64,000 bases of DNA from Eunapius fragilis (Eukaryota > Porifera > Demospongiae > Spongillida > Spongillidae): contig OY811981.1 of assembly GCA_963681505.1 (NCBI GenBank), positions 434,001 to 498,000 on the forward strand, in the 5' to 3' direction. Below the pieces are notes generated by a model that searched no databases, was not told the origin of the DNA, and was given only the letters and a program-made list of their open reading frames with translations. Below, one piece after another: positions 1 to 64,000 of this stretch; within the stretch, counting starts at the first letter, position 1; each line of letters opens with the position of its first letter. A program made the position numbers and the translations under genes.

Positions 1-1640
1 CCCCGAGGATACCTGCTTTGGTATGGGTTTACCAAAGAATTCAAACGTAGGTTCCCACCCATACATTTCTATGGGAAATTTTTGACTATCTTAGCATCGA
101 GGTGTTGATGAGACATGGAATATGAGCAAACCACTGCACACATGGAAGAGAGCAGTAACCATTGCTCTATCTTTTTTTAATGCCACCCCGAGCATACCTT
201 CTTCGGTGTGGGTTACCCAAGCGATTCAAAAGTAGGTTCCAACCCATACATTCCTATGGGAAACCACCCATACATCTCTGTGGGAAATAGTGACTATCTT
301 AGCATCGAGGTGTTGATGAGACATGCAATATGAGCAAACCACTGCACACATGGAAGATAGCAGTAACCATTCCTCTATCTGTTTTAAATGCCACCCCGAG
401 CATACCTGCTTCGGTATGGGATACCCAAGCGATTCAAAAGTAGGTTCCCACCCATACATTCCTATGGGAAACCACCCATACATCTCAATGGGAAATAGTG
501 ACTATCTTAGCATCGAGGTGTTGATGAGACATGCAATATGAGCAAACCACTGCACACATGGAAGATAGCAGTAACCACTCCTCTATCTCTTTTTAATGCC
601 ACCCCGAGGATACCTGCTTTGGTATGGGTTTACCAAGCGATTCAAAAGTAGGTTCCCACCCATACATTTCTATGGGAAATTTTTGACTATCTTAGCATCG
701 AGGTGTTGATGAGTCATGCAATATGAGCAAACCACTGCACACATGGAAGATAGCAGTAACCATTCCTCTATCTGTTTTAAATGCCACCCCGAGGATACCT
801 GCTTTGGTATGGGTTTACCAAGCGATTCAAAAGTAGGTTCCCACCCATACATTTCTATGGGAAATTTTTGACTATCTTAGCATCGAGGTGTTGATGAGTC
901 ATGCAATATGAGCAAACCACTGCACACATGGAAGATAGCAGTAACCATTCCTCTATCTGTTTTAAATGCCACCCCGAGGATACCTGCTTTGGTATGGGTT
1001 TACCAAGCGATTCAAAAGTAGGTTCCCACCCATACATTTCTATGGGAAATATTTGACTATCTTAGCATCGAGGTGTTGATGAGACATGGAATATGAGCAA
1101 ACCACTGCACACATGGAAGATAGCAGTAACCATTCCTCTATCTGTTTTAAATGCCACCCCGAGGATACCTGCTTTGGTATGGGTTTACCAAGCGATTCAA
1201 AAGTAGGTTCCAACCCATACATTCCTATGGGAAACCACCCATACATCTCTATGGGAAATATTGACTATCTTAGCATAGAGGTGTTGATGAGACATGCAAT
1301 ATGAGCAAACCACTGCACACATGGAAGATAGCAGTAACCATTCCTCTATCTGTTTTAAATGCCACCCCGAGGATACCTGCTTTGGTATGGGTTTACCAAG
1401 CGATTCAAAAGTAGGTTCCCACCCATACATTCCTATGGGAAACCACCCATACATCTCTGTGGCAAAAAGTGACTATCTTAGCATCGAGGTGTTGATGAGA
1501 CATGCAATATGAGCAAACCACTGCACACATGGAAGATAGCAGTAACCATTCCTCTATCTGTTTTAAATGCCACCCCGAGGATACCTGCTTTGGTATGGGT
1601 TTACCAAGCGATTCAAAAGTAGGTTCCCACCCATACATTT

Positions 1641-3350
1641 CTATGGGAAATTTTTGACTATCTTAGCATCGAGGTGTTGATGAGTCATGCAATATGAGCA
1701 AACCACTGCACACATGGAAGATAGCAGTAACCATTCCTCTATCTGTTTTAAATGCCACCCCGAGGATACCTGCTTTGGTATGGGTTTACCAAGCGATTCA
1801 AAAGTAGGTTCCCACCCATACATTTCTATGGGAAATTTTTGACTATCTTAGCATCGAGGTGTTGATGAGACATGGAATATGAGCAAACCACTGCACACAT
1901 GGAAGATAGCAGTAACCATTGCTCTATCTGTTTTTAATGCCACCCCGAGCATACCTTCTTCGGTGTGGGTTACCCAAGCGATTCAAAAGTAGGTTCCAAC
2001 CCATACATTCCTATGGGAAACCACCCATACATCTCTGTGGGAAATATTGACTATCTTAGCATAGAGGTGTTGATGAGACATGCAATATGAGCAAACCACT
2101 GCACACATGGAAGATAGCAGTAACCATTCCTCTATCTGTTTTAAATGCCACCCCGAGGATACCTGCTTTGGTATGGGTTTACCAAGCGATTCAAAAGTAG
2201 GTTCCCACCCATACATTTCTATGGGAAATTTTTGACTATCTTAGCATCGTTGTGTTGATGAGTCATGCAATATAAGCAAACCACTGCACACATGGAAGAT
2301 AGCAGTAACCATTCCTCTATCTGTTTTAAATGCCACCCCGAGGATACCTGCTTTGGTATGGGTTTACCAAGCGATTCAAAAGTAGGTTCCCACCCATACA
2401 TTTCTATGGGAAATTTTTGACTATCTTAGCATCGAGGTGTTGATGAGACATGGAATATGAGCAAACCACTGCACACATGGAAGATAGCAGTAACCATTGC
2501 TCTATCTGTTTTTAATGCCACCCCGAGCATACCTTCTTCGGTGTGGGTTACCCAAGCGATTCAAAAGTAGGTTCCAACCCATACATTCCTATTGGAAACC
2601 ACCCATACAACTCTATGGGAAATATTGACTATCTTAGCATAGAGGTGTTGATGAGACATGCAATATGAGCAAACCACTGCACACATGGAAGAAAGCAGTA
2701 ACCATTCCTCTATCTGTTTTAAATGCCACCCCGAGGATACCTGCTTTGGTATGGGTTTACCAAGCGATTCAAAAGTAGGTTCCCACCCATACATTTTTAT
2801 GGGAAATTTTTGACTATCTTAGCATCGTTGTGTTGATGAGTCATGCAATATGAGCAAACCACTGCACACATGGAAGATAGCAGTAACCATTCCTCTATCT
2901 GTTTTAAATGCCACCCCGAGGATACCTGCTTTGGTATGGGTTTACCAAGCGATTCAAAAGTAGGTTCCCACCCATACATTTCTATGGGAAATTTTTGACT
3001 ATCTTAGCATCGAGGTGTTGATGAGACATGGAATATGAGCAAACCACTGCACACATGGAAGATAGCAGTAACCATTGCTCTATCTGTTTTTAATGCCACC
3101 CCGAGCATACCTTCTTCGGTGTGGGTTACCCAAGCGATTCAAAAGTAGGTTCCAACCCATACATTCCTATGGGAAACCACCCATACATCTCTATGGGAAA
3201 TATTGACTATCTTAGCATAGAGGTGTTGATGAGACATGCAATATGAGCAAACCACTGCACACATGGAAGATAGCAGTAACCATTCCTCTATCTGTTTTAA
3301 ATGCCACCCCGAGGATACCTGCTTTGGTATGGGTTTACCAAGCGATTCAA
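1641..3350. repeat. Higher-order repeat, 578-bp trimer unit in satellite A
   Basis: Three consecutive monomers (185+185+208) recur as a block with a 578-bp period, anchored at positions 1983, 2561 and 3139. The order of diagnostic variants (TTTTTGAC type, TTTTTGAC type, ATTGAC type) is the same in each copy. Copies differ at only a few sites, for instance a shared TTGTGTTG change near 2250 and 2828. Confidence 0.85.
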
Positions 3351-3554
3351 AAGTAGGTTCCCACCCATACATTCCTATGGGAAACCACCCATACATCTCT
3401 GTGGGAAATAGTGACTATCTTAGCATCGAGGTGTTGATGAGACATGCAATATGAGCAAACCACTGCACACATGGAAGATAGCAGTAACCATTCCTCTATC
3501 TGTTTTAAATGCCACCCCGAGCATACCTGCTTCGGTATGGGATACCCAAGCGAT

Positions 3555-5600
3555 TCAAAAGTAGGTTCCCACCCATACATTCCTATGGGAAACCACCCAT
3601 ACATCTCTGTGGGAAATAGTGACTATCTTAGCATCGAGGTGTTGATGAGACATGCAATATGAGCAAACCACTGCACACATGGAAGATAGCAGTAACCATT
3701 CCTCTATCTGTTTTAAATGCCACCCCGAGCATACCTGCTTCGGTATGGGATACCCAAGCGATTCAAAAGTAGGTTCCCACCCATACATTCCTATGGGAAA
3801 CCACCCATACATCTCTATGGGAAATAGTGACTATCTTAGCATCGAGGTGTTGATGAGACATGCAATATGAGCAAACCACTGCACACATGGAAGATAGCAG
3901 TAACCACTCCTCTATCTCTTTTTAATGCCACCCCGAGGATACCTGCTTTGGTATGGGTTTACCAAGCGATTCAAAAGTAGGTTCCCACCCATACATTTCT
4001 ATGGGAAATTTTTGACTATCTTAGCATCGAGGTGTTGATGAGTCATGCAATATGAGCAAACCACTGCACACATGGAAGATAGCAGTAACCATTCCTCTAT
4101 CTGTTTTAAATGCCACCCCGAGGATACCTGCTTTGGTATGGGTTTACCAAAGAATTCAAACGTAGGTTCCCACCCATACATTTCTATGGGAAATTTTTGA
4201 CTATCTTAGCATCGAGGTGTTGATGAGACATGGAATATGAGCAAACCACTGCACACATGGAAGATAGCAGTAACCATTGCTCTATCTTTTTTTAATGCCA
4301 CCCCGAGCATACCTTCTTCGGTGTGGGTTACCCAAGCGATTCAAAAGTAGGTTCCAACCCATACATTCCTATGGGAAACCACCCATACATCTCTGTGGGA
4401 AATAGTGAATATCTTAGCATCGAGGTGTTGATGAGACATGCAATATGAGCAAACCACTGCACACATGGAAGATAGCAGTAACCATTCCTCTATCTGTTTT
4501 AAATGCCACCCCGAGCATACCTGCTTCGGTATGGGATACCCAAGCGATTCAAAAGTAGGTTCCCACCCATACATTCCTATGGGAAACCACCCATACATCT
4601 CAATGGGAAATAGTGACTATCTTAGCATCGAGGTGTTGATGAGACATGCAATATGAGCAAACCACTGCACACATGGAAGATAGCAGTAACCACTCCTCTA
4701 TCTCTTTTTAATGCCACCCCGAGGATACCTGCTTTGGTATGGGTTTACCAAGCGATTCAAAAGTAGGTTCCCACCCATACATTTCTATGGGAAATTTTTG
4801 ACTATCTTAGCATCGAGGTGTTGATGAGTCATGCAATATGAGCAAACCACTGCACACATGGAAGATAGCAGTAACCATTCCTCTATCTGTTTTAAATGCC
4901 ACCCCGAGGATACCTGCTTTGGTATGGGTTTACCAAAGAATTCAAACGTAGGTTCCCACCCATACATTTCTATGGGAAATTTTTGACTATCTTAGCATCG
5001 AGGTGTTGATGAGACATGGAATATGAGCAAACCACTGCACACATGGAAGAGAGCAGTAACCATTGCTCTATCTTTTTTTAATGCCACCCCGAGCATACCT
5101 TCTTCGGTGTGGGTTACCCAAGCGATTCAAAAGTAGGTTCCAACCCATACATTCCTATGGGAAACCACCCATACATCTCTGTGGGAAATAGTGACTATCT
5201 TAGCATCGAGGTGTTGATGAGACATGCAATATGAGCAAACCACTGCACACATGGAAGATAGCAGTAACCATTCCTCTATCTGTTTTAAATGCCACCCCGA
5301 GCATACCTGCTTCGGTATGGGATACCCAAGCGATTCAAAAGTAGGTTCCCACCCATACATTCCTATGGGAAACCACCCATACATCTCAATGGGAAATAGT
5401 GACTATCTTAGCATCGAGGTGTTGATGAGACATGCAATATGAGCAAACCACTGCACACATGGAAGATAGCAGTAACCACTCCTCTATCTCTTTTTAATGC
5501 CACCCCGAGGATACCTGCTTTGGTATGGGTTTACCAAGCGATTCAAAAGTAGGTTCCCACCCATACATTTCTATGGGAAATTTTTGACTATCTTAGCATC
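3555..5600. repeat. Higher-order repeat, 786-bp tetramer unit in satellite A
   Basis: A four-monomer block (185+185+208+208) recurs with a 786-bp period, anchored at 3555, 4341 and 5127 and again at 3999 and 4785. Copies share the private variant ACCAAAGAATTCAAACG (4146 and 4932), which is also seen at base 32. The block is therefore a recent local amplification that also seeded the left edge of the window. Confidence 0.8.
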
Positions 5601-7889
5601 GAGGTGTTGATGAGACATGGAATATGAGCAAACCACTGCACACATGGAAGAGAGCAGTAACCATTGCTCTATCTTTTTTTAATGCCACCCCGAGCATATC
5701 TTCTTCGGTGTGGGTTACCCAAGCGATTCAAAAGTAGGTTCCAACCCATACATTCCTATGGGAAACCACCCATACATCTCTATGGGAAATATTGACTATC
5801 TTAGCATAGAGGTGTTGATGAGACATGCAATATGAGCAAACCACTGCACACATGGAAGATAGCAGTAACCATTCCTCTATCTGTTTTAAATGCCACCCCG
5901 AGGATACCTGCTTTGGTATGGGTTTACCAAGCGATTCAAAAGTAGGTTCCCACCCATACATTCCTATGGGAAACCACCCATACATCTCTGTGGGAAATAG
6001 TGACTATCTTAGCATCGAGGTGTTGATGAGACATGCAATATGAGCAAACCACTGCACACATGGAAGATAGCAGTAACCATTCCTCTATCTGTTTTAAATG
6101 CCACCCCGAGCATACCTGCTTCGGTATGGGATACCCAAGCGATTCAAAAGTAGGTTCCCACCTATACATTCCTATGGGAAACCACCCATACATCTCTGTG
6201 GGAAATAGTGACTATCTTAGCATCGAGGTGTTGATGAGACATGCAATATGAGCAAACTACTGCACACATGGAAGATAGCAGTAACCATTCCTCTATCTGT
6301 TTTAAATGCCACCCCGAGGATACCTGCTTTGGTATGGGTTTACCAAGCGATTCAAAAGTAGGTTCCCACCCATACATTTCTATGGGAAATTTTTGACTAT
6401 CTTAGCATCGAGGTGTTGATGAGACATGGAATATGAGCAAACCACTGCACACATGGAAGATAGCAGTAACCATTGCTCTATCTGTTTTTAATGCCACCCC
6501 GAGCATACCTTCTTCGGTGTGGGTTACCCAAGCGATTCAAAAGTAGGTTCCAACCCATACATTCCTATGGGAAACCACCCATACATCTCTATGGGAAATA
6601 TTGACTATCTTAGCATCGAGGTGTTGATGAGACATGCAATATGAGCAAACCACTGCACACATGGAAGATAGCAGTAACCATTCCTCTATCTGTTTTAAAT
6701 GCCACCCCGAGGATACCTGCTTTGGTATGGGTTTACCAAGCGATTCAAAAGTAGGTTCCCACCCATACATTTCTATGGGAAATTTTTGACTATCTTAGCA
6801 TCGAGGTGTTGATGAGACATGGAATATGAGCAAACCACTGCACACATGGAAGATAGCAGTAACCATTCCTCTGTCTGTTTTAAATGCCACCCCGAGGATA
6901 CCTGCTTCGGTATGGGATACCCAAGCGATTCAAAAGTAGGTTCCCACCCATACATTCCTATGGGAAACCACCCATACATCTCTATGGGAAATAGTGACTA
7001 TCTTAGCATCGAGGTGTTGATGAGACATGCAATATGAGCAAACCACTGCACACATGGAAGATAGCAGTAACCACTCCTCTATCTCTTTTTAATGCCACCC
7101 CGAGGATACCTGCTTTGGTATGGGTTTACCAAGCGATTCAAAAGTAGGCTCCCACCCATACATTTCTATGGGAAATTTTTGACTATCTTAGCATCGAGGT
7201 GTTGATGAGTCATGCAATATGAGCAAACCACTGCACACATGGAAGATAGCAGTAACCATTCCTCTATCTGTTTTAAATGCCACCCCGAGGATACCTGCTT
7301 TGGTATGGGTTTACCAAGCGATTCAAAAGTAGGTTCCCACCCATACATTTCTATGGGAAATTTTTGACTATCTTAGCATCAAGGTGTTGATGAGACATGG
7401 AATATGAGCAAACCACTGCACACATGGAAGATAGCAGTAACCATTGCTCTATCTGTTTTTAATGCCACCCCGAGCATACCTTCTTCGGTGTGGGTTACCC
7501 AAGCGATTCAAAAGTAGGTTCCAACCCATACATTCCTATGGGAAACCACCCATACATCTCTATGGGAAATATTGACTATCTTAGCATAGAGGTGTTGATG
7601 AGACATGCAATATGAGCAAACCATTGCACACATGGAAGATAGCAGTAACCATTCCTCTATCTGTTTTAAATGCCACCCCGAGGATACCTGCTTTGGTATG
7701 GGTTTACCAAGCGATTCAAAAGTAGGTTCCTACCCATACATTTCTATGGGAAATTTTTGACTATCTTAGCATCGAGGTGTTGATGAGACATGGAATATGA
7801 GCAAACCACTGCACACATGGAAGATAGCAGTAACCATTGCTCTATCTGTTTATAATGCCACCCCGAGCATACCTTCTTCGGTGTGGGTT

Positions 7890-10800
7890 ACCCAAGCGAT
7901 TCAAAAGTAGGTTCCAACCCATACATTCCTATGGGAAACCACCCATACATCTCTATGGGAAATATTGACTATCTTAGCATAGAGGTGTTGATGAGACATG
8001 CAATATGAGTAAACCACTGCACACATGGAAGATAGCAGTAACCATTCCTCTATCTGTTTTAAATGCCACCCCGAGGATACCTGCTTTGGTATGGGTTTAC
8101 CAAGCGATTCAAAAGTAGGTTCCCACCCATACATTCCTATGGGAAACCACCCATACATCTCTGTGGGAAATAGTGACTATCTTAGCATCGAGGTGTTGAT
8201 GAGACATGCAATATGAGCAAACCACTGCACACATGGAAGATAGCAGTAACCATTCCTCTATCTGTTTTACATGCCACCCCGAGCATACCTGCTTCGGTAT
8301 GGGATACCCAAGCGATTCAAAAGTAGGTTCCCACCCATACATTCCTATGGGAAACCACCCATACATCTCTATGGGAAATAGTGACTATCTTAGCATCGAG
8401 GTGTTGATGAGACATGCAATATGAGCAAACCACTGCACACATGGAAGATAGCAGTAACCACTCCTCTATCTCTTTTTAATGCCACCCCGAGGATACCTGC
8501 TTTGGTATGGGTTTACCAAGCGATTCAAAAGTAGGTTCCCACCCATACATTTCTATGGGAAATTTTTGACTATCTTAGCATCGAGGTGTTGATGAGTCAT
8601 GCAATATGAGCAAACCACTGCACACATGGAAGATAGCAGTAACCATTCCTCTATCTGTTTTAAATGCCACCCCGAGGATACCTGCTTTGGTATGGGTTTA
8701 CCAAGCGATTCAAAAGTAGGTTCCCACCCATACATTTCTATGGGAAATTTTTGACTATCTTAGCATCGAGGTGTTGATGAGTCATGCAATATGAGCAAAC
8801 CACTGCACACATGGAAGATAGCAGTAACCATTCCTCTATCTGTTTTAAATGCCACCCCGAGGATACCTTCTTTGGTATGGGTTTACCAAGCGATTCAAAA
8901 GTAGGTTCCCACCCATACATTTCTATGGGAAATATTTGACTATCTTAGCATCGAGGTGTTGATGAGACATGGAATATGAGCAAACCACTGCACACATGGA
9001 AGATAGCAGTAACCATTCCTCTATCTGTTTTAAATGCCACCCCGAGGATACCTGCTTTGGTATGGGTTTACCAAGCGATTCAAAAGTAGGTTCCAACCCA
9101 TACATTCCTATGGGAAACCACCCATACATCTCTATGGGAAATATTGACTATCTTAGCATAGAGGTGTTGATGAGACATGCAATATGAGCAAACCACTGCA
9201 CACATGGAAGATAGCAGTAACCATTCCTCTATCTGTTTTAAATGCCACCCCGAGGATACCTGCTTTGGTATGGGTTTACCAAGCGATTCAAAAGTAGGTT
9301 CCAACCCATACATTCCTATGGGAAACCACCCATACATCTCTATGGGAAATATTGACTATCTTAGCATAGAGGTGTTGATGAGACATGCAATATGAGCAAA
9401 CCACTGCACACATGGAAGATAGCAGTAACCATTCCTCTATCTGTTTTAAATGCCACCCCGAGGATACCTGCTTTGGTATGGGTTTACCAAGCGATTCAAA
9501 AGTAGGTTCCCACCCATACATTCCTATGGGAAACCACCCATACATCTCTGTGGGAAATAGTGACTATCTTAGCATCGAGGTGTTGATGAGACATGCAATA
9601 TGAGCAAACCACTGCACACATGGAAGATAGCAGTAACCATTCCTCTATCTGTTTTAAATGCCACCCCGAGGATACCTGCTTTGGTATGGGTTTACCAAGC
9701 GATTCAAAAGTAGGTTCCCACCCATACATTTCTATGGGAAATTTTTGACTATCTTAGTATCGAGGTGTTGATGAGTCATGCAATATGAGCAAACCACTGC
9801 ACACATGGAAGATAGCAGTAACCATTCCTCTATCTGTTTTAAATGCCACCCCGAGGATACCTGCTTTGGTATGGGTTTACCAAGCGATTCAAAAGTAGGT
9901 TCCCACCCATACATTCCTATGGGAAACCACCCATACATCTCTGTGGGAAATAGTGACTATCTTAGCATCGAGGTGTTGATGAGACATGCAATATGAGCAA
10001 ACCACTGCACACATGGAAGATAGCAGTAACCATTCCTCTATCTGTTTTAAATGCCACCCCGAGCATACCTGCTTCGGTATGGGATACCCAAGCGATTCAA
10101 AAGTAGGTTCCAACCCATACATTCCTATGGGAAACCACCCATACATCTCTATGGGAAATATTGACTATCTTAGCATAGAGGTGTTGATGAGACATGCAAT
10201 ATGAGCAAACCACTGCACACATGGAAGATAGCAGTAACCATTCCTCTATCTGTTTTAAATGCCACCCCGAGGATACCTGCTTTGGTATGGGTTTACCAAG
10301 CGATTCAAAAGTAGGTTCCCAACCATACATTCCTATGGGAAACCACCCATACATCTCTGTGGGAAATAGTGACTATCTTAGCATCGAGGTGTTGATGAGA
10401 CATGCAATATGAGCAAACCACTGCACACATGGAAGATAGCAGTAACCATTCCTCTATCTGTTTTAAATGCCACCCCGAGGATACCTGCTTTGGTATGGGT
10501 TTACCAAGCGATTCAAAAGTAGGTTCCCACCCATACATTTCTATGGGAAATTTTTGACTATCTTAGCATCGAGGTGTTGATGAGTCATGCAATATGAGCA
10601 AACCACTGCACACATGGAAGATAGCAGTAACCATTCCTCTATCTGTTTTAAATGCCACCCCGAGGATACCTGCTTTGGTATGGGTTTACCAAGCGATTCA
10701 AAAGTAGGTTCCCACCCATACATTCCTATGGGAAACCACCCATACATCTCTGTGGGAAATAGTGACTATCTTAGCATCGAGGTGTTGATGAGACATGCAA

Positions 10801-12472
10801 TATGAGCAAACCACTGCACACATGGAAGATAGCAGTAACCATTCCTCTATCTGTTTTAAATGCCACCCCGAGCATACCTGCTTCGGTATGGGATACCCAA
10901 GCGATTCAAAAGTAGGTTCCAACCCATACATTCCTATGGGAAACCACCCATACATCTCTATGGGAAATATTGACTATCTTAGCATAGAGGTGTTGATGAG
11001 ACATGCAATATGAGTAAACCACTGCACACATGGAAGATAGCAGTAACCATTCCTCTATCTGTTTTAAATGCCACCCCGAGGATACCTGCTTTGGTATGGG
11101 TTTACCAAGCGATTCAAAAGTAGGTTCCCACCCATACATTCCTATGGGAAACCACCCATACATCTCTGTGGGAAATAGTGACTATCTTAGCATCGAGGTG
11201 TTGATGAGACATGCAATATGAGCAAACCACTGCACACATGGAAGATAGCAGTAACCATTCCTCTATCTGTTTTACATGCCACCCCGAGCATACCTGCTTC
11301 GGTATGGGATACCCAAGCGATTCAAAAGTAGGTTCCCACCCATACATTCCTATGGGAAACCACCCATACATCTCTATGGGAAATAGTGACTATCTTAGCA
11401 TCGAGGTGTTGATGAGACATGCAATATGAGCAAACCACTGCACACATGGAAGATAGCAGTAACCACTCCTCTATCTCTTTTTAATGCCACCCCGAGGATA
11501 CCTGCTTTGGTATGGGTTTACCAAGCGATTCAAAAGTAGGTTCCCACCCATACATTTCTATGGGAAATTTTTGACTATCTTAGCATCGAGGTGTTGATGA
11601 GTCATGCAATATGAGCAAACCACTGCACACATGGAAGATAGCAGTAACCATTCCTCTATCTGTTTTAAATGCCACCCCGAGGATACCTGCTTTGGTATGG
11701 GTTTACCAAGCGATTCAAAAGTAGGTTCCCACCCATACATTTCTATGGGAAATTTTTGACTATCTTAGCATCGAGGTGTTGATGAGTCATGCAATATGAG
11801 CAAACCACTGCACACATGGAAGATAGCAGTAACCATTCCTCTATCTGTTTTAAATGCCACCCCGAGGATACCTGCTTTGGTATGGGTTTACCAAGCGATT
11901 CAAAAGTAGGTTCCCACCCATACATTTCTATGGGAAATATTTGACTATCTTAGCATCGAGGTGTTGATGAGACATGGAATATGAGCAAACCACTGCACAC
12001 ATGGAAGATAGCAGTAACCATTCCTCTATCTGTTTTAAATGCCACCCCGAGGATACCTGCTTTGGTATGGGTTTACCAAGCGATTCAAAAGTAGGTTCCA
12101 ACCCATACATTCCTATGGGAAACCACCCATACATCTCTATGGGAAATATTGACTATCTTAGCATAGAGGTGTTGATGAGACATGCAATATGAGCAAACCA
12201 CTGCACACATGGAAGATAGCAGTAACCATTCCTCTATCTGTTTTAAATGCCACCCCGAGGATACCTGCTTTGGTATGGGTTTACCAAGCGATTCAAAAGT
12301 AGGTTCCCACCCATACATTCCTATGGGAAACCACCCATACATCTCTGTGGGAAATAGTGACTATCTTAGCATCGAGGTGTTGATGAGACATGCAATATGA
12401 GCAAACCACTGCACACATGGAAGATAGCAGTAACCATTCCTCTATCTGTTTTAAATGCCACCCCGAGGATAC
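7890..12472. repeat. Large 3005-bp duplication within satellite A
   Basis: The stretch starting near 7890 is repeated at an offset of 3005 bp from near 10895 up to the gap. Both copies share private changes not seen elsewhere in the array: GAGTAAACC at 8007 and 11012, and TTTTACATGCC near 8270 and 11273. Inside it an 809-bp block (185+3x208) is also duplicated (anchors 9889 and 10698). A more distant relationship exists at offset 7883 to the first 1.6 kb. These nested levels show several generations of unequal exchange. Confidence 0.8.
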
Positions 12473-12672
12473 NNNNNNNNNNNNNNNNNNNNNNNNNNNN
12501 NNNNNNNNNNNNNNNNNNNNNNNNNNNNNNNNNNNNNNNNNNNNNNNNNNNNNNNNNNNNNNNNNNNNNNNNNNNNNNNNNNNNNNNNNNNNNNNNNNNN
12601 NNNNNNNNNNNNNNNNNNNNNNNNNNNNNNNNNNNNNNNNNNNNNNNNNNNNNNNNNNNNNNNNNNNNNNNN
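12473..12672. other. Assembly gap of exactly 200 N
   Basis: The run is 200 unknown bases. The left side breaks inside a satellite A monomer; the right side starts inside an open minus-strand reading frame. A round length suggests a placeholder rather than a measured distance, so both the end of satellite A and the 3' end of the adjacent gene are missing. Any reading frame drawn through it is meaningless. Confidence 0.97.
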
Positions 12673-13784
12673 ACAGCACTGTTGACATTTGTACTGTTCC
12701 GCACACTGCCGGACAAGACATTGGTATGTCTTGGTCCCTCTCCGATTCGATAGCGTTGGTTATGTAGACGTCTACACCATGGCTTTCACCGCGCGAGTCC
12801 TTGAGGAGTGTGCCAACGCGGTGATTAGCCATGTTCTCCACGACAGAGGAAAGGTGGTGCAATGCGCGAACCTGTGTGTGTGCGCGTGCGCGCAAAAAAA
12901 AGTGTTATAAAAAAATATACATGCATGCGCATGCATAGGTATATAACCTTATTGCACAGTGCAGGAAGGCCTCTTTCACCTCTGTCGTGGAGAGTAGACT
13001 CCAGCAGTGCTTCCACCTTCTCCGCCGTGCTACCCAGCCCGAGGTGAAGGGAGGTCCACTCGATGTTAGTGGCGATGAACCTCCCTATCACCTCGGGCGA
13101 TGCTGCTTTAATTGTGAGGTCCACAGATGACCTGGACACCTCAGGCTCTATTGGGAGGGTAACCTCTTCCGTGGCTCTTTGGACCTGCCAACCAGTGGAA
13201 GAGTCCCTCACAACGGAGCCCGAGGTGTCGCAGGTCCGTTTTCTTTTCCTGGCCGCCGCCTCCTGAGGTGTCCTCGTCGTCCCTGCATGGATTAAATTTC
13301 GTAACTGAGGGAGGGAGGATATACCGCGCAAACCGGAGACGTGTCGTGGTAGTGGTGGTGGTGCTGGTCGTGGTGGTGGTGGTGGTGGTGGTGGTGGTGG
13401 TGGTGGTGGTGGAGACCGCGTTGGTGGTGATGGTGGTGATGATGCCTGGGAAGACAGGCCAGATGGACTTCCTAGATCTGTACATAAAAATGAGTAACCG
13501 TGGATATGCGTCGCGCGACTTATTATATATAAAAAAACCTGAGCTGGAAAAAGAGCCCACATAACGCGTCGTCGCAGGAGCACGTGGCCAGACCCTCGCG
13601 GGCAAAATGGCATGAATCAACTCTGCCAAATCAGAGAGGAGTCGGGCCACTGAAGGGTCAAGCTGCTGAGCCAGGTATGGTCTGGCTCCGGCGATCGACG
13701 CGTTGAGGTTCTTTGCCAAGTCCGCTATGGTGCGCTCCACCGTCGATAGGGCCATCATGTCATATGATGACAACTGATACAGAT
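12673..13784 (-). CDS. Partial multi-exon gene, helix-rich protein of unknown function
   Basis: Best host-gene candidate in the window. Three exon-like blocks are read right to left. Block A, about 13784-13594, follows a pyrimidine-rich TTTGTAG acceptor and encodes a helical segment including VERTIADLAKNLNASIAGA. Block B, 13304-12948, follows CTCCCTCCCTCAG and encodes 119 residues with a basic AARKRKR stretch (possible nuclear signal) and IEWTSLHLGLGSTAEKVEAL. Block C starts at 12871 after CACACACAG and stays open into the gap. The B-C intron is 76 bp, and both of its edges fall between codons, so the frame continues (..LCNK then VRALHHL..). The A-B intron carries a GGT/ACC microsatellite, and its donor is weak and uncertain. 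The W-x-x-L-x-x-x-LG pattern with a later VGTLLKD loosely recalls a Death-fold domain; that is speculation. The 5' start is not visible. Confidence 0.5.
13345..13411. repeat. GGT/ACC trinucleotide microsatellite
   Basis: Interrupted, then pure, GTG repeats of about 22 units. The repeat creates long poly-proline, poly-threonine or poly-valine frames in different registers, which make both minus-strand frames look longer than they are. It sits in the presumed intron between blocks A and B of the partial gene. Confidence 0.9.
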
Positions 13785-14075
13785 CTACAAATGAAACGTG
13801 ACGTTATACATGCATGTGTTCGGGCGACGGCGGGGGTTAGATCCCTTCTGATAGAAAAAAAGGTAGCTGGCTTGTAAATAACAAGCACGAAAGGGTGGTC
13901 TATATGCTAAAAAGGAGGTCAGCTTAGTGTACAAGAACACTTATCAAGCTGATTACTAAAAAACCCGACTAATCAGTTTACGTATAGGTGCATGGCCGAA
14001 CAGTTTCGCCAGCAAAGAGAGAGGTGTAATGTACAACAACAAGAAGTCATGATCTGTTGGGACGGGGGAAAGGAG
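13785..14075. other. Unique sequence, no feature seen
   Basis: Low-copy sequence upstream of the partial minus-strand gene. No convincing exon, promoter or repeat was recognised. It would lie in the intron before exon block A if that gene is real. Confidence 0.4.
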
Positions 14076-15422
14076 AAAAGAAAAAAAAAAAAAAAAAAAA
14101 AGGAAAATTTACAAAGTCAGACGATTACGTAACTAAACAGTTTTAATAAGTGGGGTCGCTCCCGTCTCCGTTTGCCGTCGTAAAAGTAGCTTTTAAAGAG
14201 AGAGGGGTTGTCGGCGTGCTAGTCTATATGTACAGATCGGATCATACTAGCACTGCGTAAGGTCAAAACGCATATGGGTCGCCTCGTCCCCTCACTCCGA
14301 TACGGTCGTTAGGGCGCTTCTAAAGACAGACCGGTTGTGAGTGTCCCACGGTCAGTCTTATATCAAGAGTAAGTTATGGGTCCCGCGAATGGCTGGAGTA
14401 CGTAGTTTCTAACCGATCCCTGGCTGATGACGTAATTATTACGAATGCACGTCACGTGATCCGGAGGAAGACAGGGTATAGCTAAATAGTAATATGAATA
14501 CTTAGCGATCGTACGGATGGGTGCTTATATGAACTCCAGGAGGTCATACAAGAATACACGGAGAACGAAACAAAGAAACAAAAAGTCAGTCATATAATTA
14601 CTCATTACTCAGTTTACGGAGGTGGCCGGACAGTTTCGTATCGTACTGCCATCCATGTTGTCATGAAGTCCGGTGTGCTGGACTATATCTTAATGATCTG
14701 TTGAGAGGGTTACCGGATGAAATGATCAAAGTCCGTCGATTACGTAACTCGAGGTTAAATTAACAGGGTCCTTCCCAGTTCCATTGCGCGTGTATAAAGT
14801 TGCTTTAAAAGAGAGAGGGTGGTTTGTCGGCGTGGTCGAGGTGTTAAACTTTATGCCATGACCTGTAGAGAGGGGTGTGGTGGGGGGAAAGAGAAAAAAA
14901 AAAAAAAAACTTTCGCTGGCGAATTTTCAAAGTCCGTCGATTACGTAACTCGAGGTTAAATTAACAGGGTCCTTCCCAGTTCCATTGCGCGTGTATAAAG
15001 TTGCTTTAAAAGAGAGAGGGGGGTTTGTCGGCGTGCTAGTGTTTATGCACAGAGTGGATTATACTAGCACTGCGTACGGTCAAAACGCATGCATGTATTA
15101 TAATAATAAATATATAAGGGTCGCCTCGTCCCCTAACTCCGATACGGTCGTTAGGGCGCTTCTAAAGACAGACCGGTTGTGAGTGTCCCACGGTCAGTCA
15201 TATATAAAGAGTAAGTTATGGGTCCCGCGAATAGCCGGGCCTGACTGGCTGGAGTACGTAGTTTCTAACCGATCCCTGGCTTGTGACGTAATTATTACGA
15301 ATGCACGTCACGTGATCCGGAGGTATAGCTAAATAGTAATATGAAGAGAGAGGGGGGTTTTTCGGCGTGGTCGAGGTGTTAGCCTTTAGGCCATGATCTG
15401 TTGAGAGGGGTGGTGTTGGGGG

Positions 15423-15455
<33 letters not shown>

Positions 15456-15950
15456 GCTGGCGAATTTTCAAAGTCCGTCGATTACGTAACTCGAGGTTAA
15501 ATTGACAGGGCTCCATTGCGCATGTATAAAGTTGCTTAAAAAGAGAGAAGGGGGTTTGTCGGCGTGCTAGTGTTAATGTAAAGAGTGGATTATACAAGCA
15601 CTGCGTACGGTCAAAACGCATGCATGTATTATAATAATAAATATATATAAGGGTCGCCTCGTCCCCTAACTCCGATACGGTCGGTCGGGCGGTTCTAAAG
15701 ACAGACCGGTTGGAAGTGTCCCGCGATCATCAAGAGTATGTAAAAGGTGCCGAGAATAGCCCCGCCTGGCTGCATGCATGCATGCATGCATGCAGCAGGA
15801 CTGGAGTACGTGATCCTGGCTGATGAAATAATGACGTAATTATTACGAATGACGTACCAATCACGTCACGTGATCCCGAGGAAGACAGAGGGTATAGCTA
15901 ATAGTAGCTCTGTATATATGGATGTGGGAGGTTATTTTTTTCCCCCTGGG
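14076..15950. repeat. Diverged tandem family of ~540-bp units with poly-A starts
   Basis: The same module recurs about four times: an A-homopolymer (14079-14101, 14893-14909, 15424-15450), then TCAAAGTCCGTCGATTACG (14726, 14927, 15468; a variant near 14110), a GAGAGAGGG tract, a GGGTCGCCTCGTCCC block (14277, 15118, 15650), an AAGACAGACCGGT block and finally a CACGTCACGTGATCC block. Spacings are about 616, 201 and 541 bp, so units have gained and lost parts. The shortest copy, near 14726, lacks the middle. The order A-tract to body could mean oppositely oriented SINE-like insertions, but the tandem order favours local duplication. No open frame is conserved. Confidence 0.75.
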
Positions 15951-16396
15951 ACTGTGAGATTTCGAAAGGTCGCATATATGTGTGGTATAGCCAATATTCA
16001 TAGTGTTGGGCGGGCTAAAGTAGTGTTCTAAAGACAGACCGGTGCATGGACGTAAGCGGGCTTTATTGATATCAAGAGTAAGCTGCGGAAAGAATTCTAT
16101 GCAGGCATGAAAAATACAGAGTGTCTTGTAGAGTGTAAGGTCGCCTCGTTCCCTCACTCCGATACGGGCGGTATAGGGCGCTACTAAGACAGACCGGTGG
16201 GATGTGTCCCGTCACGGTCTCGGTGAGTATTATATCAAGAGTAAGGATTAAGTTCTGGCTACCTGCAGTAGTACGTAGTTTCTTTATAACGTAAGTATTT
16301 CAACCCACCCATACTCATCACGTGATCCCGAGGAAGACGGAGGGTATAGCCAATACCTTCCCCAAGTCATTATTTCACGCTTTCAAGAGCTCTGAA

Positions 16397-16633
16397 TCAC
16401 ATATTAAGTGTCTGCATGTTGAAATCGTCATCCCAATAAGTTCTTTCAACTCCTTTTATGGACGCTCCATACAAACTCCCATACCAAACAGCAGTGCACA
16501 CCTCACAAACTTTAGACTTCAACGACCGCACTTGAATGCAGCCGGCTAGGTAAACCATATTTCTATCGCAAAATGTTGCTCTGGTCTCCATGATGCCAAG
16601 CCCCGGAGGACCAGACCTCGAGAGAGTGACCAT
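16397..16633 (-). CDS. Small open frame, 78 codons, duplicated; unassigned
   Basis: ATG-to-stop frame with four cysteines (CDRNMVYLAGC and KVCEVC) and an acidic WDDDF near the C-terminus. It matches no family I know. It is repeated at 17759-17995 with a single residue difference (Phe to Leu), which is no more than expected from the whole-segment duplication, so it is not evidence of selection. The start codon lies against the inner edge of an inverted repeat. No splice context was confirmed. It may be an exon fragment or chance; I give it only modest weight. Confidence 0.2.
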   Translation of the reverse strand: MVTLSRSGPPGLGIMETRATFCDRNMVYLAGCIQVRSLKSKVCEVCTAVWYGSLYGASIKGVERTYWDDDFNMQTLNM

Positions 16634-16746
16634 ATCACTGCATGAAATGTATGGGTGACATAGGTGCCCAGTCCATCGCCTAACTCGGGAAGGATTAGCT
16701 CACGCGATCAGCATGTACGTCACCCATACATTTCATGCGGTGATAT
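16632..16746. repeat. Inverted repeat, 30-bp arms, ~55-bp loop
   Basis: ATATCACTGCATGAAATGTA at 16632 returns as its reverse complement ending at 16746, with two mismatches over 30 bp. The duplicate is at about 17994-18108. It could be the remnant of a fold-back element or MITE; no target duplication was recognised. Confidence 0.75.
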
Positions 16747-17395
16747 ATGGTCGCTCTGTGATTAAACGGTCATCAGAAGGTACGAGTTGTGTAGTCGTCA
16801 CCACATGTGTGAGCGGTCGATTAACGTGGTTGCTGGATGCATGGGTATACTATAGCCCGCCCGCGAGCGCTCGACAGAATCTCTATTTGGGGCCGGCAGC
16901 GTATACTTTATGCTCCCGGGTGGATTGCGATGGTTCATCTTCACTAAAGCACCCTCCGAGGCCTAGCTAGTACCTACGGTTACGTCACACGCCCCCCTTC
17001 CCCTGACTGCAATGATCACGTGATATTATTCATGGGACTAAAATTTTTTTTTGTTATATGGCGATCCGTCGTCGAGCTGCCAAATCGGCCACGCAGTCTC
17101 GTGTACTTCTCCCACGTTACACAATGCTTTTATTTTGAGCTACAGACGTACACAGTTGCGGAAAGAACCGACGAATCCGTATTGCGGAGCCAGAAGCGGA
17201 CGTGTTGCGATTTGGCGCATGCAAGGCGAACGTGCCAAATGGGCACCACAGTCCCTTGTGGTGGTTCCACGCAACGCAATGGGACTTTCTCGAGCAATAC
17301 ACCTATAGCGATGGCCTGTGTGGTATAACCAATATTCACAGTGTTGGGCGGGCAATGTCGTGGTGCCAAGAAAAGGAGGGGGTTAGTGCCCTTGT

Positions 17396-17399
<4 letters not shown>

Positions 17400-17476
<77 letters not shown>
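17400..17476. repeat. GA dinucleotide microsatellite
   Basis: About 38 uninterrupted GA units between the two 1.36-kb copies. It generates a spurious alternating Arg-Glu frame. Confidence 0.97.
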
Positions 17477-17478
<2 letters not shown>

Positions 17479-17590
17479 GATTATACTTAAACGTATTTAT
17501 ATATATGTAAGGTGCCTCGTCCACTCCGGTAGGGCGGAGCTTCTAAAGACAGACCGGTGGGATGTGTCTCGTCACGGTCTCGGTCAGTAT

Positions 17591-18740
17591 GATATCAAGA
17601 GTAAGCTTACTATAGGATTAAGATCTGGCTGCCTGCTGTAGTACGTAGTTTCTTTATTACGTCAACCCACCCATGCTCATCACGTGATCCCGAGGAAGAC
17701 GGAGGGTATAGCCAATACCTTACCCGAGTCATTATTCCACGCTTTCGATAGCTCTGAATCACATATTAAGTGTCTGCATGTTGAAATCGTCATCCCAATA
17801 AGTTCTTTCAACTCCTTTTATGGACGCTCCATACAAACTCCCATACCAAACAGCAGTGCACACCTCACAAACTTTAGACTTCAACGACCGCACTTGAATG
17901 CAGCCGGCTAGGTAAACCATATTTCTATCGCAAAGTGTTGCTCTGGTCTCCATGATGCCAAGCCCCGGAGGACCAGACCTCGAGAGAGTGACCATATCAC
18001 TGCATGAAATGTATGGGTGACATAGGTGCCCAGTCCATCGCCTAACTCGGGAAGGATTAGCTCACGCGATCAGCATGTACGTCACCCATACATTTCATGC
18101 GGTGATATATGGTCGCTCTGTGATTAAACGGTCATCAGAAGGTACGAGTTGTGTAGTCGTCACCACATGACATCAAGAGTGAAATGGCGGAACTGCGCGG
18201 TTGCAGACAACTCGGTCTATGCACCCGTCTGGTTGGCCAGGTGTGAGCGGTCGATTAACGAGGTAGCTGGATGAGAAGTATAGCCCGCGAGCGCTCGACA
18301 GAATCTCTATTTGGGGCCGGCAGCGTATACTTTATGCTCCCGGGTGGATTGCGATGGTTCATCTTCACTGCAGCACCCTCCGAGGCCTAGTAGCTACGGT
18401 TATGTCACACGCCCCCCTTCCTCTGGCTGCAATGATCACGTGATATTATTCATGGGACTAAAAAATTTATATATACTTTTGCAGCTAGGCGAACCGTCGT
18501 CGAGCTGCCAAATCGGCCACGCAGTCTCGTGTACTTCTCCCACATTGCACTTTTTGAGCTACAAACGTATACAGTTGCGGAGAACCGACGAATCCGTATT
18601 GCGGAGCCAGAAGCCGACGGTATGCGATTTGGCGCATGCTAGGCGAACGGTCGTGGACCTGCCAAATGGGCACCACAGTCAGTCTCTTGCGGTGGTTACG
18701 GTAGACAAGCGCGGGGATTTGCGATATATAACCAATATTC
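17591..18740. repeat. 1.36-kb tandem duplication, copy 2
   Basis: Second copy of the preceding unit. It differs by scattered substitutions, by an extra segment of about 73 bp near 18167-18240 that is absent at the equivalent site near 16807, and by different sequence after about 18460. The shared ends CCGTCGTCGAGCTGCCAAAT and ACCAATATTCA mark the right part in both copies. Confidence 0.8.
17759..17995 (-). CDS. Second copy of the 78-codon open frame; unassigned
   Basis: Identical to the frame at 16397-16633 apart from one Phe/Leu change caused by a single base. It lies within copy 2 of the 1.36-kb duplication. Same caveats apply. Confidence 0.2.
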   Translation of the reverse strand: MVTLSRSGPPGLGIMETRATLCDRNMVYLAGCIQVRSLKSKVCEVCTAVWYGSLYGASIKGVERTYWDDDFNMQTLNM

Positions 18741-18865
18741 ATATAGCTTTTAATTATACATGCGCGCTGCTGCGTGCATGCACGCGTGTACATGTCCTGG
18801 AGCCGAGTGGAGTGACGACAGCGGGTTCATATACAGTGCTCTTATAGTATCTTATGATTGCCTGG

Positions 18866-18898
<33 letters not shown>

Positions 18899-18991
18899 AC
18901 GCATCACGTCATCAAACAATGACGGGTCTGGGCACTTGATCAGAGAAAGGGCACAAGTCAGTTTTGCGGAGGGGAAGCGCGCACGGTGTTC
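18741..18991. repeat. 30-bp G homopolymer and flanking unique sequence
   Basis: G runs from 18867 to 18896 without interruption. The rest is unique sequence with no recognised gene; ATCACGTCATC follows the run. Homopolymer length is likely to be unreliable in the assembly. Confidence 0.85.
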
Positions 18992-19264
18992 TCAACATCG
19001 TGGGCCCCTCCAGAGGTGGCAGGGTTGACGGGAGAAGCTTTTATTTCGTTTTTTATCCACTCCACTAGCCTTCAAATGTCTACTTTTGTGGATTTGTCGG
19101 CTACCCACCGTAGTCGCCTTGGGCTTTGCCATCTCACAACGCCGAGCGCACCGAGCCTGGGTATACGCTTCCCAGCTTTTCCGACCCCCGCCCCGCGGCT
19201 GTGATTTACCTGCGTCGTCGTGTCGCGTAACATCTGAGGACCGGGGCTCTACAAAGTCGGGCAT
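18992..19264 (-). CDS. Hypothetical basic open frame (90 codons)
   Basis: ATG at 19264 lies inside the left arm of the perfect inverted repeat. The frame is rich in Arg and Lys (GGGRKSWEAYTQARCARRC, VDKKRNKSFSR) and has a CAG/GTAAATC donor-like site near 19210, so the true coding part, if any, may be spliced. No family was recognised. The opposite strand also has open frames over this region. Weak candidate. Confidence 0.2.
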   Translation of the reverse strand: MPDFVEPRSSDVTRHDDAGKSQPRGGGRKSWEAYTQARCARRCEMAKPKATTVGSRQIHKSRHLKASGVDKKRNKSFSRQPCHLWRGPRC

Positions 19265-19382
19265 CCAAGCTCTTTTGGCCTATACCGATGTATGGAGTGG
19301 GCGGTAACAGTTCCACTGAATGGAACTGTTACCGCCCACTCCATACATCGGTATAGGCCAAAAGAGCTTGGATGCCCGACTT
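19254..19382. repeat. Perfect inverted repeat, 62-bp arms, 5-nt loop
   Basis: The left arm 19254-19315 and the right arm 19321-19382 are exact reverse complements, separated by CTGAA. Weaker similarity continues outward to a shared CTGAGGACC, giving a fold-back of about 90 bp per side. Perfect identity means it is very young, under gene conversion, or an artefact of template switching. Divergent open frames start within the arms (minus at 19264, plus at 19292), both beginning MPD or reading across the arm, which follows simply from the inverted copy. Confidence 0.95.
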
Positions 19383-19561
19383 GGGCAAGTGCGGGTCCTC
19401 AGGGGATAATTGCTGTACCCACCTGCTTAAATCTCAGCTGTGGGGCGATGGTAGTGCTACCAGGAAATGGTAAAGCCGTGCCCGTGGGCCACTCGCTACC
19501 CCATTGGTACAACCCAACACAAGTATGGATAGAGGATGGGGTTGCCATAGACACCGAATGA
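19292..19561 (+). CDS. Hypothetical open frame (89 codons), unassigned
   Basis: ATG-to-stop frame that starts inside the inverted repeat and continues into unique sequence (CLNLSCGAMVVLPGNGKAVP, YNPTQVWIEDGVAIDTE). Composition downstream of the arm is protein-like, but no family is recognised and no splice sites were confirmed. The first 30 codons are hairpin sequence and probably not coding. Confidence 0.2.
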   Translation: MEWAVTVPLNGTVTAHSIHRYRPKELGCPTWASAGPQGIIAVPTCLNLSCGAMVVLPGNGKAVPVGHSLPHWYNPTQVWIEDGVAIDTE

Positions 19562-19635
19562 AACCTACACAAACGTACACTTTTGAGCCCAAATGATTAC
19601 GGATACGAATAGGAATGCACGTGCAGTGCTGTTCT

Positions 19636-19760
19636 AGCCTCTTATACTTGTTTGGAAAACACGCTGGGGGTTGCACAAATCAAATCCACACATTTGGCTC
19701 TCCTAGTATCACGTGATTAAGCCCTTAACAAGAAGCCTCCGTATATACCAATTATTTTTG
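19636..19760. repeat. Dispersed repeat family, diverged copy
   Basis: Contains TTTGGAAAACACGCTGGGGG, a TATCACGTGATTAAG block and AACAAGAAGC. The same order recurs at 21629-21790 and 24557-24705, where the body ends in CCCTAA repeats. Here the CCCTAA-like part (ACCCTAACCCCTAACC) comes about 85 bp later, near 19822. A non-autonomous mobile element is possible but no ends were defined. Confidence 0.65.
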
Positions 19761-19764
19761 TGTG

Positions 19765-19958
19765 ATAGCTGAATTTAGTGTGCGCCCGTGACCAGGAATT
19801 AGGAAATTAGGAAGAACTTCACCCTAACCCCTAACCGAAAAGCCGTGACTATTTCGGCATAGTGAGTTTTAGGGGAGCGTGGGCGTAGTGCATATCGTTC
19901 TGCACATCGTCAGGCGCAAACAAGCCACTGTCATCTATTACGCTTCTAAATATGCGTG

Positions 19959-20009
<51 letters not shown>

Positions 20010-20340
20010 TCTCTCTCTCTCTCTCTCTCTCTCTCAATCACGTGAGCCATGATAATTGCTATTATTAACAGTAATATATTATACAACAGCTGGATTTAGT
20101 GCGCACCCATGACCATTTTTTTAGGCATCATGTTGCTTTAAACATTCCCGTACGTGAGTTACTTTTGGGGGAGCGCATGTGTAGTGTGCCACATTCTTGT
20201 TGCCATCGTGACAGCTGACAAAGAGGTGTTTCGGAATTTCGGAAAACCGGTGGACACCGAAGTACCTGCACGTGAGTGTGTGTGTGTGTGTGTGCGTGTG
20301 TGCGTGTGTGTGCGCGCGCTAGCGCGCACATGCGTATGAT
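19765..20340. repeat. Two diverged local copies plus CT/CA and TG microsatellites
   Basis: A module starting AGCTGAATTTAGTGTGCGCC (19766) recurs as AGCTGGATTTAGTGCGCACC (20089); both continue to GGGGGAGCG-like sequence. Between them is a compound (CT)n(CA)n(CT)n tract at 19961-20035. A TG/CG tract lies at 20275-20318. No gene seen. Confidence 0.75.
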
Positions 20341-20576
20341 TGCTATGGTGTTACAAGGTGCAGGTAATTAATTAATCCCCTCTCTCTCCACGTGGTAGCT
20401 GTGCTTCCCCCCGGACCTGTCCTCATGGGAGCTATGCTTTTCCTCTCCACATGGGAGCTATGCTTCCCCTGTTCACCTGGGAGCTATGCTTGTGTGTGTG
20501 CGTGTTTATGTTTATTTACTATCTACGTCAGAGTATGTCATAGCTAGCCATCCAGCCATCTGCAGCTAGCCATCCA

Positions 20577-20633
<57 letters not shown>

Positions 20634-20636
20634 GTG
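20341..20636. repeat. GGGAGCTATGCTT short repeats and TG microsatellite
   Basis: GGGAGCTATGCTT-type units of about 31-36 bp occur three times at 20425-20490 and twice again at 20830-20875. A nearly pure TG tract spans 20578-20636. No gene seen. Confidence 0.75.
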
Positions 20637-20743
20637 CACTAATAAGAATTGACCATTTTCTCACAATTACAGCTGATATGAATTGAGCCTGTTGAGAAAT
20701 GATTATCCAACTACGCTGTGAACCCTGATAGGTACGTACTGCT

Positions 20744-20815
<72 letters not shown>

Positions 20816-21790
20816 TTGGATGTGTGTGTGTGGGAGCTATGCTTCCTCTGTCCACATGGGAGCTATGCTTCCCCTGTTCGCATGGACCAGCAAAGGTTGT
20901 GTGCATGTGTGTCACTGTGTTTGTGCATGTGTGTGGGGCAATGTGTACGTATGTTTGCATGTGTGTGTATTTGTGTGTGTGTGTGTGGAGAATGAGGGTG
21001 TTCAGGAGATATGGTGAGGGTGGGGGAGGGAGACAGAGAATTAGGAGTGAGGTGACTAGCAACATTGCCACACCTATGTCTGTCCCTCTTTCACCCCACC
21101 CCCCTCCCTTCATGTGATATGATTTCATCATGTAACTGTTGAACAAACACACAAATTCAATATTTTATTTGTCTTATAACTTGTCCTTTTTTATGTACCA
21201 CTTAATAACACATTCCATCCCTTTTCTATTCTCCAGCCCCTATCTCAGAATATTAAAAATCTGGGGGTATCACGTTACTGACGCAGAATAAGCTAGGGCC
21301 TTTCTGCTGAGATGTCACCCATGCTCCCTTCACCTGCTCCAAGCCAAAGTCTTCAGGTTGAAAATATCAGTGGCCATCAGCCGTCCTTAGTATATGTGGT
21401 TGTCCAGCTTGGAGAGTCTGGCTGTTTATCTCACAGATGGATGAGCTTAGGCTGAGCTGGGATGTAAAAGAGGACCCAGGAGAAAGCACTCGTGGTGAGT
21501 ATAACACTTCGTCAAGGTCTGGCTGTGCTTCCAGATCACTCTCCAGCTTGGAGAGTCTGATAGAACTGAATAACTGAATTATCACTAGCTATCACATGCT
21601 CTAGCTACTTGTAAAGAGATGTACTAGTTTGGAAAACACACTGGGGGTTGCACACAAATTTCGCCTCCCTCATATCACGTGCTTAAACGTGACGGGCGTA
21701 TCCGCCCCCACTTGTAACCTACAAGAAGCTCCATAACATGGTAAATAGAAACTATGCCAGGGCCATAAATCCACCCTAACCCTAACCTCG
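20637..21790. repeat. Segmental duplication, copy 1
   Basis: CACTAATAAGAATTGACC at 20638 and GGACCAGCAAAGGTTGTG at 20884 recur in the same order at 23384 and 23950. Over 20884-21400 the offset is 3066 bp and the copies are nearly identical. This copy holds a 139-bp segment between two CCAGCTTGGAGAGTCTG repeats (21404 and 21543) that the other copy lacks. A TG tract at 20744-20812 replaces the unique segment present in copy 2. The copy ends in the dispersed repeat and two and a half CCCTAA units near 21773. Confidence 0.9.
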
Positions 21791-21848
21791 GGCTGGTAGA
21801 ATAGGTAATAACACCTTATTTCCAATTGGAAAGGTTTAGAGGTGGGAT

Positions 21849-23378
21849 GTGTGCGCACTGGGGGTGTTGAGGGGGATGTGTACATACCTATGGGTGTGCA
21901 CTGCTGGTGTTGAGGGGGATGTGTACATAGCTATGTGTGTGCACTGCTGGTGTTGAGGGGGATGTGTACATACCTATGGGTGTGCACTGCTGGTGTTGAG
22001 GGGGATGTGTACATACCTATGGGTGTGCACTGCTGGTGTTGAGGGGGATGTGTACATAGCTATGTGTGTGCGCTGGGGGGTGTTGAGGGGATGTGGGTGT
22101 GCGCAGGGGGGTGTTGAGGGGATGTGTACATACCTATGGCTGTGCACTGGGAGTGTTGAGGGGGATGTGTACATAGCTATGGGTGTGCACTGGGGGTGTT
22201 GAAGGGGATGTGTGCATACCTATGGGTGTGCGCTGGGGGGGGGGGGGGGGGGGAAGGGGATGTGTACATACCTATGGGTGTGCACTGGGGGTGTTGAGGG
22301 GGATGTGTACATACCTATGGGTGTGCGCTGGGGGTGTTGAGGGTGATGTGTGCATACCTATGGGTGTGCACTGGGGGTGTTGAGGCGGATGTGTGCATAG
22401 CTATGGGTGTGCGTAGGGGGTGTTGAGGGGGATGTGTGCATACCTATGAGTGTGCACTGGGGGTGTTGAGGGGATGTGTACATACCTATGGGTGTGCACT
22501 GGGGGTGTTGAGGGTGATGTGTGCATAGCTATGGGTGTGCGTAGGGGGTGTTGAGGGGGATGTGTGCATACCTATGAGTGTGCACTGCTGGTGTTGAGGG
22601 GATGTGTACATACGTATGGGTGTGCACTGGGGGTGTTGAGGGGGATGTGTGCATAGCTATGGGTGTGCACTGGGGGGTGTTGAGGGGATGTGTACATACC
22701 TATGGCTGTGCACTGGGAGTGTTGAGGGGGATGTGTACATAGCTATGGGTGTGCACTGGGGGTGTTGAAGGGGATGTGTGCATACCTATGGGTGTGCACT
22801 GGGGGTGTTGAGGGGATGTGTACATACCTAAGGGTGTGCACTGGGAGTATTGAGGGGGATGTGTACATAGCTATGTGTGTGCACTGGGGGTGTTGAGGGG
22901 GATGTGTGCATACCTATGGGTGTGCGCTGGGGGGGGGGGGGAAGGGGATGTGTACATACCTATGGGTGTGCACTGGGGGTGTTGAGGGGGATGTGTGCAT
23001 AGCTATGGGTGTGCGCTGGGGGGTGTTGAGGGGATGTGTACATACCTATGGGTGTGCACTGGGGGTGTTGAGGGGGATGTGTGCATAGCTATGTGTGTGC
23101 ACTGGGGGTCTTGAGGGGGATGTGTACATACCTATAGGTGTGCGCTGGGGGTGTTGAGGCGGATGTGTGCATAGCTATGGGTGTGCGTAGGGGGTGTTGA
23201 GGGGGATGTGTGCATACCTATGATTGTGCACTGGGGGTGTTAAAGGGATGTGTACATACCTATGGGTGTGCGTAGGGGGTGTTGAGGGGGATGTGTGCAT
23301 ACCTATGGGTGTGCACTGGGGGTGTTGAGGGGATGTGTACATACCTATGGGTGTGCACTGGGGGTGTTGAGGGGGTTG
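21849..23378. repeat. 43-bp G-rich minisatellite, ~35 copies
   Basis: Unit boundaries at 21858, 21901 and 21944 give a 43-bp period. Each unit carries two or more G-runs (CTGGGGGTGTTGAGGGGGAT) and a TACATACCTATGGG-type segment. Variants alternate at TACC/TAGC, GTAC/GTGC and CACTG/CGCTG. Local runs of up to 17 G occur near 22238. The period is not divisible by three, so the short frames have no meaning. The two G-runs per unit make G-quadruplex formation plausible (inference). Confidence 0.95.
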
Positions 23379-24704
23379 TGTGCACTAATAAGAATTGACC
23401 ATTTTCTCACAATTACAGCTAATATGAATTGAGCCTGTTGATAAATGATTATCCAACTACGCTGTGATCACCCTGGTAGGTCCTACCATCCGCCTGTCAT
23501 ATGTTCTTGCCTGTTGTACGTCGCCATTGAATATAAATGGTACTCACGTGAGCAGCCTAATTGCGATCTACCCAGATCAACCGATCAACAATAAACCTAC
23601 GCATTAACAAAACCGTTAAGATTCATAATTTCAAATGTATTAATGAATGTATATACTTGTGAATGTCTATGTCCGACTCTTCAGCTGTTAACCCTTTTTC
23701 TTGTTCTTGTTCACAGTCCGTGGGTGCTTGTGAATAAAGTTGAGAACTCGCTTGTTGAGCTAGTGGTTCATTTACAGGAGTGTCCAGACCATTCCTCAAA
23801 GGCTTCCCTGAGATACACTCTCACTTCAACACACAACCATTACTACCTCAACACTCTATCAGTACTTCTCTAGCTGAGAAACGTTTGGCTGTAAGAGAAG
23901 GGTTGGCTATTTTGGCTGGATGCCGACCGAGCTTACTAAACTGATCGAAGGACCAGCAAAGGTTGTGTGCATGTGTGTCACTGTGTTTGTGCATGTGTGT
24001 GGGGCAATGTGTACGTATGTTTGCATGTGTGTGTATTTGTGTGTGTGTGTGTGTGTGGAGAATGAGGGTGTTCAGGAGATATGGTGAGGGTGGGGGAGGG
24101 AGACAGAGAATTAGGAGTGAGGTGACTAGCAACATTGCCACACCTATGTCTGTCCCTCTTTCACCCCACCCCCCTCCCTTCATGTGATATGATTTCATCA
24201 TGTAACTGTTGAACAAACACACAAATTCAATATTTTATTTGTCTTATAACTTGTCCTTTTTTATGTACCACTTAATAACACATTCCATCCCTTTTCTCTT
24301 CTCCAGCCCCTATCTCAGAATATTAAAAATCTGGGGGTATCACGTTACTGACGCAGAATATGCTAGGGCCATTCTGCTGAGATGTCACCCATGCTCCCTT
24401 CACCTGCTCCAAGCCAAAGTCTTCAGGTTGAAAATATCAGTGGCCATCAGCCGTCCTTAGTATATGTGGTTGTCCAGCTTGGAGAGTCTGATAGAACTGA
24501 ATAACTGAATTATCACTAGCTATCACATGCTCTAGCTACTTGTAAAGAGATGTACTAGTTTGGAAAACACACTGGGGGTTGCACACAAATTTCGCCTCCC
24601 TCATATCACGTGATTAAACGTGACGGGCGTATCCGCCCCCACTTGTAACCTACAAGAAGCTCCATAACATGGTAAATAGAAACTATGCCAGGGCCATAAA
24701 TCCA
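23379..24704. repeat. Segmental duplication, copy 2
   Basis: Second copy of 20637-21790. It contains about 480 bp of sequence (23470-23950) absent from copy 1, without a convincing gene, and only one CCAGCTTGGAGAGTCTG repeat (near 24474). The 43-bp minisatellite lies exactly between the two copies. Confidence 0.88.
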
Positions 24705-24737
24705 CCCTAACCCTAACCCTAACCCTAACCCTAACCC
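24705..24737. repeat. Interstitial telomeric repeat (CCCTAA)5
   Basis: Five perfect CCCTAA units plus CCC. The equivalent place in copy 1 of the duplication (near 21773) has only about two and a half units followed by a different flank. TTAGGG is the usual animal telomere repeat, which supports an animal genome. The tract is internal, not a chromosome end. Confidence 0.95.
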
Positions 24738-25349
24738 ACTACATAATGGCATATCTATAATTGGAAATTGTAGTGGGAGGTTAACGGCTACACAAGGTAC
24801 TGAGCATTATGGCTCTGGGTCCACTCAGCTTCCTCCCATAACCAATTTTGACATTGCTAGCTTGTATAAGTGTCCCCGTGCCTATGTATGCCTTTACAAA
24901 GCATTGCAGGTGCCCCGTGGCTACATTTAAGCTGCTAAAGGCACTGCAAATGCCGCATGGGAGTACAAGCTTGTCCAATAGCATTGTTATTTATTTTAAG
25001 TGTTGCCCGTAATGCTAAAAGCATTTTTGAAGCAGTGTAAGTGTGCAACATTAGTGTAGACCGTTAGAGCTTTTTTGCAGGTGTGCCCAAGGCAGTGTAA
25101 AGTTAGCATAAATGTACCCTTGACAGTGCAAGTGTGCCTGTGACGGTGTAAACTTTTTAAATGCAAGTCTATAGCCACAGTACAAAGGGGAGGTGAGAAT
25201 TATGCAAGCAAGGCAATTTGTCTTAGTATAATTATGTACTTACCAACCCTACTTTGCAATAGCCACTGCTTCAATGTCACCTTCATATTTGCCTGTTTGC
25301 ATGGCTGTATTTTGTTCCCACTTGGTGATAATTTTTTTTTTTTTTTCAG
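24738..25349. other. Intergenic, degenerate short repeats only
   Basis: AAGTGTGCC-like and GCAGTGTAA-like motifs recur irregularly between 24870 and 25150, apparently an eroded minisatellite. No convincing gene. A strong T-tract plus CAG at 25330-25349 leads into the next entry. Confidence 0.5.
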
Positions 25350-25595
25350 ATGAGGGTCAAAAATGATGCATGCCTTCAAAGCACTGCTGGTCCACCTGGA
25401 AACGTAGAAGAAAATATTTATAATAACCTACAAGTACCAACTATTAATTTTATTGCTTCAATAAATCTTATTGTTATGGTGGTTCCCATATATTTAAGCA
25501 GACCACAATGTGTCAATTATAATGCATGTGTGCATAACCCTCTGAAGCTATTGACAACAGACTTGACATTTGTGTTCAAAACTATTACATCTTAA
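25350..25595 (+). CDS. Candidate terminal exon (81 codons), unassigned
   Basis: An uninterrupted T-run and CAG immediately precede ATG at 25350, a textbook acceptor. The frame then stays open for 81 codons and includes a hydrophobic stretch (INFIASINLIVMVVPIYL) that could be a membrane segment, with EENIYNNLQVP before it. No family is recognised, and no upstream exon was found. It may be chance beside an old poly-T tail. Low confidence. Confidence 0.22.
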   Translation: MRVKNDACLQSTAGPPGNVEENIYNNLQVPTINFIASINLIVMVVPIYLSRPQCVNYNACVHNPLKLLTTDLTFVFKTITS

Positions 25596-28354
25596 TAGAT
25601 CTTATTTTGGGTGAGATGGGACCGAATACCATTATGTATTTGGTACAATGTATTTGAACCAATTCAAACAGGACCGCCCATAGGGTACTTATAAGTTAAT
25701 GAGTCTCTCGTTTAAATTAAATTTATTACTACTGTAAACTTATAAGGTCTCTCTGCCTGGCACAGTAATCTCGCGAGTAGGTGTTACCTATATAGCACAG
25801 CAGATTCTTATAATGCGTACATCTACAGTGTATCTTACATACATGTATAGGTATGTGTTGGTTACCCAAAGAATTCATGCATATTGTTATTTTCCTACAT
25901 ATCTTTTTACTTAGAACCTTTGTAAGAGCCAAAATCAAAAAAATTGGAAACCTTTTTTTTGTGTACTATTTTTAACTGCACTGCATGGCAAATATGTGTG
26001 ATTTTAAGGAAGGACCTAGTGGCCTTATCAAAACAATAGAGCAACGCATGGTAGTAAGTAAATTTTTAGTAGGGGTAAATACATATACACGGTCTGCCGT
26101 TTAGGCATGTTCAAAGCGTGTATCTGTATCCATGACAAAGGCTACGTGACATATATGAGCGTGTGCGTGCGTGTGTTTGTGTGGTGGTGGGGGTAGTGCA
26201 TTTCAATCACGTGGCAGACGTGTACGAAGATTGGGTACGGCTGATATTGCTTTTACATGGCATGCCAGTAATTTGTTAAGCTAGTGGAGGGGTAGTGCGT
26301 TAGAATCGGCATGATTAAAGATGTCATTAAGCTTACGTGCCACGCCTGTCGTGTGTAAAGCTTGGATAATAGACAAGGCAGTATGTGTGTATGTGGGGTG
26401 GGGGGGGTTGTGCATTAGAATCGGCACTGCAAACACAGTTAAGGATTGCACGTGGCACGGCAGATGTGTACAAAGCTTGTACATGGCACGGCAGGCAGAC
26501 GTACAAAAGTAGTGATGCGGGGGCACCTAGCCTTTGTAAGGTAACTGTAAAACACACTGGAGATAAAATAAATATATTGTTGCGATACACAAAAATAAAA
26601 ACGCTTAAGAAAACCCCTGCTATGGGAGGAACATAGCGGACCCAAAGCCATAATGCTATGAACCTTGGCGGTACTTTGTTCCCGGGCCTCGCTGGTATAA
26701 ATGAAATACAATCGATTTGTCTATTTATAGCGATGTATTAACCTTACGAAGCAGTTGTGGGTTCATCAGTATGAATGTAATTAAGTCAACAAATCTGTTT
26801 AAGTCGTTTGCTAATTGCAAGTTGTTTTAATTCGCAGTGCGATGTTTCTTCACATACTAAGGACATGTAATACAGTGTACACTTAAAATGATGTAGTTCC
26901 AGTATGTGCACTTCAATAGAATTTATGCAAGGAAAATTTGTAAGTCTGTTGGGTGGGTTGGCGGGTGGTTGGTCCTTCCCTTAGTGCATCAAGACGTTCT
27001 AACAAGCCCATCGTGGCAGCACACGTAACCTTAGCTAAGTGACAAGGCCATATGCAGGTACTGTAGTGCTTTTTACTAGCGCTGCATACGTGTGTTCAAA
27101 TTATACATGGCACTGCAGGTATGAAGCTAGCTGGTAAAAGACACGCCACACGCGTGAGTGAAGCCTGGTTAATTAATGGACAACGACTTAATTTAGGTGA
27201 CAAGGTAGGTACGGTAGTGCGTTTGAATCGCACGTCTTAGGGATATAATATTGAACGTGACCCAGCAGATGTGAATTAAGCTCGTTTGTGGCACGCCAGT
27301 CGTGTGGGAAGCTTAGGTAATAGAAAAAACTTGTATCAACGGCCATATGTGCGGACGTTGTACAAATAAGTAATTAGGAACGTACCTCGATGGATGTTCA
27401 ATAGACGAGAACAAAGTTCGGTCTTGCGTGGGCAGTCTGTCCTCGCTCCTTTGCCACACATTTCTAAAGGATGAAAGGTGTAAGGCAAGTCTATGGCAAA
27501 TTTCAAAGTATCGAGTGGTTGTACATAAAGGGACTCGCGCATTGTATTCCGGAATAGGTTGTACACTCTCCCGCGTACCCCTGTTCACCTTCAGAAATGT
27601 GCGGCACGTATATCCCACCCTTGGTACCTGTTTAAACAGCTCAGCTCTGCTACCAAGGCCAATCGCTACAAAGTGCATTAAAAGGAATTATTAATAAGTA
27701 ACTATTTCAAATTCAAATTTTAAGGATTAGATTGGTAGGTAGCGAGCGTACAGGCTGCTTATTGTAGTGACGTGAGGGTTTTTAAAAGGTGAGGGGCAAA
27801 GCTTATATCTGTGTGGAGTGCGTGTGCAGTGTGTACGCGCTGGATGGTCTGCCTCGTAACTAGAGGTCTGCTTGATGCAGCAATTGGTCCTATATGGTGC
27901 TTACGATACGCCAGAGCACAACGCAATCTTCCAACAACACGTCCTAATGCAGTGGCGCTTTGAACCTATTGTACACTACGTCAAGCCTTGATGTTAGTAA
28001 AATAGACACCCGTAAATGACATTCGTGCTGAACAATTACTGCTCTGTTCAGAGCAACCATACAAATATAATCATCGTATACCTGGCGCTAACACAAGGAT
28101 TCGTTGCACAGTACAACACTGGGCCCAAAACGCGAGTCACTCGAAGATGATAAACAAATAATTTTAGTCGTGCCCGGACCATACATTAAATCAATTGATT
28201 TTCAATTGGCAGCCAAACGAACGGAAGGCATAAGTGGTGTCGTGACTCTAAGCTTTTCTCGTATGAATGATAGCTTGTTGATGTGTGCCCGTGACCTAGA
28301 ACGCTGACGGCGTAGTATGTATGGATTTGAACGAGGGTACCCATGTCTGTTGTA
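25596..28354. repeat. Decayed dispersed repeats, CATGGCACGGCAGATGTG family
   Basis: Modules containing ACATGGCACGGCAGATGTG, then AAGCTTGTACATGGCA and CCAGTCGTGTG..GGCTTGG..AATAGA recur at about 26200-26500 and 27080-27330, and again at 28550-29280. A leader, AAGGAAGGACCTAGTGGCC, at 26008 returns as AAGGAAGGCCCTATTGGCC near 28693. Similarity is low enough that the copies must be old. Open frames here (for example 27313-27678, minus) mirror the repeat and show no protein family. The stretches 26640-27060 and 27700-28300 look unique, with nothing recognised. Confidence 0.6.
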
Positions 28355-28545
28355 AAGGCTACGTACCCGTGGTTATGTAAGCTAATGCAAGTATACCCGT
28401 GACCACGTAAGCTTGCCCCATGGCTATGTATGCGTACCCGTGGCTATGTAAGCGAATGCAAGTATACCCGTGACCACGTAAGCTTGCCCCATGGCTATGT
28501 ATGCGTACCCGTGGCTATGTAAGCGAATGTAAGTATACTAGGAAA
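28355..28545. repeat. 71-bp tandem repeat, ~2.7 copies
   Basis: GTATACCCGTGACCACG recurs at 28391 and 28462, with a third partial unit near 28533. The unit contains GCTTGCCCCATGGCTATGTA and GCGTACCCGTGGCTATGTAA, themselves similar, so the unit arose from a shorter repeat. Confidence 0.85.
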
Positions 28546-29347
28546 CATGGGGCACGGCAGATGTGAACTAAGGTTGTAAATAGCAGGCGGTAGAAAGTGG
28601 CACAACCTGAAATGTTTGGGATCCCCACATGTGCACCTTCGTTTTGTGTAACTTTTTTTTAAAACTGCCATGGCAACTGTGTGTGATTTTTAAGGAAGGC
28701 CCTATTGGCCTTGACAAAATAATTTAGGCCTATATTTATTTTTTTGTAGGAGTAAAGAAATTTAGTCTGCCTCAGGCATGTTGGTATATCAACGAAGCTA
28801 TGTGGCAAGGCCATGTGTGTGTGTGTGTGTGTATGTGTGTGTATGTGTGTGTGTAGTGCGGTTGACTCGCGCTGCATACGTGTGTGAGGATTGCACATGG
28901 CACGGCAGATATGGAGTAAGCTTTTACATGGCATGCCAGTCGTGTGTGAGGCTTGGTTAATAGAACAAAGCTTGTATCAAAACCAAACCTACGTGAGCGT
29001 GGGTGGGGGGGGGGGGGGGGGGGGGTTACGGAAGTGTGTTTGACTCGCGCGGCAGATGCTAACGAAGATTGAAAATGACACTGTAGATGTGAACTAAGCT
29101 TGCAGATCTATCGCCAGTCGTGTGGGAGGCTTGGTGTATAGACATATAAGACGGGGTGACAAGCCATATCGGCCATATGTGTAGAACCGACGCGGCAAAC
29201 GCGTTTGAAGATAGCACATAGCACGGCAGACGTGTACTAACTTGGTACATGGTACGGCAGATGTGTTAGACGCTTGAACATGGCACGGCAGACACGTTGT
29301 ACAAAATAGTGATTATAGGGACGCACCTTCGACGGAAGTGAAGACGA
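28546..29347. repeat. Further CATGGCACGGCAGATGTG-family copies with TG and G tracts
   Basis: Continuation of the decayed family (copies near 28550, 28900, 29060 and 29220-29290). A TG/TATG microsatellite at 28815-28856 and a 23-bp G run at 29005-29027 are embedded in it. No gene seen. Confidence 0.65.
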
Positions 29348-29602
29348 GCGTTCAATAGACGAGTACAAAGTTCGGTCTAGACCTGTCGATGCATGGGGAG
29401 TCTCTAGACGCTTGCCCTCGCTCTTTACAACTGCGTTCAATAGACGAGTACAAAGTTCGGTCTAGACCTGTCGATGCATGGGGAGTCTGTAGACGCTTGC
29501 CCTCGCTCTTTACAACTGCGTTCAATAGACGAGTACAAAGTTCGGTCTAGACCTGTCGATGCATGGGGAGTCTGTAGACGCTTGCCCTCGCTCTTTACAA
29601 CT
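29348..29602. repeat. 85-bp tandem repeat, 3 copies
   Basis: GCGTTCAATAGACGAGTAC starts at 29348, 29433 and 29518, an exact 85-bp period with almost no differences. A single diverged relative sits at about 27398-27460, so this is a recent triplication of an older dispersed piece. Confidence 0.93.
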
Positions 29603-29634
29603 GTTTCACTTCTTGCGAGATGGGCACGAGCAAG

Positions 29635-29790
29635 TGGTCCCTCGCGTGTACGGAGCGATAAACGGGATTCGAGGGACCATTAGCGCCGATGCAAGGCACA
29701 GATGCGTATGAATAATATTGGTCCCTCGATGAGGGACCAACCGCAATACGCAATGTATTGCATCTGTGCCATACGCATCAAGTGCGGGGG
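29635..29790. repeat. Nested inverted repeats at the left edge of satellite B
   Basis: TGGTCCCTCG (29635) pairs with CGAGGGACCA (29670). GGTCCCTC-GAT-GAGGGACC forms a second hairpin at 29720-29738. GGCACAGATGC (29695) is inverted at 29759. The same core is therefore used four times in 150 bp immediately before the palindrome array. Function unknown; fold-back element ends are one explanation. Confidence 0.8.
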
Positions 29791-29815
29791 TCAGGAGTCA
29801 TACATTGAGATACAT

Positions 29816-32130
29816 GACTCCTGCATGAGTCATACATACCACCATACTTGACTCCTGCAGGAGTCATACATGGAGATACTTGACTCCTGCAGGAGTCATA
29901 CAAAATGACATACTTGACTCCTTCAGGAGTCATGCATTGAGATACTTGACTCCTGCAGGAGTCATATATACCAACATACTTGACTCACACAGGAGTCATA
30001 CATTGAGATACTTGACTCCTGCAGGAGTCATGCATAGCAGCATACTTGACTCCTGCAGGAGTCATACATGGAGATACTTGACTCCTGCAGGAGTCATACA
30101 TAATGATATACTTGACTCCTGCAGGAGTCATGCATGGAGATACTTGACTCCTGCAGGAGTCATACATAATGACATACTTGACTCCTGCAGGAGTCATACA
30201 TCATGACATACTTGACTCCTGCAGGAGTCATGCATTGAGATACTTGACTCCTGCAGGAGTCATACATACCACCTTACTTGACTCCTACAGGAGTCATACA
30301 TTGAGATACATGACTCCTGCAGGAGTCATACATACCACTATACTTGACTCCTACAGGAGTCATACATTGAGATACATGACTCCTGCAGGAGTCATACATA
30401 CCGCTATACTTGACTCCTGCAGGAGTCTTACATGGAGATACTTGACTCCTGCAGGAGTCATTCATAATGACATACTTGACTCCTTCAGGAGTCATGCATT
30501 GAGATACTTGACTCCTGCAGGAGTCATATATACCAACATACTTGACTCCTACAGGAGTCATACATTGAGATACTTGACTCCTGCAGGAGTCATACATACC
30601 AACATACTTGACTCCTGCAGGAGTCATACATGGAGATACTGGACTCCTGCAGGAGTCATACATGATGGCATACTTGACTCCTGCAGGAGTCATGCATTGA
30701 GATAATTGACTCCTGCAGGAGTCATACATACCAACATAATTGACTACTGCAGGAGTCATACGTGGAGATACTTGACTCCTGCAGGAGTCATACATAATGA
30801 CATACTTGACTCCTGTAGGAGTCATACATAATGACTTACTTGACTCCTGCAGGAGTCATGCATTGAGATACTTGACTCCTGCAGGAGTCATACATACCAA
30901 CATACTTGACTTCTACAGGAGTCATGCATTGGGATACTTGACTCCAGCAGGTGTCATACATACTGACATCCTGGACTCCTGCAGGAGACATACATTGAGA
31001 TACTTGACTCCTGCAGGAGTCATACATACCAACATACTTGACTCCTGCAGGAGTCATGCATGGAGATACTTGACTCCTGCAGGAGTCATACATATGGATA
31101 TACTTGACTCCTGCAGGAGTCATGGATGGAGATACTTGACTCCTGCAGGAGTCATACATAATGACATACTTGACTCCTGCAGGAGTCATGCATTGAGATA
31201 ATTGACTCCTGCAGGAGTCATACATACCAATATACTTGACTAGTGCAGGAGTCATACATGGAGATACTTGACTCCTGCAGGAGTCATACATAATGACATA
31301 CTTGACTCCTGCAGGAGTCATACATCATGATATACTTGACTCCTGCAGGAGTCATGCATTGAGATACTTGAGTCCTGCAGGAGTCATACATACCACCATA
31401 CTTGACTCCTACAGGAGTCATGCATTGAGATACATGACTCCTGCAGGAGTCATACATACCACTATACTTGACTCCTGCAGGAGTCTTACATGGAGATACT
31501 TGACTCCTGCAGGAGTCATTCATAATGACATACTTGACTCCTTCAGGAGTCATGCATTGAGATACTTGACTCCTGCAGGAGTCATATATACCAACATACT
31601 TGACTCCTACAAAAGTCATACATTGAGATACTTGACTCCTGCAGGAGTCATACATACCAACATACTTGACTCCTGCAGGAGTCATACATGGAGATACTTG
31701 ACTCCTGCAGGAGTCATACATAATGACATACTTGACTCCTGCAGGAGTCATGCATTGAGATAATTGACTCCTGCAGGAGTCATACATACCAACATAATTG
31801 ACTACTGCAGGAGTCATACATGGAGATACTTGACTCCTGCAGGAGTCATACATAATGACATACTTGACTCCTGCAGGAGTCATACATAATGACATACTTG
31901 ACTCCTGCAGGAGTCATGCATTGAGATACTTGACTCCTGCAGGAGTCATACATACCAAAATACTTGACTTCTACAGGAGTCATGCATTGGGATAATTGAC
32001 TCCAGCAGGTGTCATACATACTGACATACTGGACTCCTGCAGGAGACATACATTGAGATACTTGACTCCTGCAGGAGTCATACATACCAACATACTTGAC
32101 TCCTGCAGGAGTCATGCATGGAGATACTTG
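29816..32130. repeat. Higher-order block of satellite B repeated at +4828 bp
   Basis: The block to about 32130 matches 34644-36960 with only a few differences, for example one TTGAGTCCTG change near 31368 and CTACAGGAGT versus CTACAAGAGT near 30352/35180. The match ends where the left copy reads AATGACAAAC and the right copy ATGGATATAC. Confidence 0.75.
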
Positions 32131-35034
32131 ACTCCTGCAGGAGTCATACATAATGACAAACTTGACTCCTGGAGGAGTCATACATTGAGATACTTGACTC
32201 CTGCAGGAGTCATGCATACCAGCATACTTGACTCCTGCAGGAGTCATACATGGAGATACTTGACTCCTGCAGGAGTCATACATAATGATATACTTGACTC
32301 CTGCAGGAGTCATGCATGGAGATACTTGACTCCTGCAGGAGTCATACATAATGACTTACTTGACACTTGCAGGAGTCATGCATTGAGATAATTGACTCCT
32401 GTAGGAGTCATACATACCAACATACTTGACTAGTGCAGGAGTCATACATGGAGATACTTGACTCCTGCAGGAGTCATACATAATGACATACTTGACTCCT
32501 GCAGGAGTCATACATCATGACATACTTGACTCCTGCAGGACTCATGCATTGAGATACTTGACTCCTGCAGGAGTCATACATACCACCTTACTTGACTCCT
32601 ACAGGAGTCATACATTGAGATACATGACTCCTGCAGGAGTCAAACATACCACTATACTTGACTCGTACAGGAGTCATACATTGAGATACATGACTCCTGC
32701 AGGAGTCATACATACCGCTGTACTTGACTCCTGCAGGAGTCTTACATGGAGATACTTGACTCCTGCAGGAGTCATTCATAATGACATACTTGACTCCTTC
32801 AGGAGTCATGCATTGAGATACTTGACTCCTGCAGGAGTCATATATACCAACATACTTGACTCCTACAGGAGTCATACATTGAGATACTTGACTCCTGCAG
32901 GAGTCATACATACCAACATACTTGACTCCTGCAGGAGTCATACATGGAGATACTGGACTCCTGCAGGAGTCATACATAATGGCATACTTGACTCCTGCAG
33001 GAGTCATGCATTGAGATAATTGACTCCTGCAGGAGTCATACATACCAACATAATTGACTACTGCAGGAGTCATACGTGGAGATACTTGATTCCTGCAGGA
33101 GTCATACATAATGACATACTTGACTCCTGCAGGAGTCATACATAATGACATACTTGACTCCTGCAGGAGTCATGCATTGAGATACTTGACTCCTGGAGGA
33201 GTCATACATACCACCATACTTGACTCCTACAGGAGTCATACATTGAGATACATGACTCCTGCAGGAGTCATACATACCACTATACTTGATTCCTGCAGGA
33301 GTCTTACCTGGAGATACTTGACTACTGCAGGAGTCATTCATAATGACATACTTGACTCCTTCAGGAGTCATGCATTGAGATACTTGACTCCTGCAGGAGT
33401 CATATATACCAACATACTTGACTCCTACAGGAGTCATACATTGAGATACTTGACTCCTGCAGGAGTCATACATACCAACATACTTGACTCCTGCAGGAGT
33501 CATAAATCATGACATACTTGACTCCTGCAGGAGTCATACATACCAACATACTTGACTCCTGCAGGAGTCATACATGGAGATACTGGACTCCTGCAGGAGT
33601 CATACATAATGGCATACTTGACTCCTGCAGGAGTCATGCATTGAGATAATTGACTCCGGCAGGAGTTATACATACCAACATAATTGACTACTGCAGGAGT
33701 CAGACGTGGAGATACTTGACTCCTGCAGGAGTCGTACATAATGACATACTTGACTCCTGCAGGAGTCATACATAATGACATACTTGACTCCTGCAGGAGT
33801 CATGCATTGAGATACTTGACTCCTGCAGGAGTCATACATACCAACATACTTGACTTCTACAGGAGTCATGCATTGGGATACTTGACTCCGGCAGGTGTCA
33901 TACATACTGACATACTGGACTCCTGCAGGAGACATACATTGAGATACTTGACTCCTGCAGGAGTCATACGTACCAACATACTTGACTCCTGCAGGAGTCA
34001 TGCATGGAGATACTTGACTCCTGCAGGAGTCATACATATGGATATACTTGACTCCTGCAGGAGTCATGGATGAAGATACTTGACTCCTGCAGGAGTCATA
34101 CATAAAACCATACTTGAATCCTGCAGGAGTCTTACATGGTGATACTTGACTCCTGCAGGAGTCATACATAATGACATACTTGACTCCTTCAGGAGTCATG
34201 CATTGAGTTATTTGACTCCTGCAGGAGTCATACATACCACCATACTTGACTCCTGCAGGAGTCATGCATTGAGATACTTGACTCCTGCAGGAGTCATACA
34301 TACGAACATACTTGACTCCTACAGGAGTCATACATTGAGATACAAGACTCCTGCAGGAGTCATACATACCACCATACTTGACTCCTGCAGGAGTCTTACA
34401 TGGAGATACTTGACTCCTGCAGGAGTCATACATATGGATATTCTTGACTCCTGCAGGAGTCAAGCATTGAGATACTTGACTCCTGCGGGAGTCATACATC
34501 ATGACATACTTGACTCCTGCAGGAGACGTACATAATGTCGTACTTGACTCCTGCAGGAGTCATGCATTGAGATACTAGACTCCTGCAGGAGTCATACATA
34601 CCAACATACTTGACTCCTACAGGAGTCATACATTGAGATACATGACTCCTGCATGAGTCATACATACCACCATACTTGACTCCTGCAGGAGTCATACATG
34701 GAGATACTTGACTCCTGCAGGAGTCATACAAAATGACATACTTGACTCCTTCAGGAGTCATGCATTGAGATACTTGACTCCTGCAGGAGTCATATATACC
34801 AACATACTTGACTCACACAGGAGTCATACATTGAGATACTTGACTCCTGCAGGAGTCATGCATAGCAGCATACTTGACTCCTGCAGGAGTCATACATGGA
34901 GATACTTGACTCCTGCAGGAGTCATACATAATGATATACTTGACTCCTGCAGGAGTCATGCATGGAGATACTTGACTCCTGCAGGAGTCATACATAATGA
35001 CATACTTGACTCCTGCAGGAGTCATACATCATGA

Positions 35035-38000
35035 CATACTTGACTCCTGCAGGAGTCATGCATTGAGATACTTGACTCCTGCAGGAGTCATACATACCAC
35101 CTTACTTGACTCCTACAGGAGTCATACATTGAGATACATGACTCCTGCAGGAGTCATACATACCACTATACTTGACTCCTACAAGAGTCATACATTGAGA
35201 TACATGACTCCTGCAGGAGTCATACATACCGCTATACTTGACTCCTGCAGGAGTCTTACATGGAGATACTTGACTCCTGCAGGAGTCATTCATAATGACA
35301 TACTTGACTCCTTCAGGAGTCATGCATTGAGATACTTGACTCCTGCAGGAGTCATATATACCAACATACTTGACTCCTACAGGAGTCATACATTGAGATA
35401 CTTGACTCCTGCAGGAGTCATACATACCAACATACTTGACTCCTGCAGGAGTCATACATGGAGATACTGGACTCCTGCAGGAGTCATACATGATGGCATA
35501 CTTGACTCCTGCAGGAGTCATGCATTGAGATAATTGACTCCTGCAGGAGTCATACATACCAACATAATTGACTACTGCAGGAGTCATACGTGGAGATACT
35601 TGACTCCTGCAGGAGTCATACATAATGACATACTTGACTCCTGTAGGAGTCATACATAATGACTTACTTGACTCCTGCAGGAGTCATGCATTGAGATACT
35701 TGACTCCTGCAGGAGTCATACATACCAACATACTTGACTTCTACAGGAGTCATGCATTGGGATACTTGACTCCAGCAGGTGTCATACATACTGACATCCT
35801 GGACTCCTGCAGGAGACATACATTGAGATACTTGACTCCTGCAGGAGTCATACATACCAACATACTTGACTCCTGCAGGAGTCATGCATGGAGATACTTG
35901 ACTCCTGCAGGAGTCATACATATGGATATACTTGACTCCTGCAGGAGTCATGGATGGAGATACTTGACTCCTGCAGGAGTCATACATAATGACATACTTG
36001 ACTCCTGCAGGAGTCATGCATTGAGATAATTGACTCCTGCAGGAGTCATACATACCAATATACTTGACTAGTGCAGGAGTCATACATGGAGATACTTGAC
36101 TCCTGCAGGAGTCATACATAATGACATACTTGACTCCTGCAGGAGTCATACATCATGATATACTTGACTCCTGCAGGAGTCATGCATTGAGATACTTGAC
36201 TCCTGCAGGAGTCATACATACCACCATACTTGACTCCTACAGGAGTCATGCATTGAGATACATGACTCCTGCAGGAGTCATACATACCACTATACTTGAC
36301 TCCTGCAGGAGTCTTACATGGAGATACTTGACTCCTGCAGGAGTCATTCATAATGACATACTTGACTCCTTCAGGAGTCATGCATTGAGATACTTGACTC
36401 CTGCAGGAGTCATATATACCAACATACTTGACTCCTACAAAAGTCATACATTGAGATACTTGACTCCTGCAGGAGTCATACATACCAACATACTTGACTC
36501 CTGCAGGAGTCATACATGGAGATACTTGACTCCTGCAGGAGTCATACATAATGACATACTTGACTCCTGCAGGAGTCATGCATTGAGATAATTGACTCCT
36601 GCAGGAGTCATACATACCAACATAATTGACTACTGCAGGAGTCATACATGGAGATACTTGACTCCTGCAGGAGTCATACATAATGACATACTTGACTCCT
36701 GCAGGAGTCATACATAATGACATACTTGACTCCTGCAGGAGTCATGCATTGAGATACTTGACTCCTGCAGGAGTCATACATACCAAAATACTTGACTTCT
36801 ACAGGAGTCATGCATTGGGATAATTGACTCCAGCAGGTGTCATACATACTGACATACTGGACTCCTGCAGGAGACATACATTGAGATACTTGACTCCTGC
36901 AGGAGTCATACATACCAACATACTTGACTCCTGCAGGAGTCATGCATGGAGATACTTGACTCCTGCAGGAGTCATACATATGGATATACTTGACTCCTGC
37001 AGGAGTCATGGATGGAGATACTTGACTCCTGCAGGAGTCATACATAAAACCATACTTGAATCCTGCAGGAGTCTTACATGGTGATACTTGACTCCTGCAG
37101 GAGTCATACATAATGACATACTTGACTCATTCAGGAGTCATGCATTGAGTTACTTGACTCCTGCAGGAGTCATACATACCACCATTCTTGACTCCTGCAG
37201 GAGTCAAGCATTGAGATACTTGACTCCTGCGGGAGTCATACATCATGACATACTTGACTCCTGCAGGAGACGTACATAATGTCGTACTTGACTCCTGCAG
37301 GAGTCATGCATTGAGATACTTGACTCCTGCAGGAGTCATACAAACCAACATACTTGACTCCTACAGGAGTCATACATTGAGATACATGACTCCTGCAGGA
37401 GTCATACATACCACCATACTTGACTCCTGCAGGAGTCATACAAGGAGATACTTGACTCCTGCAGGAGTCATACATAATGACATACTTGACTCCTTCAGGA
37501 GTCATGCATTGAGATACTTGACTCCTGCAGGAGTCATATATACCAACATACTTGACTCACACAGGAGTCATACATTGAGATACTTGACTCCTGCAGGAGT
37601 CATGCATACCAGCATACTTGACTCCTGCAGGAGTCATGCATGGAGATACTTGACTCCTGCAGGAGTCATACATAATGATATACTTGACTCCTGCAGGAGT
37701 CATGCATGGAGATACTTGACTCCTGCAGGAGTCATACATAATGACATACTTGACTCTTGCAGGAGTCATGCATTGAGATAATTGACTCCTGCAGGAGTCA
37801 TACATACCAACATACTTGACTAGTGCAGGAGTCATACATGGAGATACTTGACTCCTGCAGGAGTCATACATAATGACATACTTGACTTTTGCAGGAGTCA
37901 TACATCATGACATACTTGACTCCTGCAGGAGTCATGCATTGAGATACTTGACTCCTGCAGGAGTCATACATACCACCTTACTTGACTCCTACAGGAGTCA

Positions 38001-41000
38001 TACATTGAGATACATGACTCCTGCAGGAGTCATACATACCACTATACTTGACTCCTACAGGAGTCATTCATTGAGATACATGACTCCTGCAGGAGTCATA
38101 CATACCGCTATACTTGACTCCTGCAGGAGTCTTACATAGAGATACTTGACTCCTGCAGGAGTCATTCATAATGACATACTTGACTCCTTCAGGAGTCATG
38201 CATTGAGATATTTGACTCCTGCAGGAGTCATATATACCAACATACTTGACTCCTACAGGAGTCATACATTGAGATACTTGACTCCTGCAGGAGTCATACA
38301 TACCAACATACTTGACTCCTGCATGAGTCATACATGGAGATACTGGACTCCTGCAGGAGTCATACATGATGGCATACTTGACTCCTGCAGGAGTCATGCA
38401 TTGAGATAATTGACTCCTGCAGGAGTCATACATACCAACATAATTGACTACTGCAGGAGTCATACGTGGAGATACTTGACTCCTGCAGGAGTCATACATA
38501 ATGACATACTTGACTCCTGCAGGAGTCATACATAATGACATACTTGACTCCTGCAGGAGTCATGCATTGAGATACTTGACTCCTGCAGGAGTCATACATA
38601 CCAACATACTTGACTTCTACAGGAGTCATGCATTGGGATACTTGACTCCAGCAGGTGTCATACATACTGACATACTGGACTCCTGCAGGAGACATACATT
38701 GAGATACTTGACTCCTGCAGGAGTCATACATACCAACATACTTGACTCCTGCAGGAGTCATGCATGGAGATACTTGACTCCTGCAGGAGTCATACATATG
38801 GATATACTTGACTCCTGCAGGAGTCATGGATGGAGATACTTGACTCCTGCAGGAGTCATACATAATGACATACTTGACTCCTGCAGGAGTCATGCATTGA
38901 GATGATTGACTCCTGCAGGAGTCATACATACCAATATACTTGACTAGTGCAGGAGTCATACATGGAGATACTTGACTCCTGCAGGAGTCATACATAATGA
39001 CATACTTGACTCCTGCAGGAGTCATACATCATGATATACTTGACTCCTGCAGGAGTCATGCATTGAGATACTTGACTCCTGCAGGAGTCATACATACCAC
39101 CTTACTTGACTCCTACAGGAGTCATACATTGAGATACATGACTCCTGCAGGAGTCATACATACCACTATACTTGACTCCTACAAGAGTCATACATTGAGA
39201 TACATGACTCCTGCAGGAGTCATACATACCGCTATACTTGACTCCTGCAGGAGTCTTACATGGAGATACTTGACTCCTGCAGGAGTCATTCATAATGACA
39301 TACTTGACTCCTTCAGGAGTCATGCATTGAGATACTTGACTCCTGCAGGAGTCATATATACCAACATACTTGACTCCTACAGGAGTCATACATTGAGATA
39401 CTTGACTCCTGCAGGAGTCATACATACCAACATACTTGACTCCTGCAGGAGTCATACATGGAGATACTGGACTCCTGCAGGAGTCATACATGATGGCATA
39501 CTTGACTCCTGCAGGAGTCATGCATTGAGATAATTGACTCCTGCAGGAGTCATACATACCAACATAATTGACTACTGCAGGAGTCATACGTGGAGATACT
39601 TGACTCCTGCAGGAGTCATACATAATGACATACTTGACTCCTGTAGGAGTCATACATAATGACTTACTTGACTCCTGCAGGAGTCATGCATTGAGATACT
39701 TGACTCCTGCAGGAGTCATACATACCAACATACTTGACTTCTACAGGAGTCATGCATTGGGATACTTGACTCCAGCAGGTGTCATACATACTGACATCCT
39801 GGACTCCTGCAGGAGACATACATTGAGATACTTGACTCCTGCAGGAGTCATACATACCAACATACTTGACTCCTGCAGGAGTCATGCATGGAGATACTTG
39901 ACTCCTGCAGGAGTCATACATATGGATATACTTGACTCCTGCAGGAGTCATGGATGGAGATACTTGACTCCTGCAGGAGTCATACATAATGACATACTTG
40001 ACTCCTGCAGGAGTCATGCATTGAGATAATTGACTCCTGCAGGAGTCATACATACCAATATACTTGACTAGTGCAGGAGTCATACATGGAGATACTTGAC
40101 TCCTGCAGGAGTCATACATAATGACATACTTGACTCCTGCAGGAGTCATACATCATGATATACTTGACTCCTGCAGGAGTCATGCATTGAGATACTTGAC
40201 TCCTGCAGGAGTCATACATACCACCATACTTGACTCCTACAGGAGTCATGCATTGAGATACATGACTCCTGCAGGAGTCATACATACCACTATACTTGAC
40301 TCCTGCAGGAGTCTTACATGGAGATACTTGACTCCTGCAGGAGTCATTCATAATGACATACTTGACTCCTTCAGGAGTCATGCATTGAGATACTTGACTC
40401 CTGCAGGAGTCATATATACCAACATACTTGACTCCTACAAAAGTCATACATTGAGATACTTGACTCCTGCAGGAGTCATACATACCAACATACTTGACTC
40501 CTGCAGGAGTCATACATGGAGATACTTGACTCCTGCAGGAGTCATACATAATGACATACTTGACTCCTGCAGGAGTCATGCATTGAGATAATTGACTCCT
40601 GCAGGAGTCATACATACCAACATAATTGACTACTGCAGGAGTCATACATGGAGATACTTGACTCCTGCAGGAGTCATACATAATGACATACTTGACTCCT
40701 GCAGGAGTCATACATAATGACATACTTGACTCCTGCAGGAGTCATGCATTGAGATACTTGACTCCTGCAGGAGTCATACATACCAAAATACTTGACTTCT
40801 ACAGGAGTCATGCATTGGGATAATTGACTCCAGCAGGTGTCATACATACTGACATACTGGACTCCTGCAGGAGACATACATTGAGATACTTGACTCCTGC
40901 AGGAGTCATACATACCAACATACTTGACTCCTGCAGGAGTCATGCATGGAGATACTTGACTCCTGCAGGAGTCATACATATGGATATACTTGACTCCTGC

Positions 41001-43034
41001 AGGAGTCATGGATGGAGATACTTGACTCCTGCAGGAGTCATACATAAAACCATACTTGAATCCTGCAGGAGTCTTACATGGTGATACTTGACTCCTGCAG
41101 GAGTCATACATAATGACATACTTGACTCATTCAGGAGTCATGCATTGAGTTACTTGACTCCTGCAGGAGTCATACATACCACCATTCTTGACTCCTGCAG
41201 GAGTCAAGCATTGAGATACTTGACTCCTGCGGGAGTCATACATCATGACATACTTGACTCCTGCAGGAGACGTACATAATGTCGTACTTGACTCCTGCAG
41301 GAGTCATGCATTGAGATACTTGACTCCTGCAGGAGTCATACAAACCAACATACTTGACTCCTACAGGAGTCATACATTGAGATACATGACTCCTGCAGGA
41401 GTCATACATACCACCATACTTGACTCCTGCAGGAGTCATACAAGGAGATACTTGACTCCTGCAGGAGTCATACATAATGACATACTTGACTCCTTCAGGA
41501 GTCATGCATTGAGATACTTGACTCCTGCAGGAGTCATATATACCAACATACTTGACTCACACAGGAGTCATACATTGAGATACTTGACTCCTGCAGGAGT
41601 CATGCATACCAGCATACTTGACTCCTGCAGGAGTCATGCATGGAGATACTTGACTCCTGCAGGAGTCATACATAATGATATACTTGACTCCTGCAGGAGT
41701 CATGCATGGAGATACTTGACTCCTGCAGGAGTCATACATAATGACATACTTGACTCTTGCAGGAGTCATGCATTGAGATAATTGACTCCTGCAGGAGTCA
41801 TACATACCAACATACTTGACTAGTGCAGGAGTCATACATGGAGATACTTGACTCCTGCAGGAGTCATACATAATGACATACTTGACTTTTGCAGGAGTCA
41901 TACATCATGACATACTTGACTCCTGCAGGAGTCATGCATTGAGATACTTGACTCCTGCAGGAGTCATACATACCACCTTACTTGACTCCTACAGGAGTCA
42001 TACATTGAGATACATGACTCCTGCAGGAGTCATACATACCACTATACTTGACTCCTACAGGAGTCATTCATTGAGATACATGACTCCTGCAGGAGTCATA
42101 CATACCGCTATACTTGACTCCTGCAGGAGTCTTACATAGAGATACTTGACTCCTGCAGGAGTCATTCATAATGACATACTTGACTCCTTCAGGAGTCATG
42201 CATTGAGATATTTGACTCCTGCAGGAGTCATATATACCAACATACTTGACTCCTACAGGAGTCATACATTGAGATACTTGACTCCTGCAGGAGTCATACA
42301 TACCAACATACTTGACTCCTGCATGAGTCATACATGGAGATACTGGACTCCTGCAGGAGTCATACATGATGGCATACTTGACTCCTGCAGGAGTCATGCA
42401 TTGAGATAATTGACTCCTGCAGGAGTCATACATACCAACATAATTGACTACTGCAGGAGTCATACGTGGAGATACTTGACTCCTGCAGGAGTCATACATA
42501 ATGACATACTTGACTCCTGCAGGAGTCATACATAATGACATACTTGACTCCTGCAGGAGTCATGCATTGAGATACTTGACTCCTGCAGGAGTCATACATA
42601 CCAACATACTTGACTTCTACAGGAGTCATGCATTGGGATACTTGACTCCAGCAGGTGTCATACATACTGACATACTGGACTCCTGCAGGAGACATACATT
42701 GAGATACTTGACTCCTGCAGGAGTCATACATACCAACATACTTGACTCCTGCAGGAGTCATGCATGGAGATACTTGACTCCTGCAGGAGTCATACATATG
42801 GATATACTTGACTCCTGCAGGAGTCATGGATGGAGATACTTGACTCCTGCAGGAGTCATACATAATGACATACTTGACTCCTGCAGGAGTCATGCATTGA
42901 GATGATTGACTCCTGCAGGAGTCATACATACCAATATACTTGACTAGTGCAGGAGTCATACATGGAGATACTTGACTCCTGCAGGAGTCATACATAATGA
43001 CATACTTGACTCCTGCAGGAGTCATACATCATGA
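35035..43034. repeat. Two tandem 4000-bp higher-order units, apparently identical
   Basis: Sequence 35035-39034 is repeated as 39035-43034. Private variants match one for one at the 4000-bp offset: CTACAAGAGTC near 35190/39190, CTACAAAAGTC near 36436/40436 and GAGATGATTG near 38901/42901. I saw no difference. The left boundary is marked by ATGACATACT at 35031 versus ATGATATACT at 39031; after about 43101 the copies part. It is either a very recent exchange or an assembly duplication. Confidence 0.85.
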
Positions 43035-46000
43035 TATACTTGACTCCTGCAGGAGTCATGCATTGAGATACTTGACTCCTGCAGGAGTCATACATACCAC
43101 CATACTTGACTCCTACAGGAGTCATACATTGAGATACATGACTCCTGCAGGAGTCATACATACCACTATACTTGACTCCTGCAGGAGTCTTACATGGAGA
43201 TACTTGACTCCTGCAGGAGTCATTCATAATGACATACTTGACTCCTTCAGGAGTCATGCATTGAGATACTTGACTCCTGCAGGAGTCATATATACCAACA
43301 TACTTGATTCCTACAGGAGTCATACATTGAGATACTTGACTCCTGCAGGAGTCATACATACCAACATACTTGACTCCTGCAGGAGTCATACATGGAGATA
43401 CTTGACTCCTGCAGGAGTCATACATAATGACATACTTGACTCCTGCAGGAGTCATGCATTGAGATAATTGACTCCTGCAGGAGTCATACATACCAACATA
43501 ATTGACTCCTGCAGGAGTCATACATGGAGATACTTGACTCCTGCAGGAGTCATACATAATGACATACTTGACTCCTGCAGGAGTCATGCATAATGACATA
43601 CTTGACTCCTGCAGGAGTCATGCATTGAGATACTTGACTCCTGCAGGAGTCATACATACCAACATACTTGACTTCTACAGGAGTCATGCATTGGGATACT
43701 TGACTCCAGCAGGTGTCATACATACTGACATACTGGACTCCTGCAGGAGACATACATTGAGATACTTGACTCCTGCAGGAGTCATACATACCAACATACT
43801 TGACTCCTGCAGGAGTCATGCATGGAGATACTTGACTCCTGCAGGAGTCATACATAAGGATATACTTGACTCCTGCAGGAGTCATGGATGGAGATACTTG
43901 ACTCCTGCAGGAGTCATACATAAAACCATACTTGAATCCTGCAGGAGTCTTACATGGTGATACTTGACTCCTGCAGGAGTCATACATAATGACATACTTG
44001 ACTCCTTCAGGAGTCATGCATTGAGTTACTTGACTCCTGCAGGAGTCATACATACCACCATACTTGACTCCTGCAGGAGTCATGCATTGAGATACTTGAC
44101 TCCTGCAGGAGTCATACATACGAACATACTTGACTCCTACAGGAGTCATACATTGAGATACAAGACTCCTGCAGGAGTCATACATACCACCATACTTGAC
44201 TCCTGCAGGAGTCTTACATGGAGATACTTGACTCCTGCAGGAGTCATACATATGGATATTCTTGACTCCTGCAGGAGTCAAGCATAGAGATACTTGACTC
44301 CTGCGGGAGTCATACATCATGACATACTAGACTCCTGCAGGAGACGTACATAATGTCGTACTTGACTCCTGCAGGAGTCATGCATTGAGATACTTGACTC
44401 CTGCAGGAGTCATACATACCAACATACTTGACTCCTACAGGAGTCATACATTGAGATACATGACTCCTGCAGGAGTCATACATACCACCATACTTGACTC
44501 CTGCAGGAGTCATACATGGAGATACTTGACTCCTGCAGGAGTCATACATAATGACATACTTGACTCCTTCAGGAGTCATGCATTGAGATACTTGACTCCT
44601 GCAGGAGTCATATATACCAACATACTTGACTCACACAGGAGTCATACATTGAGATACTTGACTCCTGCAGGAGTCATGCATACCAGCATACTTGACTCCT
44701 GCAGGAGTCATACATTGAGATACTGGACTCCTGCAGGAGTCATACATGATGGCATACTTGACTCCTGCAGGAGTCATGCATTGAGATAATTGACTCCTGC
44801 AGGAGTCATACATACCAACATAATTGACTGCTGCAGGAGTCATACGTGGAGATACTTGACTCCTGCAGGAGTCATACATAATGACATACTTGACTCCTGC
44901 AGGAGTCATACATAATGACTTACTTGACTCCTGCAGGAGTCATGCATTGAGATACTTGACTCCTGCAGGAGTCATACATACCAAGATACTTGAATTCTAC
45001 AGGAGTCATGCATTGGGATACTTGACTCCAGCAGGTGTCATACATACTGACATCCTGGACTCCTGCAGGAGACATACATTGAGATACTTGACTCCTGCAG
45101 GAGTCATACATACCAACATACTTGACTCCTGCAGGAGTCATGCATGGAGATACTTGACTCCTGCAGGAGTCATACATATGGATATACTTGACTCCTGCAG
45201 GAGTCATGGATGGAGATACTTGACTCCTGCAGGAGTCATACATAATGACATACTTGACTCCTGCAGGAGTCATGCATTGAGATAATTGACTCCTGCAGGA
45301 GTCATACATACCAATATACTTGACTAGTGCAGGAGTCATACATGGAGATACTTGACTCCTGCAGGAGTCATACATAATGACATACTTGACTCCTGCAGGA
45401 GTCATACATCATGATATACTTGACTCCTGCAGGAGTCATGCATTTAGATACTTGACTCCTGCAGGAGTCATACATACCACCATACTTGACTCCTACAGGA
45501 GTCATACATTGAGATACATGACTCCTGCAGGAGTCATACATACCACTATACTTGAATCCTGCAGGAGTCTTACATGGAGATACTTGACTCCTGCAGGAGT
45601 CATTCATCATGACATAATTGACTCCTTCAGGAGTCATGCATTGAGATACTTGACTCCTGCAGGAGTCATATATACCAACATACTTGACTCCTACAAAAGT
45701 CATACATTGAGATACTTGACTCCTGCAGGAGTCATACATACCAACATACTTGACTCCTGCAGGAGTCATACATGGAGATACTTGACTCCTGCAGGAGTCA
45801 TACATAATGACATACTTGACTCCTGCAGGAGTCATGCATTGAGATAATTGAATCCTGCAGGAGTCATACATACCAACATAATTGACTACTGCAGGAGTCA
45901 TACATGGAGATACTTGACTCCTGCAGGAGTCATACATAATGACATACTTGACTCCTGCAGGAGTCATACATAATGACATACTTGACTCCTGCAGGAGTCA

Positions 46001-49000
46001 TGCATTGAGATACTTGACTCCTGCAGGAGTCATACATACCAACATACTTGACTTCTACAGGAGTCATGCATTGGGATAATTGACTCCAGCAGGTGTCATA
46101 CATACTGACATACTGGACTCCTGCAGGAGACATACATTGAGATACTTGACTCCTGCAGGAGTCATACATACCAACATACTTGACTCCTGCAGGAGTCATG
46201 CATGGAGATACTTGACTCCTGCAGGAGTCATACATATGGATATACTTGACTCCTGCAGGAGTCATGGATGGAGATACTTGACTCCTGCAGGAGTCATACA
46301 TAAAACCATACTTGAATCCTGCAGGAGTCTTACATGGTGATACTTGACTTCTGCAGTAGTCATACATAATGACATACTTGACTCCTTCAGGAGTCATGCA
46401 TTGAGTTACTTGACTCCTGCAGGAGTCATACATACCACCATACTTGACTCCTGCAGGAGTCATGCATTGAGATACTTGACTCCTGCAGGAGTCATACATA
46501 CGAACATACTTGACTCCTACAGGAGTCATACATTGAGATACAAGACTCCTGCAGGAGTCATACATACCACCATACTTGACTCCTGCAGGAGTCTTACATG
46601 GAGATACTTGACTCCTGCAGGAGTCATACATATGGATATTCTTGACTCCTGCAGGAGTCAAGCATTGAGATACATGACTCCTGCGGGAGTCATACATCAT
46701 GACATACTTGACTCCTGCAGGAGACGTACATAATGTCGTACTTGACTCCTGCAGGAGTCATGCATTGAGATACTTGACTCCTGCAGGAGTCATACAAACC
46801 AACATACTTGACTCCTACAGGAGTCATACATTGAGATACATGACTCCTGCAGGAGACATACATACCACCATACTTGACTCCTGCAGGAGTCATACATGGA
46901 GATACTTGACTCCTGCAGGAGTCATACATAATGACATACTTGACTCCTTCAGGAGTCATGCATTGAGATACTTGACTCCTGCAGGAGTCATATATACCAA
47001 CATACTTGACTCACACAGGAGTCATACATTGAGATACTTGACTCCTGCAGGAGTCATGCATACCAGCATACTTGACTCCTGCAGGAGTCATACATGGAGA
47101 TACTTGACTCCTGCAGGAGTCATACATAATGATATACTTGACTCCTGCAGGAGTCATGCATGGAGATACTTGACTCCTGCAGGAGTCATACATAATGACA
47201 TACTTGACTCTTGCAGGAGTCATGCATTGAGATAATTGACTCCTGTAGGAGTCATACATACCAACATACTTGACTAGTGCAGGAGTCATACATGGAGATA
47301 CTTGACTCCTGCAGGAGTCATACATAATGACATACTTGACTTTTGCAGGAGTCATACATCATGACATACTTGACTCCTGCAGGAGTCATGCATTGAGATA
47401 CTTGACTCCTGCAGGAGTCATACATACCACCTTACTTGACTCCTACAGGAGTCATACATTGAGATACATGACTCCTGCAGGAGTCATACATACCACTATA
47501 CTTGACTCCTACAGGAGTCATACATTGAGATACATGACTCCTGCAGGAGTCATACATACCGCTATACTTGACTCCTGCAGGAGTCTTACATGGAGATACT
47601 TGACTCCTGCAGGAGTCATTCATAATGACATACTTGACTCCTTCAGGAGTCATGCATTGAGATACTTGACTCCTGCAGGAGTCATATATACCAACATACT
47701 TGACTCCTACAGGAGTCATACATTGAGATACTTGACTCCTGCAGGAGTCATACATACCAACATACTTGACTCCTGCATGAGTCATACATGGAGATACTGG
47801 ACTCCTGCAGGAGTCATACATGATGGCATACTTGACTCCTGCAGGAGTCATGCATTGAGATAATTGACTCCTGCAGGAGTCATACATACCAACATAATTG
47901 ACTACTGCAGGAGTCATACGTGGAGATACTTGACTCCTGCAGGAGTCATACATAATGACATACTTGACTCCTGCAGGAGTCATACATAATGACATACTTG
48001 ACTCCTGCAGGAGTCACGCATAGAGATACTTGACTCCTGCAGGAGTCATACATACCAACATACTTGACTTCTACAGGAGTCATGCATTGGGATACTTGAC
48101 TCCAGCAGGTGTCATACATACTGACATACTGGACTCCTGCAGGAGACATACATTGAGATACTTGACTCCTGCAGGAGTCATACATACCAACATACTTGAC
48201 TCCTGCAGGAGTCATGCATGGAGATACTTGACTCCTGCAGGAGTCATACATATGGATATACTTGACTCCTGCAGGAGTCATGGATGGAGATACTTGACTC
48301 CTGCAGGAGTCATACATAATGACATACTTGACTCCTGCAGGAGTCATGCATTGAGATAATTGACTCCTGCAGGAGTCATACGTACCAATATACTTGACTA
48401 GTGCAGGAGTCATACATGGAGATACTTGACTCCTGCAGGAGTCATACATAATGACATACTTGACTCCTGCAGGAGTCATACATCATGATATACTTGACTC
48501 CTGCAGGAGTCATGCATTGAGATACTTGACTCCTGCAGGAGTCATACATACCACCATACTTGACTCCTACAGGAGTCATACATTGAGATACATGACTCCT
48601 GCAGGAGTCATACATACCACTATACTTGACTCCTGCAGGAGTCTTACATGGAGATACTTGACTCCTGCAGGAGTCATTCATAATGACATACTTGACTCCT
48701 TCAGGAGTCATGCATTGAGATACTTGACTCCTGCAGGAGTCATATATACCAACATACTTGACTCCTACAGGAGTCATACATTGAGATACTTGACTCCTGC
48801 AGGAGTCATACATACCAACATACTTGACTCCTGCAGGAGTCATACATGGAGATACTTGACTCCTGCAGGAGTCATACATAATGACATACTTGACTCCTGC
48901 AGGATTCATGCATTGAGATAATTGACTCCTGCAGGAGTCATACATACCAACATAATTGACTACTGCAGGAGTCATACATGGAGATACTTGACTCCTGCAG

Positions 49001-50150
49001 GAGTCATACATAATGACATACTTGACTCCTGCAGGAGTCATGCATAATGACATACTTGACTCCTGCAGGAGTCATGCATTGAGATACTTGACTCCTGCAG
49101 GAGTCATACATACCAACATACTTGACTTCTACAGGAGTCATGCATTGGGATACTTGACTCCAGCAGGTGTCATACATACTGACATACTGGACTCCTGCAG
49201 GAGACATACATTGAGATACTTGACTCCTGCAGGAGTCATACATACCAACATACTTGACTCCTGCAGGAGTCATGCATGGAGATACTTGACTCCTGCAGGA
49301 GTCATACATATGGATATACTTGACTCCTGCAGGAGTCATGGATGGAGATACTTGACTCCTGCAGGAGTCATACATAAAACCATACTTGAATCCTGCAGGA
49401 GTCTTACATGGTGATACTTGACTCCTGCAGGAGTCATACATAATGACATACTTGACTCCTTCAGGAGTCATGCATTGAGTTACTTGACTCCTGCAGGAGT
49501 CATACATACCACCATACTTGACTCCTGCAGGAGTCATGCATTGAGATACTTGACTCCTGCAGGAGTCATACATACGAACATACTTGACTCCTACAGGAGT
49601 CATACATTGAGATACAAGACTCCTGCAGGAGTCATACATACCACCATACTTGACTCCTGCAGGAGTCTTACATGGAGATACTTGACTCCTGCAGGAGTCA
49701 TACATATGGATATTCTTGACTCCTGCAGGAGTCAAGCATAGAGATACTTGACTCCTGCGGGAGTCATACATCATGACATACTTGACTCCTGCAGGAGACG
49801 TACATAATGTCGTACTTGACTCCTGCAGGAGTCATGCATTGAGATACTTGACTCCTGCAGGAGTCATACATACCAACATACTTGACTCCTACAGGAGTCA
49901 TACATTGAGATACATGACTCCTGCAGGAGTCATACATACCACCATACTTGACTTCTGCAGGAGTCATACATGGAGATACTTGACTCCTGCAGGAGTCATA
50001 CATAATGACATACTTGACTCCTTCAGGAGTCATGCATTGAGATACTTGACTCCTGCAGGAGTCATATATACCAACATACTTGACTCACACAGGAGTCATA
50101 CATTGAGATACTTGACTCCTGCAGGAGTCATGCATACCAGCATACTTGAC
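42988..50150. repeat. Related higher-order blocks of satellite B at offsets 2380 and 5454
   Basis: Blocks at about 42988-44700 and 48442-50150 match at 5454 bp, including the private GTCATGCATAATGACATAC. Blocks near 43550-44320 and 45930-46700 match at 2380 bp. Variable spacing of otherwise matching blocks indicates unequal exchange at many registers. Confidence 0.7.
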
Positions 50151-50745
50151 TCCTGCAGGAGTCATACATGGAGATACTTGACTCCTGCAGGAGTCATACA
50201 TAATGATATACTTGACTCCTGCAGGAGTCATGCATGGAGATACTTGACTCCTGCAGGAGTCATACATAATGACATACTTGACACTTGCAGGAGTCATGCA
50301 TTGAGATAATTGACTCCTGCAGGAGTCATACATACCAACATACTTGACTAGTGCAGGAGTCATACATGGAGATACTTGAGTCCTGCAGGATTCATACATA
50401 ATGACATACTTGACTCCTGCAGGAGTCATACATCATGACATACTTGACTCCTGCAGGAGTCATGCATTGAGATACTTGACTCCTGCAGGAGTCATACATA
50501 CCACCTTACTTGACTCCTACAGGAGTCATACATTGAGATACATGACTCCTGCAGGAGTCATGCATACCACTATACTTGACTCCTACAGGAGTCATACATT
50601 GAGATACATGACTCCTGCAGGAGTCATACATACCGCTGTACTTGACTCCTGCAGGAGTCTTACATGGAGATACTTGACTCCTGCAGGAGTCATTCATAAT
50701 GACATACTTGACTCCTTCAGGAGTCATGCATTGAGATACTTGACT

Positions 50746-50900
50746 CACTATTCTACGAATTGGATATACGATAGTGTATATTTTGCGGATATGTGAAAAA
50801 TACACATGATATACACATGTGTGTACGCAAGGTATACCCATTGGTATATTTTGCGGATAGAACCAGAATCTCATGTCGTATATTTTGCGTATTCTCAAAT
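50746..50900. repeat. Left terminal/subterminal repeat of the CACTA-like element
   Basis: Starts CACTATTCTACGAA. GTATATTTTGCGGAT or a close variant occurs near 50776, 50845 and 50880. GGTATACCCATTGGTATAT at 50831 resembles the inverted GGTATACCATTAATATACC of the right end. Confidence 0.7.
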
Positions 50901-51663
50901 AATCACGTGCGCTGATGATGGGTTCTTAATTTGCGCCTTCCGCACACCAATTGTGTACTTCTACCGCATACTTTGCTCCGTTACATCAGTTGGATACGTC
51001 TTCCGAATTTGTTCATTGTATACTAGCTTGTATCCATTTGTGTATGTATGATCATATTAATATAGCTTTATATAATTTCAATCAATAAATAAAAACCGCA
51101 ATAGCCAAAACATATACAATGCGTTTTAAAAACGTCCAAGTCTCTCGAACCATCCTAGCATGAACAGTTGGAGAAGTGGAAGAGTGGAGTAGCGGTCCTT
51201 CACATCGCTGTTGTAGGGGTGGTGCTTCAAGTTGCTTCGAGCATCCAGAGCGTCAATCGATTCACTTAGCCTATCAGAGCGCTATGACGTCGATGGACCA
51301 CCGCTGTCCTCTTCGAAGGCTTAACCGCCACCTTGCCTTTCTTCTTCTGTCAGCATACGACACCTTTTAGCAAAACCTACAGTAGGAAAAGAGCATCACG
51401 CGACATAGATAGGACTTACGCTGTTGAGTTGAATAGCCTTCAATTACTCTTAGTTCGCTTGTACCTAGTAAAAATATGGCTGAAGATAGCATTATGAAGA
51501 CTCTACCTTTATGTGGCGGCAATAGCGTGAAGGTCTTTATCGAACTCTGCTATACATAGTCGTGATTGCGTAAGAAAAAAGCGCAAAAATCTCTTACCCT
51601 TCATCACGCCGAACTGAAGTGCTGATGATCTTCCTAAACCTTTCTGACTTCTACAATTCTGAC
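50901..51663. other. CACTA-like element interior, nothing recognised
   Basis: AT-rich left part, then about 550 bp of more balanced composition (51130-51660) with several GT/AG-like sites and short frames on both strands, none convincing. Confidence 0.4.
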
Positions 51664-51855
51664 CTATATTTCAATGGGGGCTTCCGCTATCTGCTTGCGA
51701 TGCAATCCAGCTTCATCGATGTGTCTTAGTATATCAGCGACGACTTGCGGATGCAGCTATTCCATGGCCGGTGAACTTACCTGGAATCCAAGTTCACGAA
51801 CACTGCGCTGTCCTGGCAATTTGCAAGGCGAGGCATCGTCAAAAAGTCTTGGCAT
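51664..51855 (-). pseudogene. Possible transposase-like exon remnant in the CACTA-like element
   Basis: Minus strand. ATG at 51855 opens a 25-codon exon ending in a perfect CAG/GTAAGT donor (51781/51780), encoding LPGQRSVRELGFQ at its end. Just downstream a frame at 51756-51664 encodes VVADILRHIDEAGLHRKQIA and then stops. The two helical segments together recall helix-turn-helix DNA-binding domains of transposases. The only AG close to the second segment would give a 24-bp intron, which is too short; longer alternatives break the frame. I treat it as a decayed piece, family unknown. Confidence 0.28.
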
Positions 51856-52725
51856 AGTCAAAATCATAACAAAATTTACGAACTATGATGTACTTTTGGA
51901 CTAACCTGACTTCCGTCATCCAGTTCTTTCTGGTGTGGCTGCCTGATATCCCTACAACCTCGATCGCCATTTTACTAATATGCTCCGCGTGGTAATACTT
52001 GGCGCCAAATTAATACTTGCAATTAATTTAATAAGTTAATAAACGTAGTCTACATTATGACATATGTCTTTTCAAACTTCACCAGGTATATCACGTACGT
52101 TTCAGCTGGGGCATGTGATAAGCACTAATATTCACAGTAATCCACCTGGAACCTCTTCTGAGGAAACGCGTACCTAAACATTCTGGGTTTGCTTAGCTAT
52201 TGTGTACAAGAAGCAGTATGATTAGCATGCATCGTGTTATTTGTGTTTTGAATGGTAAGACGCTCGGTAGCCTGTCGACACTGTGAAGTGTATTCCAGTG
52301 TCACGTAACGTCATTGAGCAGCTCAGCTTTCCTATGGTACAAGGTGGGGGCGTGGCATAATAACAAATACTTCTCTCGCCGTCTACATGTATATTAGTTC
52401 CGTCAGATCACTCCTCAAAATGCTTTCCATGCACCGTCCAATGTTTGTGAGCCAACGCAAGTACATGTATGTTGTATGCACCCGTACTAAGCTTGTACAT
52501 GATCGACCCGCTAATAGTATAGGTAATAATAACTGAACAAACATTAATGTGCATGCATTGCATATTATTACTATTTTCATGAATCCTACAACTACATCAT
52601 ATAGGATGCAAACCTTGAGGTGTTGCTGTAACTTTGCCGGCATTAATTCCAAATTCGTTACATGCAAAATTGAAAAGAATTGAATGCACGCGTGTTCTTG
52701 ATCTTATATGATTCAATCCGATGTG
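51856..52725. other. CACTA-like element interior, no gene seen
   Basis: AT-rich sequence with TTAAT-rich stretches near 52000-52060. A hydrophobic 94-codon minus-strand frame at 52383-52667 lacks an ATG start and splice context; I consider it chance. Confidence 0.4.
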
Positions 52726-53160
52726 CCATGCGAGAGAGCTGTGATAATCGTCACCCAAGTAGAAAGTCATTCAGAACTGTTGCCCCTCATGTTTATGCAT
52801 GCATATCACATGGTATAGGCATTGAAACATGCTTGGTTGGGATGTTAATCAGGCATTCAGGTCTTACTCCTGGGCACCCGAGCCCCCTTTACTTGTGAGA
52901 GAGCTGTGATTATCGTCACCCATGTAGAAAGCCATTCAGAACTGTTGCCCCTATGTTTATACATACCTATTACATGATATAGCCATTGAAACATGATTGG
53001 TTGGGATGTTCATGTCTTATTAACCTGAGCCCCTACTTTTGAGAGAGCTATGATATATATGACTCAAGTAGGAAGTCATATAAAACTGTTGCCCCTGTGT
53101 TTCTTCATACTTACCACATACAATAGGCACTGCAACATGTTCAGTACAGCCCTTATTCCT
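52726..53160. repeat. ~165-bp diverged tandem repeat, 3 copies
   Basis: GAGAGAGCTGTGATAATCGT (52731), GAGAGAGCTGTGATTATCGT (52897) and a more diverged copy at 53041 each continue to AACTGTTGCCCC and then CATTGAAACATG-like sequence. Spacing is about 166 and 144 bp. Confidence 0.85.
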
Positions 53161-53637
53161 GGGAACCAGAGCCCCCTTCCTTTTCTTTGTTAGCTGGCAC
53201 CAGAACATGCATGAACTATGATCCTATCTGTACGTGCACTGGAGAGCAAAGTTCACTCGTGCCGTCATGATGTATATGTTCGTTCAAATAGCACTTCATA
53301 CCCACTTGGGAGAATCACTCGTGTTAAAACTGGTCATCAAATCACCCCAGGCAAGTTCCAAATCAATGAGTCATGATCCTCATCATTTAAAAGCAAAATG
53401 TTACATGTACAAAGAAAAGCATCAGTAAATGTCCTTTAACTCTTTAAGGCCCTAAGTAGAGCTTGCTGCTGAGGACAACAGTTTGGCCGCCTGCAGAAAT
53501 AAGATCCGGAATGCATGTGCGAGAGTAAGTGTACATGGGTGAATGGACACGTACATGTACATGTATAGACACACCTCTTCATAACGCACACATGGACCAT
53601 ATATCTCATCATTAAGTACACTCAATCACTAATACCT
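53161..53637. other. CACTA-like element interior between its two internal arrays
   Basis: Unique sequence. A 64-codon plus-strand frame at 53234-53428 and a 61-codon minus frame at 53436-53621 are present, but neither has family similarity or splice support. Confidence 0.4.
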
Positions 53638-56225
53638 GATGAGGCCACGCCCGTAAAGGTCACACACCTCCCTGGAGGCCAGTATGTGTGTTACATCTGC
53701 TGATTTTAAAGCTCACAGGACATGTAACACCACAGCTACTCTAAAGAATGCACAAGTCAAAATGTCACTACACGCATTAAATATTAGCATTTATCCGTTT
53801 ACCTGATGAGGCCACGCCCATGAAGGTGACAAACCTCCCAAGAGGCCAGTATGTGTGTTACACCTGCTCAGTTTGAAGCTCTCAGGACATGTAACACCAC
53901 AGCTACTCTAAAGAATGCACAAGTCAAAACGTCACTACACGCATTAAATATTAGCATTTATCGGTTTACCTGATGAGGCCACGCCCATGAAGGTGACAAA
54001 CCTCCCAAGAGGCCAGTATGTGTGTTACACCTGCTCAGTTTGAAGCTCTCAGGACATGTAACACCACAGCTACTCTAAAGAATGCACAAGTCAAAACGTC
54101 ACTACACGCATTAAATATTAGCATTTATCCGTTTACCTGATGAGGCCACGCCCATGAAGGTAACATGCCTCCCAAGAGGCCAGTATGTGTGTTACACCTG
54201 CTCAGTTTGAAGCTCTCAGGACATGTAACACCACAGCTACTCTAAAGAATGCACAAGTCAAAACGTCACTACACGCATTAAATATTAGCATTTATCGGTT
54301 TACCTGATGAGGCCACGCCCATGAAGGTGACAAACCTCCCAAGAGGCCAATATGTGTGTTACACCTGCTCAGTTTGAAGCTCTCAGGACATGTAACACCA
54401 CAGCTACTCTAAAGAATGCACAAGTCAAAACGTCACTACACGCATTAAATATTAGCATTTATCGGTTTACCTGATGAGGCCACGCCCATGAAGGTGACAA
54501 ACCTCCCAAGAGGCCAGTATGTGTGTTACACCTGCTCACTTTAAAGCTCACAGGACATGTAACACCACAGCTACTCTAAAGAATGCACAAGTCAAAACGT
54601 CACTACACGCATTAAATATTAGCATTTATCCGTTTACCTGATGAGGCCACGCCCATGAAGGTAACATGCCTCCCAAGAGGCCAGTATGTGTGTTACACCT
54701 GCTCAGTTTGAAGCTCTCAGGACATGTAACACCACAGCTACTCTAAAGAATGCACAAGTCAAAACGTCACTACACGCATTAAATATAAGCATTTATCGGT
54801 TTACCTGATGAGGCCACGCCCATGAAGGTGACAAACCTCCCAAGAGGCCAATATGTGTGTTACACCTGCTCAGTTTGAAGCTCTCACAACATGTAACACC
54901 ACAGCTACTCTAAAGAATGCACAAGTCAAAACGTCACTACACGCATTAAATATTAGCATTTATCGGTTTACCTGATGAGGCCACGCCCATGAAGGTGACA
55001 AACCTCCCAAGAGGCCAGTATGTGTGTTACACCTGCTCACTTTAAAGCTCACAGGACATGTAACACCACAGCTACTCTAAAGAATGCACAAGTCAAAACG
55101 TCACTACACGCATTAAATATTAGCATTTATCCGTTTACCTGATGAGGCCACGCCCATGAAGGTGACAAACCTCCCAAGAGGCCAGTATGTGTGTTACACC
55201 TGCTCAGTTTGAAGCTCTCAGGACATGTAACACCACAGCTACTCTAAAGAATGCACAAGTCAAAACGTCACTACACGCATTAAATATTAGCATTTATCCG
55301 TTTACCTGATGAGGCCACGCCCATGAAGATGACAAACCTCCCAAGAGGCCAGTATGTGTGTTACACCTGCTCAGTTTGAAGCTCTCAGGACATGTAACAC
55401 CACAGCTACTCTAAAGAATGCACAAGTCAAAACGTCACTACACGCATTAAATATTAGCATTTATCCGTTTACCTGATGAGGCCACGCCCATGAAGGTGAC
55501 AAACCTCCCAAGAGGCCAGTATGTGTGTTACACCTGCTAAGTTTGAAGCTCTCAGGACATGTAACACCACAGCTACTCTAAAGAATGCACAAGTCAAAAA
55601 ACGTCACTACACGCATTAAATATTAGCATTTATCCGTTTACCTGATGAGGCCACGCCCATGAAGGTAACATGCCTCCCAAGAGGCCAGTATGTGTGTTAC
55701 ACCTGCTCAGTTTGAAGCTCTCAGGACATGTAACACCACAGCTACTCTATAGAATGCACAAGTCAAAACGTCACTACACGCATTAAATATTAGCATTTAT
55801 CGGTTTACCTGATGAGGCCACGCCCATGAAGGTGACAAACCTCCCAAGAGGCCAATATGTGTGTTACACCTGCTCAGTTTGAAGCTCTCAGGACATGTAA
55901 CACCACAGCTACTCTAAAGAATGCACAAGTCAAAACGTCACTACACGCATTAAATATTAGCATTTATCGGTTTACCTGATGAGGCCACGCCCATGAAGGT
56001 AACATGCCTCCCAAGAGGCCAGTATGTGTGTTACACCTGCTCAGTTTGAAGCTCTCAGGACATGTAACACCACAGCTACTCTAAAGAATGCACAAGTCAA
56101 AACGTCACTACACGCATTAAATATTAGGTTTACCTCATGAGGCCACGCCCATGAAGGTGACAAACCTCCCAAGAGGCCAATATGTGTGTTACACCTGCTC
56201 AGTTTGAAGCTCACAGGACATGTAA
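53638..56225. repeat. 167-bp minisatellite inside the CACTA-like element, ~15.5 copies
   Basis: GATGAGGCCACGCCCATGAA starts at 53638 (variant), 53805, 53972, 54139 and onward with a 167-bp period. One unit near 55600 has two extra A's and the last (about 56136) is shortened by about 10 bp. Diagnostic changes (ATTTATCC/ATTTATCGG, GGTGACAAAC/GGTAACATGC, CCAGTATG/CCAATATG) occur in a partly repeating order, for instance 54139-54640 against 54640-55141. No frame is maintained. Confidence 0.95.
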
Positions 56226-56819
56226 CATTTGCTGCTTTGAAGCTAGCTATTCCAAAGAATGCCCATGTCCACAGTCATGAAAGTCATACACTTTTTCAAA
56301 TGTGTTATAGCTGTAATGGTAATGAAAACAAATGTAATAAATGGAGCACCATTACTTTCATACGCTCTATAGGTTAACTGTGCTTCAACCGTACCGCTGA
56401 TCACAGCAAAGTTGGCCATCAAGTTGGCCTTCCATCTTTGCCATGATGAAAAACAGTATCGCTGATACGGTATCGACGTCCATAGAGATGAAAGGCAGTG
56501 ATCACCACCTGCGATAACGTCAGGAGTGTTCGCCACCCCCCTGTTTATTCTACAGAGAACGTTACTTGCGAGAAACTATGTATGGTACTAAGGGTTGTTT
56601 TAAACTCATATAAATCAAGCAGACTAGACGTACCGAATTTTAGAGAAGGAGGTGCTCAAAACGGGTTGCTCTGCAGCTATGTGAGATCAGAGATCATATT
56701 CGATGCTCTTGGATTCGAAATAATATTTTCAAAGGTATTAAATATAATAAGCTTCGAAAATGTTTATCCAAATTAACATTTAGAATTTACGGTATTAGCG
56801 TATACTTTAAGAGTCAGGT
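56226..56819. other. Right interior of the CACTA-like element
   Basis: Unique sequence. A 97-codon minus-strand frame at 56243-56536 begins with GTG rather than ATG and has an inner CAG/GTGGTG donor-like site; no family recognised, probably not a gene. Confidence 0.35.
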
Positions 56820-56978
56820 GCGTATACCACGATGGTTAGTGAATACAATTGACACCTGCGGATTCTTGGAATATACGTATGCGTATTTTTGAAATATAAC
56901 CACACACGGTATATTAATGGTATACCAGAAATATACGCATAAATATACACCACTGTATACTACTTTCGTTGCACAGTG
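56820..56978. repeat. Right terminal/subterminal repeat of the CACTA-like element
   Basis: Ends TTCGTTGCACAGTG. ATATACGCATAAATATACAC (56931-56950) is the inverted counterpart of the left GTGTATATTTTGCGGAT. ACGGTATATTAATGG lies just inside. Confidence 0.7.
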
Positions 56979-59900
56979 ACTCCTGCAGGAGTCATATATA
57001 CCAACATACTTGACTCCTACAGGAGTCATACATTGAGATACTTGACTCCTGCAGGAGTCATACATACCAACATACTTGACTCCTGCAGGAGTCATACATG
57101 GAGATACTGGACTCCTGCAGGAGTCATACATAATGGCATACTTGACTCCTGCAGGAGTCATGCATTGAGATAATTGACTCCTGCAGGAGTCATACATACC
57201 AACATAATTGACTACTGCAGGAGTCATACGTGGAGATACTTGACTCCTGCAGGAGTCATACATAATGACATACTTGACTCCTGCAGGAGTCATACATAAT
57301 GACATACTTGACTCCTGCAGGAGTCATGCATTGAGATACTTGACTCCTGCAGGAGTCATACATACCACCATACTTGACTCCTACAGGAGTCATACATTGA
57401 GATACATGACTCCTGCAGGAGTCATACATACCACTATACTTGACTCCTGCAGGAGTCTTACATGGAGATACTTGACTCCTGCAGGAGTCATTCATAATGA
57501 CATACTTGACTCCTTCAGGAGTCATGCATTGAGATACTTGACTCCTGCAGGAGTCATATATACCAACATACTTGACTCCTACAGGAGTCATACATTGAGA
57601 TACTTGACTCCTGCAGGAGTCATACATACCAACATACTTGACTCCTGCAGGAGTCATACATGGAGATACTTGACTCCTGCAGGAGTCATACATAATGACA
57701 TACTTGACTCCTGCAGGAGTCATGCATTGAGATAATTGACTCCTGCAGGAGTCATACATACCAACATAATTGACTACTGCAGGAGTCATACATTGAGATA
57801 CATGACTCCTGCAGGAGTCATACATACCACCATACTTGACTCCTGCAGGAGTCATACATGGAGATACTTGACTCCTGCAGGAGTCATACATAATGACATA
57901 CTTGACTCCTTCAGGAGTCATGCATTGAGATACTTGACTCCTGCAGGAGTCATATATACCAACATACTTGACTCACACAGGAGTCATACATTGAGATACT
58001 TGACTCCTGCAGGAGTCATGCATACCAGCATACTTGACTCCTGCAGGAGTCATACATGGAGATACTTGACTCCTGCAGGAGTCATACATAATGATATACT
58101 TGACTCCTGCAGGAGTCATGCATGGAGATACTTGACTCCTGCAGGAGTCATACATAATGACATACTTGACACTTGCAGGAGTCATGCATTGAGATAATTG
58201 ACTCCTGCAGGAGTCATACATACCAACATACTTGACTAGTGCAGGAGTCATACATGGAGATACTTGACTCCTGCAGGAGTCATACATAATGACATACTTG
58301 ACTCCTGCAGGAGTCATACATCATGACATACTTGACTCCTGCAGGAGTCATGCATTGAGATACTTGACTCCTGCAGGAGTCATACATACCACCTTACTTG
58401 ACTCCTACAGGAGTCATACATTGAGATACATGACTCCTGCAGGAGTCATACATACCACTATACTTGACTCCTACAGGAGTCATACATTGAGATACATGAC
58501 TCCTGCAGGAGTCATACATACCGCTGTACTTGACTCCTGCAGGAGTCTTACATGGAGATACTTGACTCCTGCAGGAGTCATTCATAATGACATACTTGAC
58601 TCCTTCAGGAGTCATGCATTGAGATACTTGACTCCTGCAGGAGTCATATATACCAACATACTTGACTCCTACAGGAGTCATACATTGAGATACTTGACTC
58701 CTGCAGGAGTCATACATACCAACATACTTGACTCCTGCAGGAGTCATACATGGAGATACTGGACTCCTGCAGGAGTCATACATAATGGCATACTTGACTC
58801 CTGCAGGAGTCATGCATTGAGATAATTGACTCCTGCAGGAGTCATACATACCAACATAATTGACTACTGCAGGAGTCATACGTGGAGATACTTGACTCCT
58901 GCAGGAGTCATACATAATGACATACTTGACTCCTGCAGGAGTCATACATAATGACATACTTGACTCCTGCAGGAGTCATGCATTGAGATACTTGACTCCT
59001 GCAGGAGTCATACATACCACCATACTTGACTCCTACAGGAGTCATACATTGAGATACATGACTCCTGCAGGAGTCATACATACCACTATACTTGACTCCT
59101 GCAGGAGTCTTACATGGAGATACTTGACTCCTGCAGGAGTCATTCATAATGACATACTTGACTCCTTCAGGAGTCATGCATTGAGATACTTGACTCCTGC
59201 AGGAGTCATATATACCAACATACTTGACTCCTACAGGAGTCATACATTGAGATACTTGACTCCTGCAGGAGTCATACATACCAACATACTTGACTCCTGC
59301 AGGAGTCATACATGGAGATACTTGACTCCTGCAGGAGTCATACATAATGACATACTTGACTCCTGCAGGAGTCATGCATTGAGATAATTGACTCCTGCAG
59401 GAGTCATACATACCAACATAATTGACTACTGCAGGAGTCATACATTGGGATACTTGACTCCTGCAGGAGTCATACATAATGACATACTTGACTCCTGCTG
59501 GAGTCATGCATGGAGATACTTGACTCCTGCAGGAGTCATACATTATGACATACTTGACTCCTGCAGGAGTCATGCATTGAGATAATTGACTCCTGCAGGA
59601 GTCATACATACCAACATAATTGACTACTGCAGGAGTCATACATGGAGATACTTGACTCCTGCAGGAGTCATACATAATGACATACTTGACTCCTGCAGGA
59701 GTCATACATAATGACATACTTGACTCCTGCAGGAGTCATGCATTGAGATACTTGACTCCTGCAGGAGTCATACATACCAACATACTTGACTTCTACAGGA
59801 GTCATGCATTGGGATACTTGACTCCAGCAGGTGTCATACATACTGACATACTGGACTCCTGCAGGAGACATACATTGAGATACTTGACTCCTGCAGGAGT

Positions 59901-60216
59901 CATACATACCAACATACTTGACTCCTGCAGGAGTCATGCATGGAGATACTTGACTCCTGCAGGAGTCATACATATGGATATACTTGACTCCTGCAGGAGT
60001 CGTGCATAGAGATATTTGACTCCTGCAGGAGTCATACATCATGACATACTTGACTCCTGCAGGAGTCATGCATTGAGATACTTGACTCCTGCAGGAGTCA
60101 TACATCATGACATACTTGACTCCTGCAGGAGTCATGCATTGAGATACTTGACTCCTGCAGGTGTCATACATACTGACATACATGACTCCTGCAAGAGTCA
60201 TACATTGAGATACTTC
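56979..60216. repeat. Satellite B (right part)
   Basis: Same palindrome array as 29793-50745, about 98 units, resuming in the exact register lost at the insertion. It contains its own 1652-bp tandem duplication (57265-57735 and 58917-59387 match without visible difference). The last units are degenerate (GACTCCTGCAAGAGTC, then CACTCCTAACC). Confidence 0.96.
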
Positions 60217-60232
60217 ACTCCTAACCGCGAAC

Positions 60233-60291
60233 GCCGCTTATAAGCGGCAAAATTATTGTGCTTCGTACGGCGGACGCCGCTTATAAGCGGC
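60233..60291. repeat. Two copies of a 16-bp perfect palindrome at the array edge
   Basis: GCCGCTTATAAGCGGC occurs at 60233-60248 and 60276-60291, 43 bp apart, inside a direct repeat GCG(A/G)ACGCCGCTTATAAG. It lies only about 15 bp beyond the last satellite B unit. It also contains a TTATAA core. No gene-related role can be assigned. Confidence 0.9.
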
Positions 60292-60325
60292 ATGGCGACA
60301 TACCCCCGAGTAGCCGCGTTTTATT

Positions 60326-60757
60326 CTATAATCCCAATCCGTATGGTACTTTTTGACTAAGGATGTGATTGTCCTCAGTTTTAGATGCAAGAAACATCAC
60401 CCATCGTCTATTGTTTATATATCGATATCTCATCCAAGCGCCGTGTGAAAGATTGTACTCGGGCACGAAGATGTCATTGCAGGTGTTCTGTAGATGCTCA
60501 CGCATTGCGTGCGTAAGAAAAAGCGTAAGGCGTGTAACGAGTGCTTGGCTAGACGAGTGTGTTTTATACCGACATAGAGAGGCGGAAGTTTTTGCTGTTA
60601 GATATGAATAGTGCAACGATGCGCTGAAGAGTCGTAGTGACGATAGTTTCCTGCCATGTCCGAAAACTACGTAGATCCAGAACCTGAGGTACCACCAGGA
60701 AATGATGACGAAGTCCAAGTGCCTGTGTGTGCATGTATATTGCCTAACCACAATCAT
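60326..60757 (-). CDS. Unassigned open frame, 143 codons
   Basis: ATG at 60757, stop at 60326-60328, with an AATAAA-type polyadenylation signal (60320-60325) directly after the stop. The N-terminal third reads like non-coding sequence; the C-terminal part (NDIFVPEYNLSHGAWMRYRY, VMFLASKTEDNHILSQK) has protein-like composition and could be a terminal exon, with possible acceptors near 60680 and 60650. No family recognised. The opposite strand has a competing 80-codon frame at 60369-60611 after a CCTCAG acceptor-like site, so even the strand is uncertain. Confidence 0.28.
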   Translation of the reverse strand: MIVVRQYTCTHRHLDFVIISWWYLRFWIYVVFGHGRKLSSLRLFSASLHYSYLTAKTSASLCRYKTHSSSQALVTRLTLFLTHAMREHLQNTCNDIFVPEYNLSHGAWMRYRYINNRRWVMFLASKTEDNHILSQKVPYGLGL

Positions 60758-61049
60758 TTACACGCACAACAATAACAAGCAGCTCCCAGTGACCTGGAAG
60801 AGGAAATTGAAATTCATGAAACCCAGAGATAAGGATGTATCAAATGATAGACCTTTGATTGTGATATCACCTCAGTAGAAGTAGATTCCAGTGCTACCAT
60901 CAATTTCAATAGACCTGATTCACATTGATCCAGATACAATGCCTGGTGGATTTTCAGTAAATTGTTTCCAGATCATCCCTAGTTGTGCAGCAGACAAATC
61001 TGTATGCATCACAGGAGATGGCAAAACAGAACGGTGAGAAACGGGATAA
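60758..61049. other. Intergenic, nothing recognised
   Basis: Low-copy sequence. Short frames only, including a 40-codon acidic plus-strand frame from ATG 60656 (MSENYVDPEPEVPPGNDDE) that starts just before this stretch and could be a first exon; no support beyond composition. Confidence 0.35.
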
Positions 61050-61741
61050 GTCACAAGTGTGCCACCCCCATGCGTCACAAGTGTGCTACCCCCATGCGTC
61101 ACAAGTGTGCCACCCCCATGCGTCACAAGTGTGCTACCCCCATGCGTCACAAGTGTGCCACCCCCATGTGTCACAAGTGTGCTACCCCCATGCGTCATAA
61201 GTGTGCTACCCCCATGCGTCACAAGTGTGCCACCCCCATGTGTCACAAGTGTGCTACCCCCATGCGTCACAAGCATGGTACCCCCATGTGTCACGTGTGC
61301 TACCCCCATGTGTCACAAGTGTGCTACCCCCATGCGTCACAAGTGTGTTACCCCATGTGTCACAAGTGTGCTACCCCCATGTGTCACAAGTGTGCTTCCC
61401 CCATGTGTCACAAGTGTGCTACCCCCATGCGTTACAAGTGTGCTACCCCCATGCGTCACAAGTGTGCTACCCCCATGCGTCACAAGTGTGTTACCCCATG
61501 TGTCACAAGTGTGCTACCCCCATGCGTTACAAGTGTGCTACCCCGATGCGTCACAAGTGTGCTACCCCATGCATCACAAGTGTGCTTCCCCCATGGGTCA
61601 CAAGTGTGCTACCCCCATGCATCACAAGAATAGCTACCGCATGCATCAAGAGTGTGCTACCCCCATGCACCCCCATTGTCACAAGCATGCTATCCCAATG
61701 CTTCACAAGCATGCCACCATCGTGCGTCACAACCATTGGCT
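61050..61741. repeat. 24-bp minisatellite, ~29 copies
   Basis: Unit is GTGTGCTACCCCCATGCGTC plus ACAA. Because 24 bp is eight codons, frames stay open on both strands: CHKCATPMR on plus and THGGSTLV on minus. Later units lose register by one or two bases and carry CATGCATCAC variants. The symmetry of the open frames is explained by period alone; no ATG-plus-splice evidence for a gene. Confidence 0.95.
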
Positions 61742-62440
61742 ACCACTATAACTAAACGTACTAAAAAGATATACATGACAGTCCAATGGCTCAAAAAAGA
61801 ATTATCAATACCACAACTTCCAAACAACCCGCTTGTACAAAAAGGTTGTCTGTGCTTAGTAACACTCTTATATACTTACTTTTCAGAGGACAAAAACAGT
61901 TTCCATCTGCCTGCGCTTCTCTGCATCCATGTCCACCAGAGCGTCTGATTGGAATATCATTACCAAAGCGCTAGTCACCTTCCTAAGACCGTATAACCAA
62001 TCGGCTGGCATTAGTGTGTACCTGAACAACGGAATCAATTCAATTTTCAAAAACGTTGGACATAGGAAAGTCATTTTGTTCACATCAAAAGCGGTGGCTC
62101 TAAAAAGAATTATCCATCGTCAATACTCCAACGATACCCTTCGATAACGCAGGCTTCCACACAATCCGCGCGTACAAACAGATTGTCTTATACTTCTTAC
62201 CACTCTCATATACTTACCTCTCAATAAGACGTCAGCAGTCTCCATCTGCCTGCTTCACAGTGCCCGTGTCAACCAGTGCGTCTAATTGAACACCTCGATC
62301 CGCGCGTTAGTAATCTTACCTAAAGCGTACAGCCGATCGGCTGGCATTAGCGTGTACCTGAAAAACTGATCTATCCCATTTCAAAAAGTCGCACATAGAA
62401 AAGTTGTTCAGTTCAAAAGTTGTCAGGCGCCAATCGCAAG
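61742..62440. repeat. Diverged direct duplication, ~300 bp x2
   Basis: Copy 1 is about 61800-62110, copy 2 about 62157-62440. Shared blocks include TCCATCTGCCTGC, GTGTCAACCAGTGCGTCT-like and CGGCTGGCATTAG followed by GTGTACCTGAA. Identity is about 75-80% by eye. On the minus strand the shared TTCAG/GTACAC site resembles a splice donor, but no exon family was recognised. Confidence 0.75.
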
Positions 62441-62479
62441 ATATCTAAAATTAAATTATCCACAAAATTAATTCCGCGG

Positions 62480-63064
62480 TTACGTACAAATAGCGTCAAT
62501 GAATATCCGCGGGTAAACCGTTAAGGACTCCGTCTGTTTCTGCTGCGCTGCATGGAACTTCCTCTGCCAATCCAGCTCTACCCCTAGCGGAGCATACTGT
62601 CCCTCGAGACATTTCTTCACAGCTGCATAGTCAACCCCAGTTTCTACATCCAACAAACCCATTTGACTTACAATACGGAATGGCTCATCCTCCAACAAAG
62701 AGACCAGTTCCTACCCTTGCTTATCGTTCGGAACTCCGGCTTCCTTAAAGTAGAGCTCGATGCGCTGAATCCATATAGCAAAGTCAGCTCCCTTTCCCGC
62801 AAATCGCGAAGGTGGCCGCACGCTAAACCTGGTGGTTCTTACGCCTGCTCCTTCCTGTAAAGGATTAGCGCCACTTGTGGGAACTTGCCTGTCAACCTCC
62901 ATGTCTTGCTCTTCGGTGGCCATCCCACTTCTGACACCAGTGTGACGTCAAATCAGTTTAATCATCGAACGACTCGGTACATAATACAGCGGCTTAAATA
63001 ATGGTGTATACAACTAGTGCGCATGAGCATGACACCGCACCATTAATTCTACGCATGCGCTACA
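62480..63064 (-). mobile_element. LTR retrotransposon fossil (Ty3/Gypsy-like): short LTR, primer site, gag remnant
   Basis: Minus strand. A short LTR-like segment, about 124 bp (63064-62941), begins TGT and ends ACA. It is followed after one base by a primer-binding-site-like TGGTGTCAGAAGTGGGA (62939-62923), which resembles sites complementary to tRNA-Leu. A gag-like coding region (62923-62480) follows, recognisable by FAIWIQRIELYFKEAGVP and LEGQYAPLGVELDWQRKFHA. It is broken (about one break in the gag part), and no protease, polymerase or second LTR is seen in the window. The element abuts the CCACTACCAATC repeat. Age cannot be set without the second LTR; the moderate preservation suggests it is not ancient. 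Confidence 0.75.
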
Positions 63065-63242
63065 CTACCAATCCCACTACCACTACCACTACCAATCCCA
63101 CTACCAATCCCTCTACCAATCCACTACCAATCCCACAACCACTACCACTACCACTACAAATCCCACTACCACTACCACTACCACTACCAATCCCACTACC
63201 AATCCCACTACCACTACCACTACCAATCCCACTACCACTAAG
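63065..63242. repeat. CCACTACCAATC-type minisatellite, block 1
   Basis: Hexamer-based repeat of CCACTA and CCAATC in varying order. All indels are near multiples of six, so frames remain open; on the minus strand they read as Gly-Ser-Gly-Ile. Confidence 0.93.
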
Positions 63243-63348
63243 CAATCGGTCTCGGTGCGCCGAATTGCCCCGAATTGTTACAGATTGATCCTGCGAAAGT
63301 ACAGGCATCCGTCGCAGCGCGCCGAATTGTGCTGAATTTTTGCAGATT
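63243..63348. repeat. 62-bp repeat family, short block between the hexamer arrays
   Basis: Nearly two units of the family seen at 63730-64000 (AGCAATCGGTCTCGG.., GCGCCGAATTG, TTACAGATTGATCCTGCG). The junction CCACTAAGCAATCGGTCTCGG is the same as at about 63727, so the junction itself has been duplicated together with its flanks. Confidence 0.88.
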
Positions 63349-63729
63349 GAACCACTACCACTACCACTACCAATCTCAATACCAATCTCACTACCTCTAC
63401 CACTACCAATCCCACTACCACTCCCACTACCAATCCCACTACCACTACCACTACTACTACCAATCTCAATACCAATCCCAATACCAATCCCACTACCACT
63501 ACCAAAACCAATCCCACTACCTCTACCACTACCACTACTAATCCCACTACCAATCCCACTCCTATTACCACTACCAATCCCACTTCCTCTACCACTATCT
63601 CTAACAATCCCACTACCACTACCACTACCATTACCAATCCCACTACCAATCCAACTGCCCTTACCACTACCACTACCAATCCCACTACAAATCCCACTAC
63701 CACGACCACTACCAATCCCACTACCACTA
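63349..63729. repeat. CCACTACCAATC-type minisatellite, block 2
   Basis: Longer second block of the same hexamer-based repeat, with more variants (CTCCCACTACC, TCTCTAACAATCCC). Together with the 62-bp family it makes a 308-codon minus-strand open frame (63060-63986) that is a repeat artefact. Confidence 0.93.
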
Positions 63730-64000
63730 AGCAATCGGTCTCGGCGCGCCGAATTGCCACGAATTGTTACAGATTGATCCTGCGAAAGTGCAGGAATCCG
63801 TCGCAGCGCGCCGAATTGCGCTGAATTGTTGCAGATTGAAGCCGTCAAAGTGCAGCAATCGGTCGCAGCGCGCCGAATTGTGCCGAATAACATATTGCAG
63901 ATTGATCCCGCAATAGTGCAGCAATCCGTCTCAGCGAACCGAATTGCGCCTAATTGTTGCAGATTGATCCCGCCATAGTGAAACAATCGGTCTCAGCGCG
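63730..64000. repeat. 62-bp tandem repeat running off the window
   Basis: Units of 61-66 bp containing CAGCAATCSGTC, GCGCGCCGAATTG and TTGCAGATTGATCC. At least four units, still in progress at base 64000. Not a known family. Confidence 0.88.

Follow-up and report, generated by a model that had tools for sequence, protein, structure and literature searches.

The 64-kb window analyzed here, a 64,000-nucleotide stretch of Eunapius fragilis DNA, harbors a palindromic satellite array that probably grew by unequal exchange and segmental duplication, with its 18-bp palindrome persisting mostly through shared founders. Better conservation of the palindrome is restricted to the old time scale. Overall, the array has the look of ordinary satellite DNA whose unit is unusually tidy, not of a new kind of genetic device.

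At up to four mismatches, the window contains 731 palindromes (466 perfect, 166 with one mismatch, 85 with two, and 14 with three) in a real rather than spurious tandem array. The preliminary description had counted about 730 perfect palindromes; the number stands, but only 64% are perfect. They are distributed over two forward-strand blocks. Block 1 (29793..50746) features 633 palindromes TGACTCCTGCAGGAGTCA at up to four mismatches, with alternating 14- and 16-bp spacers between them, and block 2 (56977..60222) features 98 in the same unit, matching block 1 at 83-84% in the longest alignments. Together the blocks comprise 24,200 bases, as in the original estimate of about 24 kb, but the range first assigned to the array (29793..60216) consists of two blocks plus a foreign insert at 50747-56976. 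Short units are exemplified by 29849..29880 (forward strand; palindrome plus 14-bp spacer TACATGGAGATACT, 32 bp) and long units by 29881..29914 (forward strand; palindrome plus 16-bp spacer TACAAAATGACATACT, 34 bp). The reported 32-/34-bp spacing is borne out, as 386 steps are 34 bp, 343 are 32 bp, and the single exception is 6,268 bp. Long open reading frames across the array recur along with the repeat unit; no Rfam family was found at gathering scores in the whole window, and no Pfam family in the one reading frame scanned across 12473-17400. Like satellite DNA in general, the array is a long head-to-tail series of a short non-coding unit. A CRISPR-like repeat-spacer array was considered and rejected: the spacers are not unique (one of them occurs 64 times in the window, and the 343 short units include 53 distinct ones), and the genome carries histone genes.

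Short and long units alternate, with 41 slips in which two long units adjoin and none in which two short units do. In 31 of 40 intervals, these slips are 15, 17, or 19 units apart, which corresponds to cassettes of 496, 562, and 628 bp; the autocorrelation peaks are 66, 562, 628, 1124, and 496 bp. Near-identical blocks also recur at lags of 4000, 4828, and 5454 bp. For example, block 1 features a recent duplication (34906..43229, forward strand) in which 34906-39229 appears again 4,000 bp on at ≥98.5% per 500-base window, with 1,000/1,000 bases identical from 35036. The array thus displays the homogenization and higher-order cassettes (66, 496, 562, 628 bp, and kilobase lags) of satellites, and its alternation, cassettes, and kilobase duplications are the pattern that unequal exchange leaves.

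Beyond the window, 17,690 perfect copies of the 18-mer occur in the 219-Mb, 24-contig eukaryotic genome, confirming the large palindromic repeat as real. The same 18-mer read backwards has no genome match, and chance origin is therefore excluded. By extrapolation, the satellite accounts for about 0.4% of the genome. Its loci are found on at least 14 of the 24 contigs, several of them sharing a contig. Of 25 fully listed loci, 18 are no more than 1 Mb away from a contig end (22% of the genome is that near; p = 1.3e-7). The bias persists for all loci among the matches listed (18/29, p = 3.7e-6). With contig ends as a proxy for chromosome ends, this is the enrichment that defines a subtelomeric satellite; TTAGGG repeats are present at just two of six contig ends read, and in some cases a contig may therefore stop short of the chromosome end. 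Away from the ends are 7 of the 25 fully listed loci and 11 of 29 among the matches listed, the latter on contigs C1 (4.8, 5.5, 17.4, and 23.6 Mb), C2 (6.3, 15.6, and 15.9-16.4 Mb), C3 (12.1 Mb), C5 (1.7 Mb), C9 (4.3 Mb), and C12 (1.5 Mb).

This distribution bears on two other interpretations. Centromeres have been proposed to be enriched in short dyads (PMC9070824), but a centromeric identity for the array is very unlikely: one centromeric block per chromosome is not supported, given several loci on a single contig and a position near contig ends for 18 of the 25 fully listed loci. In the window, 200 consecutive Ns at 12473-12672 mark the region as hard to assemble, and array lengths in the assembly may be wrong. 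That the array is itself an assembly artefact is nevertheless scarcely credible, given arrays on at least 14 contigs, flanks unmatched between contigs, and the presence of private mutations. Transposable-element cargo was also rejected, as 19 pieces of flanking sequence (95-1,455 bases, seven loci) show no flank common to the arrays; the sole matches are between two inner C1 edges, both with the same inserted element. Two palindromes 14-16 bp apart gave no match in viral or prokaryote contigs. The 18-mer gave no match in the open-access papers searched, which agrees with the earlier remark that no described satellite with this unit was known.

The palindrome had been called far better conserved than the spacers, with equal substitution rates named as the refuting observation; the answer depends on the age of the variants. 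Across 18 sampled arrays, the palindrome consensus is identical in all 18 scored for short units and all 16 scored for long units, and positions agree on average at 0.94-0.95 within the palindrome, compared with 0.86 within the spacer. Much of that gap is due to a few polymorphic spacer positions (0.46-0.71 agreement); some other spacer positions reach 0.95-0.98. Private variants, which include any sequencing errors (these would hit palindrome and spacer alike), are equally frequent, at 0.0137/0.0138 per site in palindromes versus 0.0123 in the spacer of short units, and 0.0135/0.0126 versus 0.0126 in long units. Likewise, variants at 10% in one or two arrays number 17 in the palindrome and 13 in the spacer (p = 0.54), and variants confined to at most three arrays, on few counts, reveal no constraint on palindrome relative to spacer. 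Conservation is instead evident among old shared variants: those at 10% in at least three arrays comprise 5 of 108 possible changes in the palindrome and 26 of 90 in the spacers (p = 2e-6), about sixfold fewer per possible change. Spread variants (at least three units) relative to private ones amount to 76:187 in the palindrome versus 155:120 in the spacer of short units (p = 1.5e-10) and 60:182 versus 132:153 in long units (p = 3e-7), and each of 16 scorable arrays has the deficit of spread variants in the palindrome (per-site ratio 0.06-0.83). Equal rates therefore hold for recent mutations and array-specific spread, and fail for old shared variants. Pure founder ancestry suffices for this pattern only if founders differed in spacers and not in palindromes, which itself needs explaining.

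One alternative is that the palindrome acts through the structure it can form, whether cruciform, hairpin, or hairpin transcript, with compensating changes to uphold it. Folding of a single strand gives a 7-bp stem closed by a TGCA loop (-5.2 kcal/mol), and pairing between two neighboring palindromes extends across 18 bp at -21 kcal/mol (z -9). Co-change of the arms, the test proposed beforehand, is at background outside the center: the eight non-central pairs have 43 both-sided changes versus 31.7 expected (1.36; 15/43 complementary), equal to the excess of non-symmetric pairs (838 versus 626.6 expected; 1.34). The central pair has a small excess, with 13 of 19 both-sided changes complementary, but 6 of these 13 stem from the C1 array alone, where 12 of 19 both-sided changes are complementary and one third is expected. 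Among sampled contexts with intact arms, the symmetric centers TATA (7 versus ~2) and TTAA (3 versus ~0.5) exceed expectation from single changes; the asymmetric double TAAA does so as well (5 versus ~2), and adjacent letters co-change in general (174 versus 65.6 expected). Genome-wide, symmetric TTAA and TATA centers have 5 and 46 copies versus 982 for asymmetric TTCA/TGAA, and the center forms the hairpin loop rather than the stem. A symmetric-looking mismatch profile of the two arms vanished once private and spread variants were separated. Equal private mutation, equal array-specific spread, and no arm co-change above background outside the center mean that hairpin or cruciform upkeep is not supported, nor is maintenance of symmetry as such seen; together with the lack of Rfam matches at gathering scores in the window, they leave a structural role highly improbable.

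Alternatively, the palindrome could be a twofold-symmetric protein site, like the CENP-B box in alpha satellite, with defective copies gradually eliminated as the spacers drift. Equal private variants combined with depleted old shared variants are the pattern left by weak purifying selection, and a single consensus in 18/18 and 16/16 arrays is consistent with it. Depletion is absent, however, among variants spread in one or two arrays and, on few counts, among those in at most three; symmetric position pairs are not significantly different (p = 0.37), spread variants lack arm-arm correlation, and the asymmetric center nonetheless grew to 982 copies. We consider such a site possible but unlikely. 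Its more specific form, in which a putative dedicated protein would weakly prefer the palindrome and keep the 18-letter consensus while spacers drift (CENP-B-box-like, but in end-biased arrays and with an independent motif), is quite unlikely. The AP-1/GCN4 motif is TGASTCA. From this motif the TGACTCC of the palindrome is one letter away, and the 24.2 kb of array contain 15 matches to TGASTCA, so that any resemblance to a bZIP site would be weak. The proposal that spacing near three helical turns places all palindromes on one face does not survive calculation: at 10.5 bp per turn, the two steps leave 17 and 86 degrees, which add up to 103 for each pair, and 10 successive palindromes have a coherence of 0.21, compared with 0.94 at 11.0.

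The insert between the blocks (50747..56976, no strand assigned; ~6.2 kb) breaks the array inside a palindrome and is bordered on both sides by TGACTC, an apparent 6-bp duplication. Within it, a 167-bp tandem repeat runs for 15.6 copies (53633-56227). A hammerhead suspected from this repeat's CTGATGAG was rejected, as none was among the Rfam matches of the window or of 53500-57200. The latter scan returned 19 weak matches (best 33 bits versus a gathering score of 79), mostly to microRNA families on palindromes, as would be expected of a palindromic repeat.

The position of the insert, together with 9 of 12 listed orientation switches at a palindrome with up to two mismatches, could point to the palindrome as a hot spot of recombination or insertion through which the satellite amplifies itself; precedents are the junctions of the bivalve satellite phBglII400 and PSR work in Nasonia cited there (PMC5139131). 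We regard this as quite improbable. The 19 array edges judged by eye comprise 11 inside a palindrome, three of which coincide with its first letter, 4 at a palindrome boundary, and 4 within a spacer. This is no clear excess because the palindrome already makes up 18/33 bases (55%); edges that belong to one insert, moreover, do not count as independent. The switch scan is biased toward palindromes because it seeks switches between spacers, and some listed switches look like misread mutant spacers.

Published work offers several parallels. The Palorus subdepressus 72-bp satellite alternates 22-bp inverted-repeat units with another element, and two alternating sequence classes make up its 144-bp dimers (PMC8122249). 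By description rather than by sequence, it shares with the Eunapius array a short unit, an inverted repeat, and two alternating classes; it is, however, pericentric on all chromosomes and occupies 20% of the genome, whereas the Eunapius satellite is dispersed, end-biased, and about 0.4% by extrapolation. Meloidogyne satellites also combine higher-order repeats with a near-fixed motif, the 17-bp CENP-B box-like Box 1, in a monomer that otherwise diverges (PMC3694981). Unlike the present palindrome, Box 1 is not called one in the available text of that paper, and some Meloidogyne monomer transitions lie exactly at the box, whereas our array edges have no clear palindrome excess. The phBglII400 satellite likewise carries palindromes in its monomer and abrupt junctions, but 16/16 of its breakpoints are at palindromes, 13 at the longer one (PMC5139131), compared with our near-chance 11/19. 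Finally, the macro-dyad satellites of Tribolium madens, from the putative (peri)centromere, share an inverted organization, but over tens of kilobases (PMC13081366) rather than 18 bp per unit.

In summary, we propose that growth by unequal exchange and segmental duplication would have begun with an ancestral unit of ~32 bp (18-bp palindrome plus ~14-bp spacer), from which a small spacer change may have produced the 34-bp sister unit. The 66-bp pair would then have been amplified, followed by 15-/17-/19-unit cassettes and kilobase blocks, probably through unequal exchange along with segmental duplication, as copies reached many chromosomes, preferentially toward the ends. The palindrome was most likely kept because arrays stem from founders already sharing it; at most, a slow sequence-specific filter may have been added, such as a protein binding a twofold-symmetric site. 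The array, we infer, makes no product that is required, and a function of the satellite is unproven. With its perfect palindrome, its alternation of 32- and 34-bp units, and its thousands of copies on many chromosomes, the satellite allows new mutation, within-array spread, and old fixation to be counted separately. The three time scales disagree: "better conserved" here reflects old history, without detectable present-day protection, a warning against inferring function from satellite consensus sequences. The palindrome also provides one clear candidate site for asking whether a protein polices a satellite.

The window (G000:C11:434001-498000) belongs to a contig of 8.78 Mb in a genome of 218.9 Mb and 24 contigs, whose histone genes mark it as eukaryotic. 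A scan of the window that allowed up to four mismatches recovered 731 copies of the palindrome TGACTCCTGCAGGAGTCA in two blocks (29793-50746 and 56977-60222), and 466 of these copies are perfect. Successive palindromes are 34 bp (n = 386) or 32 bp (n = 343) apart, and the sole remaining step, of 6,268 bp, crosses an insert. Short units (palindrome plus 14-bp spacer) and long units (palindrome plus 16-bp spacer) alternate: short-long order occurs 343 times, long-short 343, long-long 41, and short-short never. These long-long slips are separated by 15, 17, or 19 units in 31 of 40 intervals, equal to 496, 562, and 628 bp; the same lags stand out in the autocorrelation, along with 66 and 1124 bp. 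At a larger scale, 34906-39229 of block 1 is repeated 4,000 bp further along at ≥98.5% identity, and other stretches of this block recur at lags 4828 and 5454. Because the spacer consensuses TACATTGAGATACT and TACATACTGACATACT are nearly alike, differing by two inserted letters and one substitution, both unit types probably derive from one unit.

The preliminary description held the palindrome to be better conserved than the spacers. This stands for old variants shared by at least three arrays but not for recent ones. In distinct units with 14-bp (779) or 16-bp (740) spacers from 18 arrays, private variants (those confined to a single distinct unit within their array) per site amount to 0.0137 and 0.0138 in the flanking palindromes versus 0.0123 in the spacer of short units, and to 0.0135 and 0.0126 versus 0.0126 in long units. 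Of the 108 variants that the palindrome could show, 17 are spread (reaching 10% and three units within an array) in one or two arrays, as are 13 of the spacer's 90 (p = 0.54); for spread in at least three arrays, the counts are 5 of 108 and 26 of 90 (p = 2e-6). Taken all together, the ratio of spread to private variants is lower in the palindrome. In all 16 arrays with enough units, spread variants per site are rarer there (ratio 0.06 to 0.83), and private variants are not depleted (0.64 to 1.92); among variants limited to at most three arrays, where counts are few, the difference between palindrome and spacer is absent. The palindrome consensus is identical in 18/18 arrays for short units and 16/16 for long units, and the consensus of each spacer type differs among arrays at three positions. 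Given the unchanged consensus and the equal private variants, the palindrome is old and uniform, with no protection detectable at present. That founders were already alike in the palindrome, with spacers already differing, is somewhat more likely than a slow filter acting on the palindrome, too weak to show on recent variants; the data do not decide between the two.

A palindrome could also be kept for its symmetry, with pairing upheld by compensating changes, and joint change of the arms, the check proposed in the preliminary description, was counted over 1,575 distinct contexts. Two counts favor such upkeep: in the C1 array alone, 12/19 both-sided changes are complementary (an early count), and the central pair has 19 both-sided changes versus 10.6 expected, 13 of them complementary (6 of these in the C1 array). 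However, the eight non-central symmetric pairs changed together 43 times versus 31.7 expected (1.36), the same excess as among non-symmetric pairs (838 versus 626.6; 1.34), and 15 of the 43 are complementary, where chance gives a third. The central doubles, small in number, sit where neighboring letters co-change anyway (adjacent letters generally, 174 versus 65.6 expected), and the center would form the hairpin loop, outside the stem. Sampled contexts with intact arms have the centers TGCA (650), TACA/TGTA (75), TGAA/TTCA (36), TATA (7), TTAA (3), and TAAA/TTTA (5); single changes predict ~2 TATA, ~0.5 TTAA, and ~2 of the asymmetric TAAA/TTTA, and symmetric double centers are thus somewhat in excess, in small numbers. 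Genome-wide copies number 5 for TTAA (rough expectation ~9), 46 for TATA, and 982 for TTCA/TGAA, and asymmetric centers are more than tenfold commoner than symmetric replacements, which argues against upkeep. Neighboring palindromes can pair over 18 bp within one strand (-21 kcal/mol), yet such pairing is not maintained by evolution; symmetry is mostly not protected.

The suggestion that every palindrome lies on one DNA face fails at 10.5 bp per turn, where the steps leave remainders of 17 and 86 degrees and the mean resultant over ten palindromes is 0.21; it would hold at 11.0 bp per turn (0.94). TGASTCA, a motif from which the satellite unit differs by one letter, occurs 15 times in the 24.2 kb of array.

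Pairwise comparison of 19 flank pieces, taken from seven loci, gave matches between just two inner C1 array edges, which have the same inserted element. Judged by eye, 11 of 19 array edges fall in a palindrome (chance share 55%), 4 at its boundary, and 4 in a spacer. Spacer orientation flips within some arrays; 12 switches are listed, several of them doubtful, and 9 of the 12 coincide with a palindrome that has no more than two mismatches. The insert in the window (50747-56976) breaks a palindrome and has TGACTC on either side, an apparent 6-bp target duplication; the two ends of the insert have only short, weak matches to each other. It holds a 167-bp tandem repeat (53633-56227, 96% matches), for which Rfam gave no match at gathering score. 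The C1 array (C1:4794000-4823999) contains insertions that have, by eye, inverted ends of the form CATGTCCAG...GGACAT-like; two are 84-91% alike over several stretches, and they are probably a DNA transposon. Right of a short C5 array (piece L069, from ~1300), the sequence resembles, by eye, the beginning of an LTR retroelement, with a gag-like frame.

Genome-wide, the perfect 18-mer has 17,690 copies, and the 18-mer read backwards has 0. Extrapolation from the window's share of perfect units puts the satellite at ~27,700 units, which would take up 0.9 Mb (0.4% of the genome). Loci were sampled from rarer, completely listed patterns merged at 300 kb: odd spacer (24 places), window variant (6), 15-bp spacer (33 forward, 28 reverse), TTAA center (5), 17-bp spacer (8), and TATA center (46). 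The merged places form 25 loci, spread over 14 contigs; 18 loci are ≤1 Mb from a contig end, versus 22% of the genome there (p = 1.3e-7). With the matches listed for three further patterns (first contigs only), the total rises to 29 loci, of which 18 are near ends (p = 3.7e-6). In these statistics, same-contig loci are non-independent, and the window and C1 loci were sampled by choice. Telomere repeat is present at the C8 start and C7 end and lacking at four of six contig ends read, including the C11 start. Many of the matches listed for two of the three further patterns lie at C2:15926592-16112112 (~186 kb, both strands), away from the contig end. C1:634491 is a single unit, the next on C1 among the matches listed being at 4.79 Mb, and is possibly a relic or seed; two related foldback-like elements of ~280 bp flank it, by eye.

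Other repeats accompany the array. A 43-bp tandem repeat (21847-23381, outside the array; also 107-915 of L037, a piece from the C1 array region) is found together with the palindromic satellite on two contigs, its copies being mostly 77-80% alike in long alignments. A separate satellite of 185/208-bp units, whose 24-bp part CCCATA..TATGGG is an imperfect inverted repeat, fills 1-12472 up to a 200-base run of N. Further perfect palindromes of 14-46 bp lie by arrays and a histone H3 gene (window 60233; L036 7019; L070 16; L008 537, all pieces of this genome); the 23.5 kb of non-array window DNA holds 10 of ≥14 bp versus ~1.6 expected from base composition, some being TGCA runs.

A text search of open-access papers did not find the 18-mer. 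Inverted repeats or fixed motifs are also described in satellites of Palorus (72-bp dimers; PMC8122249), Meloidogyne (fixed motif Box 1; PMC3694981), a bivalve (phBglII400; PMC5139131), and Tribolium (macro-dyads; PMC13081366), and a proposal exists that short dyads are a feature of centromeres (PMC9070824). The palindromic satellite groups with these in its anatomy; no feature calling for a new category was found.
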